A stretch of 64,000 nt of DNA, taken from positions 4,154,001 to 4,218,000 of the forward strand of contig NZ_CP088156.1 of assembly GCF_021088345.1 (NCBI RefSeq), given 5' to 3'. The DNA comes from Bradyrhizobium ontarionense (GTDB taxonomy: Bacteria > Pseudomonadota > Alphaproteobacteria > Rhizobiales > Xanthobacteraceae). The notes below the pieces were generated by a model that worked only from the letters and a program-made list of their open reading frames with translations, was not told the DNA's origin and did no database searches. Position numbers and translations under genes: made by a program. Shown here in pieces: positions 1-64,000 of this stretch (its first letter is position 1; each line of letters begins with the position of its first letter).

Positions 1-22
1 ATCTAGGGATACGCAACGACCC

Positions 23-346
23 ATGCCCAGGATCATCTTCATCGAGCCCGACGGCACCGAACGTCTCGTCGATGCCGAGCCCGACGAGAGCGCCATGCAG
101 GCGGCGAAGCGCAACGGCGTCGACGGCATCATCGGCGAATGCGGCGGTTCCTGCATCTGCGCCACCTGCCATTGCCACGTCGACAAGGCCTGGCTCGATC
201 GCGTCGGCCCGGCTGGTGACATCGAGGCCGACCTGCTCGAGTTCGAGGCCGCGGACGTCCGCGCCGAAAGCCGCCTGGCCTGCCAGATCCCGATCACCGA
301 GGCGCTGGACGGCCTCCTGCTGCACGTCGTCGGCCGCAGCCGCTGA
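23..346 (+). CDS. 2Fe-2S ferredoxin, adrenodoxin type
   Basis: A 107-residue one-electron carrier. Cluster ligands are visible as C-x5-C-x2-C (CGGSCICATC, about residues 40-49) and a fourth Cys in RLACQI near residue 87. This spacing is that of adrenodoxin/putidaredoxin-type ferredoxins, which serve cytochromes P450 or oxygenases. The ATG at 23 is preceded by a weak AGGGAT. It is on the same strand as the monooxygenase operon but 459 bp upstream, so it could belong to a unit beginning left of the window. The partner is not visible; supply of the downstream oxygenase is possible but that operon has its own Rieske protein and reductase. Confidence 0.88.
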   Translation: MPRIIFIEPDGTERLVDAEPDESAMQAAKRNGVDGIIGECGGSCICATCHCHVDKAWLDRVGPAGDIEADLLEFEAADVRAESRLACQIPITEALDGLLLHVVGRSR

Positions 347-805
347 TCAGCGGCAAGCCTGCGCTGGCCTCGCGTCCACTCCGTCGTTTGTCGGCGGCGC
401 GGCAGGCTAAAGCGTACCTCGCGGCGCTTTCATAGCTTCGGTCATGAGGCGCATCGAGCTTCTCGCTTGAAGCACGACACCGAAGCGTTGACGTCCGACA
501 TAGTCGATCCTCCTTCCGCACCGCATCGATCATCTGCGCGCTTGCGTGGCCGTACGCACGGGTCCGCACTCGATCGCAAGTCCGTTGTTGCGTGGCGATT
601 TGCGCGCGCGATCGCGACCAAAGAAAAACCAAAGAACGTCCCCTAGACTGGCCCTCAATGCATCGAGCAACGATCTCTCCGCCTCTGTTGCTGAAGATCG
701 TACGTCATCGACACGAGCCGCGCAAAGTCCGTCCATCCAAGAGCGGCGGCGCGGAACGCAACCAAGAAGAACGAACGCGATCACATAGCTCGGGAGGAGC
801 AACGC
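347..805. other. Non-coding stretch before monooxygenase operon
   Basis: No convincing gene. The reading frames here are short or antisense to neighbours. It should contain the promoter of the monooxygenase operon. A GG...GC pair near 650 was tested as a sigma-54 site, but the spacing is 8 instead of 10. A strong Shine-Dalgarno (GGGAGGAG) sits at about 791-798, just before the ATG at 806. Confidence 0.5.
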
Positions 806-2290
806 ATGCCGAAGCTGCAGCGGCGGGACTATTACGACACAGCCCGCGACATGAACTGGGCTTTCTCCTATGTCAGCGAGGACGAGGTCTTTCCCGAGGA
901 GCTCTCGAAGAGCTTCGGCATCCATGGCGAGCAGTGGTGGGGCTGGGACGAGCCGTATAAGCTGACCTACCGCGAATACGTTCACAACCAGGCCGGCAAG
1001 GACGACGGCATCTACTCGATCCGCTCGACCATCGCGCGCTCCAATCTGTACGACAATCTCGACGCCGGCTGGAAGTCGGCGATCAAGGCGCATTACGGCG
1101 CCATTCCGGTTCCGGAATACTTCGCCTCGATCGGCGAGGCGCGCATGGCCCGGTTCGGCCGCGCCGCCGCCTGGCGCAACATGGCTACGTTCGGCACGCT
1201 CGACGAATGCCGCCACGGCCAGGCGCAGATCTACTTCCCTTATTGCCTGCTGGCTAAGGACCCGCAATTCGACTGGGCCCATAAGGCAATGCACACCAAC
1301 GAGTGGGGCGTCATCGCGGCGCGCAGCCTGTTCGACGACATGTTCACCGCCAATGATGCGGTGTCGACGGCGATCCAGCTGACCTTCACCTTCGAGACCG
1401 GATTCACCAACCTGCAGTTCCTCGGCATGGCCTCCGATGCGCTGCATGTCGGCGACATCGAGTTCGGCGCGCTGATCTCCTCGATCCAGACCGACGAGGC
1501 GCGGCATTCGCAGCAGGGCGAGCCGACGCTGAAGATCATGATCAACAACGGCAAGAAGGCCGAAGCGCAGAAGATGGTCGACCAGATGTTCTGGCGATCG
1601 TGGAAGCTGTTCGCGCTGCTGACCGGTATCTCCATGGACTACTACACGCCGCTGGAAAGCCGGACGATGTCGTTCAAGGAGTTCATGCAGGACTGGATCT
1701 GTCGCCAGTTCATGGACCAGTTCAAGGATCTCGGCATGAACGTGCCGTGGTACTGGGAAGAGCATTTCCTGCCCGAGCTCGACTGGGTCCATCACGCCTA
1801 TCACATGGGCGTCTGGTTCTGGCGACCGACGGTATGGTGGAATCCGGACGCGGGCGTGTCCACCGCCGAGCGCGACTGGCTCGAGCAGAAATATCCCGGC
1901 TGGAACGACCGGTTCGGCAAGCTGTGGGACGTGATCGACGACAATGTCCGCGCAGGCCAGATCGAGAAGACCTATCCGGCGACGCTGCCGATCGTCTGCA
2001 ACTGCTGCCACATCCCGATCTGCAGCCCGAGCATCGGCAAGGCGCCGCGCATCACCACGCACAACGGGCGCAAGCTGAACTTCTGCTGCGAGGTCTGCGA
2101 ATGGGTGTGGAAGAGCCAGCCGGAGCGCTACGACACCCATCTCTCGGTGGTCGACCGCTTCCTCGCCGGTCATATCCAGCCGCCGACGCTGGAGGGCGCG
2201 CTGCAATACATGGGCATCACGCCCGACGTGGCCGGCAACGACGCGCAAAACTATGCCTGGAATGGCGCATCTCGCCTCGCGGCCGAGTGA
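806..2290 (+). CDS. tmoA: Di-iron monooxygenase hydroxylase alpha subunit (TmoA-like)
   Basis: Catalytic subunit of a soluble di-iron monooxygenase of the toluene/alkene type, which inserts one oxygen atom from O2 into a hydrocarbon. All six iron ligands fall exactly at toluene 4-monooxygenase numbering: E104, E134, H137, E197, E231 and H234 (motifs DECRH and DEARH). T201, the usual gate threonine, is present; residues 100 and 107 are I and A as in T4MO, while residue 103 is Pro. The 494-residue length is normal, and the C-terminal Cys-rich YHS-like segment (about 398-440) is retained. GGGAGGAG precedes the ATG by 8 bases. It heads a gene string in tmoABCDEF order. The substrate cannot be read from sequence; aromatic hydrocarbons, alkenes or isoprene are all possible. 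Confidence 0.95.
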   Translation: MPKLQRRDYYDTARDMNWAFSYVSEDEVFPEELSKSFGIHGEQWWGWDEPYKLTYREYVHNQAGKDDGIYSIRSTIARSNLYDNLDAGWKSAIKAHYGAIPVPEYFASIGEARMARFGRAAAWRNMATFGTLDECRHGQAQIYFPYCLLAKDPQFDWAHKAMHTNEWGVIAARSLFDDMFTANDAVSTAIQLTFTFETGFTNLQFLGMASDALHVGDIEFGALISSIQTDEARHSQQGEPTLKIMINNGKKAEAQKMVDQMFWRSWKLFALLTGISMDYYTPLESRTMSFKEFMQDWICRQFMDQFKDLGMNVPWYWEEHFLPELDWVHHAYHMGVWFWRPTVWWNPDAGVSTAERDWLEQKYPGWNDRFGKLWDVIDDNVRAGQIEKTYPATLPIVCNCCHIPICSPSIGKAPRITTHNGRKLNFCCEVCEWVWKSQPERYDTHLSVVDRFLAGHIQPPTLEGALQYMGITPDVAGNDAQNYAWNGASRLAAE

Positions 2291-2386
2291 GCCGCCCGCG
2301 GCCGCGACGAACGAGCATCACGTAGAGAGGCGCCGCTCACGAGCGGCTCGCCCAGCCTACACAACAAACAGACATGGGAGGTAAGC

Positions 2387-2632
2387 GTGGCCCTGTTCCC
2401 GCTCCAAGCCAACTTCCGCGGCGACTTCGTCGTCCTGCTGATCCCCGTCGACGACGGCGACAGCATGAGCATCGTGGCCGACAAGGTCGCCCAGCACACG
2501 GTCGGACTGCGCGTCGCCGAGAAGAACGCGTCAAAATCCGTCTACTACAACGGCAAGGAGCTGCCATCCGCGATGACGATTGCGCAGTCCGGAATCCAGC
2601 CGATGGATTGGATCGAGGTGGCCTATGTCTGA
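2387..2632 (+). CDS. tmoB: Monooxygenase hydroxylase gamma subunit (TmoB-like)
   Basis: An 81-residue protein of the size and position of the TmoB/TouB gamma subunit, which binds the outside of the hydroxylase. It starts with MALFPLQANF and ends with GIQPMDWIEVAYV, both typical of the family. The start is GTG, supported by GGGAGG six bases upstream. Its last codons overlap the Rieske gene by 8 bp, indicating translational coupling. It is 96 bp downstream of the alpha subunit. Confidence 0.92.
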   Translation: MALFPLQANFRGDFVVLLIPVDDGDSMSIVADKVAQHTVGLRVAEKNASKSVYYNGKELPSAMTIAQSGIQPMDWIEVAYV

Positions 2633-3005
2633 CGATGCCGATGTGACGTGGAGGCAGGTCGCAACCTTTGACGATCTCTGGGAAGGCGATTTCATCAGCG
2701 TCGAGGTCGACGGCGAGGAGGTGATCGTGGTGCATCTGCCGGGCGGCGAGCTGCGCTGCTTCCAGGGCATGTGCCCGCATCAGGAGATCCTGCTGGCGGA
2801 CGGCAAGGTCGATTTCGAAGCCGGCACCATCACCTGCTCGGCCCATGAATGGGAATTCAGCATGGATGACGGCCGCGGCCTCAACCCGCGCGACTGCCGG
2901 CTTTTCCGCTACGCGGTGAAGAAAGACGGCGAAGCCATTCTGGTCGGCGTGCCGAACGACGGCCGGCTGCGCCGCTTGCGCCACAAGACCGAGCAGGACG
3001 CATAG
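2625..3005 (+). CDS. tmoC: Rieske ferredoxin of monooxygenase (TmoC-like)
   Basis: A 126-residue Rieske-type 2Fe-2S protein that shuttles electrons from the reductase to the hydroxylase. The ligand pairs are CPH (about residue 47) and CSAH (about residue 67). The ATG at 2625 lies inside the end of the gamma-subunit gene; longer forms of the frame would run far into that gene and were not chosen. A four-component enzyme of the toluene/alkene group needs such a Rieske protein, unlike phenol hydroxylases and methane monooxygenase, so its presence helps classify the operon. Confidence 0.94.
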   Translation: MSDDADVTWRQVATFDDLWEGDFISVEVDGEEVIVVHLPGGELRCFQGMCPHQEILLADGKVDFEAGTITCSAHEWEFSMDDGRGLNPRDCRLFRYAVKKDGEAILVGVPNDGRLRRLRHKTEQDA

Positions 3006-3014
3006 GACAAGCTC

Positions 3015-3314
3015 ATGACCATGACAGCAGCACCGAAACTGGTCGGCCCCGTCATCAGAGGCGTCGACGAAGACATCATCGACGCCGTGATCGCGGCGAG
3101 CGAGCAGGACAATCCGGACGTCGAGATCGTCATCGAGGACCGCGGCGGCTACGTCCGCGTCCAGGCCGACCGGAACTTCCGCCTGACGCAGAAGAGCATG
3201 CAGGCCGCGCTGGGGCGACCGTTCCGGCTCGCCGAGATCGAGCCGAGCCTGGTGTCGTTCGGTGGACGGCTCGAATCGATGGACGACGAGTGGGTCTGGA
3301 CCATCCACACATAG
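3015..3314 (+). CDS. tmoD: Monooxygenase effector/coupling protein (TmoD-like)
   Basis: A 99-residue cofactor-free coupling protein of the MmoB/DmpM/TmoD family, which binds the hydroxylase and tunes the active site for catalysis. Recognised by the N-terminal VGPVIRG segment, the central VEIVIEDRGGYVRVQ and the C-terminal FGGRLESMDDEWVW. AGGAC precedes the ATG; a second in-frame ATG lies two codons on. The Rieske gene ends 9 bp upstream and the beta subunit starts 21 bp downstream. Confidence 0.93.
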   Translation: MTMTAAPKLVGPVIRGVDEDIIDAVIAASEQDNPDVEIVIEDRGGYVRVQADRNFRLTQKSMQAALGRPFRLAEIEPSLVSFGGRLESMDDEWVWTIHT

Positions 3315-3335
3315 AAAATCCCGGGAGGACACGTC

Positions 3336-4361
3336 ATGACCGCAATGACCGCGAAGCCGGCTGCGCGCAAGCAGAAAAAGACCTGGAGCCTGTGGACGGA
3401 GCGCCGGCTGCCTTCGGAATACGAGGCCGTCACCTACAAGTTCCACAGCCATTTCCGGCGGGCGCCGGCACCGTTCGAGCTGTCCGAGAACTGGTCGATC
3501 AACCAGTTCTATCTCAGGAATCGTGAAGGCTCGAAGCTCACGCTGGACGATTGGGAGGGCTATCGCGATCCCCTCACCTACACCTATCGCCGCTATGTCA
3601 CCGATCAGAAGGATCGCGAGGTCTATTGCGACAATCTGATCGACGAATTCGAACGCCAGGACAGCTCCCGCAAGCTTTCCGCGGCGTGGCTCGACTTCCT
3701 CGGCCAAGCCTATCTGCCGGTGCGGTTTCCCGGCCATGCGATGCAGATGAGCGCCGCCTATGTCGCGCAGATGGCGCCGTCGGCCTTTGTCACCAACACC
3801 TTCTATTTCCAGATGGGCAATGAAATGCGCCGCGTGCAGCGCCAGGCCTATCTGGCGAAGGCGCTCGCGCTCGACACCGGACGCCCGGAGCTCGCCGACA
3901 GCGACATCACGCGGACGATTTGGACGCTGGCGCCGCAATGGCAGGGCCTGCGCGAGCTGATCGAGAAGCAGCTGATCGCCTACGATTGGGGCGAAGCGTT
4001 CGTCTCTCGCAATCTGGTGCTGCGGCCGATCTTCGATCACGTCTTCAATCGCGAGATCGCCGATCTGGCACGGGCGAACGACGACGACCTGCTGGCGCTG
4101 CTGCACGACGACTTCCGCAACTACGACGAAGCCTATGCCGTCGAGACCACCAAGGCCCTGGTGCGCTACGCCACCGGCAAGGTCCCCGCGCATGCGGTTC
4201 TGCTGCGGGAGTGGGTCGCGAAGTGGATGCCGCTCGGCGAACGCGCCGCGCGCGGCCTGAGCGAGGCACTTTCGGCCGCGCCAGGCGCGGACGGTGCACA
4301 GGCGATCCTCGAGCGAACCATGACGGCCCAGGCGCGGCTGATCGCGGATTGCGGCTTGTAG
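3336..4361 (+). CDS. tmoE: Monooxygenase hydroxylase beta subunit (TmoE-like)
   Basis: A 341-residue structural beta subunit of the hydroxylase, homologous to the alpha subunit but without a complete iron-ligand set. The N-terminus has KKTWSLWTERRLPSEYE and a following YKFHSHFRR, typical of TmoE/TouE. Length is normal for the family. GGGAGGAC stands 8 bases before the ATG. It completes the alpha-beta-gamma hydroxylase and lies 21 bp after the effector gene. Confidence 0.94.
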   Translation: MTAMTAKPAARKQKKTWSLWTERRLPSEYEAVTYKFHSHFRRAPAPFELSENWSINQFYLRNREGSKLTLDDWEGYRDPLTYTYRRYVTDQKDREVYCDNLIDEFERQDSSRKLSAAWLDFLGQAYLPVRFPGHAMQMSAAYVAQMAPSAFVTNTFYFQMGNEMRRVQRQAYLAKALALDTGRPELADSDITRTIWTLAPQWQGLRELIEKQLIAYDWGEAFVSRNLVLRPIFDHVFNREIADLARANDDDLLALLHDDFRNYDEAYAVETTKALVRYATGKVPAHAVLLREWVAKWMPLGERAARGLSEALSAAPGADGAQAILERTMTAQARLIADCGL

Positions 4362-4418
4362 TTTGGCGGGTGCGATCGGCGCGCTGCGCTGACCGCCCAG
4401 GCCGAAAGGATGGCGTTG

Positions 4419-5408
4419 ATGACCCGGCAACTTCGCGTCGAGCCCGACGGTGTCGCAATCGATGCCGCCGACCACGAAACCATCCTTCAGGCAGCGCGAC
4501 GCGGGGGCGTTGCGCTGCCTTACGAATGCGGCTGGGGCAGTTGCGGCGCCTGCAAGGTGACCCTCGTCAACGGCCAGGTCGATCTGATCTTTCCCGGTGC
4601 GCCGGCCGTCAATCCGCGCGACGCGCGGCGCAACCGCATCCTGGCGTGCCAGTCCCGCGCGATCTCGGACGTCACCATCGCGCGCGGTCCCGGCGAATGG
4701 TCGGCGCCAGTGCCCCGTTGCGTCGAGCAACAGGCGATCCTGCGCGACGTCGTCGATCTCGCGCCGGAGGTTCGCCAGTTCAGCTTCGAGACGATCGAGC
4801 CGATCGACTTCCGGCCGGGTCAGTATGCGATCCTGCAACTCGGCGTGGACCTGCGCCGCAGCTATTCGATGTGCAATCTGCCGGGCAGCAACGTCCTGCA
4901 ATTCATTGCCAAGCGCTACGACGACGGCAAAGGCAGCAATGTGCTTGCAGGCTTGAGTCCTGGCGCGCGCATCACGATCGAGCTCCCTTTCGGCACCTGT
5001 ACGCTCCGACGCAAGCCGGGCCGCAAGGTGTTCGTGGCTGGAGGCACGGGCGTCGCGCCGATTCTGGCGATGATGCGCGAGGCAGCGGAGGCGCAGCTCG
5101 ATTTCGGATCGCCTGTAGATGTCATCTACGGTGCGCGCACGCCGGCCGATCTCGCGGCCGACGACATGCTGGAAGCGGCGATCGCGCGCGTTCCCCAGGC
5201 GCGTTATCTAGCAGTGGTCGAAAACGCGCCGTCAGGCTGGCCGCATGCGGCCGGCTTTGTCACCGATGCGATCAGGACAACCATCGCCGATCCGACCGCG
5301 GCAGAATTCTACGTGGCTGGCCCGCCGGTCATGGTCGGCGCCGTCAAATCACTGCTGCGCAGCGCCGATGTTCCGATCACGCAGGTTCACTATGACGCCT
5401 TCGGCTAG
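4419..5408 (+). CDS. tmoF: NADH:ferredoxin oxidoreductase of monooxygenase (TmoF-like)
   Basis: A 329-residue flavin reductase feeding the Rieske protein. An N-terminal plant-type 2Fe-2S domain (YECGWGSCGACK, C-x4-C-x2-C, with the last Cys in ILACQ) is followed by an FAD-binding barrel (RRSYSMCN, about residue 146) and an NAD-binding fold (VAGGTGVAPI, about residue 206). The ATG at 4419 has AAAGGA 8 bases upstream; an in-frame ATG at 4410 overlaps that Shine-Dalgarno and is less likely. It closes the six-gene tmoABCDEF set and overlaps the next gene by 17 bp. Confidence 0.94.
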   Translation: MTRQLRVEPDGVAIDAADHETILQAARRGGVALPYECGWGSCGACKVTLVNGQVDLIFPGAPAVNPRDARRNRILACQSRAISDVTIARGPGEWSAPVPRCVEQQAILRDVVDLAPEVRQFSFETIEPIDFRPGQYAILQLGVDLRRSYSMCNLPGSNVLQFIAKRYDDGKGSNVLAGLSPGARITIELPFGTCTLRRKPGRKVFVAGGTGVAPILAMMREAAEAQLDFGSPVDVIYGARTPADLAADDMLEAAIARVPQARYLAVVENAPSGWPHAAGFVTDAIRTTIADPTAAEFYVAGPPVMVGAVKSLLRSADVPITQVHYDAFG

Positions 5409-5946
5409 GGCAAGCTTGCGCAGCGCGCCACCGATCTGGGCGATGGCGCCGGGGTTGCGCCGTCTCGCCACGCGCCAAGGTGCCGCCCCGCGGCTCGCAC
5501 CGACATGGCCCTGCCACCAGCTCGACGACCCCTCACCTGCCGGATACGCCGCGCAGCTCGCATCATGCGCAGGCGCGCTGGCCGGAGTCGAAGAGGTCGC
5601 TGCGCCGCTGAGTGCCGCAGGCCGCGCCTTCGCGCTCGATGACCTCCATGCCATGGGCCAGCCTGAGGCCTTTGTGTTCGCGCCGGTGTGGCTCATCATT
5701 CGCCTCGACGGATCGCTGCACCTGACCTTGCGGCCGGAATGGGCACAGAAGGTCGCGGCCAAGGGCTGGGGCACGGTGCATCCGTTCGCGCGCTACATGG
5801 CCGGCGCCGTGCCGCCGCAGAGCCTCGTCATCTACACGCCGCGGGATTCACACGAGCTCGCCGTGGTCGCGCGCATCATCGCGGCCGCTCATTGCTACGC
5901 GAGCGGCCGCATCGGCGAGGTCGCGCTGCCCGACAGCCGGTGGTGA
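5392..5946 (+). CDS. Small luciferase-domain-like protein (DUF5519-like)
   Basis: A 184-residue protein with no catalytic motif that I can assign. The C-terminal two-thirds (APVWLIIRLDGSLHLTL..., W-G-x-VHPF, SLVIYTPRD, then a helix VVARIIAAAHCYA) resembles the small 'luciferase domain' family DUF5519. The pattern seen is a strand pair, a conserved HP, a 'Y-x-PRD' turn and a terminal helix. It starts inside the end of tmoF (ATG at 5392 with AGGT 8 bases before), and a ferredoxin follows 3 bp after its stop, so all are co-transcribed. This gene is not part of the canonical toluene monooxygenase set as I know it. The family call is a memory-based resemblance and needs a profile search. Confidence 0.6.
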   Translation: MTPSARASLRSAPPIWAMAPGLRRLATRQGAAPRLAPTWPCHQLDDPSPAGYAAQLASCAGALAGVEEVAAPLSAAGRAFALDDLHAMGQPEAFVFAPVWLIIRLDGSLHLTLRPEWAQKVAAKGWGTVHPFARYMAGAVPPQSLVIYTPRDSHELAVVARIIAAAHCYASGRIGEVALPDSRW

Positions 5947-5949
5947 GCG

Positions 5950-6393
5950 ATGCCGAACACGACCACGAGCGATGAAACCAGCGCCACGCGGTTTCGCATC
6001 CGGCTCGAACGGCCGGATGGCATTGTCAGCTTCGACGCGGCGGCCGACGAGTATCTGCTCTACGGCATGCTCGATGCCGGCATCGACAGTCCCTACATCT
6101 GCGAGCAGGGCTGGTGCATCGCCTGCGCAGCGCGCCTACTGGCGGGCGATGTCGATCGCTCCGACGCGCTCACGGTGTATCCGGAGGACGTCGAAGCCGG
6201 CTTTCTGCTGCTGTGCTCGACCAAGCCACGTTCGGATCTGATCCTGAGCCAGGATGAGCGTCAGACCCGCAGAGACATGATGCAGCACCGGATCGAGCAC
6301 AATCGGCTGGCACGGGCCTATCCGCCCGGCGCACGCTTCCGGTTCCGCCGCGGACGGGCCGCAGCGCGGATCGAAGCACGTGACGATCCTTAG
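5950..6393 (+). CDS. 2Fe-2S ferredoxin, plant type
   Basis: A 147-residue ferredoxin with CEQGWCIAC (C-x4-C-x2-C, about residues 45-53) and a fourth Cys in LLLCSTKP (about 86). An Arg-rich tail of about 50 residues follows the ferredoxin fold and is unusual for a simple ferredoxin. It begins 3 bp after the luciferase-domain-like gene, so it is the last gene of the monooxygenase operon. It may be an alternative electron donor or serve reactivation of the ferredoxin domain, as XylT-like ferredoxins do for catechol dioxygenase; no ring-cleavage gene is present to support that. Confidence 0.88.
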   Translation: MPNTTTSDETSATRFRIRLERPDGIVSFDAAADEYLLYGMLDAGIDSPYICEQGWCIACAARLLAGDVDRSDALTVYPEDVEAGFLLLCSTKPRSDLILSQDERQTRRDMMQHRIEHNRLARAYPPGARFRFRRGRAAARIEARDDP

Positions 6394-6673
6394 CCCGAAG
6401 GCGAAGGTCACACGTTCGAATCGCATCGGGCGCGCTGGAACAATTCGAACGTCCGCCCCTCAGATTCGTGCTCTGCCGGCGAGCGACCAATCCGGTTCGA
6501 AGGCTTGTGTCGATTTTCACCCCGACTGAGCGCCGATCGGCGGAAACGGCTCGACACCATTGCAGGTGATCAAGAGTAGATCGAGAGCCGACGCCATCTT
6601 CGAACCGCCGCGGTTGCCAGGGGGCTATTCCAGGCCGTCGGCTGCTCAACTTCGTATAAGTTCTTGATCCTGC

Positions 6674-6696
6674 TGGTACAGTTTGGTGGGCTCGAA
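6674..6696 (+). repeat. Left attachment-site repeat (tRNA-His 3' end copy)
   Basis: A 23-bp copy of the tRNA-His 3' end: CCA complement, A73 complement, acceptor arm and T-arm up to the T-loop GAA. It differs from 41151-41173 only at the 11th base (T here, G in the tRNA). It begins TGGTACAGTT. Orientation is the same as in the tRNA copy, as required for attL/attR. Confidence 0.82.
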
Positions 6697-7050
6697 TGAT
6701 GACGACTATGGACGGATCGTAAAGTTGCTCATTCTGACAGCCCAACGCAGGGACGAAGTTGGCGGAATGCGTTGGGCCGAACTCGACTCGTCTAAGCGCG
6801 TTTGGACCATCCCCGGAACCCGCCGAGAGCATGTTTTTGGGGACGACCCGCGCCGGACGGGCGACCAAGAGCGTGGCTTCTTGGATGGTCGAAGTCGAAG
6901 GCCATGCTGGACGCCCGCTTACTCGCCAACCGTCAAGCGATCGCAAGGGCGGGTGAGACGACGACTCCGCTACTGGATTGGTGGCTGCACGATCTACGCC
7001 GCACCGCAGCGACTGTGATGGCCGACCGGCCTGGTGTGCTCCCCCACATC
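6697..7050 (+). pseudogene. Tyrosine integrase fragment, left end
   Basis: Remnant of a phage-type tyrosine recombinase. Frame 1 gives DDDYGRIVKLLILTAQRRDEVGGMRW (about 6697-6774), matching the first catalytic-Arg region of island integrases, with a following strand VWTIPGTR. After frame changes, another frame gives WWLHDLRRTAATVMAD (6976-7023), the H-x-x-R box, then GVLPHI ending near 7050. There is no N-terminal domain and no final Tyr region. The fragment starts immediately after the left attachment repeat, as though its 5' part was removed by a recombination at that site. It cannot be functional. Confidence 0.8.
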
Positions 7051-7234
7051 GGCCGTGGAACATGTCGCGCAGCTTTTCCGGCACGACCTTGCACACGATC
7101 TCGGCCACGCGCTCGCAGAAGGTGACCCGCGCCGTTCGGCATAATGCCGTACCGGATCGGCACGCCCGTAGTCCGAGGTCATATCCTTGGCGCGATCGCG
7201 CGACAGGTGGCGGACAAGACGATCCTGATTGGCC

Positions 7235-7430
7235 ATGCGCGAACCAGACCGTATCATCCGTTTGAAAACCCGTCCTCGCAAGGACCGGGCTGTCCCGGTC
7301 CACCATCTCCCGCGAGATCGCCGAGGGCACGTTCCCGGCTCAGCTCAAAATCAGCACCAACGGGACCAGCTGGCATGAATCCGACATCAACCGGTGGATC
7401 CCAGATCCAGTCGCATGGCGTCCGAACGGA
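7235..7430 (+). pseudogene. AlpA-family regulator, frameshifted
   Basis: A small helix-turn-helix regulator of the AlpA type that controls excision in prophages and islands. The start (ATG 7235) gives MREPDRIIRLKT, then a one-base insertion in the run ACCCG at about 7267-7272 shifts the frame. The remainder reads VLARTGLSRSTISREIAEG and ends with a strand NGTSWHESDINRWI (frame beginning 7272), about 65 residues in all. The second frame stays open to 7718 but the extra residues look non-coding. The shift could be a sequencing error, but decay fits the broken integrases on either side of the island. Between 7051 and 7234 no gene is recognisable. Confidence 0.72.
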
Positions 7431-7701
7431 GTTCGAGGAAGTCCGGTGAGCCCTGTGACTTGTCCTTCCAAGAGGCCGTGGGCCGGGCCGCGGCAGGCCG
7501 CAAAGGCTGGCACGCAGACGATGGCTTTGCCGTCTGATAGGATCAGCCTCGAGAGCATCGATGGCCTGATTGCGCAACTTCAACATTCCGGCGAACATTC
7601 ATCACAGGTTGCAACACATCGCGTTGACACGTTTTATCTTAATAGCTACTTTGTCACACGTTACGAGGCATTCCGTTCAAACCGATTCCGAGGAGGCAGA
7701 C

Positions 7702-7989
7702 GTGGCCAAAGATCCTAAGGACGATGCAAAAGAGCGGGCTTTGGAAGAGCAAAAGGCCTTAGCCAAGGCCCAGTACAAGGACGCAGAAAAGAAAAAGGCG
7801 CTGGCCGAGTACAAGGCCAAGGCCAAGGCCGACTACAAGGCTCAGGCGAAGGCTGAACACAAGGCCAAGGCCAAGGCCGAGCACAAGGCGAAAGCCAAGG
7901 ATGAACAGAAGGCCAAGGCCAAGACCGAGTACAAATTGGTCAACAAGGAAAAGGCTCAACGCGACGCGCTCGCGGCGGGCCGGAGCTGA
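7702..7989 (+). CDS. Lys/Ala-rich low-complexity protein
   Basis: A 95-residue, extremely Lys/Ala-rich protein. Its middle consists of degenerate repeats of about 8-10 residues such as YKAKAKADYKAQ and EHKAKAKAEHKAK. There is no Cys or Pro in the repeat zone, so a long charged helix is expected, as in histone-H1-like or DNA/RNA-binding tails. GTG start at 7702 with AGGAGG 6 bases upstream; the longer ATG form from 7570 adds a segment without coding character. It lies alone between the AlpA remnant and the sbn operon. Function unknown. Repeated AAGGCCAAGGCC stretches in the DNA suggest recent expansion. Confidence 0.62.
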   Translation: MAKDPKDDAKERALEEQKALAKAQYKDAEKKKALAEYKAKAKADYKAQAKAEHKAKAKAEHKAKAKDEQKAKAKTEYKLVNKEKAQRDALAAGRS

Positions 7990-8238
7990 TCGGTGCGATC
8001 GGCGCCACGCTGCACATCACACGCTGCAGAGAAAATGTAGCAAGTTGTTGCAGAACATCGACGTGCGGCGTGGAAATTTGTCGCGCATGTCATCGTGGCG
8101 ATCGGTCGCTGCACTGCATTTCGGCAAAGTCTATTTCGTTGCGACTTCGTTCCACCGGCGCATTTTGTCGGTCGATCGCGTCTAGCTCTGTATTGGCTGC
8201 ATTGTATTGGTTTCAGTGCAGTGGCTTCAGCTACGATG
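7990..8238. other. Intergenic, nothing recognised
   Basis: Convergent space between the Lys/Ala-rich gene and the 3' end of the sbn operon. No hairpin with a T tract, no repeat and no gene was found. Confidence 0.5.
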
Positions 8239-9492
8239 TCATTGCCTGTCTCCGCCGATCGAGATTTCCTGCCACGCATCAGGGGAGATCACCGGCAAAT
8301 TGTCCGGTGCGGGAACCGCCCTCAAATCCTTCAGGCCGGTTCCCGTAGACAGGCAAACGACGCGGTCTTGCGGCGCAATGACGCCGCGCTCCCGCAAGCG
8401 CTCGAAGGCAGCAAATCCCGCCGCACTGGATGGTTCGCAGAACACGCCGAAGCGCGACGCCATCATCCGTGTCGCCGCGACGATCTCGTCGTCATCGACG
8501 GCAACGGCCGTGCCCCTGGACGCCGAGAGCGCCGCCAGCGCCGCGGTCAGATCGCGCGGCTGTGCAACGGTGATGCTGTCCGCAATCGTATGGTGCGGCG
8601 GGTTGTTCGCATGCCTGGCCCATTCCGGATCAAAGCGCCTGGTGATCAGGTCCGAGGCGGCGGACTGGGCGGCGACCAGGCGGGGCATGGAGGACAACAG
8701 ATCCAGCGCGACCAGCTCATGGAAGCCCTTCCATATGCCACTCAGGATATTGCCGTCGCCGGTCGGGACGATCACCCAGTCCGGCGCCTGCCATCCCAGT
8801 TGCTCGGCAATTTCGAACGCACAGGTCTTCTTGCCTTCCCTCGTGAACGGATTGAGCCCGGTGCTGCGATTATAGAGTCCCTTCGCGAGCGAAACCGTCC
8901 GGGCCAGCGCATAGGCATCATCGTAGCTTCCGTCGACGCGATAGATCGAGGCGCCATGGGCCATGATCTGGGTGAGCTTGGCGCCAGGAATGGTGCGCGG
9001 AACCAGCACAGTCACCTTGATGCCGGCGGCAGCCCCGATGCAGGCCAGCGATGCAGCCGCATTCCCGGTCGAGGCCACGATCACATCGGTCACGCCATGC
9101 GCCGCCGCGACCGCAACGACGGCCTCGCTGGCGCGATCCTTGAGCGACCCGCTGGGATTGCGGGCCTCATCCTTCAGGAAGAACCGCGTTCCGCGATAGT
9201 CGCCGAAATCATAGAGCGGGGTCCAGCCGACACCGAGCCGGGTGCCAAAAGCACGATCGACGGGCAGCAGCGGTGCGTAGCGCCAGAGCGACTGCGCGTT
9301 GTCCTCCACGCTCGCCAGCAGGGCCGCACGCGTCGCCGGCTGCAGGTCGCAGCTGACGGACAGGTTCTCCTGCTTCGCGCAATCACACAGGCTGCTGTCC
9401 GGACCGATGTCATGCCATCGCCCACAGCCGACGCAATTCGCCTGTTTCCAACGAAGACGATTGGCGTGACGCGCCCGATCCGGTCCCTGCAT
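8239..9492 (-). CDS. Threonine-synthase-like PLP enzyme
   Basis: A fold-type II PLP enzyme of the threonine synthase group, 417 residues from the ATG at 9492 (a TTG at 9531 overlapping the sbnB stop is an alternative). The PLP lysine is in NPSGSLKDRAS, the phosphate-binding loop in ASTGNAAAS, and a Gly-rich STGTGLKD lies near the C-terminus. An N-terminal zinc-ribbon-like CVGCG...CDC is typical of one threonine synthase subgroup. It is the last gene of a tight operon sbnA-sbnB-this, so it probably acts in non-protein amino acid supply (for example beta-replacement or elimination on phosphoserine/phosphothreonine) rather than housekeeping threonine synthesis. The specific reaction is not deducible. 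Confidence 0.82.
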   Translation of the reverse strand: MQGPDRARHANRLRWKQANCVGCGRWHDIGPDSSLCDCAKQENLSVSCDLQPATRAALLASVEDNAQSLWRYAPLLPVDRAFGTRLGVGWTPLYDFGDYRGTRFFLKDEARNPSGSLKDRASEAVVAVAAAHGVTDVIVASTGNAAASLACIGAAAGIKVTVLVPRTIPGAKLTQIMAHGASIYRVDGSYDDAYALARTVSLAKGLYNRSTGLNPFTREGKKTCAFEIAEQLGWQAPDWVIVPTGDGNILSGIWKGFHELVALDLLSSMPRLVAAQSAASDLITRRFDPEWARHANNPPHHTIADSITVAQPRDLTAALAALSASRGTAVAVDDDEIVAATRMMASRFGVFCEPSSAAGFAAFERLRERGVIAPQDRVVCLSTGTGLKDLRAVPAPDNLPVISPDAWQEISIGGDRQ

Positions 9493-9527
9493 CTCGATCC
9501 GCTCACGACGCCCCTGCGACCTCGTAA

Positions 9528-10529
9528 TCAAGAAACGAAGAAGTCGTCGATCATGCGCGCGCGTCCGCCGGCGACCGCGCGCTCATGCACGAAGTGCGCG
9601 AGTGCAATGTCCAAGACGCCAAGGCCAAACGGAGAAAATATCCGGGCCCGGCTGCGGTCGGGCTGCAGGCGCTCGGAGATCAGGTCACCGATCGTTCCGT
9701 TCACGAAAGACCGCGACCCCGTGCGTTGCTCGGCGAGATGGACCGACGTCTGCGCCTTCAGGCAATGCTCGACATCATCGACGACGTTCTGCGCCGACAG
9801 GATGACGTCGACACCGAGATCGCGCAGCGACACATGGAGCACGGTCTGCTCCGGCGTGAACAGCGCGGGATCGTCGATATAGGGCCTGGCGGCGGTGGTG
9901 GCGAACACCACGAGATCCGCGCCCTCGATCGCATGCCGCGCGCTGGCTGCGGACTCGGCCCGCATTCCTGACTGCTGCAGACTCTCGCAGAGCTCCCGCG
10001 CACGTGCGGCGATCAGATCGTGCACCTGGAACTGCTCCACGCTCCATCCCGTCGCCAGCATGAAGTCGACGATGGTCTTCGCGATCGGACCGGCGCCGAT
10101 GACGGCAACCCGTTCCGCCCGCTTGCCGCGATGCAGGATCCCGGCCGCCAGGGTCGCCGAGGCCGCCGTCCGCGCCGCGCTGATCTGTGATCCCTCGAGG
10201 CACGCATAGGGAAAGCCGGTGGCCATGTCGTTCAGCACAACCACCGCCGAGGCGCGCGCGAGCGGAATGTCCCTGTTCTCCGGAAAGCTTGCGATCCATT
10301 TGATGCCGGCGATGTCGTCCGCGCCGCGCAAGCGTGCGGGCAGTGCGATGATGCGGGCCGTCGGCTTGTCGTCGAACCGCAAGAAATAGCTGTCCGGATT
10401 GGTCGTCCGGGCTGCGTGATGAAGCAAATAGGTATCGCGCACGAGCGCCAGAATCTCGGGCTTGCTCTCCGACAGGATGGCGGAGATCGCCGGGCCGCCG
10501 ATCACGTCGAAGCGCTGTCGCGAGTCCAT
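9528..10529 (-). CDS. sbnB: 2,3-diaminopropionate biosynthesis protein SbnB
   Basis: A 333-residue member of the ornithine cyclodeaminase/mu-crystallin family, SbnB type. Known SbnB oxidatively cleaves N-(1-amino-1-carboxy-2-ethyl)-glutamate with NAD to give L-2,3-diaminopropionate and 2-oxoglutarate. Visible here are the substrate-binding YFLRFDDKPTARIIALPA region, SAARTAASATLAAGIL and the dinucleotide loop VAVIGAGPIAKTI. The ATG immediately follows the sbnA stop codon, with GGGGACG as Shine-Dalgarno inside sbnA. Pairing with sbnA makes the assignment much stronger than the family alone. Confidence 0.92.
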   Translation of the reverse strand: MDSRQRFDVIGGPAISAILSESKPEILALVRDTYLLHHAARTTNPDSYFLRFDDKPTARIIALPARLRGADDIAGIKWIASFPENRDIPLARASAVVVLNDMATGFPYACLEGSQISAARTAASATLAAGILHRGKRAERVAVIGAGPIAKTIVDFMLATGWSVEQFQVHDLIAARARELCESLQQSGMRAESAASARHAIEGADLVVFATTAARPYIDDPALFTPEQTVLHVSLRDLGVDVILSAQNVVDDVEHCLKAQTSVHLAEQRTGSRSFVNGTIGDLISERLQPDRSRARIFSPFGLGVLDIALAHFVHERAVAGGRARMIDDFFVS

Positions 10530-11639
10530 TTACGTCCCCGTCTGCTGCTGCTTCGCCTGATCGCGCCGATAGCTCGCAACCTCCCGACAGCGGTTTGCGA
10601 TGATCGTCACTTCACGGCTGTGCCGCGCCACGATCTCCTTCAATGGCTCGCATGGCAACGGCGCCTGGCCATCATCGGGCATGGTGGCGCCGGTCCCGTA
10701 GGATGACCTGACCCAGTCCGGCGAATAGATGGTATCCATATATTTGTCACCGAGATCGGGAGAGATCGCGACGACGGTGCTATCGGCGTCGAAGAATGCT
10801 GCATCGGCGGCGATTGCCGCCAGCACCGAGCCGGTCGATCCGCCCAGAAGCAGCCCCTGCCGCCGCGCCAGGCGATGGCACATCCTGATGGCATCGATTT
10901 CGGGGACGTAGACAATGCGGTCCAGAAGCTCGGGATCGGCCAGCTCCGGCCGCCGGCTGGTCCCGATCCCCGGGATCAGCCGCCGTCCCTTCCGGTTCGG
11001 ATCGAACGTCACCGATCCTTCCGGCTCGACCGCCACCACCATCGTGTCAGGCGAGAGCTCGGCAAAACGCCTTGCCAGTCCCATGACCGTTCCGGTCGTA
11101 CCGGAGCCGACATAGAGATGGCTCACCTCCGGAATCTCATCGAGGATTTCGAGCGCCGTCCATTCCTCGTGCGCGCGCGCGTTGAACTCATTGGCGTATT
11201 GATTCAGCCAGACATAGTCGCTGTTGTCTCGCAGGAGATCGCGGATGCATGTGATCCGCGTCTCCAGATAGCCGCCATTGGCGTCCTTGGAATCGACGAT
11301 GATCGTACGGCCACCATAGGCCTCGATGCTGCGCAGGTTGACCGCGGAGACATTGGGATCCGTCACGCAGATGAACGCGTATCCGCGCAAGCTGCAGATC
11401 AGCGCGAGCGCGATGCCGAGATTCCCGGAAGATGACTCGATGATGGTCGAGCGATGCGGCTCGATCAGTCCCCGCCGCTCCAGCTCCGCGATCATGAACA
11501 GAGCGGGTTTGATCTTGATTGATCCGGTGACGTTATAGCCTTCCATCTTCAGAACCACGCGGCCCCTGTCGACCAGTCCGGGAAGTTCGAAGAAGAGATT
11601 CTGTACCAGCAGATCAAGTGGATTGGTGAGGATCGACAT
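10530..11639 (-). CDS. sbnA: 2,3-diaminopropionate biosynthesis protein SbnA
   Basis: A 369-residue PLP enzyme of the cysteine synthase family. Known SbnA joins O-phospho-L-serine and glutamate to make the SbnB substrate. The PLP lysine is in NVTGSIKIKPA, the phosphate loop in SSGNLGIALA, and the Gly-rich GSGTTGTVMG and GGSTGSV are present. The ATG at 11639 is preceded by GTGGAAG; a GTG at 11669 would add ten residues without a ribosome site. It is the first gene of the sbnA-sbnB-PLP enzyme operon and diverges from the luciferase-like monooxygenase gene. The predicted product matches the diamino-acid-like code of the first NRPS module of the island. Confidence 0.93.
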   Translation of the reverse strand: MSILTNPLDLLVQNLFFELPGLVDRGRVVLKMEGYNVTGSIKIKPALFMIAELERRGLIEPHRSTIIESSSGNLGIALALICSLRGYAFICVTDPNVSAVNLRSIEAYGGRTIIVDSKDANGGYLETRITCIRDLLRDNSDYVWLNQYANEFNARAHEEWTALEILDEIPEVSHLYVGSGTTGTVMGLARRFAELSPDTMVVAVEPEGSVTFDPNRKGRRLIPGIGTSRRPELADPELLDRIVYVPEIDAIRMCHRLARRQGLLLGGSTGSVLAAIAADAAFFDADSTVVAISPDLGDKYMDTIYSPDWVRSSYGTGATMPDDGQAPLPCEPLKEIVARHSREVTIIANRCREVASYRRDQAKQQQTGT

Positions 11640-11662
11640 GCTTCCACTATTCACTCTGATTC

Positions 11663-11693
11663 GAGACACGTTGAACTTTGAGACACGTTGAAC
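11663..11693 (+). repeat. 14-bp tandem direct repeat upstream of sbnA
   Basis: GAGACACGTTGAAC occurs at 11663-11676 and again, identical, at 11680-11693, centre to centre 17 bp. It lies just upstream of the sbnA ATG. It could be a pair of regulator half-sites or leader structure; function unknown. Confidence 0.7.
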
Positions 11694-11832
11694 GCGGCAA
11701 ATCCCCGGCCGTTAAAGCCTCGCGCAGAGGCGGCCTCCCCTCAGCCTTCACTGAAACAAATCTGAATTGAAACAAGCCCGAACGCCTATGCCACCAATCA
11801 ACTTCGCAGCACAACTTCACAAAAGTATTGCA

Positions 11833-11846
11833 TTGTTCAATAACAA
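11833..11846. promoter_or_regulatory. Candidate Crp/Fnr-type operator
   Basis: TTGTTCAATAACAA is a perfect TTGTT-N4-AACAA palindrome and also fits TTG-N8-CAA, the general form of Fnr/FixK/Nnr boxes. It is inside the AT-rich divergent promoter of sbnA and the luciferase-like monooxygenase gene. In AT-rich DNA such a match can arise by chance. Confidence 0.4.
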
Positions 11847-12164
11847 CGTAAAGATGTATTTATGTAATTTGCTCAGCGTACGCGACGCAGGATGTCGCAA
11901 CGATGTTTCGATCGCCTGCATTCGAACACGGCGGCCGGCGTAGCTTCACGTACGTTGCAGCTGCCGGTCGCGAACCGTCACTCATTGGAAATTCAAGTCA
12001 ACGCGCAGCAATGCGCATTGCCAAACAACCTGAAATAGACAATTTTGACAATTTGCAATTATCTACAAGATCAACCACCGGCAACCGGCACACGTGCGTT
12101 TCGTCCGCTTTTCCCACTGTTGCTCTTCTGACGTTCTGTTTCTCTCACCCGATGGTCGTTGACA

Positions 12165-13232
12165 ATGAAGTTCTCATTGTTCTTCGAGATGCAGGTCCCC
12201 GACCCGACGCCGGACAGGGAAGTCGCGGTCTTCCGCAATTGCGTCGAGCAGGCGAAGCTCGCCGATGAACTCGGCTATCATTGCATCTGGGGGGTCGAGC
12301 ATCACGGCCTGTATGAATATTCGCACTCGTCGGCACCGGAGATCTTCCTGGCCTACGTTGCAGCGCAGACCAAGCGGATCCGCATCGGCCATGGCTGCAC
12401 GCTGCTGCCCCATCGCTACAATCATCCGATCAGGATCGCCGAGCGCATCGCGACCCTCGACATCCTCTCGCAGGGGCGCGTGAACTGGGGAACGGCGAAA
12501 TCCGGCACCAGGGTCGAGCGCGAGGCCTTCGAGATCGACGCGGACAGTCTTCACGCGCAGTGGCGCGAGGCCGTCGAAATGATCCCGCGGATGTGGGAAA
12601 CGGATGTCTTCAGCCACAAGGGGCGCTTCTTCGACATTCCACCGACCTGCATCGTCCCCAAGCCGGTGCAGAAGCCGCACCCTCCGATCTTCGCGGCCTG
12701 CTCGAAGCCCGAGCAGGCGGTGGAGGTGGGCGAGCTCGGTCTCGGCGCCCTCAACCTGGCGATCTATCAGGACGAGATGCTGGCAAAAAGGGTGTCGGCG
12801 TATCGCGCGGCAATGGCCCGGGCGAAGCCGCTCGGCCGGCAGCTCAACAATCATTTTGCCTGCAATCCGGCTACGCTGGTTCTCAAGGATGACCGCAGGG
12901 CCTGCCAGTACGGCTTCCGGGGCGCGCTCTTCTTCCTGAAAGCCATGGTGCATTACTACGGCGTCAACAGGCCCGTCGGCAGGATCAACATCTCCAGGGA
13001 CTTTCTTCCCGACGATCAGCTGCAGCGCTTCATGGATCAGCGCAACACGCCGCAGTCGCAGCTTTCCTCGATCATCGGCGATCCCAGCTCCGCGCGGGAG
13101 ATGGTCCAGCGCTTCGTCGATGTTGGAGTCGACGAGCTGATTCTGGTGATGCAGACCGGGACCACGCCCCACGAGATTACAATGGAGTCGATACGCACCT
13201 TCGGCGAGGAGGTGATGCCGCAATTCTCCTAG
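12165..13232 (+). CDS. Luciferase-like flavin monooxygenase
   Basis: A 355-residue LLM-class flavin-dependent oxidoreductase (TIM-barrel, uses FMNH2 supplied by a reductase). Family marks: MKFSLFFEMQ start, GVEHHGLYEYSHSSAPEIFLAYVAAQTKRIRIG in the N-terminal third, HPIRIAERIATLDILSQGRVNWG and KPVQKPHPPIFAA. The ATG at 12165 matches the usual family start MKFSLF; no clear Shine-Dalgarno is seen. It faces the AsnB-like gene on the same strand 99 bp on. Proteins of this class are frequent tailoring enzymes of NRPS clusters; here it could hydroxylate an amine or carbon of a building block or of the product. Confidence 0.88.
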   Translation: MKFSLFFEMQVPDPTPDREVAVFRNCVEQAKLADELGYHCIWGVEHHGLYEYSHSSAPEIFLAYVAAQTKRIRIGHGCTLLPHRYNHPIRIAERIATLDILSQGRVNWGTAKSGTRVEREAFEIDADSLHAQWREAVEMIPRMWETDVFSHKGRFFDIPPTCIVPKPVQKPHPPIFAACSKPEQAVEVGELGLGALNLAIYQDEMLAKRVSAYRAAMARAKPLGRQLNNHFACNPATLVLKDDRRACQYGFRGALFFLKAMVHYYGVNRPVGRINISRDFLPDDQLQRFMDQRNTPQSQLSSIIGDPSSAREMVQRFVDVGVDELILVMQTGTTPHEITMESIRTFGEEVMPQFS

Positions 13233-13331
13233 GCATCTCCCCTGGCGCCGGCTCGGACCGATGGACACTGAACTGAACTGCAAGGTTGGAATCGCGGCGG
13301 CGTCGACGTCGCGGCTATTGGGCTCACGACA

Positions 13332-15197
13332 TTGTGCGGAATCTGCGGAATCTTCCGGATATCAGGCGACCAGCGCGTCTCGTCCGACGTCATCGAGGCG
13401 ATGACGCAGACGCTTGCCCATCGCGGCCCTGACGATCGCGGGCATTTCGTCAGGGACGGCGTCGGGCTGGGCTTTCGCCGGCTGAGCATCATCGACCTGT
13501 TCACCGGCAACCAGCCGCTGGCCAACGAGGATCAGACCATTTTCCTCGTATGCAATGGCGAGATTTTCAATCACCGCCAGCTTCGCGAGGAGATGATCGC
13601 GAGGGGACACCGCTTCCGCTCCCAGACCGATGTCGAAGTGCTGATCCATCTCTATGAGGAGCTGGGCGACGATTTTCTCGGCCGGCTCAACGGGCAGTTC
13701 GCCTTCATGCTGTTCGACAGCGTCCGCAACCGGCTGTTCGGCGCACGCGACCAGTTCGGAGTCGCGCCGCTGTTCTATGCGACGATCGGGCGCGACTTCG
13801 TGTTCGGCTCCGAGATCAAGGCCATCCTGGCTCATCCGGGGATCGAACGCCGGGTGGATCTCACCGGCCTCGACCAGGTGCTCTCGCTGCCCGGCCTGGT
13901 CAGTCCACGAACCATGTTCGCGGGCGTGAGCAGCCTGCCGCCGGGCCATTGCATCACCGTAAACCAGCACGGGGTCAGCACCGCCCCGTTCTGGGACCTG
14001 CGTTTCCCGCGCGAAAGCGAGGGCCACGAACAGCGGACAGAGGCGTCCTACCGAGAGGAGATCGAGCATTGCCTGGTCAAATCCGTCCGCCGGCGCCTCC
14101 AGGCGGATGTCCCGGTCGGCGCCTATCTGAGCGGCGGGCTGGACTCCTCGCTGGTCACCAGCATCATGCAGGCCAATGTCCCCGACCCGGTACGGACCTT
14201 CTCGATCGCCTTCGAGCAGCAGTTGATCGACGAGCGGCAGTATCAGCGCATCGCCGCCCGCGAGTTCGGCTGCCGGCATCACGAGGTCGAACTCGACGTT
14301 ACCGCAATCGAAAGCCGGCTGCGCACCGCGATCTGGCACGCCGAATGTCCGTTGAAGGAAACCTACAATACCGCGTCGCTGGTGTTGTCTGCCGCGGCGC
14401 GGGCGCATGGCGTGCCGGTCGTGCTCAGCGGCGAGGGGGCCGACGAGCTGTTTGCCGGCTATCTCGGCTATCGCTTCGACGCCTTTCGCCGCGCGCGCGG
14501 CGTCCAGAGGCCGACTGCGGCGAAGGAGGCCGAGCTGCGATGCCGCGTATTCGGCGATGCCACCATCTTCTACGAGAAGAACCTGACGGATATCGAGGCT
14601 GCAAAACTGGCGCTGTATTCGCCTGCGCTCGGAGCGCTGTTTCCGGAGTTCGACTTCACCAGGTCCGATGTGATCGACACCAGCCGGATCAAGGACATCC
14701 ACCCGCTGCACCAGCGCTCCTATCTGGACATGAAACTCCGGCTCGGCGACCATCTGGTCGGCGATCACGGCGATCGCATGCTGATGGCGAACGGGGTCGA
14801 GGGCCGGTTTCCGTTTCTCGACATCGAAGTCGCCGAACTGGCCTGCCGGATCCCGCCGGACCTGAAATTGCAAAGCTATCAGGAGAAATACATCCTGAAG
14901 GAGGTGGCGCGGAAATACGTGCCGCAAGTGATCGTCGAACGCGAAAAATACGGCTTCAACGCGCCTGGGACGCCGTTCCTGCTGCGCAGTGGCGTCGAAT
15001 GGGTCGAGCAATTGCTGTCGCCCGAGACGATCCGGCGGCAGGGCTATTTCGACCCGGGTGCGATCGCCGAACTGAAGCAGCGCTACGCCCAGCCCGACTT
15101 TCAGCTCAACGTGCCGACCGAGGACGATGTGCTCATGACCGTATTGACCTTCGGACTGTTTCTCGAGGCCTTCGACATGCCCGATCTCGGCTCATGA
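13332..15197 (+). CDS. Glutamine-dependent asparagine synthetase homologue
   Basis: A 621-residue AsnB-type amidotransferase. The N-terminal class II glutaminase begins MCGICGIF, whose Cys2 is the nucleophile. Because the Cys must follow the initiator, the TTG at 13332 is the start even though it is a rare codon. The synthetase domain has the PP-loop YLSGGLDSSLV (about residue 270) and GEGADELFAGY (about 370). Both halves look intact, so it should make an amide (or release NH3) with ATP and glutamine. Inside this island it is more likely to amidate a pathway intermediate or a carboxyl group than to supply asparagine. It precedes the kinase gene by 58 bp. Confidence 0.9.
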   Translation: MCGICGIFRISGDQRVSSDVIEAMTQTLAHRGPDDRGHFVRDGVGLGFRRLSIIDLFTGNQPLANEDQTIFLVCNGEIFNHRQLREEMIARGHRFRSQTDVEVLIHLYEELGDDFLGRLNGQFAFMLFDSVRNRLFGARDQFGVAPLFYATIGRDFVFGSEIKAILAHPGIERRVDLTGLDQVLSLPGLVSPRTMFAGVSSLPPGHCITVNQHGVSTAPFWDLRFPRESEGHEQRTEASYREEIEHCLVKSVRRRLQADVPVGAYLSGGLDSSLVTSIMQANVPDPVRTFSIAFEQQLIDERQYQRIAAREFGCRHHEVELDVTAIESRLRTAIWHAECPLKETYNTASLVLSAAARAHGVPVVLSGEGADELFAGYLGYRFDAFRRARGVQRPTAAKEAELRCRVFGDATIFYEKNLTDIEAAKLALYSPALGALFPEFDFTRSDVIDTSRIKDIHPLHQRSYLDMKLRLGDHLVGDHGDRMLMANGVEGRFPFLDIEVAELACRIPPDLKLQSYQEKYILKEVARKYVPQVIVEREKYGFNAPGTPFLLRSGVEWVEQLLSPETIRRQGYFDPGAIAELKQRYAQPDFQLNVPTEDDVLMTVLTFGLFLEAFDMPDLGS

Positions 15198-15255
15198 AAC
15201 ATTCGGCTCAAGAATAACTCCTCGCTCACCAGCCGAGCGACGACCGGAGATATGA

Positions 15256-15891
15256 ATGGACAAGCGACAGGCGGCCGCGGTGGCAAAGCAAGATGATCCG
15301 AGCCTGGTCATTGCCGTCAGCGGCACCTCGGGTGCCGGGAAGTCGAGCGTCATTGCGACCACGGCCGAGATGCTGATGGGCGCTGCGCGGCTGCATTTCG
15401 ACGACTATGTGACGCTCGGCAACGACATTGCGCAGATACGGGCGTGGATCGATGCGGGGGCCGATCCCGACGAGATCAAGACACCCGTGATGGCGGTCGA
15501 TCTGCGCAACCTGATTTCCGGCAAGCCGGTGCAGCCGCCGAATGGCGGCAGCATCGTCCATCCGGCCAACTACATCATGATCGAGGAGCCGTTCGGACGC
15601 GCCCGGCAAGAACTCGCCGGCCTGATCGATCTCACTGTCTATATCGACGTCCCTCCCGAAGTCGCCCTCGCCCGCAGGATCGTCCGCGAAATCGCATCGC
15701 CGCAGAAGCAGGCCGCCCAGCTGGTCGGAGAGATCGAAGGCCAGCTGCTGGCATTTCTTGCAATCGGCCGCGACGCCTATCTGGCCGCCGCGCGCGCCGC
15801 CCGGGACTCCGCCGACCTTCTGCTCGACGGCATGCTGCCGGTCGACGAACTCGCCGCCAGCATCGTCGAAGAGGTTCGCCGCCGCAGCTGA
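15256..15891 (+). CDS. P-loop kinase, uridine-kinase-like
   Basis: A 211-residue P-loop NTPase with Walker A GTSGAGKSS at about residues 24-32, a following HFDDYV that resembles the Walker-B/DD of uridine or pantothenate kinases, and a lid region ARRIVREIA near residue 140. ATG at 15256 with GGAG upstream. It is in line with the AsnB-like gene. The substrate is unknown. Phosphorylation of an amino acid or alcohol precursor would make chemical sense beside SbnA, which uses phosphoserine, but this is a guess. Confidence 0.75.
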   Translation: MDKRQAAAVAKQDDPSLVIAVSGTSGAGKSSVIATTAEMLMGAARLHFDDYVTLGNDIAQIRAWIDAGADPDEIKTPVMAVDLRNLISGKPVQPPNGGSIVHPANYIMIEEPFGRARQELAGLIDLTVYIDVPPEVALARRIVREIASPQKQAAQLVGEIEGQLLAFLAIGRDAYLAAARAARDSADLLLDGMLPVDELAASIVEEVRRRS

Positions 15892-15990
15892 ACGTCGCCC
15901 CCAGCACAAGACGTATTGCGTTGCAAAACAACTCATTCAGTATTGATCATCCAGCGGAGGCCGGGACATTTCGACATGACGGGAGAACCG

Positions 15991-16341
15991 ATGTCGAACG
16001 GACATGATGCGACGCCGGGGCTGGAACCGGCACCGGAGTTCTACGCACGAAGGTCGCCGGAGCTGCCGCGATCACCATTCTGCTCGACCGATGAGGCCGC
16101 GATACGATGGCTGGATGACTTGCTATCCCAGAAGGGTCTCGACGCCTCCCGCTGGCCCGCGCGCGCGAACGCATCAGAGCCCAGATCCGGCTCCCAGCCC
16201 GACTACCGGCGCGTGACATGCTCGCCGATGCTCAGATGGCACTTGCCGCCCGGCTTCGGTTGCGAGAGCAACGCCAGCCGGTCGCCGAACCGCGCCATGG
16301 TCAGGGCGCCTGCAGTCCGGACACCGAGAATCGGCTCCTGA
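15991..16341 (+). CDS. Hypothetical small protein, doubtful
   Basis: A possible 116-residue reading frame starting MSNGHDATPGLEPAPEF, with GGGAGA 8 bases before the ATG (an in-frame ATG also at 15976). The first 70 residues, including AAIRWLDDLLSQKGLD, look protein-like. The last 45 overlap the 3' end of the convergent phosphoesterase gene and look like antisense translation. The gene may be real but truncated or frameshifted near 16200. No family recognised. Confidence 0.3.
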   Translation: MSNGHDATPGLEPAPEFYARRSPELPRSPFCSTDEAAIRWLDDLLSQKGLDASRWPARANASEPRSGSQPDYRRVTCSPMLRWHLPPGFGCESNASRSPNRAMVRAPAVRTPRIGS

Positions 16342-18326
16342 AGCGACCAGCCGGCCTCGGCAAGCGTGCCGAAGCCGTTGCTGGTCGTCCGCTTTTGATC
16401 GGATGCCCTATTTTGATCAGCTGCGCCGGCCGCGGCTGCATCCACGAAGCGGGACCAGATCGAATAGCGCGAGCGCGGCACGCGGTCGCTGTGCACGGAG
16501 CGTGCGGCCGTCAGCGCCGTCGAGGTCCAGGAGACCGGATTGGCCGGGGTCAGCACACCGCTCTGCCCGAATCTCTCGGTCATCACCTGGGCATTGTCCG
16601 GATGCGGATGAGCGAGATGGATCACGCCGTCGAGCGTCGCCGCCGCCAATTCCCGGCCGGCACGGTAAGGCACACGCAGCGGCTCGAGCTCGTTCGGCGT
16701 GCTGGGCGCAGGACCGCGCCAGAAATAGGCGACCGGATATTCGCTCGGCGACCACGCATCCTTGACAGTGTCGTCCGCCGGTCCGCCATTCTCCGCAGGC
16801 ACTGACACCACGTTGAAATCAGCTGTGTTGTACGACACGACCTGCATTCTGTCGGTCCGGACAGCCTTGTGGATCAGGAACAGCGAGGGACCCAGCGCTG
16901 CCAGAATCAGGCTTCCGTCGGTCGAACGGCCGACGTCCACGGCCGGCCCCCACTGGCCGTCGATGAACAGCATCGAGGAGATGCGGCCGTCCGACGCTGC
17001 GTAGGCCAGCATCACACTTCGATTGAACTCGAGAGATGCCAGGCTGAAGGCGCCGACGGGACCTGAGACGATCGTGAGCGTCGAGCTGGACCAACCGGTG
17101 CTGGGCGAATATTCAACGGCTGCAAGGCCGCTCTCATCCTTGTAGACCAGGATGAGGCCGTCAGCGTGGGCGGCCAGCGCGACAGCAGATCCCGATGGCC
17201 CGACCGGCTGCCCGTCGGACCATTTTTTGCCGTCGAAGACATTGAAATTCAGCGCGCTGCCGGCGCCGACATGAACGATGTAGAGCACGGACCCCAGTCC
17301 TGCGGCCGCCGCCCCGCCCTCGGCAACGACGGGCGTTTCCTCCGGCAGATGCCAGGCAAACTCCCTGCCCCACAGGAACTGCCACCAGTTTGCGTCACGG
17401 TCGTTCTTCCCAAGCGTGCCCAGCCCGAAATTCTTCTGCACCGTCCTGAGCAGGCTGTAATGATTGGAGGTCTCCATCCGCTTCTCCGGGTGGATCATGT
17501 CGCCAAGCAGCACCGTGTAGATCTGGTTCGGCCCGTCATAGGTGCTCTTCTCGTGTGCGTCGTAATCCTCGTCGAAGTCGGCCTCGTCATAGGTCACGAC
17601 CACCAGGGTGCGGGGGGGCAGCCGCGACTTCGGCCCGGGAAACCGCAAGCTTTCGAAGAACGACTTCAGCCATTGCGCCTGCTGATCGACCAACGGCGCG
17701 CGCTGCCCAGGCTCGGTGCAGGTGCCGTAGAGATAGTGACCGTCGTCCCAAAGGTTCGGCGAGAAGAAAGCGAATTCGGGGAAGTCCCCGACCAGCAGGT
17801 CCCGCCAGAACGCCGCCTCGTCCTCGAGCTTCTTCCATCGTTCCGGATTGCGCAGGACATTCTCGAACAGACAGAACGGATTATGGAAATAGGCATAGGG
17901 ATAAAGCGGCTGCGGCACCTGATTGAACGGCGGCGGGCAGGTCGCCCATAATTGGTCCGGCACCGGAAACGGCACAGGGAAATCCGACGGCTGCAGGTCC
18001 GGCTTCCACAACATCTTGACATTGCCCTGCATGTACGCCTTCCAGCGCAGGCCGAGCGGTGACTCCTCGATCTGGTCGACGATGGTACGCTGCTGCAAAA
18101 CCGGCGGGTAAGGCGGCCAGTCATAGGCGATGTTGCAAAGCTCGCCGGCGATCATCGAGACGTAGTTGCACTGCGATGGATGCATGACTCCAAAGTGATT
18201 GAGCAGCTCGACGCCCTGCGCGGCGAGCTCCGACATGTAGGAGTTCTTCAGCACGTTGCTGCGATATTCGTTCTCCAGCACGATGATCAGGACGTGATCA
18301 AAAATACGTTTGTGCGAAGCGGTCAT
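16203..18326 (-). CDS. Phosphoesterase with C-terminal propeller-like domain
   Basis: A 707-residue protein. The N-terminal half (about 1-370) belongs to the phosphoesterase family of phospholipase C and acid phosphatase AcpA: DHVLIIVLENEYRSN, a Ser-rich HPSQCNYVSMIAG, and the metal-site region VVVTYDEADFDEDYD. The C-terminal half (about 385-707) shows repeated strands with FDGKKW, FIDGQWG and 'L-hydrophobic-H' units of the kind seen in fucose-lectin beta-propellers. No signal peptide is evident. GAGGGG lies before the ATG at 18326; upstream starts in frame lack a ribosome site. It follows the terminal NRPS gene by 93 bp, so it may be co-transcribed and act on the product, on phosphorylated precursors or in self-protection. 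Confidence 0.75.
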   Translation of the reverse strand: MTASHKRIFDHVLIIVLENEYRSNVLKNSYMSELAAQGVELLNHFGVMHPSQCNYVSMIAGELCNIAYDWPPYPPVLQQRTIVDQIEESPLGLRWKAYMQGNVKMLWKPDLQPSDFPVPFPVPDQLWATCPPPFNQVPQPLYPYAYFHNPFCLFENVLRNPERWKKLEDEAAFWRDLLVGDFPEFAFFSPNLWDDGHYLYGTCTEPGQRAPLVDQQAQWLKSFFESLRFPGPKSRLPPRTLVVVTYDEADFDEDYDAHEKSTYDGPNQIYTVLLGDMIHPEKRMETSNHYSLLRTVQKNFGLGTLGKNDRDANWWQFLWGREFAWHLPEETPVVAEGGAAAAGLGSVLYIVHVGAGSALNFNVFDGKKWSDGQPVGPSGSAVALAAHADGLILVYKDESGLAAVEYSPSTGWSSSTLTIVSGPVGAFSLASLEFNRSVMLAYAASDGRISSMLFIDGQWGPAVDVGRSTDGSLILAALGPSLFLIHKAVRTDRMQVVSYNTADFNVVSVPAENGGPADDTVKDAWSPSEYPVAYFWRGPAPSTPNELEPLRVPYRAGRELAAATLDGVIHLAHPHPDNAQVMTERFGQSGVLTPANPVSWTSTALTAARSVHSDRVPRSRYSIWSRFVDAAAAGAADQNRASDQKRTTSNGFGTLAEAGWSLQEPILGVRTAGALTMARFGDRLALLSQPKPGGKCHLSIGEHVTRR

Positions 18327-18419
18327 GTTTTCACCCCTCGCCGTTTCCATGCCGGAATACAATCGGTCCATCGCATCGATGTCGCCATCATGGTCCGGGC
18401 CGGATGACCGGCCCGGCAA

Positions 18420-21400
18420 TCAGTCGCCCGATGCCGCAATCGCCTCGGACAGACATGAACGCAGACTTTCCGCGAGAACGCCGACATGCGGTTCGTTCAT
18501 CATCGTCACGTGATCGCCGGGCACCCGGAATACCCGCACCGGCCGGGATGACACGGCGCTCCAGCCCAGGCTGTCCCGAAAGATTGCGTCACCATCTGCT
18601 GAGGAATCGTCCGCCGGGCCGGCATCGTGCACCCGGAACAACGTCACCGGCACCGCGGACGGAGCCGGATGGTAGCTGCGCCGCGCCTCGACATGGGCCC
18701 TGCTGACATTCAGCAGATTGCACATCATCTTGTAGGCGTCGCCGAACGGCAGCGCGTCGGCGCGCTCCAGATGTGTCAGGACATGCGTGATCTGGTTGTC
18801 GAGCGGGAGATCCCGGATGTCCTGCAGCGAGAGCGCGAGCTGCTTGCCCATGAAGCGGGCGATCGTCTTGGCCGCCGCCGCCAGATCGCGCGTATCGGTG
18901 TCGCGCGAGAGATCCCCCGCGAGCGCGTGATCGGACGGACGCGCGAGCGTCGAATCGAACATCGCCTGCAGGGCGACCTGATGACCGGCCTCGCTGAGCT
19001 GGCGCGCCATTTCATAGACGATCACGCCGCCAAGCGAATGTCCGCCGAGAAGATAAGGTCCGGCCGGCTGCAGCTGTCGCAGCTTCTCGACATAGTCCGC
19101 GGCCATTTCGGCGATGTCGCGGTGCGGATCACCATCGCCATCGAGCGCCCGGGCCTGAATCCCGAACACCGATACGTTGGCCGCGAGGCTTCGCACCAGC
19201 GGTACATAATTGAGAACCGTACCACCGCCGGTATGAACCAGGAAAAATTTAAGCCGATGCTCCGCCGACCACATCTTGACGATCTGCTGCGATTCAGCCG
19301 GCTGCCGTCCGAGATGTGCGGCGAGGCCTTCGATGGTCGGATTTTCGAACAGGGCAGCGACCGGCACCTTCTTGCCCAGGTTTTGCTCGATATTCACCAG
19401 CAGGCGCAGCGCAAGCAGCGAGTGGCCGCCGAGCTCAAAGAAATTGTCGGTGACGCCGACACGCGCGTGCAGCAGCTCTTCCCAGATCTGCGTCAGCCGC
19501 AGTTCGATCGCATCGCGCGGCGCCACGTAGCGTCGCTCCGGATCATCGCATTTCTCCCCCGGCGGCGGCAATCGTTCGCGATCGAGCTTCTGGTTCGCAG
19601 TCAGCGGCAGCTCATTGAGGAAGACGAAATGCGACGGAAGCATCTGCGGCGGCAGACGCTGATGCAGGAATTCGCGCAGCCGCTTGACGTTGGGGCTCAC
19701 GCCGGGTTTCGGCACCACATAGGCGATCAGCGCGGGTTCTCCCCGGTCGTCGTGGCGTACCAGGACCGCGCAGGTACTGACATCGGCACAAGATTGCAGC
19801 GTGGCGGCGACCTCCATCGGCTCGACGCGGACGCCACGCACCTTCAGCTGGTCGTCGAAGCGGCCGAGGAATTCGAGCGTACCATCCGCTCGATAGACTC
19901 CGCGATCACCGGTCAGATAGATGCGGTCTTCGGCAGTGCCGCCAAAGGGATTGGCCGCGAAGCTGCGCGCGTTGTTGTCGGGCGCGTTGAGATAACCGAA
20001 GCTGCGGAACGGCGTCCGGACGGCGATTTCACCGGGTTCGCCGACGCCGCACATGGTCCGCGCAGGGGTCAGGACGAGCATTTGCGTTTGGGGCAAGGGA
20101 CGGCCAAGCGACTGGACGCCGGCGCGCGGCTGCGCTGGTACCCGGTAAAAGCATTTGGCGAGCGTCGTCTCGGTGGGTCCGTAGAGATTGATGATCTCTG
20201 CAGGCGACGGAAAGGCGCTTCGCCAGCGCTCCACCAGTGCCGCGGTCAGCGGTTCACCGGCAAAGAAGACATGTCGTAATGCGTCCAGCGAAATCCCGTC
20301 GGTCGGGTTCATCAGCCATGCCTCGGCGAGCGACGGCACGGTATGCAGCATCGAGATGTGCTGGTCCTGCAGCCAGCGGAGGAGGTCGGCGCTGGACATG
20401 GCGACGGCTTGCGGTGGCAACACCAGCCTGGCGCCCGATGTCAGCGGCAGGAAGATGTCACGCAAAACCACATCGAAGGAGATTCCGGTGAGCTGGCCGC
20501 AGCGATCGGCCGGTCCGATCGCGAATTCCTGCCGTTGCCATGCAAGGAAGTGCGCGAGACCGGCGTGAGATCCCAGAATCGCTTTCGGTGTCCCCGTGGT
20601 GCCGGACGTGAAGAAAATATAGGCCGGCGTGTGGGGCGCAGGCCGCGCCGCGTCGGCCGAGGACGGCGATCCGTCGATGTCGGCGGCAATGCCATCAATT
20701 GCGCCACTGCGCGCGTCGATCGTCAGGAGAGCGAGATCCGGCATGTCGTCGCGCCAGTCATGTTCGACCGGCTGCGTGTCCGGCTGCAGCAGGACGCATG
20801 CACCCGCCTCCCGGAGCATCAGGCGTTGCCGCCGTTCGGGAAGATCGGGGCTGATCGTCAGCAGCGTACCGCCGGCGAGAAGGACGCCGGCCATGCCGAC
20901 GATCAGACCCGGGCAGCGCGGCCCACGCACCGCCACAACGCCCCCCGCGGCAAGACCCTTCTGCCGCAGATGCCCGGCCAGTTCGACCATGCGTGCATAG
21001 AGTTGCCGGTAGCTCAGCGCCGCGTCACCCTGCACGATCGCGGGCGCGTCGGGCGTGCGCCTCGCCCATGCGGCAATCGCCGACGGGACCGACAATTGTT
21101 CGGGCTGCTCCAATTCCACTGCAGGATCCGGCAACACGATCCCGCGCTGCGGCGCGGCCAGGTCGAAGCTTCCCAGCAACCGGTCGGGATCAATGACCGC
21201 TTCGCGAAGAATCGCCTCGAACTGTTCAAGGAACATGGACATGCGCGCCTCGGAATACCGATCGCGCTGATACAGTAGCTTGAGCTCGAGCGAGCCTTCC
21301 CATTCGGTCACGTAGAGCGTCATCGCGAATTCGGAGCGCACCGCCACCGGGGCTTCGAAGCTCGCACGCAGGCCAGGCAATTCGAGCAAGCGCGGCGGGC

Positions 21401-22616
21401 TTGGCGTGAAATTGAAGAACATCTCGAACAGCGGATGGCTCTTCGCGCTACGGTCGGGATCGATGTCACGTACGACCCTCTCGAACGGCACTTCGTGATG
21501 CGCCAGTCCGTCGAGCACGCAATTGCGCACGAGGGCGATCGCCTGGCGGAAGGAGAGCTCGGGAGACAGCCGCGCGCGCAGCGCCAGCGTGTTCAGGAAC
21601 AGCCCGACGAGGTTTTCGGTCTCGAGACGAATGCGCCCGTTCACGGGAGAGCCGATCAGAATGTCTTCCCGTCCGGTACAGCGCATCAGCAATGTCATGA
21701 AGCCGGCCAGCAGCGTCACGAACGCCGTCGTGTCTTCCTGCCGGCTCAGCCGGTCGAGTTGCAGCTTGAGGCCTGGCCCGACCAGCCGGTCGCAGGTCGC
21801 TCCCACCAGATCGCGTTCCGCCGAAGACGCCGAGTGCAAGATCCGGTCCGGCGGAAGCTCCAGCACGGGCGGCGGATTTTCCAGCTTCCTGCGCCAATAG
21901 GACAGGCCTTCTTCGAGCGTGTTGCCCTGGACGCGTTGACGTTGCCAGCGGGCAAAATCCCCATAGCTGATCGGCAGATCGGGAAGATCAGCCTCACCCG
22001 ACCGGACGAAGGCGGTGTAGAGGCGCCCGATCTCCTCCAGCAGCACGCCGATCGACCAGCCGTCGGATACGATGTGATGCTTGCTGAAAATGAGGAAGTG
22101 CTCATGATCCGCAAGACGGATCAATCGCGCGCGCAACAGGCGATCGCGCGCAAGGTCGAAGCCGATGCTGGCCTCTTCACCGTATCGGCGCCGGCACTCG
22201 GCCTCGCGTTGCGCCGTATCAAGACCCGTAAGGTCGACGATGTCGATTGGGAACGGCGAGGGCGGATTGATCCGCTGCGCCGGGTGACCATCCCGCACGA
22301 AGAAGTTCGCCCGCAGCATCTCGTGACGGCGGATGATCTCGTCGAAGGCCACGTGCAAGGCAGGCAATGACAAGGTGCCGATCAGCCGCAACGCGCCGGT
22401 GATGATGTAGGCGGGATCGCCGGGCGCGAGCCGATCCAGAAACCATTGCCGCTCCTGGGCAAAGGACAGCGGCGCTTCCTCATCGCTGTCACGGGACCGG
22501 CGCACCAGTTTTGCCACGCCCTCCCCGCCCTTCGGATCGACCCGGGCGAGACGGCGCAACAGCAAATCGCGCTGTTCTGGAGAGAGCTCCTTGATACGAG
22601 CGAAGGAATTATTCAT
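18420..22616 (-). CDS. NRPS terminal module C-A-T-TE
   Basis: A 1398-residue synthetase that should add the last residue and release the chain. Condensation domain about 48-480 with HHIVSDGWS; adenylation domain about 515-1000 with FFTSGTTGTPKA and YGPTETT; carrier FFELGGHSLLALRL near 1075; thioesterase about 1130-1390 with GHSLGGVI. Reading the specificity positions by eye against GrsA gives D-V-R-H-F-A-L-L-A(-K). Positions 236, 278, 299 and 322 resemble a serine code, but Arg at 239 and Ala at 331 do not, so I make no substrate prediction. The ATG overlaps the PKS stop by 8 bp. The TE could hydrolyse or cyclise the product. Confidence 0.93.
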   Translation of the reverse strand: MNNSFARIKELSPEQRDLLLRRLARVDPKGGEGVAKLVRRSRDSDEEAPLSFAQERQWFLDRLAPGDPAYIITGALRLIGTLSLPALHVAFDEIIRRHEMLRANFFVRDGHPAQRINPPSPFPIDIVDLTGLDTAQREAECRRRYGEEASIGFDLARDRLLRARLIRLADHEHFLIFSKHHIVSDGWSIGVLLEEIGRLYTAFVRSGEADLPDLPISYGDFARWQRQRVQGNTLEEGLSYWRRKLENPPPVLELPPDRILHSASSAERDLVGATCDRLVGPGLKLQLDRLSRQEDTTAFVTLLAGFMTLLMRCTGREDILIGSPVNGRIRLETENLVGLFLNTLALRARLSPELSFRQAIALVRNCVLDGLAHHEVPFERVVRDIDPDRSAKSHPLFEMFFNFTPSPPRLLELPGLRASFEAPVAVRSEFAMTLYVTEWEGSLELKLLYQRDRYSEARMSMFLEQFEAILREAVIDPDRLLGSFDLAAPQRGIVLPDPAVELEQPEQLSVPSAIAAWARRTPDAPAIVQGDAALSYRQLYARMVELAGHLRQKGLAAGGVVAVRGPRCPGLIVGMAGVLLAGGTLLTISPDLPERRQRLMLREAGACVLLQPDTQPVEHDWRDDMPDLALLTIDARSGAIDGIAADIDGSPSSADAARPAPHTPAYIFFTSGTTGTPKAILGSHAGLAHFLAWQRQEFAIGPADRCGQLTGISFDVVLRDIFLPLTSGARLVLPPQAVAMSSADLLRWLQDQHISMLHTVPSLAEAWLMNPTDGISLDALRHVFFAGEPLTAALVERWRSAFPSPAEIINLYGPTETTLAKCFYRVPAQPRAGVQSLGRPLPQTQMLVLTPARTMCGVGEPGEIAVRTPFRSFGYLNAPDNNARSFAANPFGGTAEDRIYLTGDRGVYRADGTLEFLGRFDDQLKVRGVRVEPMEVAATLQSCADVSTCAVLVRHDDRGEPALIAYVVPKPGVSPNVKRLREFLHQRLPPQMLPSHFVFLNELPLTANQKLDRERLPPPGEKCDDPERRYVAPRDAIELRLTQIWEELLHARVGVTDNFFELGGHSLLALRLLVNIEQNLGKKVPVAALFENPTIEGLAAHLGRQPAESQQIVKMWSAEHRLKFFLVHTGGGTVLNYVPLVRSLAANVSVFGIQARALDGDGDPHRDIAEMAADYVEKLRQLQPAGPYLLGGHSLGGVIVYEMARQLSEAGHQVALQAMFDSTLARPSDHALAGDLSRDTDTRDLAAAAKTIARFMGKQLALSLQDIRDLPLDNQITHVLTHLERADALPFGDAYKMMCNLLNVSRAHVEARRSYHPAPSAVPVTLFRVHDAGPADDSSADGDAIFRDSLGWSAVSSRPVRVFRVPGDHVTMMNEPHVGVLAESLRSCLSEAIAASGD

Positions 22617-25600
22617 GACCCGCCGTCATCTGAGCATGGCTTTCCGCAACGAGGAGCGCCTGGATGCGCGTCTCCGACAATTCTCCGACCTCGGCCAGCA
22701 TCCGTTCGAGCATATCGGGATCGACCTTCCGGGCCTGCGCATCGACGATGGTCAAAGCCAGCTCGGCGATGGTGCGCACCTGAAGCAGGGTGGCCAGCGA
22801 CATCTCGACCTGCAACTCCGAGGACAGCCGGGCATTGAGCTGGGTGGCCAGCAGGGAATGGCCGCCGAGTTCGAAGAAGTCGTCATGGATCCCGATCCGA
22901 TCGACGTTGAAGAGATCGCGCCAGATATCGGCCAATGCGGCCTCGAGATGCCCGCGCGGCGCCACATAGCTCGCGCGCAGATCGGGCCGCCGATGGGCTG
23001 TCGCCGGATGCGGCACGAGGCCCGGACGACGATCGACCCATTGATGGAGCCGGGCGTGCAGATCCCCCGATGACACGACGATCTGGCCTTCGGCGCGATA
23101 GGCCAGGATGCGCTCGCAAGCGGCGGCTCCCTCCTGCGGCTGCATGGCAAATTCATTGACGGTCGCGCCAAGGCCGGCGATCACCGACTGGATGTCCGCA
23201 AGGCGCCAGCTTTCCCAGTCGATGCTGATCCACGGCGTCGTGCCGGCGCGGTTCTTCCAGTTCGCGAACGCATCGAGAAACAGATTGCCGGCGCTGTAGG
23301 CGGCGAAGCCCAGCCCGCCGAGCACGGCCGAGAGCGATGACATCAGCACGCAGAAATCCAGCGGCCGATCGGCGAGAACGTGATCGAGCGTCATGACGCC
23401 ATGAACCTTGGCCGCGAACTGGTCCTCCGCATCGGCGATGCCGGCCTGGTTGATCTCGCGGAAGGCCTCGACGCCGACAGCCCCGGCGCTATGAATGACC
23501 CCGTGCAATTCGCCAAAGCGGGCGTCGATGGTCGCAAGCACGCGTTGCATGGCCTCGCGCGAGGACACGTCAGCGCAGATAACGAGCACTTCGGATCCGA
23601 GCTGCTCGAGCGCCATCAACTGCCGGATCTTCACGCTGGTTCGGTCCGCGATGTCATGTTCGGCAAGCCAGCCGTCCCATTGCGCGCGCTCCGGAAATGC
23701 CGAGCGGCCGACGAGCACCAGCCGTGCCCGAACGGCCTGCGCAAGATGGTTCGCCATGACCAGGCCGATTCCGCCAAGACCACCGGTCAGCAGATAGACG
23801 CCGCGCTCGCGGAATGGCGAGCCGGCAGCCGCGACGGGCTGCATCCTGACAGCTTCATATCCCTGGACCCAGCGCCGTCCATGACGGTAGGCCACAATAG
23901 GTTCGGTCCGTTCGCCGCAGATCTCGCGCATCAGCTGGCTCACGAGTGGCTCGCGGCGGTCGATATCCTCGGGAGGGATATCGAAGTCCAGGCAACGGCA
24001 GATCAGGCCCGGATGCTCCTGTGGCGCCACCAGCGCCGGTCCAACCATGGTGGCTTTCTCCGGCGCCAGCGGCTCGTCGCCGCTGACATTGCAGAGCCGG
24101 TTGGCGACGATGTCGATCCGGGTCTCGCTTTCCAGCCGCTCACCGCAAATCGCCTGCACCAAGCGTATGAGACTGTGATAGCCGGCATCCTGAGCGGCAT
24201 CGAAACGCGATCGCGACGGCACGCCGGCCTGATCCCGATGGGTGAGCTGCCACAGATGCACGATGCGCCGAGGTGCCAGCCCGCGCTTGCCCAGCTCGCG
24301 CAGCAGGGCGCGGTAGTCCTCGGCACGGCGCGGATCGATGACATAATTCTCGCCGTCGCGACGAAATGCGTTGCCGGCCGCGACGGTCACGACAGCAGCG
24401 CCGCCTCGGCCGAGTTGATCGGCGAGATCACGGCCGACGCCGCCATGATCCAGGAACAACAGCCAGGTGTGGGCGGGTGTCGCGCTCGCGCCTGCGGGGG
24501 CCGCAAGCGAGGGCTTCCAGCACGGCAGATAGAACCAGTCCTCGATATCAGGCTTCTTGGTTGCGACCGCGATGCCCCGTCCACCGGCAGGCGGATCGAT
24601 CCAGTAGCGTTGACGCTCGAACGGATAGGTCGGCAGCGGAACCAGACGCGGATGCCGACCGGCCGCGAAAGGCGCGGTGTCGACCGGCACGCCCGCGAGC
24701 CACAGCAGGCCGACGCCGCGCATCAGGACAGCGAGCTCGGCCTGACGGCCATACGACCAGCGCATTGTCGGAATCACCGGATTCGTCCGCGATGCGACCC
24801 GCGCCCGCTCCGTGATCGCATGAGACGCAAGCGACTGACCGGGACCGATTTCGAGCAGGACGCGACCGGAATCGGCGAGCAGCTCGCAAAGGCCCTGATG
24901 AAACCGCATGGTGCAGCACAAATGCTCCGCCCAATAGCGCGGTGTCGTCGCCTGCTCGTCCGTGATCCATGTCCCGGTGAGGCACGAGACATAAGGGATC
25001 TTCGGCGGATTCAATGCGAGCCGCGCCAGCGTGGCAAGCAGCGGTGCGACGATCTCCTGGAGCATTTCCGAGTGGTAGGCATGGGTGCTACGCAGCCGTC
25101 TCGAGCTGATGCCGCCCGCAACGAGCCGGCGCTCCAGTTCCGCGATTCCGGCCTCGTCGCCCGAGGCGACCGAGAGCGCGGGGCCGTTCACCGCCGCGAG
25201 CGAGACGCTGCCGGGCAGCAAGGCGCGCATATCCGTTTCGCCCAGCGGCACGGCCAGCATCGCGCCACGCTTCACGCATGTCTGGATCAGCTGCCCCCTG
25301 ATGGCCACCAGCTCCAACGCATCCGGCAGCGACAACACACCGCTCAGACAGGCAGCGACAAACTCGCCGATGCTGTAGCCGATCATTGCATCGGGCTCGA
25401 CCCCCCAGCTGCGGAGCAGCTCGGCCAGGGCGTACTCGGTGACGAAGATCATGGGCTGGGTTGCGGCGGGCAGATCCTGAGCCGCATCGCCCTCGTCAGC
25501 CTGGCGCGCGCAGGCCAGCATGGCGCGCAGGTCGAGGCCGGATGTGCTGGCCACCACAGCGTCGGCCGCGAGCACCGGATTGGACCAGTCGCGATCCGGA

Positions 25601-27357
25601 TAGAGATGATCCCTGATGTCTCGATCCATGTGCGGGTGCAACAGCGCGGCGCAACGATCGACCGCGCGGCGAAAGGGGAGCTCGGTGCAATAGAGCTCCC
25701 ATCCCATTCCGGGATAATGGTCGCCGAGCCCGGAAAACATGAAGGTGACCTGCGGCCGTCCCTCCAAAGACGAGCCGGTGGTCAGTTGCTGCGGATCGCA
25801 TGCCCGTAAGGCTGCGATGGCCTCCGTGCGATCGCGGCAGACCAGAAACCGCCGATGCGCGAAGGCTCTGCGGTTGCGCCGCAGGCTGTGAGCGACATCC
25901 GCCAGCCCGCCATCGGGCCGTGTCTCCAGATGCTCGGCCAGGCGCCCGGACATGGTCTCCAGCGCGGCGGGCGAGGACGCCGACAGAACGAGGAGCTCGA
26001 ACGGTCTGGCAGGTTGTTCAGGATTGGCGATCGTGTCGCGTCGAGGCGCTTCTTCGAGCACGACATGCACGTTGCTGCCGCCGATGCCGAACGAACTGAC
26101 GCCGGCCCGCATCGGCACCGCGCCGGGAGCGACCGACCTCAATTCGCTGTTGACGTAGAACGGCCCGCCGCTCAGGTCAGCCTTCGGGTTGGCCTGGCGA
26201 AAATGCAGGCTTGGGGGAATCTGCCGATGCTGCAGTGCCAACACCGTCTTGATCAGGCCGGCAATGCCGGCCGCCGCATCGACATGCCCGATATTGCTCT
26301 TGACCGAACCGATCGCGCAGAATTGCCGGCCGTCTCCATAGCCCGCAAAGGCCTCGGTCAGCGCAGCGACCTCGATCGGATCGCCCAGCAGCGTCCCCGC
26401 CGCATGTGCTTCGATCATCGACACCGTATCCGGCTCGATCCCCGCCATCGCCATCGCCTCGCTGATGACGCGGGCCTGAGCCGCTTCGCTTGGCGCGGTA
26501 TATCCAACCTTGAGATTGCCGTCATTGTTGGTGGCGGAGCCGCGGATCACGGCGCGAATAATATCGCCGTCGCTCATCGCGTCATCGAGCCGCTTCAGGA
26601 CCACGACGCCGACGCCGTCGCTGGAGACCGTGCCGCGGGCGGCGGCGTCGAACGGCCTGCAGTGCCCGTCCGGCGACAGGATGCCGCCCTGCTCATATTG
26701 GTAGCCTCCGACGAGCGGCAGGTGAATCGACACGCCGCCGGCCAGCGCCATGTCGCTTTCATGCGCGAGCAGGCTCTGGCAGGCCAGATGCACCGCCATC
26801 AACGAGGTCGAGCACGCGGTGCCAACGCTGATGCTCGGCCCGCGAAGATCGAACAGATAGGATGCACGGGTCGCCAGGAACGTCGGATCGTTCCCCAGCG
26901 CGGTCTGGAACACGCCTGCGGTTTCGACCGCCTTGCGGTTGGGCCAGACGTTGAGAAGCAGATAGGTGCTCAGAATGGTGCCGGCGACGACGCCGATCGC
27001 GCCTGGATATCGTTGCGGATCGCAGCCGGCATCCTCGAGTGCGGTCCATGCGCATTCGAGAAACACCCGCTGCTGCGGATCCATCAGCTCCGCCTCGCGC
27101 GGACTGATGCCGAAGAAGCCCGCATCGAAACAATCGGCCTCGTCGAGAACTCCCTTGGCGGCGACATAGCCCGGCTTTTCCGAGACCTTCCGATCGATCC
27201 CCGCCGCTTCGAGCTGTTCGGGCGTGAAGAAGGTGATGGACTCGACGCCCTGGCTCAGATTGCTCCAGAATTCGTCGGCATTGTTCGCGCCGGGGAGCCG
27301 GCAAGCCAATCCGACGACCGCGATGGCGCCAGCGGGCGATGCGCTCTCGACGCTCAT
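22609..27357 (-). CDS. Type I PKS module KS-AT-KR-ACP
   Basis: A 1582-residue polyketide synthase adding one two-carbon unit. KS about 10-430 with active Cys182 (GTACSTS), His318 (EAHAAGT, where most KSs have EAHGTGT) and His358 (KSNIGH). AT about 530-850 with GYSIGE and THAYHS, the His-containing form that points to malonyl-CoA. KR about 1160-1350 with TGGLGGIG, Lys in FAAKVHG, SSLSAV and YSAGN, all catalytic residues present, so a beta-hydroxy unit is expected. ACP/PCP-like carrier near 1490 (FFELGGHSLLATQL), then a C-terminal helical tail (MLERMLAEVGELSE) that could be a docking element. No DH or ER. ATGA overlap with the upstream NRPS gene. Confidence 0.94.
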   Translation of the reverse strand: MSVESASPAGAIAVVGLACRLPGANNADEFWSNLSQGVESITFFTPEQLEAAGIDRKVSEKPGYVAAKGVLDEADCFDAGFFGISPREAELMDPQQRVFLECAWTALEDAGCDPQRYPGAIGVVAGTILSTYLLLNVWPNRKAVETAGVFQTALGNDPTFLATRASYLFDLRGPSISVGTACSTSLMAVHLACQSLLAHESDMALAGGVSIHLPLVGGYQYEQGGILSPDGHCRPFDAAARGTVSSDGVGVVVLKRLDDAMSDGDIIRAVIRGSATNNDGNLKVGYTAPSEAAQARVISEAMAMAGIEPDTVSMIEAHAAGTLLGDPIEVAALTEAFAGYGDGRQFCAIGSVKSNIGHVDAAAGIAGLIKTVLALQHRQIPPSLHFRQANPKADLSGGPFYVNSELRSVAPGAVPMRAGVSSFGIGGSNVHVVLEEAPRRDTIANPEQPARPFELLVLSASSPAALETMSGRLAEHLETRPDGGLADVAHSLRRNRRAFAHRRFLVCRDRTEAIAALRACDPQQLTTGSSLEGRPQVTFMFSGLGDHYPGMGWELYCTELPFRRAVDRCAALLHPHMDRDIRDHLYPDRDWSNPVLAADAVVASTSGLDLRAMLACARQADEGDAAQDLPAATQPMIFVTEYALAELLRSWGVEPDAMIGYSIGEFVAACLSGVLSLPDALELVAIRGQLIQTCVKRGAMLAVPLGETDMRALLPGSVSLAAVNGPALSVASGDEAGIAELERRLVAGGISSRRLRSTHAYHSEMLQEIVAPLLATLARLALNPPKIPYVSCLTGTWITDEQATTPRYWAEHLCCTMRFHQGLCELLADSGRVLLEIGPGQSLASHAITERARVASRTNPVIPTMRWSYGRQAELAVLMRGVGLLWLAGVPVDTAPFAAGRHPRLVPLPTYPFERQRYWIDPPAGGRGIAVATKKPDIEDWFYLPCWKPSLAAPAGASATPAHTWLLFLDHGGVGRDLADQLGRGGAAVVTVAAGNAFRRDGENYVIDPRRAEDYRALLRELGKRGLAPRRIVHLWQLTHRDQAGVPSRSRFDAAQDAGYHSLIRLVQAICGERLESETRIDIVANRLCNVSGDEPLAPEKATMVGPALVAPQEHPGLICRCLDFDIPPEDIDRREPLVSQLMREICGERTEPIVAYRHGRRWVQGYEAVRMQPVAAAGSPFRERGVYLLTGGLGGIGLVMANHLAQAVRARLVLVGRSAFPERAQWDGWLAEHDIADRTSVKIRQLMALEQLGSEVLVICADVSSREAMQRVLATIDARFGELHGVIHSAGAVGVEAFREINQAGIADAEDQFAAKVHGVMTLDHVLADRPLDFCVLMSSLSAVLGGLGFAAYSAGNLFLDAFANWKNRAGTTPWISIDWESWRLADIQSVIAGLGATVNEFAMQPQEGAAACERILAYRAEGQIVVSSGDLHARLHQWVDRRPGLVPHPATAHRRPDLRASYVAPRGHLEAALADIWRDLFNVDRIGIHDDFFELGGHSLLATQLNARLSSELQVEMSLATLLQVRTIAELALTIVDAQARKVDPDMLERMLAEVGELSETRIQALLVAESHAQMTAGHE

Positions 27358-30300
27358 TGCAGATCCTTCGTGGTCACGGCTTGCGGATGGCGGTGATCGC
27401 CGATGCGGCGCATCGCATTCTGACGTGCCGCGGCACGCGCGGGGCCGGCCGGCCCGGCCGCGGCCTGCGGCGGCCTGATTTGACCAGACTGCAGGCTGAG
27501 ACGCTGGGCCAGCGTCTCCACCGTCGGATATTTGAAGAGCTCGGTGACGGCGATGTCCATGCCGAGATCCTGCATGATCCGGTCCTGAACCTGCAGCAGC
27601 AACAGCGAGTGTCCGCCCTGGTCGAAGAAATTGGTCTTCCGGCCGATCGCTGCCAGCTTGAGAACGTCTCGCCAGATCGTCGTGATCCCGATCTCGATGC
27701 GGCCGCGCGGCGGCGCCGTCACATTGACGGCCGCAGCCGAGTTCATTGTCGCCATCGTCGACAGGGCGCGACGGTCGAGCTTGCCGCTAGCCATCAGCGG
27801 CAAAGCGTCGAGCGCCGTGATGCTCGCGGGCACCATGTGCCTGGGCAGGCGCTGCTGCAGGCGTTGCTTCAGATCGGCGGCATCGAAACCACCATCCGCC
27901 GGCAATGAACGCTCGGGCGATCGCGGGGCGCCGTCGCGAAACAATTCGCGATGGATCGGCGACGCGCGGAACACCTCCGCATGGTGCAGTGATTCATGAC
28001 GGAATGACGCCGGCGCGTGATCGCGTCGATGCAGCTCGCCTTCGACAAAATAATCGGGATTGCAGCCGTTTTCGCACAATCTGGCACTTGCGACGGCGTC
28101 GATCCGGTCGCCGGCACGAACCGGCAGCGCAGGATGAAACAGCGGAAAGAAAATCGGCAGCCAGCAATGCTCGTGGTCCAGAATGTCGACCGGTTCGCCG
28201 GCCCCGGTGTCGAGCGTGAGCCAGACCAGAAAGCCGGCGAGCTTGCCGTCGCGGCGGATGCTGAAGCTGCCCGGCCGGACGAACTCGGGCGCGAGCGCGG
28301 CGTCGAATTCGAAGTCCTCGAAGATGCGGGGCTCGGCCAGAAGATGCGAGCGGTCGAGGCCCTTGACGCACAGGCGCAGATCGAAGGGATATCCGATATC
28401 GTCGAAGATCCAGTCGACATAGCGCGCCGCAAGCGCGCCGAATGCCGGCTGCTGAAGCAGCGATTCCGGAAGCTCCACCGGCGCATAGAGCGTGGTGCTG
28501 CGCCGGGGGATCATCCTCGATTCACGGGCGAGCAAGCGCCTGACGCTGTTGATGATCACCGCCGCCCCTTCGCTCCCGCCGATCGAACCGACGATCTCGG
28601 ACACGCACACATCCGCGGCTTCCGGCAGTTCGATCCTGGTGGCATCGCCATGCAGCACATCGATGCGGTCTTCGAGGCCGAGCTCGGCGACCCGCGTGCG
28701 CGCCTTGGTCCAGCTGTCTTCGAGCAGTTCGACCGCATAGACCTTGCGGGCGCCGGCCTCGGCACAGAAGCGCGCCAGCAACGCCTCCGGACCGGTGCCA
28801 ACTTCGAGGACGATGCGATCCTTCACGACGTCCGCGATCGCCGCACGGTAGCTGGCGTTGCGGCGCTCATCGAAGGTCATCGCGTGATAGGCGATGTCGT
28901 CATAGACGAAGAACTCGGCGATCGATGGCCACCATTCATAACGCGACGAACGCGCGGCGCGATCAGCGACCACGAAGGCGGCCAGCCGCATGTCGTCGCC
29001 ACCAGTGCCGACCGCGATGACCGCCGCTTCGCGCACCCCGGGCTGTTCGCGCAGCACCGCCTCGATCTCGCCGGGCTCGATCCGGAAGCCGCGGAGCTTG
29101 AGCTGGTCGTCCAGCCGCCCGAGGAATTCGATGTCACCTGCAGGCAGGAACCGCGCCAGATCACCGGTGCGATAGAGGCGCGCGCCGGGCACGTCGGAGA
29201 ACGGGTCGGGACAATAACTGGCCGCAGTCAGATCGGGGCGATTCCAGTAGCCGCGCGTGACGCCGGGGCCGCCGACATGGAGATGGCCGGCGACGCCGGC
29301 GGGGACCGGACGCAGATGGGAATCCAGAATATAGACCCGTGCCTCTCCGATCGGCCGGCCGATGCCGGGCTTGCTGCCGTCGGGCGCAATCTCGGCGACC
29401 GTCGCGCATACCGTGATCTCGGTCGGCCCATAGGCGTTGAGAAAGCGCCGATTGCGGCCCCATCGCCTGGCCAGATCCGCGGCGCAAGGCTCGCCCGCCG
29501 ACACCAGCGTCTGCAGCGCGACAAGCTCCTGCCCGGGCATGCGCGCCAGAACCGATGGCGGCATCGTCACGGTCGTCACACCCCAGCGCCGCATCAAGCG
29601 CGACAGCTCGCTGGACGGAATCAGCAGCTCACGCGGCGCCATATAGAGGCGTGCGCCCGCCACCAGCGCCGTGAAGATCTCCGAGACCGAGGCATCGAAG
29701 CTCAACGATGCGAATTGCAGCACCCGGCTCTGCCCGTCGATACGGAATGCCGCGATCTGCGCGTCGACGAGGTGACACAGCGACCCGTGTGTCGCGACGA
29801 CGCCCTTGGGCCGCCCGGTCGACCCCGACGTATAGATCAGGTAGGCCGCATTGTCCGGGTCGGCTCCGTCGTTCAGATTGCGGTGGTCGTCCTCGCTCAC
29901 ATCCGCTGCCGTCGCGTGGTCGTCGTCGAGCATGACGATCCGGGCCGTGCAATCGCGGAGCTTGTCCGCCAAAGCGGATTCCGTCAGCACGATCTCGGCG
30001 CCGCAGTCCGCGATCAGGCTTTGCAACAGCGATTGCGGCGACGACGGCTCGAGAGGAACATAGGCCGCGCCGGCCTTCATCACAGCGAGGATCGCAACCA
30101 GCCGCGTCAGCGAGGCCTCCATGCAGATCACGACGCGATGCTCGATCCGTACGCCGAGCGCGCGCAATCGCCGGGCAAGCCGATTGGCCTGCGCGTTGAG
30201 ACCGTCATAAGTGAGTTCAACGTCGCCGTGAGGCGCCGCGAAGATGGCGGCGATCGCATCGGGAGAACGCCGCGCCAACGCTTCGAACCGCCTGATGCAT

Positions 30301-31730
30301 GAAAGCTCCGGCTCGGCGCTGCTGCCGACGGTCGCTGCCGCGCGCCGGCTCCACTCGGTGATCAGCTGACGGTTCTCTTCCGCGGTCACGAAGTTCAAGT
30401 CGGCCAATTTGCGCTCGGGAGGCCCGGTCATGTCGACGAGCAGCGTGCGCAGATGCGACAGCATCCGACCCATCGTCGCGTCGTCGAAACGACCGCGATC
30501 GTATCCCACGCCGAGCCTGCTCTCGTCGCGGACCGCCATCATGATCGTCAGCGGGAAATTCGCGCGCTCGACGAAATCGAAATCGACGATAGCAATGCCG
30601 CCGCCCCGCAGGCGTTGCAGGGACATCGGGAAGTTCTCGAACACCAGCAGGCTTTCAAACAACGGCGTACCGCGCGCGAGGGACGACCAGCGCTGCACGT
30701 CCGTCAGCGGCGTGTGCTCATGCAGCCGGGTCTCGGCCTGGTGTTTCTGCAGCGCGGTGAGCCACTCGCCGACGCGCTGCCCGCCCGCGGTCGCGACGCG
30801 GACGGCAATGGTGTTGATGGTCAGTCCGACCATGGTTTCGACGCCGGCAAGCTCCGGCGGACGTCCCGCCACGGCCGTCCCGAACACCACGTCTTCGCCC
30901 GCACTATAGCGGCTGAGCAGCAGCGCCCACGCGCCCTGCAGAAAGGTGTTGAGGGTCAGTCCCAGCCGTCGCGCCGCCTCGCGCAACGCATCGACGTCGC
31001 GGCGCGGGACATCGATGAACTGAAGCCCATAGGCATCGCCATTGTCCACCGCCGCCGCATCGGGTTCGCGCGCGGCCACCATGCCATCGACGCCGAGCGG
31101 CGTCGGCTCATCGAAGCCGTCGAGATAGTTGCGCCAGAACGGCTCGTCGTCAGCCACAGGGCGACGACGATGCCACGCGATGAAGTCCTGATAGGAGCGC
31201 GCCGGCCCCAGCTCCGCCGGACGATTCTCTCGATAAGCGGCATAGACGGCGAAGAACTCCTCGAGGACGATGGGGACCGACCAGGCATCCAGGATGATGT
31301 GATGCCAGGTCCAGACCAAATGGTGATCACCCTCCGACAATTTGACGAGCTTCAGCCGCATCAGCGGCGCACGCCCCAGATCGAAAGCCAGGCGCCGTTC
31401 CGCTGCGCATAACCGGCGCAACTCCGACCGCTGATTTTCGGCCGCAAGCTCGCGCCAATCCAGCACCTCGAGCGGCAGCCGCAGCGGGGGCCCGACCACC
31501 TGAAGCGGCTCGGTCAATCCTCGCCAGGCAAAGGCCAAGCGTAACGCAGCGTGGCGCAACAGCATCTCCTCCCAGGCGGATTGAAACGCCGCCCCATCGA
31601 GTGGGCCGCGCAGCCGGCAGGAGAGTTGCTCGACATAGACGTCCGAACCTGGCGCCGTCACGCTGTGGAACAGCATCCCCTGCTGCATCGGCGAGAGCGG
31701 GTAGGCATGCAATGCGGCGGGATCGCTCAT
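27354..31730 (-). CDS. NRPS module C-A(PRMT-like MT)-T, tyrosine-like code
   Basis: A 1458-residue module. C domain about 8-440 (HHIILDAWS); A domain with YTSGSTGRPKG near 633 and NAYGPTEITVCAT; carrier FFDQGGHSLLLLQV near 1370. Specificity positions read by eye are D-A-S-T-V-A-A-V-C(-K), which I recall as a tyrosine code. Between A8 and A10 (about 925-1250) the A domain is split by a methyltransferase. It has VLEVGTGPEALLA, KVYAVEL, the double-Glu loop SEIVGSIGGSEGA and a C-terminal barrel, a layout of protein arginine methyltransferases rather than the usual NRPS N-methyltransferase. GGAG precedes the ATG. O-, N- or C-methylation of the loaded aromatic residue is possible. Confidence 0.93.
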   Translation of the reverse strand: MSDPAALHAYPLSPMQQGMLFHSVTAPGSDVYVEQLSCRLRGPLDGAAFQSAWEEMLLRHAALRLAFAWRGLTEPLQVVGPPLRLPLEVLDWRELAAENQRSELRRLCAAERRLAFDLGRAPLMRLKLVKLSEGDHHLVWTWHHIILDAWSVPIVLEEFFAVYAAYRENRPAELGPARSYQDFIAWHRRRPVADDEPFWRNYLDGFDEPTPLGVDGMVAAREPDAAAVDNGDAYGLQFIDVPRRDVDALREAARRLGLTLNTFLQGAWALLLSRYSAGEDVVFGTAVAGRPPELAGVETMVGLTINTIAVRVATAGGQRVGEWLTALQKHQAETRLHEHTPLTDVQRWSSLARGTPLFESLLVFENFPMSLQRLRGGGIAIVDFDFVERANFPLTIMMAVRDESRLGVGYDRGRFDDATMGRMLSHLRTLLVDMTGPPERKLADLNFVTAEENRQLITEWSRRAAATVGSSAEPELSCIRRFEALARRSPDAIAAIFAAPHGDVELTYDGLNAQANRLARRLRALGVRIEHRVVICMEASLTRLVAILAVMKAGAAYVPLEPSSPQSLLQSLIADCGAEIVLTESALADKLRDCTARIVMLDDDHATAADVSEDDHRNLNDGADPDNAAYLIYTSGSTGRPKGVVATHGSLCHLVDAQIAAFRIDGQSRVLQFASLSFDASVSEIFTALVAGARLYMAPRELLIPSSELSRLMRRWGVTTVTMPPSVLARMPGQELVALQTLVSAGEPCAADLARRWGRNRRFLNAYGPTEITVCATVAEIAPDGSKPGIGRPIGEARVYILDSHLRPVPAGVAGHLHVGGPGVTRGYWNRPDLTAASYCPDPFSDVPGARLYRTGDLARFLPAGDIEFLGRLDDQLKLRGFRIEPGEIEAVLREQPGVREAAVIAVGTGGDDMRLAAFVVADRAARSSRYEWWPSIAEFFVYDDIAYHAMTFDERRNASYRAAIADVVKDRIVLEVGTGPEALLARFCAEAGARKVYAVELLEDSWTKARTRVAELGLEDRIDVLHGDATRIELPEAADVCVSEIVGSIGGSEGAAVIINSVRRLLARESRMIPRRSTTLYAPVELPESLLQQPAFGALAARYVDWIFDDIGYPFDLRLCVKGLDRSHLLAEPRIFEDFEFDAALAPEFVRPGSFSIRRDGKLAGFLVWLTLDTGAGEPVDILDHEHCWLPIFFPLFHPALPVRAGDRIDAVASARLCENGCNPDYFVEGELHRRDHAPASFRHESLHHAEVFRASPIHRELFRDGAPRSPERSLPADGGFDAADLKQRLQQRLPRHMVPASITALDALPLMASGKLDRRALSTMATMNSAAAVNVTAPPRGRIEIGITTIWRDVLKLAAIGRKTNFFDQGGHSLLLLQVQDRIMQDLGMDIAVTELFKYPTVETLAQRLSLQSGQIRPPQAAAGPAGPARAAARQNAMRRIGDHRHPQAVTTKDLQ

Positions 31731-31757
31731 CTACGCTCTCCGGCAACCTGAAGGGCT

Positions 31758-34700
31758 TCATCTTTCGTCAAACGCGACCTGTCCGATGGCGGCTTTGAAT
31801 TGCTCGGGACTGATCGGGGGAAGGCCGGAGCCGGCCGCCACCGCGGCATGGCTCTCCACCGGCACGGCGCGGCGTCCCAGCGCCTCCGCCAGCGCGGCAA
31901 TCGTACGATGCAGAAAGACGTCCTTCGGCTCGATCGGCAGCCCGGCCCGCCGGCATCGCGAAACGATCTGAACACTCAGGATCGAATCGCCGCCGATGGC
32001 AAAGAAATCGGCGGTCACGCTCACCCGCGGATGACCCAGTACACCGGCCCAGATCGCAGCGATCGTCGCCTCGGTCGGGTCGCGCGCGGCGATGAAATGA
32101 TCCGCCGGACCGACCTCCCAATGGGGCGCCGGCAGCCGGCGCTGGTCCAGCTTGCCATTGGCGGTCAAGGGCAGCGCGTCCACGACGCAGAAGGCAGCGG
32201 GTATCATGAACAACGGCAGATGTTCGCCAAGATGCCTGCGGATGTCTTCGAGTTCGGCCGGCCCGGCCGACCGGCCATTCCCTGACGCGAGCGAAGGCAC
32301 GACGTAGGCGACGAGCTGCCTTTTGCCAGAAGGATGCTCGCGCGCAATCACCGCCGCCTTGGAGATCGCCGGATGATGCAGCAGCGCCACCTCGATCTCC
32401 CGTGGCTCGATCCGAAAGCCGTGCAGCTTGATCATCTCGTCGACGCGGCCGAGAAAATCGATCTTGCCGTCGCTGCGGCGGCGCGCCAGATCGCGGGTCC
32501 GGTAGAGACGGGCACCCGGGCTTTCACTGAACGGATCGGGCACGAAGGCCGACGCGGTCCGCTTCTGCTCATTGACATAGCCACGCCCGACGCCGATGCC
32601 GCCGATATAGAGCTCACCGACCACACCGGCCGGCACTGCCGCGAGATTGCGGTCCAGCACATAGGCGGCCATGTTCTGGATCGGCGAACCGATCGATGCA
32701 ATGGGAACGGCCAGGTCGGCCGCGTCGAGGCCATCGAGCGTGTAGTGGCACTGGTCATCCGAGCATTCGGTGGAGCCATAGGTGTTCAGCACCGGAATAT
32801 GCGGATAGAGTTCCAGCCAGCGGCGCACCAGCACGACCGGCAGCGCTTCGCCTGTCGGTACCATCCATCGCAGCGCAGCCAGAGCAAGCCTTCCCGACTC
32901 GCAGGCCGACACATGGTCGATCAGCGCGCGCATCATCGCCGGCACCAGCTGAAGGACAGTCACGCCTTGTCGCTCGACGGTCTCGACGAGCGCGCTCATA
33001 TCCTCGGCGACCTCGTCCGGAATCACGACGGTGCGCCCGCCTGAAATCAGCGGGGCGAGGCTTTGCCAGACGACGACGTCGAAGGATTGCGGTGCGTTCT
33101 GGGCGAGCGCGTCGTCTTCGCCGAAACCGAGATCCGACAATTTGCCCAGCACATGGTTGATCATGCCGCGATGCTCGACCATCACGCCCTTGGGATTGCC
33201 GGTCGATCCGGACGTGTACATGACATAAGCGAGATCGCCGCCGCGCACCGCGTCTGGCTCGGCTCGCGCGCCGTTGCCATCCATCTCCTCGACGGCGATC
33301 ACGCGCGGCCGATCGGCCTGCGGCAGCGCCCCGATCGCAGCGATGATGTCCGATCTCATGGCCGCCGTGGTGAGCACCAGTTGTGCGCGGCTGTCCCGGA
33401 AGATCTGGCTGGCGCGGGATAGCGGATGGCGGGGATCGAGCGGCAGGAAGGCGCCCCCCGCCCGCGAGGTGGCCAGCAGCGCCGTCACGAAATCGATCCC
33501 GCGGGGCAGCATGATGGCGACGATCACGTCAGCGCCGACACCAAGCGCAGCCAGCTGGCCAGCGATGTCTTCCACCCGGCGGTCGAGCCCGGCGTAGCTG
33601 ACCGAGATATCACCGCAACTCACCGCAATGGCCGCGCCGCGCCTTGCGGCTTGCGCGGCGAACAGTTCGCAGATGGACGTCGCCGCGGGAAGCCCGGCCG
33701 CGGGACCACGCGCGGAGGCCATCGCACTTCGGCTTTCCTCCGCCGTCAACAGCCGCAGCTTGTTGATCGGGCGATCGGGATCCGCGATGGCCTCGCGCAA
33801 CAAGGTTTCGAAATTATGCGCGATACAGACGATCGTCTCGGGGCGGAATAGATCTGCGGCGTAACGCCAGGAGCCCATCAACCGGCCGCTTTCGTCCTCC
33901 TTCATTTCCAGGCTGATATCGAACTGGCCCTCCTGCTGCGCCAGCGGCCAGGGTTCGAGCTCCAGCGCACCGAACGGAATATGCGGCTCATCCGGTCCCG
34001 GCAGCAGTGCCCGCGACAATTCCTTGAAGCGATGGAACGTCTGCAGGACGAAGGAGGCCTGGAAGATCGGCGGGCGGCTGAGATCGCGTGCCGGCTGAAG
34101 GCGATCGACGAGCAGCGAGAACGGAAAATCCTGATGCTTGATGGCGCCAACCACCTTGCGGGACGACTGCGCCAGCGTCTGTCGGAAACTCGGAGCATCG
34201 GCGAAGTCAGCGCGAAGCGGCACCATGTTGACGAAATCGCCGACCACGCCGGCGAACTCCGCGCGATTCCGCCCCGATGTCGGCGCGCCCACGACAATGT
34301 CGTCCTGTCCGCTGTATCGGTGCAGCAGAGCCTGAAACGCGGCCAGAAGCGCCATGAAGAGCGTGACGTTCTCAGCGCGGGCCAGTGCCTGCAGCCGTTG
34401 CGTGAGATCGGAGGCAATCTGCAGATTGATCGTGCCGCCGCGAAAAGACTGCATGGCCGGCCGGGCGTGATCGGCGGGCAGGTCGAGCACCGGAAGGTCG
34501 CCCGCCAACTCCGCCTGCCAATAGCGCCAATGCGCGTCACCGGCGGCGCCCTCGAGCATCGCCCGCTGCCACCGGACGTAGTCCTCATAGGACAATGGCT
34601 GCGGCGGAAGCTCGGCTCGCCGCCCGGACGTCTCGGCGGCGTAGCTGTCCCTCAACTCATCCATCAGCACGATCAGCGACCACAGGTCGCTGACGATGTG

Positions 34701-35189
34701 CGGAATGCTCAGCAGCAGGACATGGTCATGCGGACTGCGGCGGAACAGTGTGACGCGCAGCGCGGCATCGGATTTCAGATCGAAGGGCAATCGTGCGTGG
34801 TCGCCTATCGCCTGATCCAGCCGGGACCGGCTCCATGCCGATGCATCGTGCAATTCGAACCGGACCGCGTGATGCTCGTGCGCCCGCTGTTGCAGCTTGC
34901 CATCCTCATTGCTGAATTCGATCCGCAAACAGGGATGCCGGTCCGACAACATCTGCAGGGCACGGTGCAACGCCTCAACATCGAGCTCGCCGCGAATGCC
35001 GGCCGGAAACACGATGTTGTAGGCAGGGCTTTCGGGCGCGAGCTCCCACAGGAACCAGAGCGCCTCCTGGCCGTGCGATAGCGGATGCCAGGCACCGGTG
35101 CGTCCCATTCGCTCGCGCAGCAAGCGTCGCAACCGGGCTCGGTCATCCTCGGGCGCAACGTCAGCTTGCTCGGAGGTCATTTCGGTCAT
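31758..35189 (-). CDS. NRPS module C-A-T, diamino-acid-like code
   Basis: A 1143-residue first elongation module. C domain about 40-460 in which the HHxxxDG motif reads PHIVSDLWS, so the second His and the Asp are kept while the first His and Gly are not; it should join the acyl chain to the first amino acid. A domain with MYTSGSTGNPKG and the uncommon NTYGSTECSDDQ; carrier FFAIGGDSILSVQI near 1075. Code read by eye: D-V-W-Q-V-T-T-D-D(-K), close to the D-I-W-E-L-T-A/T-D-D-K pattern I recall for 2,4-diaminobutyrate in syringomycin synthetase. With sbnAB in the same island, L-2,3-diaminopropionate is the natural candidate. The ATG at 35189 is used; a TTG at 35198 overlaps the upstream stop. Confidence 0.92.
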   Translation of the reverse strand: MTEMTSEQADVAPEDDRARLRRLLRERMGRTGAWHPLSHGQEALWFLWELAPESPAYNIVFPAGIRGELDVEALHRALQMLSDRHPCLRIEFSNEDGKLQQRAHEHHAVRFELHDASAWSRSRLDQAIGDHARLPFDLKSDAALRVTLFRRSPHDHVLLLSIPHIVSDLWSLIVLMDELRDSYAAETSGRRAELPPQPLSYEDYVRWQRAMLEGAAGDAHWRYWQAELAGDLPVLDLPADHARPAMQSFRGGTINLQIASDLTQRLQALARAENVTLFMALLAAFQALLHRYSGQDDIVVGAPTSGRNRAEFAGVVGDFVNMVPLRADFADAPSFRQTLAQSSRKVVGAIKHQDFPFSLLVDRLQPARDLSRPPIFQASFVLQTFHRFKELSRALLPGPDEPHIPFGALELEPWPLAQQEGQFDISLEMKEDESGRLMGSWRYAADLFRPETIVCIAHNFETLLREAIADPDRPINKLRLLTAEESRSAMASARGPAAGLPAATSICELFAAQAARRGAAIAVSCGDISVSYAGLDRRVEDIAGQLAALGVGADVIVAIMLPRGIDFVTALLATSRAGGAFLPLDPRHPLSRASQIFRDSRAQLVLTTAAMRSDIIAAIGALPQADRPRVIAVEEMDGNGARAEPDAVRGGDLAYVMYTSGSTGNPKGVMVEHRGMINHVLGKLSDLGFGEDDALAQNAPQSFDVVVWQSLAPLISGGRTVVIPDEVAEDMSALVETVERQGVTVLQLVPAMMRALIDHVSACESGRLALAALRWMVPTGEALPVVLVRRWLELYPHIPVLNTYGSTECSDDQCHYTLDGLDAADLAVPIASIGSPIQNMAAYVLDRNLAAVPAGVVGELYIGGIGVGRGYVNEQKRTASAFVPDPFSESPGARLYRTRDLARRRSDGKIDFLGRVDEMIKLHGFRIEPREIEVALLHHPAISKAAVIAREHPSGKRQLVAYVVPSLASGNGRSAGPAELEDIRRHLGEHLPLFMIPAAFCVVDALPLTANGKLDQRRLPAPHWEVGPADHFIAARDPTEATIAAIWAGVLGHPRVSVTADFFAIGGDSILSVQIVSRCRRAGLPIEPKDVFLHRTIAALAEALGRRAVPVESHAAVAAGSGLPPISPEQFKAAIGQVAFDER

Positions 35190-35194
35190 GCCCG

Positions 35195-38100
35195 TCAATC
35201 GGCTTTGGGAAACTGGGCCAGCAGCGAAGTCAGTTCGTCGGGGCTAAGCTGATCGACCTGGGCCAGAAGGGCGATGTCGCTCTCGATCGGCGCGCGCCCG
35301 TCAATCTTCAACGCAGGGGAATCACCGAAGCGAATGTGCGGGCGCGCATCACCGTTGCGGGACAGCAGGCCAGCGAGATGATTCGCCATCTCGCCAAGCC
35401 TCGGGGTGTCCCATATCAGCGTGGGCGGCAATTCCAGGCCGAGCCATTCTTCCAATGCATTGATCAGCATGACGGCCCTGACCGAATCCATCCCGAAATC
35501 GCCGAAGCGATCCGCGGGCGCGATCCCCGCGGCTGGAATTTCAAAGGCCTGAGCCATCCAATTGGCCAGCCATGCGTTGATCTCGCGAATCCTGTCGGCG
35601 TTGGCGCCGCCCTCCGCAGCGATGCCGTGCGCGGCCTGCGGCTGCGGATCCGCACCTGCATCATGCCGCCGGCCAGGCGATGTTGGCGCGTCGCGCGATG
35701 CGTCGGACTCGATGCGGTGAGCTGCCGTCTGCGCGGCGTGCCGCCCGATCAGGACGTCGCGGTCGGACTGCTCGCCCGGCATGCTCTGCTCGATGTCGCC
35801 GATGGTCTCGACATAGCCAGCGACCAGCCGCTCGGCCTCCGCGGCGTCGAGCAGCGCCACTTCGGCCGGACTGGTGCCGAGCGCGCGCGCAAGCCGCTGA
35901 TCGAAGCGCAGACGCGCCCAATCCTCGGCGCGACGCAACAGCGGACCAGGCGCAAGCCTGCTGCGGGATCTGACGCAGGCAAGCAGGATACCGAGGGTTC
36001 CGACGTCACCCGTCAGATGATAGGCCCAGTTCATCGCCGCCGACTGATCCGCAAAACGGCTTCCCGGTGCCTTGCACCGCTCGACAATCCGGCCGGCGGC
36101 GACTTCGATCTCCGCGGCCAGCGTCGGCTGCTGCAGCTCGTCCCCGATCAGCTGGCGCAGCTCCCTGGGATTGTGAACCAGGCGAGAGCCGATATGCATG
36201 ATCATCGCTTCGGTCGGCCCCTCGAAGATCCGAAGTATTCGCGTATCGCGCAGGATCTGCGGCGCCAGATTGGTCTCGATGTAACCGCGGCCGGCAAGCT
36301 GCTGGACGAGATGATCGGCGGCACGCCATGCATATTCAGGTCCCGCGACCTTGCAGGCACAGAACAGCTCGGCCGGCACCGGCAGATTGTCGTCGAGCCT
36401 GTTGGCGACAAGGCCGATCAGCGCGTCGAGCGCGGTTGCGGCTGCAGTCAGGTCGCTGATCCGCGTCATCGTCACCGGATTCGCGCTCAGCTTGCCGGTG
36501 ACGATGGAGCGGCGGCCAGCGTGCCGTACCATCAGCTGCAGACAGCGCTTGATGACGCCGACGCTCATGGCCGCGACGCTGAACCTGCCGAATTCCATGG
36601 TGTCCATGGCGCAAATCATGCCGTCGCCGAGTCCGCCAAGCATGTCGTCGGCCGAGACCCGCACGCCTTCCAGCCTGACTTCATTCTGGACCATGCCGCG
36701 CAGGCCCATGGTCAAGGCCTCGGGTCCCATGCGCAGGCCGGCGCTACCCTGCCGGACCATGAAGCCGGTGATGCCCTGGCCTCGACCTGGCTCGCCGCCC
36801 TCGACCCTGACGAAGGTGTTGATGACGCCGGACCATGCGGCCGAACCACTCCAGATCTTGGTGCCCCAGAGATGCCAGCCGTCCTGGCCGTCAGGCCGAC
36901 CCTGCGCGCGGATGCCGCGCACGTTCGATCCGGCCTCCGGCTCGGTCATCGCGAAAGCCGCAAGCTGCCGGCCGGTGGCGAGACCGGGCAGCAGCTCTTC
37001 GCGCTGCCTGGCATTACCGTAACGCTGGATCGGCCGGATACCCAGGCAGTTGTTGACGGCGACGAATGAAGCAAGCGTGAGATCGATCGCGGCCAGCTGC
37101 TCGAGTATCAGCGCGAACTGACGATTGTTCAGCGCCAGCCCGCCATAGCGTTTGGGGACCTGCAGGCCGAGCACGCCGTGATTGCCAAGGTCCAGCACGA
37201 CATGTGGCGCGATGGAACGGCGTTCATCCATGAGACGGGAATTGATCCGCTCGTCAGCATAGTTGCGCAGCCAGTTGGTCAATTCCCTGACCTGGTCGGT
37301 GCCGCGATCCCCATGGCCGAGATCGTCGCGAACGCTGGAATCAGATTTAAGGAGGCCGCGGTCTTTGACGACAAGCATTGGCTCCCCCTGATGAGACGAA
37401 TCCGTAAAGGCCTCGATGGAGTTCACCGCGAGCGTGACGGCATCGGCCGTGCCGGAAGCCGTCAGGGCTTCCCGCAGCTTCGTCGTTGTCCATTTGGTCA
37501 GGTTCGGCAGCGTTCCATCGAGAAATGCCTGCCGGCAGGCGCTGCGTTTTTTCTTGCCGCTATGCGTCCTTGGCAGCCCGCGCGGCCGCAGCAGCAGCAC
37601 CGCCGCGACTTCGATCCCATAGCCCTCGAACACCGCCCGCAGGATCGACCGCACCACGCGATCGCTTTCGAGTTCGCGCATCGCCTGCCGCTGGATTTCG
37701 TGCACGATCACCAGCCGCGTCTCGCCGCCGATGTCGATCGCGACGGCGGCGCCGCCGCCCGGCTGCAGCGCCGGATCGCTGGCCTCAATCGTAGCTTCGA
37801 TGTCCTCTGCGCTGTGGTTGGCGCCGCGAACGACGATCAGGTCATCCATCCTGCCGAGCACGAAAAGCTCGCCGTCGTCCATCGCACCGAGATCGCCGGT
37901 GCGCAGGAAGGGGCCGTCATGCGTGCCCGCCAGGGTCGCGGCGAATTTCTGCGCGGACGCCTCGGGGCGTTGCCAATAACCCGACGCCACGCCCGGTCCG
38001 GCAAGCCAGATCTCCCCGATCTGGCCCGGACCGCAACGAACGCGCGAGGCCGGATCGGCGATCACGATTTGCGTTCTGGAATTCGCGCGACCGGAGCCGA

Positions 38101-39208
38101 CGAACAGCCTGCTGCGCTGCTCTCCGCCCGCCACCTCGAACAGACCTTCCGCGAGACGGTCCGTCCTGATCGCGCGAATCTCGGGGGGACGACCGGGACC
38201 GCAAGCCGTCGCCACCAGCGTCGCCTCGGCCAGCCCGTAGCCCGGACACATCGCATCGGCCGAGAAGCCATAGGGCTCGAAGCGGCGAATGAACGCCTCG
38301 ATCGTATCGGCTCGCACGGGCTCGGCGCCATTGATCGCGACCCGCCAGCTTGTCAGATCCAGCCCTTCGAGCTGATCCGGCGGAATCGCCAGGCAGTTCT
38401 GATAGCCGAAATTGGGCGCCGCGCTGTGGGTGATCCGATGCCGCGAAATCGCCTGCAGCCAAAGCAGTGGCCGCTGCGCGAACATGGCCGGCGGCATCGC
38501 GAATGCCGTGCAGCCGGCGTAGATCGGTTGGATGCAGCCGAAGATCAGGCCGAGATCGTGAAAATGCGGCAGCCATGACAGGATCCGGCTGTCCGGCTCG
38601 ACCGCGAAGTGGCCACGAAAATCGGCCGAGTTCGCCATGATGTGCCGGTGGCAGATGACCACGCCTTTCGGGGCAGCCGTCGAGCCCGACGTGTATTGCA
38701 GGTATGCGACATCGTCGCTGCCGCTGGCGGGATCTTTCCAGTCGTCTGCGCACGCGAGATCGATATCCGCTGCGATCAGCCATCGCACCGCATTGAGTTC
38801 ACGCGCGAGAAGCGGTTGCAGCTCGGCCGTCGTCAGCCCGATCGCGGCGCCGGAATCGACGACGATGTTCTTCAGATATTCGATCGATTGCCTGGCGCTG
38901 GGATAGCGGGTCGGTATCGCGACGACGCCCGCATAGAGGCAACCGAAAAAGCCGGCGAGAAATTCGGGTCCTGCCGGAAATACGACGAGCGCGGTCCGCC
39001 GAGGCCGATGCGCTTCATCGGCAATGATTTCTTCGTCGGCTCCGGCCTGCTGCAGTTGGACGGCGATCGCGCAGGCCTCGCGGTCAAGGCGCTCGTAGGA
39101 AACATGTCTGTCACCACGGCCACCACCGATGAACGTGCAGACGTTCCGTTCCGGGTTGGCGGCGGCCGCCGCCCGGAGCATCGAGACTATGGTGATCCCG
39201 TCACGCAA
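35195..39208 (-). CDS. Loading protein: fatty acyl-AMP ligase, acyl-CoA dehydrogenase, ACP
   Basis: A three-domain fusion of about 1337 residues. A fatty acyl-AMP ligase (about 1-580; LQYTSGSTAAPKGVV, SWLPHFHDLGLIFG, GYGLAEATLV) activates a fatty acid. An acyl-CoA dehydrogenase (about 640-1090; FAMTEPEAGSN, GTKIWSGSA, RIFEGPTEAM) should introduce an alpha,beta double bond. An ACP (DFGMDSVRAV, near 1235) carries the chain to the first condensation domain. Start is uncertain: TTG 39208 (MRDGITIVSMLRA) puts the start where family homology begins and has a GGGGGG nine bases before; ATG 39181 would cut into it, and TTG 39337 adds an Arg-rich stretch without coding character. The stop is within 6 bp of the next NRPS start. 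Confidence 0.9.
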   Translation of the reverse strand: MRDGITIVSMLRAAAAANPERNVCTFIGGGRGDRHVSYERLDREACAIAVQLQQAGADEEIIADEAHRPRRTALVVFPAGPEFLAGFFGCLYAGVVAIPTRYPSARQSIEYLKNIVVDSGAAIGLTTAELQPLLARELNAVRWLIAADIDLACADDWKDPASGSDDVAYLQYTSGSTAAPKGVVICHRHIMANSADFRGHFAVEPDSRILSWLPHFHDLGLIFGCIQPIYAGCTAFAMPPAMFAQRPLLWLQAISRHRITHSAAPNFGYQNCLAIPPDQLEGLDLTSWRVAINGAEPVRADTIEAFIRRFEPYGFSADAMCPGYGLAEATLVATACGPGRPPEIRAIRTDRLAEGLFEVAGGEQRSRLFVGSGRANSRTQIVIADPASRVRCGPGQIGEIWLAGPGVASGYWQRPEASAQKFAATLAGTHDGPFLRTGDLGAMDDGELFVLGRMDDLIVVRGANHSAEDIEATIEASDPALQPGGGAAVAIDIGGETRLVIVHEIQRQAMRELESDRVVRSILRAVFEGYGIEVAAVLLLRPRGLPRTHSGKKKRSACRQAFLDGTLPNLTKWTTTKLREALTASGTADAVTLAVNSIEAFTDSSHQGEPMLVVKDRGLLKSDSSVRDDLGHGDRGTDQVRELTNWLRNYADERINSRLMDERRSIAPHVVLDLGNHGVLGLQVPKRYGGLALNNRQFALILEQLAAIDLTLASFVAVNNCLGIRPIQRYGNARQREELLPGLATGRQLAAFAMTEPEAGSNVRGIRAQGRPDGQDGWHLWGTKIWSGSAAWSGVINTFVRVEGGEPGRGQGITGFMVRQGSAGLRMGPEALTMGLRGMVQNEVRLEGVRVSADDMLGGLGDGMICAMDTMEFGRFSVAAMSVGVIKRCLQLMVRHAGRRSIVTGKLSANPVTMTRISDLTAAATALDALIGLVANRLDDNLPVPAELFCACKVAGPEYAWRAADHLVQQLAGRGYIETNLAPQILRDTRILRIFEGPTEAMIMHIGSRLVHNPRELRQLIGDELQQPTLAAEIEVAAGRIVERCKAPGSRFADQSAAMNWAYHLTGDVGTLGILLACVRSRSRLAPGPLLRRAEDWARLRFDQRLARALGTSPAEVALLDAAEAERLVAGYVETIGDIEQSMPGEQSDRDVLIGRHAAQTAAHRIESDASRDAPTSPGRRHDAGADPQPQAAHGIAAEGGANADRIREINAWLANWMAQAFEIPAAGIAPADRFGDFGMDSVRAVMLINALEEWLGLELPPTLIWDTPRLGEMANHLAGLLSRNGDARPHIRFGDSPALKIDGRAPIESDIALLAQVDQLSPDELTSLLAQFPKAD

Positions 39209-39326
39209 GTGAGGACACCCCCCGCGCCATCGGCGCAATGAAATTCGTGGCGGATTTCTCCACCGTGGCGATCGCTGGAAATGCGTTCTTTCACCGATGC
39301 AAAGTGACCGCGACCCTGCGGCGGAG

Positions 39327-39527
39327 TCACCTGCCAATGCTTAGGGGACGCATGTCGCGCCAGACTTCGGCAATGTAGTTAAGGCAATCGTCCCGGTAAC
39401 CCGACTTGCCGGCCTCACGCCAACCTGTCGGAGGTTTCTGCTCGACGGGCCAGATCGAGTATTGCTCTTCCTCATTCACAACGACTTTCAAGAGCCCGTC
39501 CTGCCAATCCGACTGTGCTTTGGCCAT
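39327..39527 (-). CDS. MbtH-like NRPS accessory protein
   Basis: A 66-residue MbtH-like protein, which binds adenylation domains and is needed for their folding or activity. The family signature is plain: [17 protein letters not shown], then [17 protein letters not shown]. The ATG at 39527 gives [13 protein letters not shown]; the longer frame upstream has no support. It is the first gene of the minus-strand assembly-line operon, 118 bp ahead of the loading-protein start. Confidence 0.93.
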
Positions 39528-40040
39528 TTCAACTTGTCCGCCCGGAATTCGCGCTCCCCGAGAATAATTTAAAGTCTCTATCGAAACTTGAATCAAGTCA
39601 ACTTTAAGATGTAATTTTTGCCGACGCATTGAAGTCTTGTCCGCCGGAGTGACAGAGATCCGCCAGCGTACCTCCCGTCCGTATCGGGGCCGCATGCTTC
39701 CTCATTTCCGGGACGCGCGTGGCGCATTGCGTTGCGGGACACAGCGCGCCGGATTCAACAAACCTCCGATCGGGTTTTCGTTTGCCGATCGATCGGCGTG
39801 TTATTGTTCGAGACAGATGCAAAGATCTATCGGTGAGTTCGCGCCGGCCGACGCACGCATGGGCTGCGGCGACGGCCTTCATCAGACAGAGCCGAGATCG
39901 CCCAGCACCGACGCACGACGGCGTCAAACGTCGTTACACCGATCGACAGCGAGATCAGCGGCAACCGAAGGCAAGCCTCGATGGCAGACGCCCGCACCGA
40001 AAGGCGCCGTGGCTGGCCGCTCGCGCGACCGATCAGACAT
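39528..40040. other. Non-coding, between NRPS operon and integrase remnant
   Basis: Apart from the AT-rich promoter segment near 39565-39625, I see no gene. Short frames on both strands lack ribosome sites and family resemblance. The part from 39640 on is probably decayed mobile DNA linked to the integrase pseudogene. Confidence 0.5.
39573..39601 (-). promoter_or_regulatory. Possible promoter and palindromic operator before mbtH-like gene
   Basis: On the minus strand TTGACT (39601-39596) is followed after 17 bp by GAGACT (39578-39573), a good -35 and poor -10. The spacer contains a perfect 6-1-6 palindrome ACTTGA-A-TCAAGT at 39586-39598. The surrounding 39565-39625 is AT-rich, unlike the genes on either side. 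The position about 50-75 bp upstream of the first gene of the NRPS operon fits an operator overlapping a promoter. No regulator gene is visible in the island. Confidence 0.4.
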
Positions 40041-41065
40041 TTAAACGGCTGCGACAGCTGAGCTCGAATGCCTCGCCTGCGGCGAAGCCGGACGCCGGTC
40101 GGCACGACACTGCTCCACGCGGCGTGGGACAAGCCGGCTGATCCGACGCGGTGGGAGCTGGGGAATTGGCAGGTGGAGGACGGCGCGCTTGGACTCTAAA
40201 CCCACAGGCTCCAGGGACTCTTTCAAGCGCGGGCCAGCCTGGAAATTCGCGTGGCGGAGAGAGTGTCCGCGCCCGCGAATGTAATTGCCAATCCATTTCG
40301 AATGCTTAGCCGCGCCTGGGCGCCAGCTGCCCATTGGGCCACGCCCATCCGAACGCGCCGGCTTGAAAGGACCAGCACTTGCAGCCTGCGGCGGCGTGTC
40401 ATTGTAGAAAAGCGCCCCGGCGCCAACTTGCTTCACCACAGCAAGCAAGTCTTGGGCGATGAGGTGCTCGTGAAGAGGCACGACGCGCGCCTTTCGTGTC
40501 TTCACCGTGCCCGCCTCAGGCGTAAGCCGCATCACATACAAGCCGTCTCGGGCTTCTATGTCGCTGGCCCCGAGCTGCGTAATCTCACTTGGCCGCGCAC
40601 CCCGAGTAGGCACATAGCCAAGCCACCCACCGGCGCGCCCTATGGGTCGGGGTGGTCGGCTTAGCGTAGCCAGGCTGGCATTCAGGACCATCCGCACTTC
40701 GGCATCCGTGAACGACCTTCCCTCCTCTCGTGTCTCGACCTTCCGGGGCACGTCCGCCTTGATCTCGGCGAATGGGTTCTGACGGAGGCGCTTGTGCTCT
40801 TTGGCCCACTCAAACACACGCCTCGATGCCGAGAGCCAGATTTCACGGACCGTGAGCGCGCTTCTACGAGTTTCAACCTCGGCCAACCCTTCGCCGTGCT
40901 TAGTCTGGGCGACCGCCTTGGGTGTCCCGGCCGAGATGCGGAGCTGCGCTTCCCAACGAACGCCGTACAGCCCGCGTACTCGTCCCGCACGTCCTCCGGA
41001 ATGCCCCTACGAGCTACCCGATCACCATTCTTCGCGGTAATTAGTCCGACCATCCGCAACGCCAT
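40041..41065 (-). pseudogene. Tyrosine integrase, frameshifted, next to tRNA-His
   Basis: Phage-type integrase in pieces. The N-terminus reads MALRMVGLITAKNGDRVARR (from 41065), and after a frame change the body reads ALTVREIWLSASRRVFEWAK, FTDAEVRMVLNA and the first catalytic-Arg region TRGARPSEITQL. A basic strand TVKTRKARVVPLHEHLI is present. Beyond that the H-x-x-R box and catalytic Tyr cannot be found; the residues after about 40330 are unlike the family. It starts 86 bp from the tRNA-His 3' end, the usual place for the integrase of an element that uses that tRNA, so it is probably the one that inserted this island. Confidence 0.85.
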
Positions 41066-41150
41066 TTGTACCCCTTTTTGAATTTTAGGGCGCGCAAATA
41101 CGTCAGGTCTATCAGCAAGTTACTGGAGAGGCGGGAGTTTTCCACTGCTG

Positions 41151-41173
41151 TGGTACAGTTGGGTGGGCTCGAA
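41151..41173 (-). repeat. Right attachment-site repeat (tRNA-His 3' end)
   Basis: The 3' 23 bases of the tRNA-His gene (CCA through the T-loop), matching 6674-6696 at 22 of 23 positions in the same orientation. Marks the right junction of the island. Confidence 0.82.
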
Positions 41174-41227
41174 CCACCGACCTCCTGTTCCACAGACAGG
41201 CGCTCTAACCAACTGAGCTACAACTGC
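41151..41227 (-). tRNA. tRNA-His (GTG)
   Basis: A full cloverleaf read on the minus strand. Acceptor GCAGTTG/CAACTGT (first pair G-U), D-arm GCTC...GAGC, anticodon stem CCTGT/ACAGG with loop CTGTGGA (anticodon GTG), T-arm GGTGG/CCACC with TTCGAGC, then A73 and encoded CCA. There is no encoded G-1 and A73 replaces C73, as in other alphaproteobacterial tRNA-His. Its 3' end is the island attachment site and the tRNA has been left intact. Confidence 0.95.
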
Positions 41228-41432
41228 ATTCGCCATCGGGTCGCGCCCGCGGAGGGGCAACCGAACGGGCCGGAAACTAGGTGCAACGCGCGGCTTTGGC
41301 AAGGCCGAGAACGGATAAAGTCTCCCCCCATGCCGCCGTTTTTTGGCGTCGATTCAGTTTTGGCGCCACGCCAAAATCACCGGGCCCGGACGCAACGCGC
41401 CCGGGCCCGGAACGAAGATCTGGCCTATGGCC

Positions 41433-41455
41433 GGCGCCCGGTCGTGCCGGGCGCC
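41433..41455 (-). terminator. GC-rich hairpin downstream of phasin gene
   Basis: Perfect 9-bp stem GGCGCCCGG/CCGGGCGCC with 5-base loop TCGTG, 17 bp after the stop of the phasin gene on the minus strand. No T tract follows, so intrinsic termination is uncertain; it may protect the 3' end. Confidence 0.45.
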
Positions 41456-41472
41456 CGGCGAATTGCCGAACG

Positions 41473-41907
41473 TCAGGCCGCCGGCTTGAACAGCTTGGAG
41501 GCGCTCTCCTTGATCGGCTCGACCGTCTCGGCCGCCACCTTCTGACCGAGCTCGCTGAGCTCCTTGGCCTGAGCCGTGAACGTCTCGAACTGCTTGCGGG
41601 TAAAGCCGGTCCACAGCTCCATCGCCTCGGATGGCGACTTGATGCCGAACAACTCCTGGGCGAAGTCCAGCGAGGCCGTCGTATTGGCCTTCATGAACTC
41701 CATGACCTTGGACGAGTACGCGCCAGTGCCCTTGCTGGCGTTGGCGAAGAAGGCCTCGACGGCCGAATTGTGGGTCTCCGCAGCATCCTTGAACTTCGCA
41801 TAGTTCTCACGGGCCTGCGACACGCCCTTCTCGGCGAACGCGCGCACCTGCTCGGGAACCTCGAACGGAATGACGGAAGCAGAGAACGGATCGGTGGCAT
41901 TGGTCAT
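41473..41907 (-). CDS. Phasin family protein
   Basis: A 144-residue helical phasin, the coat protein of polyhydroxyalkanoate granules. Starts MTNATDPFSASVIPFEVPEQVRAFAEKG and continues with amphipathic helices typical of the family (AYSSKVMEFMKANTTASLDFAQEL). A Pro/Ala tail KLFKPAA ends it. ATG at 41907 with AGAAGGA about 10 bases upstream; upstream in-frame ATGs overlap that site. A second phasin-like gene lies 182 bp upstream on the same strand. Confidence 0.9.
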   Translation of the reverse strand: MTNATDPFSASVIPFEVPEQVRAFAEKGVSQARENYAKFKDAAETHNSAVEAFFANASKGTGAYSSKVMEFMKANTTASLDFAQELFGIKSPSEAMELWTGFTRKQFETFTAQAKELSELGQKVAAETVEPIKESASKLFKPAA

Positions 41908-42089
41908 GGCATGCATCCTTCTAAAAGACTGAAATTGGACCGTCCCGGCAACGGGACCATTCACTTCGGATCACGCAGAGGAACCGCCCCTGGGAGGTAA
42001 CAACAACCTCACGTAGAGCTATATCGTGTCAATTTTGTGCAATGCAACGAAAATCCCGAAATCAGGAACTCTTTTGTCGCACGGTCGCT

Positions 42090-42530
42090 TCAGCCGCAGA
42101 CATGCACAACCACAGTTCGACACACCCGTTCTCCGCTTCGCCATGAGCGCAGGACCTTCGGTTTGGCCGCCTCAACGGCCGCCTTGCTGATGGCTTGGCC
42201 CATTTCGCTCGCCTGTTCGGCCAGCGATCGCATTTGCCCCTGGACGAATTCGCTGTGCAGCCGGAGCACGTCCGGCAGGTCCTTGGCGTGGACCAGTGAC
42301 TGGGCGTAGACCAGGGACGACTGCACGTTCTTCTCGGCATAGGAGAGGACCTTCGCGCCGATATCCTTGGCCCCGGCCCGCACGGTCGCGCCGCGCTCAT
42401 CGAGCGACCCGGCCGTGGCCTCCGCTCCGGCCAGGAACTTCTCGAAGGCTTGGCGGGCCTGGTCGAAGCCGGCCTCGGCCGCGGCTCGCATGTCCTTCGG
42501 AATCTCGAAACGGCGCCCGTCGTCAGTCAT
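42090..42530 (-). CDS. Phasin-like protein
   Basis: A 146-residue helical protein starting MTDDGRRFEIPKDMRAAAEAGFDQARQAFEKF, with phasin-type repeats (AEKNVQSSLVYAQSLVHAKDLPDVLRLHSEFVQGQM). GGAAGGA precedes the ATG at 42530. The last 20 residues are Arg/Val/Cys-rich (RVCRTVVVHVC), unlike phasins, which suggests that the 3' end has been altered or frameshifted near 42150. Likely also granule-associated. Confidence 0.82.
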   Translation of the reverse strand: MTDDGRRFEIPKDMRAAAEAGFDQARQAFEKFLAGAEATAGSLDERGATVRAGAKDIGAKVLSYAEKNVQSSLVYAQSLVHAKDLPDVLRLHSEFVQGQMRSLAEQASEMGQAISKAAVEAAKPKVLRSWRSGERVCRTVVVHVCG

Positions 42531-42871
42531 GGTTCCATCCTTCCGATGTTCGGATCGGCCACGGTCGCTGCCAAATGCCCCGGTTCGGCCATGCCGCCAC
42601 CGTCCATGCCGCAGGGCCGTTCGACGGCCCGCGGTTGCCATCGTGACCGCAGGCGCCGGAATTGCAACGTGCAACACCCCGGCTTGGCGCCCCTGATTTT
42701 GCGTCCAAAGGGTGCACGGGGAACACATTAAGGTTATCCAAGCTTTAGCAGGACTAGCGCGCTGACCGGCCGTGGACCTCTGCCCTCAAAACGCGCGATA
42801 GTAACGAATTCTTAACGCAGCCAGTCCGGCCACCGATCAACGTCACCGAAAGCCGTTCACCGTCGCCGCCC
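42531..42871. other. Divergent intergenic region
   Basis: Holds the promoters of the phasin-like gene and of the histidine kinase. A 7-bp hairpin (GGGCCGT-TCG-ACGGCCC) lies at 42614-42630. A short AT-rich patch near 42728-42745 and another near 42800-42815 could be promoter elements. No gene seen. Confidence 0.45.
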
Positions 42872-45800
42872 ATGAACCACGCCGATCTCGAATTGCAGGC
42901 CCTGAGCGACCCGCGGCTGGCCGTCCACGCCGCGGGAAGCCTGTCGGCTTGGCTATGGTCGGCCGATGGCACTCGCGTGCTGTGGACCAATGCGATCGGT
43001 GCACGTGCGTTCGGTGCAGCCAGTGCTTCGGCGCTGATCGAAAAGACGTTCGGCCCCGCCGATCAACATCGCCGCCAGATTGCTCAACTGGCGCGACGGC
43101 TCCCCGAGAACGGCACCATCCGGCTCGAACGCCTGCGCGGCTTCGGCGCGCCGCTCGGCACGCTCGCGACCTGCGGCTGCGCCACGATGGATCTGCCTGA
43201 CGGCACGCGCGCCGTTCTGATCACCAGCACCGACACCGGGGGACGCAGCTTTCCTCTGACGGAACGTCTGAAGCGGCTGGCAGACAATAGTACGACCGCA
43301 CTGATCGCATTCACGCAGGACGGCCAATTCGCCGGCGTCAGCGCGGCCGGCCGTCGTCTGTTCGGCATGCGCGACCTCAGCAAACCGTTGTTCGCGGATG
43401 CCCGCAACGCGGCGCTCGCCGATGGTGTTGCAGAGGTCCAGTTCGGCGCCGAGCGCGCAACGCTTTACCGTATCGGCACCGCCAACCAGATCGGGCTGGT
43501 CGCGGTCCTGCTGCCCGCGCCGCCCGAAGAGATAGAAGAGATAGAGGCGGCGAGCTCAGTGCTGACGCCTGACGCAGATGCCGCGGCCAATGCCGCCCCG
43601 GCACCAGCCCCCACGGATATTGCCCCCGAGGACGCGACCGAGACTCCGCCTCCCCCTTCGATGGATGCAATGACTGAACGCCACACCAACTACGAAGCAC
43701 CCGCGCTCTCGAACGAAGCGCCGGCCGAATTCCTGCTGATCGACGACGTGGCCGAAGCCGACCTGTTCGAACCGCTCGCGCCGGAGTCGCCGACGATGAC
43801 GTACGTGAATGCCTCAGACCAACCTCCGGCGCAGACCTCGCACGGCCACGCGGAGCCCCAGGACAGCGCCGATGTCACGGACGCGGTGCAGTCAGCCGGC
43901 GACCGCCGCCACCCGCTTCGGTTCACATGGACCATGGACGTCATGGGGCGCTTCTCGCTTGGCTCCGACGAGTTCATCCGGCTGATCGGCAAGCGGACGG
44001 CAGCGCATCAGGGCCGGCCGTGGCACGAGCTTGCGGCATCGCTGGGCCTTGATCCGAACGGACAGGTCGGCGCGGCCATCGAGACCCGGGAGACCTGGAG
44101 CGGCCTCATCGTCAACTGGCCTACCGATGGCTGCGAGCAGCTTGCCGTCGAGCTGTCGGGCCTGCCGGTGTTCGCCGAAGACGAGACCTATACGGGCTAT
44201 CGCGGGTTCGGCGTCTGCCGCGACCTCGAGGCGCTCGAGCGGCTGGAGAGATTGCCCGGCGCCGAGTCCGCCGATACAGGCGCGACTGATCGTTCGATTG
44301 CCGGCGGACAGAGTGATCATCGTGCCGAATCCGGCGATGCCCCGGACGCAGCTGCGCCGTCCCGGCAGGACAACCAGGACAACGTCGCCGAGTTTGCGCT
44401 CGACGCTGCCGATGCGGCGGTTGCGCCGCAGACCGACGGCAGCGGCGTCGAGGCCGCTGGGAACGTCGTGCCGTTCAGGCCGCCGGGCGAAGCCAAACAT
44501 CCGGCGCTCACGCCCGTGGAGAACAATGCGTTCCACGAACTCGCGCGGCAGCTGTCGGCCCGGCTCGAAGGCGAAATGCGCAGTTCGCCGGCGGACGCCT
44601 CCGGCGCAACGCCCGAACCGGGTTCGCGCTTCAACGAGCCCTCGCCCTCACAACAACAAGACCGGCAGGCCATGGACGCGACCTTTGAGCACGCGGGCAG
44701 CCTGCAGACCGAATGGCTCGGGCCTGAAGAAGCACCCGCGCAGGGCGACAGCCACCGCGATCGCATCCTGCTCGACCTGCTGCCGACGGGCATGCTGATC
44801 TACCGGCTCGACCGGCTGCTCTATGGCAATCCGGCCTTCTTCAAGCAGCTGGGCTATACCGACCTCGCGGCGCTGGAGCAGGCCGGTGGCCTCGATGCGC
44901 TCTATGTCGAGCCCGGCGTGTCGTCGTCGAGCAAGTCCGAGGGCGGCACGCCCGTGACGATCTCGGCGGCCGACGGCTCCTCCAGCGAGGAGGTCAAGGC
45001 CGAAGCGCGCCTGTTCACGATTACCTGGGACGGTGACACCGCACATGCGCTGATCTTTGCGCCCGCGCCCGGCCCGGCCGTGGCGATCCCCACGGCCGCG
45101 GAAACCACACCGACGCCGGCTGCCGCGGCACCAGCCATACCCCCGCCGCTCGTCGTTGCCCCACCTGCCGCCGGTCATGCCGACGCCGAAGACCTCGCCG
45201 CGATCCTCGACGTCACCGCCGAGGGCATCCTGATGTTCGATGCCGGCGGCAACATCCACGCCTGCAATCGCAGCGCTGAGGCGCTGTTCGGCTTTGATGG
45301 CGCGGCGCTGGTGCGTCGGAATCTGATCGAGCTGTTTGCGCCGGAGAGCGCCCGCCTCGTGCTGGACTACCTGGACAGTGTGCAGCAGGCCGGCGCATCC
45401 AGCGTGCTGGATCAGGGTCACGAGGTGCTCGGCAAGGTCGCCCAGGGCGGCGTCATCCCGGTGTCGATGACGATCGGCCGGACCAGGACCGACGGTCCGA
45501 ACTTCTTTGCCGTCTTCCGCGACCTCTCACAGCTCCACCGCGGCGAAAGCGAATTGCTGCAGGCGCGGCGCGTCGCCGATCGGGCAGCCAACGCCAAGGC
45601 CGACATGCTGGCGCGGATCAGCCACGAGGTACGCGCGCCGCTCAACGCAATCATCGGCTTCGCCGAGGTCATGATCGGCGAACGTTTCGGCACGCTCGGC
45701 AATACGCGCTACGCCGAATACATGAACGACATTCGTACTTCCGGCGAACGCGTGGTGTCCCTGATCGACGATCTGCTCGAACTGTCGCGCATCGAGACGG

Positions 45801-46300
45801 GAAAACTCGAGCTCGCCTTCACCAGCCAGAATCTCAACGAGCTGGTCGAGAATTGCGTCGCCGTCATGCAGCCGCAGGCCAACCGCGCCCGCATCATCAT
45901 CCGCACCTCGCTGTCACAGACGCTGCCGCCGGTCGTGGCCGACGCCCGTGCGCTGCGCCAGATCGCCATGAACTTGATGTCGGCCTCGATCTCGCTCGCC
46001 AATCCCGGCGGGCAGGTCATCGTTTCGACCGCGATGTCGGACTTCGGTGAGGTCGTGCTGCGCGTGCGCGATACCGGCCATGGGCTGAACGACCAGGAGG
46101 TGGCCGCAGCGCTCGAACCGTTCCGCACGCCAGCCGCTGCCGAGCACATATCGGACGGATCGGGTCTCAGCCTGTCGCTCACGAAAGCCCTCGTCGAAGC
46201 CAACCGTGCGCAGTTCCACATCAAGGCAGCACCCAAGTCCGGCACGTTGATCGAGGTGGTCTTCTCGCGGGCGGTGGCGCGCAATCAGAGCACCGGCTGA
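42872..46300 (+). CDS. Multi-PAS sensor histidine kinase, PdhS/PleC-like
   Basis: A 1142-residue cytosolic sensor kinase without membrane segments. Several PAS-like units are visible: about 345-460, about 630-720 (LLPTGMLIYRLDRLLYGNP) and about 775-890 (ILDVTAEGILMFDAGGNIHACN). They are joined by acidic Ala/Pro-rich linkers. The phosphoacceptor is His918 in RISHEVRAPLNAIIGF, and the following NTRYAEYMNDIRTSGERVVSLIDDLLELSRIE is characteristic of PdhS/PleC/DivJ kinases that act on DivK. The ATPase domain (about 1000-1135) has DTGHGLND as its G1 box; the N box (MNLMSASI) lacks the usual Asn pair, so kinase activity may be altered. Convergent with nnrS, overlapping 16 bp at the 3' ends. Confidence 0.87.
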   Translation: MNHADLELQALSDPRLAVHAAGSLSAWLWSADGTRVLWTNAIGARAFGAASASALIEKTFGPADQHRRQIAQLARRLPENGTIRLERLRGFGAPLGTLATCGCATMDLPDGTRAVLITSTDTGGRSFPLTERLKRLADNSTTALIAFTQDGQFAGVSAAGRRLFGMRDLSKPLFADARNAALADGVAEVQFGAERATLYRIGTANQIGLVAVLLPAPPEEIEEIEAASSVLTPDADAAANAAPAPAPTDIAPEDATETPPPPSMDAMTERHTNYEAPALSNEAPAEFLLIDDVAEADLFEPLAPESPTMTYVNASDQPPAQTSHGHAEPQDSADVTDAVQSAGDRRHPLRFTWTMDVMGRFSLGSDEFIRLIGKRTAAHQGRPWHELAASLGLDPNGQVGAAIETRETWSGLIVNWPTDGCEQLAVELSGLPVFAEDETYTGYRGFGVCRDLEALERLERLPGAESADTGATDRSIAGGQSDHRAESGDAPDAAAPSRQDNQDNVAEFALDAADAAVAPQTDGSGVEAAGNVVPFRPPGEAKHPALTPVENNAFHELARQLSARLEGEMRSSPADASGATPEPGSRFNEPSPSQQQDRQAMDATFEHAGSLQTEWLGPEEAPAQGDSHRDRILLDLLPTGMLIYRLDRLLYGNPAFFKQLGYTDLAALEQAGGLDALYVEPGVSSSSKSEGGTPVTISAADGSSSEEVKAEARLFTITWDGDTAHALIFAPAPGPAVAIPTAAETTPTPAAAAPAIPPPLVVAPPAAGHADAEDLAAILDVTAEGILMFDAGGNIHACNRSAEALFGFDGAALVRRNLIELFAPESARLVLDYLDSVQQAGASSVLDQGHEVLGKVAQGGVIPVSMTIGRTRTDGPNFFAVFRDLSQLHRGESELLQARRVADRAANAKADMLARISHEVRAPLNAIIGFAEVMIGERFGTLGNTRYAEYMNDIRTSGERVVSLIDDLLELSRIETGKLELAFTSQNLNELVENCVAVMQPQANRARIIIRTSLSQTLPPVVADARALRQIAMNLMSASISLANPGGQVIVSTAMSDFGEVVLRVRDTGHGLNDQEVAAALEPFRTPAAAEHISDGSGLSLSLTKALVEANRAQFHIKAAPKSGTLIEVVFSRAVARNQSTG

Positions 46301-47496
46301 ACCGATCCGGCGGAGCGAACCGCGAGCGCGCGAAGCTTGAGACCGAGCAGCAACGGACCGAAGGCCAGCGCGAAGCCTGAGAACGCTATGATCCAGGCGA
46401 ATGCGGCGACGTGCAGCAGCGCCTCGGCATGCGCCGGCACCAGCACCGCGCAGACCCGCGTAACCGCGGCAACCACGATCGCCAGATAGATCGCTTGGGT
46501 AGCCGGCGAGGCGGTCAGCGGCTGGCCGGTATGGCCGAGCGTGGCGCGCGTCATCACGGCGAGTGTCGTGATGCCGGCAGCACCGGCCATCCAGGCATGC
46601 AGCCCGGCGCTCGGCACGACCCATCCGAAGCTCGCCGCCGCATTGATGAGGAAACCCAGCGGCAAGAAGGCGTAGCCGACATGCAGGATGACCAGCAGAC
46701 GTTCGCGCACGGTGCGATCGCCGGCCCAGCGCGCAAGTCGCGCCGCATGCATCACGCCTGCCGCCGCCAGCCCGAGCCCGGTTGCCGCACTTTCCGGCGC
46801 AACGATCCAGCCGAGCAGGCAGAGCGCACTGAACAGCACGACGGCCATATCGAAGCGGCCGAACGGCGCCGGTAGCCGGCCGGGATTGTGCTTCACCAGC
46901 CAGTTGCGCGTGAAGCTCGGAATGATGCGGCCGCCGATCAACGCCAACAGCAGCACGATCAACGCAACTCCTATGCGGATCGCATAATCGGCCGACCCGC
47001 GCAGATGAGCCTCGACATGAAACGCGACGTTGCCGGCGCACAACACGCCGACGATCATGACCACGGGCAGATTGCGCCAATTCCGTCCCGCAACGATCTC
47101 GCGCGCGGCGGCCAGAACGACCAGCAGCAGAAAGCTCGCATCGATCAGGAGCGCGACCCACCACGGGCCCAGCGCGGACAGCGTCACGGCCATACGTCCA
47201 GCGAGCCAAACGACCACGAGGGTCAGCAGCGGCAGGCCGCGGATCGGCAGGCGTCCGGTCCAGTTCGGAATGGCCGTGAACAGGAAGCCGGTGACGATGG
47301 CCGGCAGGTAGCCGTAGAGCATTTCGTGCACGTGCCAGTCGCGGGGCGCAAAGGCCGAGCTCAGCTTCAGCTCACCGTAAAAGACCGGCAGCCAGACCAG
47401 GATCGACAGCGCGGCCTGAATCGCGCCGAGCAGAAAAAGCGGCCGGAACCCGTTGGCGAGAATGGTCCGGCCTTGATAGTCGCGCGGAATGGCCAT
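46285..47496 (-). CDS. nnrS: NnrS family membrane protein
   Basis: A 403-residue polytopic haem/copper protein associated with denitrification and nitric oxide stress. About twelve hydrophobic segments are visible. Conserved features are NGFRPLFLLGA, FAPRDWHVHEMLYGYLPAIVTGFLFTAIPNWTG and the late H residues (NVAFHVEAH). The ATG at 47496 gives the usual family N-terminus (MAIPRDYQGRTILANGFRP); an ATG at 47538 is an alternative. A TTG-N8-CAA box lies 84 bp upstream, shared with the divergent Crp/Fnr regulator gene. Confidence 0.9.
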   Translation of the reverse strand: MAIPRDYQGRTILANGFRPLFLLGAIQAALSILVWLPVFYGELKLSSAFAPRDWHVHEMLYGYLPAIVTGFLFTAIPNWTGRLPIRGLPLLTLVVVWLAGRMAVTLSALGPWWVALLIDASFLLLVVLAAAREIVAGRNWRNLPVVMIVGVLCAGNVAFHVEAHLRGSADYAIRIGVALIVLLLALIGGRIIPSFTRNWLVKHNPGRLPAPFGRFDMAVVLFSALCLLGWIVAPESAATGLGLAAAGVMHAARLARWAGDRTVRERLLVILHVGYAFLPLGFLINAAASFGWVVPSAGLHAWMAGAAGITTLAVMTRATLGHTGQPLTASPATQAIYLAIVVAAVTRVCAVLVPAHAEALLHVAAFAWIIAFSGFALAFGPLLLGLKLRALAVRSAGSVQPVL

Positions 47497-47580
47497 GTGC
47501 GTGCTCGCCCTGTTGACGACGGGAACGGCGCCGATCATGACGCCCAGCTCATCGTCTAGCTGGGCACGGGCGGCAAAGGA

Positions 47581-47594
47581 TTGCGCCAGCACAA
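47581..47594. promoter_or_regulatory. NnrR-type box between nnrS and regulator gene
   Basis: TTGCGCCAGCACAA fits TTGCG-N4-CACAA, which I recall as the NnrR recognition form, and the general TTG-N8-CAA of Crp/Fnr regulators. It is central in the divergent nnrS/regulator gap. Confidence 0.65.
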
Positions 47595-47661
47595 ACTTCC
47601 GATCGATGGCGGAGATGTGCTATTGAGTTCCCCGATTGGAGCGCCTGCCGCGGAGAACATC

Positions 47662-48381
47662 ATGGCTTCCATCGACCGCTCGCTGGTCGCGCATCTGTCA
47701 CTGTTTGCCGGGCTCTCCGCCGAGGATCTGACAGACGTGCTCCGCGAAGCCCGCTCCATTCGCGTTCCCCGCAACGGATCGGTGTTCGAGCAGGGCGGCG
47801 ATGCCACATCCTTCTTCCTGCTGCTGCATGGCCACGTCCGCGCCAGCAAGACGACGCCGACCGGCGACCAGATCGTGGTGCGCTATGTGGTGCCGGGCGA
47901 CACCTTCGGTGTCGCGCCCGCCATCGGCCTCCAGCACTATCCGGCGACGGCCACGGCCGTCGACGATAGCATCGTGCTGGCCTGGCCTTCGGCCGCATGG
48001 CCGCGTCTCGTCGCGAAGTTCCCCTCGTTGGCCGCGAATACTTTGCAGACCGTCGGCCAGCGGCTGCAGGAAACTCATGCGCGCGTGATCGAGATGTCGA
48101 CCCAGCAGGTCGAGCAGCGCATCGCGCACGCGCTGCTGCGGCTCGCCAATCAGGCCGGCCGCAAGCTCGATCATGGAGTCCAGATCGACTTCCCGATCAG
48201 CCGTCAGGACATCGCGCAGATGACCGGCACCACGCTGCACACCGTGAGCCGCATCCTTTCCGCCTGGGAGCAGCTCGGCCTGGTCGAAAGCGGTCGCCAG
48301 AAGATCGTGCTGCGCGAGCCGCACAAGATCGTGTTGCTGGCAGAGCAGAGCTCGGGCGACACGATGCCATCTCGATCCTGA
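47662..48381 (+). CDS. Crp/Fnr family regulator, NnrR-like
   Basis: A 239-residue regulator. The cyclic-nucleotide-type sensor barrel (about 15-130) is followed by the dimer helix and a winged helix with ISRQDIAQMTGTTLHTVSRILSAW as recognition region. There are no N-terminal Cys clusters, so it is not an oxygen-sensing Fnr. The neighbours (nnrS, nirK, nirV) and the NnrR-type boxes suggest control of nitrite reduction in response to NO. ATG at 47662 with GGAG 8 bases before; a box at 47581-47594 suggests autoregulation. Confidence 0.87.
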   Translation: MASIDRSLVAHLSLFAGLSAEDLTDVLREARSIRVPRNGSVFEQGGDATSFFLLLHGHVRASKTTPTGDQIVVRYVVPGDTFGVAPAIGLQHYPATATAVDDSIVLAWPSAAWPRLVAKFPSLAANTLQTVGQRLQETHARVIEMSTQQVEQRIAHALLRLANQAGRKLDHGVQIDFPISRQDIAQMTGTTLHTVSRILSAWEQLGLVESGRQKIVLREPHKIVLLAEQSSGDTMPSRS

Positions 48382-48573
48382 TCACGTGCAGGCGGACAGG
48401 GCCGAGAGGAACGCGTCGGGATCGACGCCATGCTCGCGGCAGGCGTCCGCGACATTGTGAAAGCAGGCGATCGGACAGCCGACGCAGCGCATATGGAACG
48501 CCAGGAAGACATGGATCGTCTCCGGCCTTCGCGTCATGACGTCGTCGACCAGTTCATCGAATGAGATTGCCAT
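48382..48573 (-). CDS. DUF1858 small Cys protein
   Basis: A 63-residue protein with the DUF1858 layout: MAISFDELVDDVMTRRPE, then CVGCPIACFHNVADACREHGVD. Three Cys around the VGCP segment may bind a metal or cluster, or act as a redox disulfide. Such proteins are often found beside anaerobic respiration genes. GGAGG lies 7 bases before the ATG. An Nnr-type box stands 50 bp upstream. It abuts the end of the convergent regulator gene. Confidence 0.85.
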   Translation of the reverse strand: MAISFDELVDDVMTRRPETIHVFLAFHMRCVGCPIACFHNVADACREHGVDPDAFLSALSACT

Positions 48574-48623
48574 GCGCGCCTCCATCCTGAAGCGAATGGT
48601 AGCGAGCACGAGGTCAGCCGTCT

Positions 48624-48637
48624 TTGTCGCAGCACAA
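48624..48637. promoter_or_regulatory. Crp/Fnr (Nnr) box before DUF1858 gene
   Basis: TTGTCGCAGCACAA fits TTG-N8-CAA and shares AGCACAA with the box at 47581. It is 50 bp upstream of the DUF1858 start, in the gap between it and hemN. Confidence 0.6.
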
Positions 48638-48653
48638 GCAACACGGCATGCGA

Positions 48654-50006
48654 TCAAACGGCACGGCTGTGCAGCTGCTTCGAGGCATCGAGATGCGCAT
48701 CGAAGGCGGCGGCCACGCTGCGCACCAGAAACCGGGAATGCTCGGTCACGGCGAGCGCGTTGCCGTTGAGCTCGACCACCCCGTCGGAAATCAACGATTG
48801 CAGCCGCGGCGCGGATCTCAGCATCTCATCGGTTTCCATGCCGTGCCGGGCGCAGATGACGTCGAGATCGACGCCATAGTCGCACATGATCCGCTCGATG
48901 ATGTCGGCCCGCAGGCGGTCGTCGTCGGTCAGACCATAGCCCTTCACGGTGGCAAGGCTGCCGGACGCAATCTTGTCCTCGTAGGCGCGAACCTGGGCCG
49001 CGTTTTGAACGTAGCCTTGCGGCAGATGTCCGATCGCCGATGCACCGAAGCCGATCAGCAGGTCGTTGCTATCAGTCGTATAGCCCTGGAAATTGCGCTG
49101 AAGCCGGCCTTCCCTGAAAGCGATGGTCATCGGATCGGTCGGCAAAGCAAAATGATCGAGCCCGATCTGGACGTAGCCTGCCTCCTTCAGCGCATTGGCG
49201 ATCGCGCACGCCTGATCATAGCGCTGCAGACTGTCCGGCAGCCAGGAATCCTGGATCTTGCGCTGGTGCGTCTTGAAGGAAGGGACATGGGCATAGCCGA
49301 ACACGGAAAGCCGGTCGGGACGCAGCTCGACGCAACGGCGAACGGTCTCGAGACAGGAGGCGACGCTCTGATGTGGCAGCCCGTAGATTAGATCGAAATT
49401 GATCCCGGCAATGCCGACCTCGCGCAGCCCCGTGGTGGCCGCCGCGGTCTGCTCGAAGCTCTGCACCCGGTTGATGGCCAACTGGACGCGGGAATCGAAG
49501 CTCTGCACGCCGAGGCTTGCACGGTTGACGCCGCTCAGCGCCAGCGCCTCGATCATCGCAGGCGTCAGCGTGCGTGGATCGATCTCGATGGCGATCTCGG
49601 CCGACGGCAGCACGAAGAAGGAATGACGCAGTGATCCGACCAGGTCGACGAAGGACTCCGGCGCCATGATGGTGGGCGTGCCGCCGCCGAAATGAATGTG
49701 CCCGACCTGAAGCCGCCGGCCGATCTGGCGCGAGACCATGTCGACCTCGCAACGTAGCGCCGATTCATACACCGCGATCGGCTCATCGCGCTTGGCGACC
49801 ATGGTGTTGCAGCCGCAATACCAGCACATCGACCGACAAAACGGCACATGCAGGTAAAGCGATGCCGTCGCATTCGACGGAATGCCCCGAAGCCACTCCG
49901 CATAGGTCGAGGGTCCAACGTCGGTGGAAAAATGAGGTGCCGTGGGATAGCTGGTATAGCGCGGGAGGCGCTCCTGTCCGTAGCATGCCGCGAGATCTGG
50001 TCTCAT
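48654..50006 (-). CDS. hemN: Oxygen-independent coproporphyrinogen III oxidase
   Basis: A 450-residue radical SAM enzyme that decarboxylates coproporphyrinogen III to protoporphyrinogen IX when O2 is scarce. The 4Fe-4S ligands are in CRSMCWYC (C-x3-C-x2-C, about residues 58-65), and GGGTP and the YTSYPTAPHF start are typical of HemN. Located between DUF1858 and nirK, it would support haem supply for denitrification. A FixK/Fnr-type box (TTGAG-N4-CTCAA) is 67 bp upstream of the ATG at 50006. Confidence 0.95.
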   Translation of the reverse strand: MRPDLAACYGQERLPRYTSYPTAPHFSTDVGPSTYAEWLRGIPSNATASLYLHVPFCRSMCWYCGCNTMVAKRDEPIAVYESALRCEVDMVSRQIGRRLQVGHIHFGGGTPTIMAPESFVDLVGSLRHSFFVLPSAEIAIEIDPRTLTPAMIEALALSGVNRASLGVQSFDSRVQLAINRVQSFEQTAAATTGLREVGIAGINFDLIYGLPHQSVASCLETVRRCVELRPDRLSVFGYAHVPSFKTHQRKIQDSWLPDSLQRYDQACAIANALKEAGYVQIGLDHFALPTDPMTIAFREGRLQRNFQGYTTDSNDLLIGFGASAIGHLPQGYVQNAAQVRAYEDKIASGSLATVKGYGLTDDDRLRADIIERIMCDYGVDLDVICARHGMETDEMLRSAPRLQSLISDGVVELNGNALAVTEHSRFLVRSVAAAFDAHLDASKQLHSRAV

Positions 50007-50073
50007 GTCCTGCCTGTGTCTTGCCTGTCCACCTGGGTTTGGACGTCCTTGGCATCAAATGTCATAGGCCGCC

Positions 50074-50087
50074 TTGAGCCTCCTCAA
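50074..50087. promoter_or_regulatory. FixK/Fnr-type box before hemN
   Basis: TTGAGCCTCCTCAA is a perfect TTGAG-N4-CTCAA palindrome (extended to CTTGAG...CTCAAG at 50073-50088) and fits the TTGA-N6-TCAA form of FixK2 sites. Its centre is about 74 bp upstream of the hemN start. Confidence 0.65.
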
Positions 50088-50148
50088 GGGGCTGCTGGTA
50101 GATGCCCCTATTAGACCACCATTAAATCGCAGGCTTTCGTCATAGACT

Positions 50149-50162
50149 TTGCGCTTCCTCAA
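50149..50162. promoter_or_regulatory. Second Crp/Fnr-type box, divergent from hemN
   Basis: TTGCGCTTCCTCAA fits TTGC-N6-TCAA. It lies 57 bp before the small membrane protein gene at 50219 and 69 bp from the hemN-proximal box, so each divergent transcript may have its own site. Confidence 0.5.
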
Positions 50163-50218
50163 AGTTGCCGGTCTAATTCGCCTCATGATGAACTGGTGGA
50201 TGATTCGAGGGACCTGCC

Positions 50219-50428
50219 ATGGAAGCTCTGGACCTGATGATCCGTTTCTTCGCTGTCCTTGCCAATGTCCGCGGCCATATTCCCCGATCCGACGGATTCG
50301 AATCCTTTGGCGATGACTCGGCACCGAGCGGCTTGCTCGGCAACATCGCCATGTTCATGACCACGGTATTTTGCATTGCGGCCGCGGTGGCCTTCGTCGT
50401 GCTGCTGGCCGTCCGCTTGCTCAGCTGA
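50219..50428 (+). CDS. Small single-span membrane protein
   Basis: A 69-residue protein with a soluble N-terminal part (MEALDLMIRFFAVLANVRGH...) and one strong C-terminal membrane helix (about 42-68, MFMTTVFCIAAAVAFVVLL). GAGGG lies before the ATG at 50219. No family recognised. Placement between hemN and nirK behind a Crp/Fnr-type box suggests a role in anaerobic metabolism. Confidence 0.65.
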   Translation: MEALDLMIRFFAVLANVRGHIPRSDGFESFGDDSAPSGLLGNIAMFMTTVFCIAAAVAFVVLLAVRLLS

Positions 50429-50730
50429 CGGGCTCGCCAACCGCGATTGATCGTATCGCTCACTCTCCAGCCGACCTGATTCAGCGCTCCGCGGATCGAC
50501 CGCGCGCGAGCGTATCCCAATTCGGTACGGCCGAGCCGGCGATCCCTCACCGCCTCGAGTCAGCCTGCCCGTGCAACTCATTCGCGCATCGGCCGCGTGC
50601 GACGGCACGGTGTGCCGCTGTGGGCTGATTTCGCAAATGCTCAAGAAGATTGTTGCGGCACAAACAAGCTTGGCCCCGCCGAGCGCATGGTGATTGCGGC
50701 ACCACAACAGATCCAACGAAGGAGCGATCC
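50429..50730. other. Intergenic region upstream of nirK
   Basis: No gene recognised. It carries the nirK promoter, with a TTG-N8-CAA box at 50650-50663 and a strong Shine-Dalgarno AAGGAG just before the ATG at 50731. Confidence 0.55.
50650..50663. promoter_or_regulatory. Nnr/FixK-type box before nirK
   Basis: TTGTTGCGGCACAA fits TTG-N8-CAA and ends GCACAA like the boxes at 47581 and 48624. It is 67 bp upstream of the nirK ATG, compatible with activation. Confidence 0.65.
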
Positions 50731-51825
50731 ATGTTGACCCGCCGCACCGCAATGTTCAGCGCAGCCATTGCCGCCATGATGCTCGCGGCTCCCGCGCTGG
50801 CCGAGGACCTCAAGCTGCCGCGCCAGAAGATTGATCTGGTGCCACCGCCTTTCGTGCATGTGCACGAGCAGGCCACCAGGCAGGGTCCGAAGATCATGGA
50901 ATTCAAGCTGGTGGTGCAGGAGAAGAAGGTGGTGATCGACGAGAAGGGCACCACCTTCCAGGCGATGACGTTCAACGGCTCGATGCCAGGCCCGCTGATG
51001 GTTGTCCACGAGGGCGACTACGTCGAGGTGACCCTGGTCAATCCAGCCACCAACACGATGCCGCACAACATCGATTTTCACTCCGCGACCGGCGCGCTCG
51101 GCGGCGGCGCATTGACCTTGATCAATCCGGGTGAGCAGGTCGTCCTGCGTTGGAAGGCAACGCGCACCGGCGTATTCGTGTATCATTGCGCCCCCGGCGG
51201 ACCGATGATCCCCTGGCACGTCGTATCAGGCATGAATGGCGCCGTGATGGTGCTGCCGCGCGACGGTCTCAATGATGGCCACGGCCATGCGCTGCGCTAC
51301 GACCGCGTCTACTACGTCGGTGAGCAGGATCTCTATGTCCCACGCGACGACAAGGGCAACTTCAAGTCCTACGACTCGCCCGGCGAGGCCTATACCGACA
51401 CCGAGGAGGTCATGCGCAAGCTGATTCCGACGCATGTCGTGTTCAACGGCAAGGTCGGCGCGCTCACGGGAAAGGATGCGCTGACGGCCAATGTCGGTGA
51501 GAACGTCCTGATCGTGCACTCACAAGCCAACCGCGACAGCCGCCCGCATCTGATCGGCGGTCATGGCGACTATGTCTGGGAGACCGGCAAGTTCTCCAAC
51601 GCACCCGAGACCGGACTTGAGACTTGGTTCATTCGTGGCGGCTCCGCCGGCGCCGCGCTCTACAAGTTCCTGCAGCCCGGAATCTACGCCTACGTCACCC
51701 ACAATCTGATCGAGGCGGCCAACCTGGGCGCGACCGCGCATTTCAAGGTCGAAGGCAAATGGAACGACGACCTGATGACGCAGGTGAAGGCCCCGGCGGA
51801 CATTCCCACCGGCTCCACGAACTGA
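50731..51825 (+). CDS. nirK: Copper-containing nitrite reductase
   Basis: A 364-residue periplasmic enzyme reducing nitrite to nitric oxide. An N-terminal export signal [24 protein letters not shown] has a twin Arg. Two cupredoxin domains follow. Type 1 copper ligands are in the segment [16 protein letters not shown] (His), VYHCAPGG (Cys) and [10 protein letters not shown] (His, Met); type 2 ligands are the second His of NIDFH, the His of YHC and the His in [17 protein letters not shown] lies 8 bases before the ATG. nirV follows in the same direction. Confidence 0.97.
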
Positions 51826-51834
51826 TCAGCTCAA

Positions 51835-51856
51835 GGGGGCCGGTGCGCCGGCCCCC
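51835..51856 (+). terminator. Hairpin between nirK and nirV
   Basis: Perfect 9-bp stem GGGGGCCGG/CCGGCCCCC with loop TGCG, 9 bp after the nirK stop, followed by GCTCTCTC. No proper T tract; probably partial termination or 3'-end protection so that nirK exceeds nirV. Confidence 0.55.
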
Positions 51857-51876
51857 GCTCTCTCGCGCGTGCTGCC

Positions 51877-52761
51877 ATGCTGCTTGCCTTCAAGATCAAA
51901 CTCGCTCTCGCCTGCGTCATCGGTGTGGCCGGACCGACCGTCATGGCTCCGGTCTTGACCGGGCTCAATTGGACCGAGAGCACCGGCCTCGATGGTCCTG
52001 CCCTGACCGAGATCCCGCCAGGAGCGCTCAGCTATCGCGACGCCGGCGACCACGTTCGCAACGACCGCCAGGCCGAGGCACCACTCGCCACGATCCGCTT
52101 CGATCGACCGCTCACGATCATGACGCACCAGGTCAGTGCCGCCGACTATCACGCCTGCGCTGCGGCCCATGCGTGCCGCGCTCTCGACCGTGACGTCGCC
52201 GTCGCTCCCGATCTGCCGGCTGTGCAGGTCAGCTGGCACGACGCCGTGGCCTACGCCGCCTGGATGTCGCAGACAACGGGTGACAGCTACCGCCTGCCGA
52301 CGGACGCCGAATGGGCCCACGCGGCTGGCAGCCGCTTTCGGGACGACGGCGTTGCGGTCGACGCAACCGATCCGTCGCGCCGCTGGATCGCGCGCTACGA
52401 GCGGGAATCCAGTCAGCCGGAGGATGCCCGGGCCCGCACCTTCGGCAGCTTCGGCGTCAACGAACACGGCATCGCCGATCTCGCGGGCAATGTCTGGGAA
52501 TGGACGTTGACCTGCTTCACCCGCAAGATGCAGGATGGCTCTGGACGTGTCATCAGGACCGGAAGCAATTGCGGAGTCCGTGTCGCCGAAGGCGCGCACC
52601 GGGCCTATGTGACGGATTTCATCCGCGATGCCCGGGCCGGCGGCTGCGCGTCTGGTGCGCCACCGACCAATCTGGGCTTCCGCCTGGTCCGCGAGGAGCT
52701 TTCGTGGAGCCGCATCGTCAGGCAACGGCTTGGCCTGATGCTCAGAACCATTCACTCCTGA
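51877..52761 (+). CDS. nirV: NirV, formylglycine-generating-enzyme-like protein
   Basis: A 294-residue SUMF1/FGE-fold protein commonly encoded beside nirK; its exact role in nitrite reductase maturation is not settled. An N-terminal signal-like segment (LAFKIKLALACVIGVAGPTVMA) is followed by the fold: IPPGALSYRD, PAVQVSWHDAVAYAAWM, YRLPTDAEWAHAAG, FGVNEHGIADLAGNVWEWT and the end NLGFRLVREE. The start is 51 bp after nirK. Confidence 0.92.
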   Translation: MLLAFKIKLALACVIGVAGPTVMAPVLTGLNWTESTGLDGPALTEIPPGALSYRDAGDHVRNDRQAEAPLATIRFDRPLTIMTHQVSAADYHACAAAHACRALDRDVAVAPDLPAVQVSWHDAVAYAAWMSQTTGDSYRLPTDAEWAHAAGSRFRDDGVAVDATDPSRRWIARYERESSQPEDARARTFGSFGVNEHGIADLAGNVWEWTLTCFTRKMQDGSGRVIRTGSNCGVRVAEGAHRAYVTDFIRDARAGGCASGAPPTNLGFRLVREELSWSRIVRQRLGLMLRTIHS

Positions 52762-52912
52762 CGGCGACGACCATTCGAGCGCGATCTCGCCTCGGTGCCC
52801 GGTACTGGCACAAATGACAGTCGCCAAAAAACAACTTTTGGTTGCGACGCGGAAGATGAAACCGTTAGTGAATCAGGGTTGAAAGACGCGTTGAGCGGAC
52901 CAGGAGGCGAGC

Positions 52913-54640
52913 GTGGTTTCTCGACATCCGCTGGTCTTCTTCATGTCCGACCTGCATAGGCACGGCATCGGCAACACCGGCTGGTTCGACGACGATTCGC
53001 CGCGTGCGCTCGCCGGGCGCTGCCTCATCGATGCGCTGGAATATCTGCGCACGGCCACGAAGTTCGCCGCCAAGGACTGGCACGTGGTGAATGCCAACGC
53101 CGCGCGTATCGTCCACCAATGTCTCACAGATGCCCCGCTGGCCCGCCTCGACATCCTCGATCGCGTCACGCCCGCGATCGAAGAAATCTGTGCCAGCATC
53201 GTTGCAAGCCGCCAACATCGCGTCCCGTTCTATGGCGACGATTTCTGGGACTGGGCCAGCGTCGTCGATGCCTTGTGCGAGGTGCAGAAGGTCTCGGTGA
53301 CCGCGGCAGAGGTCGCAAGACGCGAGCTGGACCAGCTCCGCAGGACGGTTCACACCCGCATGCCGAGCGGGCTTTCGGTCGGCGACCCCGAACACGAATG
53401 GTTTGGACCGGCGATCGCGACGCGAGCCTATCGACTGCTCGACGCGCGCTCGGTGGGTTTCGACCCGGATCTGCGCAGCGAGTTGCAGGCACAGGCGCTC
53501 GACCACATCGAGCGCGGCAGATACCGCGGCCGGCAGGTGACGCCCTGGCAGGTCAGCTGGCACTACGGCCAGGTGGTCGGAGAATTCCAGCGGGCTGCGA
53601 GCGAACAGGCCGCTGAGCTCGCCGACTTTTCCTGGCTCGCCGTGCCGCTCGAACCGAGCAAGCGTGCGCTCGTTCTCGCGCGCATCCTGCAGGGCGCCTA
53701 CGCGGTCAAGGATCGCCGGACCGTTCTGCAGGCGCTCGAAGAGCTCTACCGGTGCGAAACGCCAGCCCGGCCTCTCGGTCAGGGTGTGATCGGCGCCAGT
53801 GTGGAAGCCTCCCTGGACGTGCTCGAGGCGCTTTGGCCGCAGTTCGACGATCGCGAGAAGGCGAGCGTGAACGCGATGCTCGATGCACTTCGATTCCTGT
53901 ACGCGAAAGCCAATACGATCGGCTTCGTGGTTGAAACGCCTGAAGACATCGAATGCCTCATCCGGGCGATGGGCTCGGGCACGCTGATCGAACAGCGTAA
54001 TGCCGGACGCGCCATCATCAGGCACTCCTGCTTCCATGCAGTCGTCTGCCAGGGGCGCTCGATGGCGGAGGTGGCAAGCGCGACCGCGACGGCAATCGAG
54101 GAGCACGGGGCGCGGTGGTTGATCATGCCGGGGCGCGCCCATGCCTTGGGCTCGTCCATGCCGCACACCATGGGCGGCCCGCATTTCGTTGGTGCCGGCG
54201 CTGGCGATCTCCTGATCGCGACCTCGGTGGCGCCGTTCCGGATCCAGACCAAGGTGCGGGATGCGCTGAGCATTGCCGAGCCGCCGTTTCCCGGTGGCAG
54301 GGGAATGATCATTCCGTCCGATCCCGAGCTGTGCCGCCTCGCGCATGAATCCGCAGAAGGCAGGCTCAATGAGAAGATCGGGCATTTTTTTGAAGGAATG
54401 ACGGTCACGCGCGATCGCGACGGCAAGGACGCCGACATTGTCGCGGCGTTTCCAGGCGCTCTGGCCGCGGACGGAGCGGCCTACGTGATGGCGTTGATAT
54501 GCCTCAGCCGAGGCGTGCCGTGTCTCGCGATCCAGAGCCTCGGGAACGACGCCGGTTCTCCCACCTCCGCGGGCACGACGTACGATGCGGCGTGCCGGCT
54601 CGCCGTCAACGTCGCAGAGACGTTGTGCCGGCGCTGGTAG
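52913..54640 (+). CDS. Unknown protein with nucleoside-phosphorylase-like C-terminus
   Basis: A 575-residue soluble protein. The C-terminal part (about 370-570) resembles the nucleoside phosphorylase/nucleosidase fold: GARWLIMPGRAHAL, GPHFVGAGAGDLLIATSVAPF, and a final AADGAAYVMALICLSRGVPCLAIQSLGNDAG with a helix LAVNVAETL, like the active-site end of MTA/SAH nucleosidases. The usual 'MEGAA' is 'ADGAA' here. The N-terminal two-thirds are helical with no recognised family. GTG start supported by AGGAGG 8 bases before. It follows nirV in the same direction by 151 bp. Sensors or effectors of bacterial conflict systems sometimes carry this fold, but no partner gene is present. Confidence 0.65.
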   Translation: MVSRHPLVFFMSDLHRHGIGNTGWFDDDSPRALAGRCLIDALEYLRTATKFAAKDWHVVNANAARIVHQCLTDAPLARLDILDRVTPAIEEICASIVASRQHRVPFYGDDFWDWASVVDALCEVQKVSVTAAEVARRELDQLRRTVHTRMPSGLSVGDPEHEWFGPAIATRAYRLLDARSVGFDPDLRSELQAQALDHIERGRYRGRQVTPWQVSWHYGQVVGEFQRAASEQAAELADFSWLAVPLEPSKRALVLARILQGAYAVKDRRTVLQALEELYRCETPARPLGQGVIGASVEASLDVLEALWPQFDDREKASVNAMLDALRFLYAKANTIGFVVETPEDIECLIRAMGSGTLIEQRNAGRAIIRHSCFHAVVCQGRSMAEVASATATAIEEHGARWLIMPGRAHALGSSMPHTMGGPHFVGAGAGDLLIATSVAPFRIQTKVRDALSIAEPPFPGGRGMIIPSDPELCRLAHESAEGRLNEKIGHFFEGMTVTRDRDGKDADIVAAFPGALAADGAAYVMALICLSRGVPCLAIQSLGNDAGSPTSAGTTYDAACRLAVNVAETLCRRW

Positions 54641-54799
54641 CGGTCATGCGCGGGCTCAACGTGCGGCATCATGCCGCCGGCACCACCGTCCAGCGAGAGC
54701 GGCGCCGAAGCAACGAGCCGGAAGCGACCAGCAGATGCATGGAGAGCGGACGCGCCATCGCGTCTCCGCTCCCTGGCCATCCCTCGACTGTTCCGCGCC

Positions 54800-55450
54800 T
54801 CAACTATTCGTCAGGGCGACCCGGAATTCGGCTTCGGTCTTCGCCTTGACCTCGTCGAGCGTCACGCCGTCGGCGAGCTCGATCAGAGCCATGCCGTCAT
54901 TGCCGTGCTTGTCGATCGTGAACACCGCGAGATCGGTCACGACCATGTCCACCACTCGCTCGCCGGTCAGCGGCAGGGTGCAGGCCTTGAGCAGCTTCGC
55001 ACCGTCCTTGGCGCTGTGCTCCATGACAACGACCACGCGCTTGACGCCGGCGACGAGATCCATCGCGCCGCCCATGCCCTTCACCATCTTGCCTGGAATC
55101 ATCCAGTTGGCGAGATCGCCGTTCTGCGCCACCTGCATGGCGCCGAGGATCGACAGGTCGATGTGGCCGCCGCGGACCATCGCAAACGAATCCGCCGAGG
55201 AGAAATAGCTCGTGATCGGCAGCTCGGTGACGGTCTGCTTGCCGGCGTTGATCAGGTCGGGATCCTCTTCGCCCTCATACGGGAAGGGACCCATGCCGAG
55301 CATGCCGTTCTCGCTCTGCAGCGCCACGTCGACGCCCGGCGGAATGTAGTTGGAGACCAGCGTCGGAATGCCGATGCCGAGATTGACGTAGTAGCCGTCA
55401 CGCAGCTCCTTGGCGGCACGCGCCGCCATCTGCTCTCGCGTCCAGGCCAT
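54800..55450 (-). CDS. scoB: 3-oxoacid CoA-transferase subunit B
   Basis: A 216-residue beta subunit of a class I CoA-transferase (succinyl-CoA:3-ketoacid type), which activates acetoacetate. The catalytic Glu is in [13 protein letters not shown] (SENG motif), and [19 protein letters not shown] is conserved. It overlaps the stop of subunit A by one base. It would return acetoacetate from polyhydroxybutyrate or ketone metabolism to acetyl-CoA. Confidence 0.95.
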
Positions 55451-56178
55451 CAGACTTCCTCCCCGGCTGCAGCGGCGGCTTCACGTTTGCGCACGGTGCG
55501 TTGCTCGATGCGCTTGAGCTCAGTTCCGACCTGGATGACGCGCTTGACGAAGATGCCCGGCGTGTGGATGTGGTCGGGATCGATCTGGCCGGCCGGCAGC
55601 AGATGCTCGACCTCCGCAACCGTCATTTTCGCGGCCGTGGCCATCATCGGGTTGAAGTTGCGCGCAGTCTTCCGGTAGACGAGGTTTCCTGCCGTATCGC
55701 CCTTCCAGGCGTGCACGATCGCGAGATCGGCGAACAGGCCACGCTCCATCAGATATTTCTCGCCGTCGAACTCGCGCACTTCCTTGCCTTCGGCGACCAG
55801 CGTTCCAACGCCGGTCTTGGTGAAGAAGGCCGGGATGCCGGCGCCGCCGGCACGGATCCGCTCGGCGAGCGTGCCCTGCGGGCAGAATTCGAGCTCCAGC
55901 TCGCCGGCCAGATATTGCTGTGCGAACAGCTTATTCTCGCCGACATAGGACGAGATCATCTTCCTGATCTGCCGCGTCTCCAGCAGTCGGCTGAGGCCGA
56001 TGCCGTCGACGCCGGCATTGTTGGAGATGACGGTGAGGTCCTTCACACCGGACTCACGGATGGCATCCGACAGCGTTTCTGCAATGCCGCAGAGGCCGAA
56101 TCCACCGGACATGATGGTCATGCCGTCCTTGAGAAGGCCCGCAAGGGCGGATTTGGCGTCCGGATAGACCTTGTTCAT
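55450..56178 (-). CDS. scoA: 3-oxoacid CoA-transferase subunit A
   Basis: A 242-residue alpha subunit of the same enzyme. CoA-binding [12 protein letters not shown] and [11 protein letters not shown] are typical, as are [24 protein letters not shown] and [19 protein letters not shown]. It is the first gene of a two-gene operon, divergent from the AsmA gene across 298 bp that contain both promoters but no other feature I can name. Confidence 0.95.
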
Positions 56179-56476
56179 ACGGAAATGACCTGATGGAAAG
56201 CGCCAACCGCGCGGATATCGACCGGATTATTAGGCGAAATCTTCGCAATGCGTCAATGACGCCTTCCCAACGCGCCCGTCCTGCTTTAGCTGTCGAACCG
56301 GCTTGCGCCCCCGGAACACTCCGGGGTCCGGGATTCACGGGCCCCGCCGTAATCCGGTCACACTCGCGGCGCGGCCTTGAAAGCGTCAAGAAAACGCATC
56401 AAGTTGTTGATGTTGGCAAGGGTTTTCGGCGCGCCCTGCCCATCCCCCGTAAACAGCGATCCGACGACCCCAGGAC

Positions 56477-58432
56477 ATGTCAGTGACCATGGCCCAAGGA
56501 ATGAGGCGCCTCGGCACGCCGATTGCGGTGCTGCTCGGCGTCGCGTTTATCGGGCTGCTCGTCAGCTCCTGGCTGGTCAATCGCGACGCCTTGCGACGGG
56601 CGGTCGAGGCGCAGATCCGCGCCGTGACGGGACTGGAGCTGGTCGTCAAGGGACATATCGACGTCTCCCTGTTTCCCGGCAGCTACGTCTCCTTCCACGA
56701 CGTCGGCCTGAAGGGCGGCGGCACGGAAGACCCCGCGCTGCGCGTCGACGTGCTGACCGCCAATCTGCAGCTGCTGCCATTGCTCTTGCAACGTTTCGAG
56801 ATCGCCGACGTGATGATGCTGCGGCCGCAGATCAACGTGGTGCGCGAAGCCGACGGTAACAGCAACTGGACGCCTTTCATCGAGACCATCGCGCATACGA
56901 TGCGACCGGGTCCCGACAGCCAGATGTCGTTCTCCGAGATCCGCATCCAGGACGGCATCCTGGTCTACGATGACAACGGCCATCATAGCTCGGAGCGGCT
57001 CGACGACATCGACCTGTCGCTGGCCTGGCCCTCGATCTCGCGCTCCTTCGCGGCGACCGGGCAGTTCGATTGGCGCGGCCAGCGCATCGAAGGTTCGATC
57101 AGCGTCAGCGATTTCCTGGCCGCGCTGTCGGGCGACCGGTCCGGCCTGAAGATGCGGCTGGCCAGCCCGCCGTTGAAACTGGCCTTCGACGGCACGGTTG
57201 CCAACCGCACCAGCGCGCTGATGGAAGGCACGCTGACCGTCGACAGCCCATCGCTGCGCGAGGCCCTGCGCTGGACTGGACAGACGCCGCTCGGCGCCGG
57301 CGGTTTCGGCCGCTTCGCGCTGCGGGCGCGCGCCAACGTGGTCGGCGCGTCGATCGCGCTCACCAACGTCAACGTCGAGCTCGACGGCAACACCGCCGAA
57401 GGCGTGATGACCTACGCCAATAACGGTCGGCAGACCTTGCAGGCGACGCTCGCCGCCGACGCCCTCGACTTCACGCCGTACATTTCGACCTTCCGGCTGC
57501 TCGCCAACGGCGCGCGCGACTGGAACCGGCAGCTCTTCGACCTTAAGGCGTTGTCCACCACCGATCTCGACATGCGGCTGTCGGCCGCCAAGGTCACGGT
57601 CGGCTCCTCGAAGCTCGGGCGCACCGCGTTCGGTGCGAACCTGCGCAACGGAGTCCTGGCCCTGTCCGTGGGCGAGGCGCAGATGTATGGCGGCATCGTG
57701 CGCGGCTCGTTCGGCATCGCCCGTGCCGACACCGTGGCCGACGTGAAGGCCGAGCTGCAATTCGCCGACGTCGATCTGCAGGCCTGCGCCAACGAGCTGT
57801 TCGGCGTGTCGTCGCTGTCGGGACGCGGCAATCTGAACGTATCGCTGACGGCGTCCGGCTCGAGCCCGTTCGGGCTCGCCCAGTCGCTCGATGGCAACGC
57901 CACCCTGCAGGGCCGCGAAGGGTCGATCTCGGGCTTCAACGTCGAGCAGCTCTTGAAGCGGCTGGAACGCAGCCCGCTGTCGCGCGGCGGCAATTTCCGC
58001 TCCGGCGCGACGCCCTATGACACGCTGACCATCGCGGTGAAATTCGCCGAGGGGGTCGCGACCGCCGAGGATATCCGCGTCGAAAGCCCGACGGCGCGCA
58101 TCACCATGACCGGCACCGCATCGGTGCCGACCCGGGAGTACGACTTCAAGGGCGTTGCGAGCCTGCTGTCGGGCGGCAGCGCAGGCAACGGCTTCGAGCT
58201 GCCCTTCGTCGTACAGGGCCCCTGGGAGGATCCGCTGATCTTCCCGGATCCGGAAAGCCTGATCCGCCGCGCGCCAGCAGCCGCGCCGCTGCTCGATGCG
58301 GTCAAGGATCGCAAGACGCGCGATGCGGTGCGCTCGGTGCTCGAACGCTTCACCGGCGGCGGACTGCGCCCAGCCCAGCAGGACGAGGCTCCGCCGCAGG
58401 CAGATTCTGCTGCGAGCAGCAATCCGAAATAA
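56477..58432 (+). CDS. AsmA family protein
   Basis: A 651-residue envelope protein anchored by one N-terminal membrane helix (TPIAVLLGVAFIGLLVSSWLV, about 14-34), with the rest in the periplasm. AsmA features are the N-terminal VEAQIRAVTGLELVVKGHIDVSLFPGSYVSFHDV and the C-terminal beta-rich repeat region with GFNVEQLLKRLE. AsmA-like proteins are thought to carry lipids between membranes. Two in-frame starts, 56477 and 56489, cannot be separated. It is divergent from scoAB. Confidence 0.88.
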   Translation: MSVTMAQGMRRLGTPIAVLLGVAFIGLLVSSWLVNRDALRRAVEAQIRAVTGLELVVKGHIDVSLFPGSYVSFHDVGLKGGGTEDPALRVDVLTANLQLLPLLLQRFEIADVMMLRPQINVVREADGNSNWTPFIETIAHTMRPGPDSQMSFSEIRIQDGILVYDDNGHHSSERLDDIDLSLAWPSISRSFAATGQFDWRGQRIEGSISVSDFLAALSGDRSGLKMRLASPPLKLAFDGTVANRTSALMEGTLTVDSPSLREALRWTGQTPLGAGGFGRFALRARANVVGASIALTNVNVELDGNTAEGVMTYANNGRQTLQATLAADALDFTPYISTFRLLANGARDWNRQLFDLKALSTTDLDMRLSAAKVTVGSSKLGRTAFGANLRNGVLALSVGEAQMYGGIVRGSFGIARADTVADVKAELQFADVDLQACANELFGVSSLSGRGNLNVSLTASGSSPFGLAQSLDGNATLQGREGSISGFNVEQLLKRLERSPLSRGGNFRSGATPYDTLTIAVKFAEGVATAEDIRVESPTARITMTGTASVPTREYDFKGVASLLSGGSAGNGFELPFVVQGPWEDPLIFPDPESLIRRAPAAAPLLDAVKDRKTRDAVRSVLERFTGGGLRPAQQDEAPPQADSAASSNPK

Positions 58433-58580
58433 CGCACCGGCCAGGGCTCCTGAGCTCGCTCGCGACGTCGTGCCGCGGGCACGACCTATGTCTGATATAT
58501 TACTTCTGGATCGCATCGGGCCGCTGGGTTAGTGTCCACGTCAACCGATCAAACAAGATCGGCGGATCAGGGAGAGACAC

Positions 58581-59963
58581 GTGAAATCCAGGGGAATGGG
58601 TGCGCTTTCAATCGCAGTCGCAGCCGCCGGGCTTTTTTGCGCTGCAGCACCAGCCATCGCTCAGGACACCATCACGATCTGGTGGAGCAAGGGCTTCTAC
58701 AAGTCCGAGGACGATGCGCTGCTCAACGTCGTCAAGAAATTCGAGGCCAAGACCGGCATCAAGGTCGAGCTGTCGCAATATGCGATCCAGGACATGATTC
58801 CGAAGACGGTCGCAGCGCTGGATTCCGGCACGGTGCCGGACGTCGCCTATGCCGACACCTACGACGTCCAGGCCCAGGGAAAGTGGGCGTTCGAGGGCAA
58901 GCTCGAGGATCTGACGGACATCCTGGAGCCGATGAAATCGGCGTTTGCTCCGAACACGATCGAGACCGCCAATCTCTATAACAACGTCACCAAGAAAAAG
59001 GCCTATTACGGCTTCCCGCTGAAGCAGCAGAGCATGCACGTCCAGATCTGGGGCGACCTGCTGGACAAGGCCGGCTTCAAGGCCAGCGACATCCCCACCA
59101 AGTGGGAGGACTACTGGACGTTCTGGTGCGACAAGGTGCAGCCGGGGATCCGCAAGGCCACCGGCCAGCGCATGTACGGCGTGGGCCAGCCGATGGGCGT
59201 CGAGTCGACCGACTCATTCCAGTCCTTCTACACCTTCATGGACGCCTACAACGTCAAGCTGGTCGATGACGACGGCAAGCTGCTGGTTGACGACCCCAAG
59301 GTGCGTGACGGCCTGATCCACGCGCTGAAGGACTATACCGACACCTACATCAAGGGCTGCACGCCGCCCTCTTCCACGACCTGGAAGGACCCGGACAACA
59401 ACGTCGCCTTCCACAACAAGACGATCGTGATGACCCACAACTTCACGATCTCGATCGCCGCCAAGTGGTTCGAGGACTCCACCAACCCCGCGCTGACGCC
59501 CGAGCAGCGCGCAGCCGGCAAGAAGGCCTATGAGGAGGACATCATCACCGCCTCCTTCCCCAACAAGCCCGACGGCACGCCGATCAAGTATCGATCCGAC
59601 GTCAAGACCGGCCTGATCTTCGCCAATGCGCCGCACAAGGCGCAGGCCAAGGAGTTCATCAAGTTCCTGATGCAGGAGGAGAACCTCGGCCCCTACGTCG
59701 AGGGCGCGCTGGGCCGCTGGTTCCCGGTGACATCAGCCGGCCAGAAGAGCCCATTCTGGCAGGCCGACCGTCATCGCAAGGCCGTCTACACCCAGTTCAC
59801 CGGCGGCACCACGCCGTTCGACTTCACCAAGAACTACAAGTTCACGATTCTCAACAATGAGAACGTCTGGGCCAAGGCGATGAACCGCGTGGTCAGCGAA
59901 AAGGTGCCGGTCGAAAAGGCCGTCGACGAGCTGATCGCGCGGCTGAAGGAGGTCGCCGGCTAG
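58581..59963 (+). CDS. ABC transporter substrate-binding protein, sugar type
   Basis: A 460-residue extracellular solute-binding protein of family 1 (carbohydrate uptake). A signal peptide (MGALSIAVAAAGLFCAAAPAIAQ, cleavage after AQ) precedes the mature start DTITIWWSKGFYK. GTG start with GGGAGAG 4 bases before. It heads an operon with two permeases; hairpins in the gap after it would raise its level over the permeases. The ligand is unknown and no ATPase gene is present in this window. Confidence 0.9.
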   Translation: MKSRGMGALSIAVAAAGLFCAAAPAIAQDTITIWWSKGFYKSEDDALLNVVKKFEAKTGIKVELSQYAIQDMIPKTVAALDSGTVPDVAYADTYDVQAQGKWAFEGKLEDLTDILEPMKSAFAPNTIETANLYNNVTKKKAYYGFPLKQQSMHVQIWGDLLDKAGFKASDIPTKWEDYWTFWCDKVQPGIRKATGQRMYGVGQPMGVESTDSFQSFYTFMDAYNVKLVDDDGKLLVDDPKVRDGLIHALKDYTDTYIKGCTPPSSTTWKDPDNNVAFHNKTIVMTHNFTISIAAKWFEDSTNPALTPEQRAAGKKAYEEDIITASFPNKPDGTPIKYRSDVKTGLIFANAPHKAQAKEFIKFLMQEENLGPYVEGALGRWFPVTSAGQKSPFWQADRHRKAVYTQFTGGTTPFDFTKNYKFTILNNENVWAKAMNRVVSEKVPVEKAVDELIARLKEVAG

Positions 59964-60067
59964 TGTTGCGGCGCTGACATTCGTCTGCGGGTATTCGCCG
60001 CGGCGGTACACAAGCGAATGTCAAAGCCATCGTACTGGTCTACAGTTCTTGCGATCATGATCGAGTG

Positions 60068-60090
60068 CCGGCCGCAGGGGATGCGGCCGG
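60068..60090 (+). terminator. Attenuating hairpin after binding-protein gene
   Basis: Perfect 9-bp stem CCGGCCGCA/TGCGGCCGG with loop GGGGA, followed by TTT. A longer-range inverted repeat (TGACATTCG at 59975-59983 and CGAATGTCA at 60015-60023) precedes it in the same gap. Together they probably limit read-through or stabilise the binding-protein mRNA. Confidence 0.6.
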
Positions 60091-60117
60091 TTTGGCTATA
60101 GGCGGGAAGAGACGACC

Positions 60118-60993
60118 ATGGCGATCACGCTCTCAGCTTCCGATTCCGCGCTCGCAGAGGCGCCGCGGCCGGTCCTGCTGACACCGTCCCAGGTGTGGGG
60201 CATCGTCATGCTCGCGCCCTATCTGCTCGTCTTCCTCGCCTTCGTCGTCTACCCCGTCGGTTACGGCCTCTGGCTGGCGCGCGAGCCGGCCAGCTATGTC
60301 GCGCTGTATCACGATCCGATCTTCGCGCGCGCTGCCGTGAACACGCTGATCTTCCTCCTGGTTGGCATCAATCTGAAGATGCTGATCGCGCTGTTCCTGT
60401 CCGGCTTCTTCGTGCAGCAGCGCGGCTGGATCAAATGGCTGTCGGTCATCTTCATCCTGCCCTGGGCGGTGCCGTCGATCCCGACCATCCTGTCGGTGCG
60501 CTTCATGCTCAATCCCGAATGGGGCATGGTCAACCACCTGATCTTCAACCTCACCGGCGATGACGGCCCGAACTGGCTCAACGACCCGACCATCGCGCTG
60601 TCGATGGCGATCGGCATGCACATCTGGAAGTCGCTGCCGTTCTGGACCCTGATCCTGATGACCGGACGCCTTGCGATCTCGCACGATTTGTTCGAGGCGG
60701 CCGAGGTCGACGGCGCCACCTGGTGGCAGAAGTTCCGCTACATCACCTGGCCGTCGATGCAGACGCTCTACATCACCTGCACGCTGCTCTCGATGATCTG
60801 GACGCTCGGCGACTTCAACAGCGTCTACCTGTTGACCGGCGGCGGGCCGGCCGATCTCACCCATGTGCTGTCCACGCTCGGCATCCGCTATCTCAGGCTC
60901 GATCAGCTCAGTCTCGCAATGGCTTCGATCGTCTGCGCGATGCCGCTCGTGCTCCCCCTGGTCTATTTCATGATGAAGCGGTTGTCGCGATGA
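60118..60993 (+). CDS. ABC transporter permease 1
   Basis: A 291-residue MalF-type permease with six predicted membrane segments. The cytoplasmic EAA loop reads EAAEVDGATWWQKFRYITWP (about residues 197-216). ATG at 60118 preceded by GGGAAGAG. Its stop overlaps the next permease start as ATGA. Confidence 0.93.
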   Translation: MAITLSASDSALAEAPRPVLLTPSQVWGIVMLAPYLLVFLAFVVYPVGYGLWLAREPASYVALYHDPIFARAAVNTLIFLLVGINLKMLIALFLSGFFVQQRGWIKWLSVIFILPWAVPSIPTILSVRFMLNPEWGMVNHLIFNLTGDDGPNWLNDPTIALSMAIGMHIWKSLPFWTLILMTGRLAISHDLFEAAEVDGATWWQKFRYITWPSMQTLYITCTLLSMIWTLGDFNSVYLLTGGGPADLTHVLSTLGIRYLRLDQLSLAMASIVCAMPLVLPLVYFMMKRLSR

Positions 60994-61841
60994 AGCTCCC
61001 AACCCTGCGCGAAGTCGGCATCGAGGCCCGCCTGCTGCTGATCGGCATTCCCGTCTTCATCTGGACGATGATCCCGATCTATCACATGTTCCTGTTCGCG
61101 ATCTCGCCGAAGGAGGACGCGTTCTCGGGTAAGCTGTGGCCGGACCATCCGACCTTGCACAATTTCTCGATCGTGTTTCACCAGCAGCATTACTTCCTGC
61201 GCGACTTCTGGCTGCAGTTCGGCAATTCCGTCGTGATCGCGGTGGCGGTCGGCGCGCTGACCCTGGTGATCGCGACCTGCGCGGCCTATGCGATCTCGCG
61301 CCTGCGCGTGCCCGGCAGCCGGGTGGTGATGAACCTCGCGCTGTTCACCTATTTCATTCCGGCGGCGTTCCTGGCCGTGCCGATGTACCGCACCATGGGC
61401 AAATACGGCCTCCTCAACAATCACTGGGCGCTGATCCTGGCGATGGTGACGATCGCCTCGCCTTACGCGATCTGGGTGCTGAAGCAGGCGTCCGACAAGC
61501 TGCCGGTCGAGCTGGATGAAGCCGCCGTCATGGATGGCGCGAGCCCGTTGCAGATCTTCCGGCTCGTCTACGTACCGTTGATGATGCCCTCCCTGGTCGC
61601 CATCGGCACCTACGCGGTGTTGCTGGCCTGGAACGAATATCTCTACGCCTTCCTGCTGCTGTCGAACGACAAGGAGATCACGCTGCCCGTGGCGCTCGGC
61701 AACTTCCTGGCCGCCGACGATTCGCCATGGGAATTGCTGATGACCACCGGCTTCATCTATGCGCTGCCGCCGGCCGCGGTGTATTATGCCTTCAAGCGCT
61801 ACATGGTGGGCGGACTTACCGCAGGCGCGGTGAAGTCGTGA
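60990..61841 (+). CDS. ABC transporter permease 2
   Basis: A 283-residue MalG-type permease, with six predicted membrane segments and the EAA loop DEAAVMDGASPLQIFRLVYVP (about 180-200). It is translationally coupled to permease 1 by a 4-bp overlap. The operon should need an ATPase of the MalK/UgpC type, either further downstream beyond the opposing genes or shared from elsewhere in the genome. Confidence 0.93.
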   Translation: MKLPTLREVGIEARLLLIGIPVFIWTMIPIYHMFLFAISPKEDAFSGKLWPDHPTLHNFSIVFHQQHYFLRDFWLQFGNSVVIAVAVGALTLVIATCAAYAISRLRVPGSRVVMNLALFTYFIPAAFLAVPMYRTMGKYGLLNNHWALILAMVTIASPYAIWVLKQASDKLPVELDEAAVMDGASPLQIFRLVYVPLMMPSLVAIGTYAVLLAWNEYLYAFLLLSNDKEITLPVALGNFLAADDSPWELLMTTGFIYALPPAAVYYAFKRYMVGGLTAGAVKS

Positions 61842-61848
61842 TGGATCG

Positions 61849-62838
61849 ATGAGCGTCGGATTTCAGCAGGGTCGCTTCGAGGATGCGTCGCGCCCAAACT
61901 GGGATGGCGATAGGCCGCGCCCACTGAGCTGGGCCGCCTGGTATCCCGCCGCTGATGGTGCCGTCGGAGACGCACTCGCGGTCACGCCCTGGCCGCAGGG
62001 TTGGTTCAAGGCGGGGTCTGCCGCTCCGGACGCGCCGCTCGACATGGCCCGCCCCCTCTATCCTCTCGTCGTGTTCTCGCACGGCACCGGAGGCCACGGC
62101 CGACAGTTCGAATGGCTCGCGCGCGATCTGGCCAGCCGCGGCTTCATCGCCGTCGCCGTGAACCACCACGGCAACACCAATGCCGAGCCGTACCGCGCCG
62201 AGGGCTTCCTCTGCTCCTGGGAGCGGGCACGCGACCTGTCGTTCCTGATCGACAGGATCGAGACGATCGACATGTTTGCCGGCCGGATCGATGGCGAACG
62301 AATCTTTGCCGTCGGCTATTCGCTGGGCGGCGTCACCGCCACCGCGCTGCTCGGCGCCATCATGGTGCGCTCGCCGTTCGAGCCCGGCGCCAATCTCGGC
62401 CGCGGCCCGCGCGAGTTTCCCGACCTCGTCGATCACCTGCCGCGCCTCATGGCGGAGAGCCCGATCTTCCGCGACTCCTGGGCGCGAATGTCGGCGTCGT
62501 ATCACGACCCGCGCATCAAGGCGGCGCTGCTGCTGGCGCCGGGACGCTCCGTGCAGGGGTTTTCAGAGGATAGCGTCGCCTCGATCAACGTCCCCACGCG
62601 CATCATGGTCGGCGGCGCGGATGCGCTGCTGCCCGCCGCGCGCTGGCTGCATGAACAATTGCCACAGAGCACGCTCGAGCTCGTCGCTGACGAAGCCGGT
62701 CACTACGTCTTCTTGCCCGAGAGCACCGAGCTCGGCCGGCGAAGTGATCCGGCCTGCTGTGTCGATCCACCGACAGTCGATCGCGGCGCGATCCATCGCA
62801 AGGTCATCGCCGTAGCTGCAGAGTTGTTCTCGCGTTGA
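61849..62838 (+). CDS. Alpha/beta hydrolase, dienelactone-hydrolase-like
   Basis: A 329-residue hydrolase. Oxyanion region VVFSHGTGGHGRQFEWLARDLASRG; nucleophile Ser in VGYSLGGVTA (about residue 157); late Asp in VGGADALLP and His in EAGHYVF complete a triad. No signal peptide is seen. The start is 7 bp after permease 2, so it is co-transcribed with the transporter and may act on the imported compound, for example opening a lactone or ester. Confidence 0.85.
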   Translation: MSVGFQQGRFEDASRPNWDGDRPRPLSWAAWYPAADGAVGDALAVTPWPQGWFKAGSAAPDAPLDMARPLYPLVVFSHGTGGHGRQFEWLARDLASRGFIAVAVNHHGNTNAEPYRAEGFLCSWERARDLSFLIDRIETIDMFAGRIDGERIFAVGYSLGGVTATALLGAIMVRSPFEPGANLGRGPREFPDLVDHLPRLMAESPIFRDSWARMSASYHDPRIKAALLLAPGRSVQGFSEDSVASINVPTRIMVGGADALLPAARWLHEQLPQSTLELVADEAGHYVFLPESTELGRRSDPACCVDPPTVDRGAIHRKVIAVAAELFSR

Positions 62839-62858
62839 TCGTCACCCCCGCGCTCCAC

Positions 62859-62933
62859 CGTCATTGCGAGCGAAGCGAAGCAATCCAGGGCAACGACGGG
62901 ACTCTGGATTGCTTCGCTTCGCTCGCAATGACG
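62859..62933. repeat. Perfect 30-bp inverted repeat with 15-bp loop
   Basis: Arms 62859-62888 and 62904-62933 are perfect reverse complements. The left arm begins CGTCATTGCGAGCGAAGCG. It stands between the convergent hydrolase and permease genes, 20 bp after one stop and 5 bp before the other, and could terminate both. The sequence resembles a dispersed palindromic repeat family that I associate with Bradyrhizobium genomes. Confidence 0.85.
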
Positions 62934-62938
62934 ACCCG

Positions 62939-63757
62939 CTATAGCGGAGCGGCGCTCTCGCCGCGATCGCTCGACAGTTTCGAGGCCAGCGACGCGACCA
63001 CGATCACGATGGCGATCACGCCGATGACCAGCGTGCAGATCGCATTGATCTCCGGCTTCACCCCGAGCCGCACCTCGGAATAGATCCGGATCGGCAAGGT
63101 CGCCGAGCCGGGTCCCGTGGTGAAGCTCGCGATCACGAGATCGTCCAGCGACAGGATGAAAGCTAGCATCCAGCCTGCGATCACCGCGGGCGCGATCAGC
63201 GGCAGGGTGACCAGCGCGAACGCGCGCAACGGATCGCAGCCGAGATCCATCGCGGCCTCCTCCAGGCTCCGGTCGAGCGAGACCAGCCGCGACTGCACGA
63301 CCACGGCGACGAAGCACATGGTCAGCGTGGTATGCGCGATCGTCACGGTCCAGAAGCCGCGCTCGGCATCGAGTGCCACGAACAGCAACAGCAGCGACAG
63401 GCCCGTGATCACTTCGGGCATCACCAACGGCGCGTACAGCATGCCGGAGAACAGCGCACGGCCGCGAAAGCCCTGCCCACGCGACAGCGCCACGGCGGCA
63501 AGCGTGCCGAGCAAGGTCGCGACCGTCGCCGAGGTAACGCCGACGCGCAGGCTCATCCAGGCCGCATCGATCATCGCACGGTCATTGAAGAACTCGTGAT
63601 ACCAGCGCAGCGACCAGCCGCCCCACACCGTCACCAGGCGCGAGGCGTTGAACGAGTAGATCACCAGGATCAGGATCGGCAGATAGAGGAACGCGAACCC
63701 GAGCGCCAGCGAGGCGACGTTGAACCGCGACAGGCGGGAGCGTTTCACAGCCATCAC
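62939..63757 (-). CDS. Polyamine-type ABC transporter permease (PotC/PotI-like)
   Basis: A 272-residue permease with six membrane segments. The EAA loop reads EEAAMDLGCDPLRAFALVTLP, and the C-terminal SLDDLVIASFTTGPGSATLP is a hallmark of PotC/PotI permeases for spermidine/putrescine. The ATG at 63757 overlaps the stop of the upstream permease gene by 4 bp. Confidence 0.92.
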   Translation of the reverse strand: MMAVKRSRLSRFNVASLALGFAFLYLPILILVIYSFNASRLVTVWGGWSLRWYHEFFNDRAMIDAAWMSLRVGVTSATVATLLGTLAAVALSRGQGFRGRALFSGMLYAPLVMPEVITGLSLLLLFVALDAERGFWTVTIAHTTLTMCFVAVVVQSRLVSLDRSLEEAAMDLGCDPLRAFALVTLPLIAPAVIAGWMLAFILSLDDLVIASFTTGPGSATLPIRIYSEVRLGVKPEINAICTLVIGVIAIVIVVASLASKLSSDRGESAAPL

Positions 63758-64000
63758 CTGCCCTCCTCCAACTGCCGGCGCTGCAGCCGGTCATAGAGCA
63801 GGAGCGGAAGCAGCAGCACCACCAGCAGCACCACAGCGAGGCTCGAGGCCACCGGCCAGTCCTTGTTGGTGAAGAATTCGAGCCATAGCGTCTGGCCGAT
63901 CATCAGCGATCTCGACCCGGCGAGCAGATCGGGAATGACGAACTCCCCGACAATCGGGATGAAGCACAACAGGCAACCGGCGCCGACGCCCGGCAGCGAC
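63754..64000 (-). CDS. Polyamine-type ABC transporter permease (PotB/PotH-like), partial
   Basis: The C-terminal 81 residues of a permease whose start lies beyond the right edge. SLPGVGAGCLLCFIPIVGEFVIPDLLAG is typical of PotB/PotH, followed by two membrane segments and a basic C-terminus (YDRLQRRQLEEGR). It forms an operon with the PotC-like gene downstream. Confidence 0.88.
   Translation of the reverse strand, partial: SLPGVGAGCLLCFIPIVGEFVIPDLLAGSRSLMIGQTLWLEFFTNKDWPVASSLAVVLLVVLLLPLLLYDRLQRRQLEEGR

Follow-up and report, generated by a model that had tools for sequence, protein, structure and literature searches.

A decayed, probably immobile tRNA-His island in Bradyrhizobium ontarionense with a biosynthetic gene cluster of a conserved family as cargo

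The chromosome of Bradyrhizobium ontarionense carries an NRPS-PKS gene cluster between two copies of the end of a tRNA-His gene, which raises the questions of how the cluster came to be there, whether it can still move, and what it encodes. We have examined it within a stretch of 64,000 nucleotides, referred to here as the window, and think it likely (with a probability of about 0.8) that it is a decayed and stranded island, no longer mobile, with a single lipopeptide cluster of a conserved family as its cargo. The boundaries are as follows.

41151..41227, minus strand: intact tRNA-His (GTG) gene, found with ARAGORN, with the attachment site at its 3′ end (attL side)
41151..41173, plus strand: 23-bp repeat, tRNA-proximal copy, found by pattern match
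6674..6696, plus strand: 23-bp repeat, distal copy, 22/23, found by pattern match and read as a deletion scar

The original observation that the last 23 bp of the tRNA-His gene recur at 22 of 23 positions some 34.5 kb away is borne out by ARAGORN, by pattern searches and by shuffled controls. The two copies differ by one mismatch and lie 34,477 bp apart, and the tRNA 3′ end is repeated in the same orientation at the far end, as in other tRNA-targeted islands. There is no match at up to three mismatches in 100 dinucleotide-preserving shuffles of the 64-kb window, and when the whole genome (8,435,845 bp) is searched with the pattern in two-letter form, allowing up to two mismatches, these two places are the sole matches, the reversed pattern giving none. 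A rival view, in which the repeat arose by chance and the cluster arrived in some other way, could draw on the final 8 bp of the left-hand copy, for which an integrase sequence (int2, below) can account, but the shuffles, the uniqueness of the pair in the genome, and an integrase remnant still in place on the tRNA-His side make it exceedingly improbable.

About 1.5 kb at either edge of the island contains no identifiable intact gene, and both edges contain the remains of tyrosine recombinases.

40323..41065, minus strand: int1, pseudogene, remnant of a 541-aa tRNA-His tyrosine recombinase, recognised by comparison with intact relatives
6689..7050, plus strand: int2, pseudogene, residues 218–363 of a 424-aa recombinase in two frames, recognised by comparison with relatives

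The Pfam matches, at E 0.0096 and 0.014, are weak; the remains are clear when set beside intact relatives, and this upholds the claim that integrase sequence lies at both ends. In int1, residues 1–31, 33–71 (in the other frame) and 287–470 remain, and we did not find residues 72–286 and 471–541; nor did we find the N- and C-terminal parts of int2. Intact relatives of int1 begin 85–86 bp from tRNA-His in two genomes (G002 and G061), and a recombinase gene of matching specificity therefore stands beside the tRNA here too, as a pseudogene. A search with int1 gave a match in 83 of 195 genomes; of the best 16 outside its own genome (E ≤1.5e-55), 15 are no more than about 4 kb from tRNA-His, the 23-mer or a phasin gene. 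Among the matches listed, an int2-like stretch lies 841–933 bp from a repeat copy in seven genomes, two of the seven being weak.

The match between the repeat and tRNA-His is also unusually short, at 23 bp compared to 45–56 bp in all 17 of the other repeat copies compared (15 hand-picked from the places listed, plus those at L122 and L125). One relative (G178) has the final 8 bases of the left repeat, GGGCTCGA, inside the coding sequence of its left-end integrase as well, and because of this the securely att-derived left repeat is about 14–15 bp plus GGGCTCGA. The same bases are absent from the int2 genes of five others (G049, G071, G044, G004 and G074), so the deletion mechanism proposed here leans on one relative. 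The anatomy of the locus and its relatives show insertion into the 3′ end of tRNA-His with a copy of the att core left distally, and a site-specific recombinase would have carried this out. The tRNA-side integrase would later have lost its middle and C-terminus. A deletion into the second integrase apparently shortened the distal att: passing through 8 bp of common sequence (GGGCTCGA), it would have joined the distal att site to the central part of int2 and cut the att match back to 23 bp, from some 45 bp. A working integrase and two full att sites, as an ICE or IME would have, are thus not found, both integrases being truncated, and there are no relaxase or conjugation genes among the island genes scanned. 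With damage to both integrases and to one of the att sites, a circular form is improbable. The island illustrates a route to the fixation of tRNA islands, by loss of both integrases together with an apparent deletion through 8 bp common to att and an integrase gene, and it is a warning that where a short direct repeat flanks an island, what one sees may be a scar in place of the original att core.

It may be that int1 and int2 derive from two different tandem elements and not from one. A reading that we regard as possible but somewhat doubtful takes this further, with the stretch being a collapsed tandem of two tRNA-His elements (one with int2 at its far end and one with int1 next to the tRNA) from which the intervening att was lost, the cluster having come with one of them. 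In two relatives (G080 and G049) int1 and int2 point away from one repeat copy, whose tRNA match ends at 48–49 bp, as at a two-element junction, and as many as four repeat copies per genome are present among the matches listed; against this, the 158-kb region around the island has no third copy at up to six mismatches, save a 17/23 match inside a synthase gene.

The claim that repeat-bounded islands of this kind are uncommon does not hold for insertions at this site, since the tRNA-His 23-mer is present in at least two copies in 53 of 195 genomes of the genus; as this figure counts repeat copies and not cargo, islands with biosynthetic cargo could nevertheless be rare. tRNA-His is a much-used insertion hotspot, and the island an ordinary, fixed one. 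According to the excerpted part of PMC9239051, a part of a Bradyrhizobium symbiosis ICE adjoins tRNA-His; that symICE region, with intH, has tRNA-His as integration gene in common with the island, although it carries nif/fix genes, unlike the lipopeptide island.

The original prediction was that an empty site would join the sequence left of 6674 directly to the tRNA-His flank, and this is not what is found. In the close relative G166, which is without the repeat-bounded element, tRNA-His abuts core DNA, and the counterpart of that DNA here ends near window position −9739, not at 6673 (matches of at least 150 bp being counted), and the distal flank differs since a further block, which we call M, is also absent there. 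Because that junction lies 9.7 kb to the left of the window, the total insertion comes to about 51 kb.

1..6393, plus strand: right-hand part of accessory block M, a di-iron monooxygenase operon, outside the repeat-bounded element

The whole of block M extends from about window position −9595 to 6389, and its monooxygenase operon is found elsewhere in relatives, 474 kb away in G166, 2.2 Mb away in G160, and on another contig in G065. From these comparisons (matches of at least 100 bp and at least 300 bp) block M appears to be a second, independently acquired 16-kb accessory block, which with the island makes up the 51-kb insertion. At the outer limit, near −9.7 kb, a search allowing up to six mismatches gave no further copy of the repeat, and a third copy there was rejected. 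A single 51-kb island comprising both block M and the cluster, with the repeat at 6674 as an internal relic, would accord with the nearly empty G166 site, where both are missing. However, block M has almost identical ends in three relatives at three different places, which have no other common similarity longer than 300 bp over 53–56 kb; these stretches are without the cluster, barring short matches to synthase domains, and with no repeat near the outer edge the single island is improbable.

The cargo of the repeat-bounded island consists of the following genes.

39327..39695, minus strand: MbtH-like protein (PF03621, E 2.6e-18)
35195..39337, minus strand: FAAL-ACAD-PCP loading enzyme, 1380 aa (domain profile scan)
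31758..35198, minus strand: C-A-PCP (A1), code DVWQVTTDD (domain scan, motif reading)
27354..31730, minus strand: C-A-MT-PCP (A2), code DASTVAAVC, PRMT-like methyltransferase inserted in the A domain (domain scan, motif reading)
22609..27357, minus strand: PKS module KS-AT-KR-ACP (domain scan)
18420..22616, minus strand: C-A-PCP-TE (A3), code DVRHFALLA, release thioesterase (domain scan, motif reading)
16203..18419, minus strand: PF04185 phosphoesterase, 738 aa (profile match)
15256..15891, plus strand: P-loop kinase, PRK08233/uridine-kinase-like, kept in three related clusters
13332..15197, plus strand: asparagine-synthase-like (AsnB-like) amidotransferase (TIGR01536, above cut-off), kept in three related clusters
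12159..13232, plus strand: luciferase-like monooxygenase (LLM; PF00296)
10530..11669, minus strand: SbnA (TIGR03945, 356.1 vs cut-off 349.95)
9528..10529, minus strand: SbnB (TIGR03944, 399 vs cut-off 326.9)
8239..9531, minus strand: threonine-synthase-like (ThrC-like) PLP enzyme (TIGR00260, 176.7 vs cut-off 167.1), kept in three related clusters

The NRPS-PKS line claimed originally, with sbnAB precursor supply, loading, four elongation steps, release and tailoring genes, does lie between the repeats. A FAAL with its carrier protein is followed by four elongation modules, with both C-A-PCP and KS-AT modules and a terminal TE; the reading frames of all five synthases and of the accessory genes are uninterrupted, and most of the catalytic motifs that were read are kept. 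SbnA and SbnB, which define the 2,3-diaminopropionate pathway, both score above their curated cut-offs; the best match of the ThrC-like enzyme is NF006050, with a score below the cut-off of 303. The A-domain codes were read by motif and not with a trained predictor; no substrate could be assigned from those of A1 and A3, and that of A2 is one that we take to be tyrosine-like. In the A1 module, the first condensation domain of the line, the condensation motif reads PHIVSDL, with the first His of HHxxxDG replaced, which counts against the reading given below.

The domain order is evident and conserved; the substrates, the chemistry and a fatty-acyl peptide product are what we infer from it. The FAAL would activate a fatty acid and load it onto the PCP, the fused ACAD probably introducing an α,β double bond. 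A1 would add residue 1; the next residue would be tyrosine, probably O-methylated by the inserted methyltransferase; one malonate unit would follow and be ketoreduced; and residue 3 would be added via A3 before release by the TE. SbnA and SbnB should supply 2,3-diaminopropionate for A1 or A3, and the ThrC-like, AsnB-like and kinase genes would form a conserved accessory set in the pathway.

The same five synthases, in the same order, together with SbnA, SbnB, ThrC, AsnB and the kinase, are present in Azospirillum, Phaeobacter and Pseudophaeobacter (41–72% identity), and the specificity residues are identical in all 12 A domains of the four clusters. Closest, at 54–72% protein identity, is the orphan cluster of Azospirillum sp. 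412522 (NZ_RWIJ01000014.1; L160, L246, L247), which also has MbtH, and in which genes for a 3-hydroxyacyl-CoA dehydrogenase (3HCDH), a stand-alone acyl-CoA dehydrogenase and a class-II-tRNA-synthetase-like protein adjoin the kinase, a trio that is not on the island; the 38 kb examined contain no tRNA gene. The clusters of Phaeobacter sp. 11ANDIMAR09 (L163/L248/L249) and Pseudophaeobacter leonis (L179/L250/L251), likewise orphans, at 41–58% identity, carry the trio, a PPTase and a PF01663 phosphodiesterase, unlike the island, and MbtH was not detected in them, whereas the island has it. Several synthase genes of the P. leonis draft are split over frames. The stretches of the three related clusters, Azospirillum included, gave no homologue of the luciferase-like monooxygenase or of the PF04185 phosphoesterase, and because the phosphoesterase is without a counterpart there, its pairing with the kinase as resistance functions is left speculative.

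These comparisons place the cargo, on present sequence evidence, in a conserved alphaproteobacterial gene-cluster family, and with the assembly line shared by bacteria of three further kinds, its product looks conserved. The description of the island as self-contained is not supported, however, as the trio found in all three related clusters is missing from the window and no PPTase is present among the island genes scanned; for want of the trio, the word complete is doubtful as well. Supply of the trio in trans was rejected from a search with two of its three members, the best matches in the same genome being 33% (synthetase-like) and 40% (stand-alone acyl-CoA dehydrogenase). With the trio missing, the product may not be the same as in the related clusters, or the pathway may no longer work. 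That the cluster is a dead relic, stopped by loss of the trio, would fit the presence of these genes in all three related clusters and the poor matches at home, but the open synthase and accessory genes, the catalytic motifs kept, and A-domain codes identical to those of the relatives make it rather unlikely. Tentatively, and at a little short of an even chance, we suggest an undescribed family, with four members found so far (in the island's genus, Azospirillum and marine roseobacters) and with all three amino-acid specificity pockets fixed, in which the island has swapped the trio for the luciferase-type monooxygenase and the phosphoesterase, giving a differently tailored congener. The locus would tie a strongly conserved lipopeptide scaffold, unknown until now, to soil and marine alphaproteobacteria, and its genes form a delimited set for deletion and comparison.

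Further members were sought in 80 of 138 relatives' loci: the kinase, AsnB, ThrC and SbnA occur together in three of the 80, one other (L231) has AsnB alone (35%), and because many of the 80 loci are short, more members may exist. A scan of genome contigs with a single protein gave ten stretches and no relatives, and as a source of the whole cluster the plasmid records had a best place below 60% identity in every record, with none above 43% among the matches listed. No account of the cluster or its chemistry was found among open-licence papers, judged by title and abstract of the matches listed, and the lipopeptide family is apparently undescribed.

Individual enzymes have counterparts further afield. 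Nostoc sp. ATCC 53789 carries, on its plasmid pNsp_c, a C-A-MT-PCP module with the same domain order as that of A2, with the MT 46% identical over 371 aa and a code of DASTIAGIG vs DASTVAAVC; the comparison covers this module alone, and the pathway differs. We take this strain to be a cryptophycin producer, and its tyrosine module presumably to be the O-methyl-tyrosine module. PMC4558948 and PMC9229328, in the parts available, treat another module of the cryptophycin pathway. As for the loading enzyme, the term acyl-CoA dehydrogenase is absent from the available part of a FAAL review (PMC11837247). FAAL-ACAD-PCP enzymes of cyanobacteria and Burkholderia have their domains in identical order through most of their length, at 36–41% identity in the three aligned, with different downstream genes in the three loci looked at.

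Two acquisitions lie side by side at a heavily used tRNA-His site, and the island is one of them; it is fixed, and its completeness is doubtful. The island's boundaries are formed by a tRNA-His gene and a partial copy of it:

41151–41227, minus strand: tRNA-His (ARAGORN), the only tRNA gene called in the window
41151–41173: tRNA-proximal copy of the 3′ 23 bp of the tRNA
6674–6696: distal copy, same orientation, one mismatch (22/23)

At up to two mismatches this is the single pair of the 23-mer in the whole 8.44-Mb chromosome, and shuffled windows gave no match at up to three mismatches. The repeat-bounded island was rightly recognized in the original prediction and is real. The arrangement is that of an insertion into the 3′ end of the tRNA gene, with the tRNA left whole and the island downstream of it.

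Both ends carry decayed tyrosine recombinase genes. On the tRNA side, the open reading frame at 40041–40886 (int1) matches an integrase of about 541 residues in other genomes of the genus, and retains residues 1–31, 33–71 (in another frame) and 287–470; intact relatives begin 85–86 bp from the tRNA, as does the remnant here (41065 versus 41151). Fifteen of the 16 strongest outside matches have tRNA-His, its 23-mer or the adjacent phasin gene close by: they lie either 927–941 bp from the 23-mer or tRNA-His by coordinates (G002, G109, G180, G061, G011, G080 and G099), near the tRNA-His site on inspected loci (G048, G149, G063, G049 and, at about 3.7 kb, G161), or as placed by the phasin gene (G162, G147 and G106); the sixteenth (G058) is at a contig end. 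The remnant at the distal end (int2, 6689–7050) corresponds to residues 218–363 of a second integrase of 406–424 residues. Similar stretches lie 841–933 bp from a repeat copy in G049, G080, G071, G044, G058, G026 and G053, those of G026 and G053 being weak matches, and the distance between a repeat copy and the start of the int2 gene is about 170 bp in G049 and about 150 bp in G178. We also note that in two genomes (locus L125, G049:C494, 1754–4873; G080:C6, about 10145–12630) int1 and int2 point away from one repeat copy, an arrangement like that where two tandem tRNA-His elements meet.

In all 17 of the other repeat copies that were selected by hand and aligned, 45–56 bp match the tRNA, against 23 bp at the distal copy here, where the att core directly abuts the int2 remnant. 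The int2 gene of G178, the only one aligning closely over this junction, has ACAGGGCTCGAGGACGACGATTACGG where our genome has TGGTGGGCTCGAATGATGACGACTATGG; the simplest reading of the fusion would be a deletion between GGGCTCGA of the att core and GGGCTCGA of int2. This reading rests on G178, because the int2 genes of the five other genomes compared do not contain GGGCTCGA. Excision of the island is not to be expected, and the island is fixed.

Other relatives carry other inserts at this tRNA-His. The first core match lies 0.24 kb from the tRNA in G166, about 3.9 kb in G065, about 7 kb in G160 and about 27 kb in G175, and there is none within 37 kb in G178. Direct-repeat-bounded biosynthetic islands of this size had been considered uncommon in rhizobia. 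Islands with such cargo may still be rare, but repeat-bounded insertions at this tRNA are not, since 53 of 195 genus genomes, our own counted, have at least two copies of the 23-mer at up to one mismatch (counted by eye; a reversed-pattern control gave zero for every genome). Two copies alone do not prove an island. Among the places listed, same-strand pairs on one contig, 6.8–131 kb apart, occur in at least 11 other genomes (G014, G158, G010, G053, G025, G107, G058, G047, G165, G178 and G125). In Bradyrhizobium, tRNA-His is described as the place where part of a symbiosis ICE, with an intH gene, has integrated (PMC9239051).

A nearly empty site is present in G166, whose flank match is among the best two. 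An empty site had been predicted to join the sequence left of 6674 to the tRNA-His flank; instead, core DNA collinear with our genome begins about 240 bp after the G166 tRNA-His, and its counterpart ends at −9835 (blastn) or about −9739 (local alignment), negative coordinates lying left of the window. The total insertion is therefore about 51 kb (about −9.7 kb to 41150), and includes a second block, M:

about −9595 to 6389: P450, phosphoenolpyruvate-synthase-like halves, aldehyde dehydrogenase, SDR and a di-iron monooxygenase operon

Block M is present as one unit with 87–90% identity in G166, G160 and G065. Because its ends are almost identical in these three genomes within unlike contexts, with no other common match longer than 300 bp in the 53–56 kb compared, M is a separate accessory block. 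It occupies different places in four genomes with nearly constant ends, as though it were moving in one piece, and adjoins a tRNA-Gln in G065; the part of M scanned showed no recombinase gene. Between M and the distal repeat lie two degenerate tRNA-Arg 3′ halves, tail to tail (6395–6435, CCG type, plus strand; 6429–6477, ACG type, minus strand), perhaps relics of other tRNA-targeting elements. A short open reading frame stretch in the decayed left edge (7760–7935) has many 12-bp repeats of the AEYKA/KAKA type.

The cargo begins on the minus strand from 39.7 kb with MbtH, followed in order by FAAL-ACAD-PCP, C-A-PCP, C-A-MT-PCP, KS-AT-KR-ACP and C-A-PCP-TE. Past the synthases are a PF04185 phosphoesterase (minus), a P-loop kinase, an asparagine-synthase-like amidotransferase and a luciferase-like monooxygenase (all plus), and then SbnA, SbnB and a threonine-synthase-like enzyme (minus). 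Two long frames are taken as overlapping frames:

12174–13283: opposite the monooxygenase, no Pfam match
15226–15936: opposite the kinase, neither Pfam nor NCBIfam match

The FAAL and ACAD parts of the loading enzyme match solved FAALs and solved acyl-CoA dehydrogenases, respectively. The second A domain encloses an MT that is similar to protein arginine methyltransferases and shares 46% identity over 371 residues with the MT of a plasmid-borne NRPS module in the cryptophycin producer Nostoc sp. ATCC 53789; cryptophycin contains O-methyl-tyrosine. With the Tyr-like code of this A domain (DASTVAAVC), O-methyl-tyrosine is predicted. Two cryptophycin papers (PMC4558948, PMC9229328) treat another module of that pathway. 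The KS, AT, KR and ACP motifs are kept in the PKS module, for which we infer a malonyl extender. The likely product would be a fatty-acyl chain (possibly α,β-unsaturated) followed by residue 1, O-methyl-tyrosine, one malonate unit in reduced form and residue 3; either residue 1 or residue 3 would be 2,3-diaminopropionate.

Among the matches listed for the other 145 genomes of the 146 searched in the genus (four candidates scored per genome) there is no full-length FAAL-ACAD-PCP, each match spanning the FAAL part alone or the ACAD part alone; among 398 phylum genomes (E ≤1e-100, two candidates scored per genome), only our own and G482 (39%) match over most of the protein. Of 138 relatives in a profile search of genome contigs, 80 were retained, with many cyanobacteria among them. 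The kinase, AsnB, ThrC and SbnA lie beside the loading enzyme at three of these loci, in Azospirillum sp. 412522, Phaeobacter sp. 11ANDIMAR09 and Pseudophaeobacter leonis. All three share with the island five synthases in identical order, the terminal C-A-PCP-TE included, and SbnB, with protein identities of 54–72% for Azospirillum and 41–58% for the other two. The A-domain codes (DVWQVTTDD, DASTVAAVC and DVRHFALLA; nine positions by motif and alignment, the tenth, lysine, not included) are identical in all 12 domains of the four clusters despite the sequence divergence, which suggests that selection has kept the amino acids the same. The cargo is a member of a conserved orphan cluster family. 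No paper on this family appeared among the results listed in searches of a literature with few subscription papers, which is weak evidence of novelty.

The related clusters differ from the island in gene content. All three have, beside the kinase, a 3-hydroxyacyl-CoA dehydrogenase, a stand-alone acyl-CoA dehydrogenase and a class II tRNA synthetase-like protein; this trio was not found in the window, the fused ACAD domain aside, and the best matches in our genome are 40% for the stand-alone dehydrogenase and 33% for the synthetase-like protein. Dehydrogenase pairs of this type occur in aminomalonyl- and hydroxymalonyl-ACP formation, and by analogy an extender unit or a modified amino acid might be what the trio produces. 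The pathway had been described as complete and apparently self-contained; a full synthase line and precursor genes are indeed present, but with the trio missing it is not plainly complete. Conversely, the luciferase-like monooxygenase and the PF04185 phosphoesterase are found in the island and not in the related stretches; downstream of the TE gene, both roseobacters carry a PF01663 phosphodiesterase, in which no similarity to the island phosphoesterase was detected. Beside the related clusters the synthetase-like protein is conserved (Azospirillum L247, 15534–16697; Pseudophaeobacter L250, 8188–9369; Phaeobacter L248, 8180–9358); it matches class II tRNA synthetases weakly (Pfam E 0.067 and 0.24) and is possibly a carrier-protein ligase.

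Three further FAAL domains are present in our genome (C1:108288–110000, 6683092–6684597 and 7717069–7718637), in open frames of 3296, 4437 and 2190 residues; the first of these frames is in the same length class (about 3250–3350 residues) as frames in many members of the genus.
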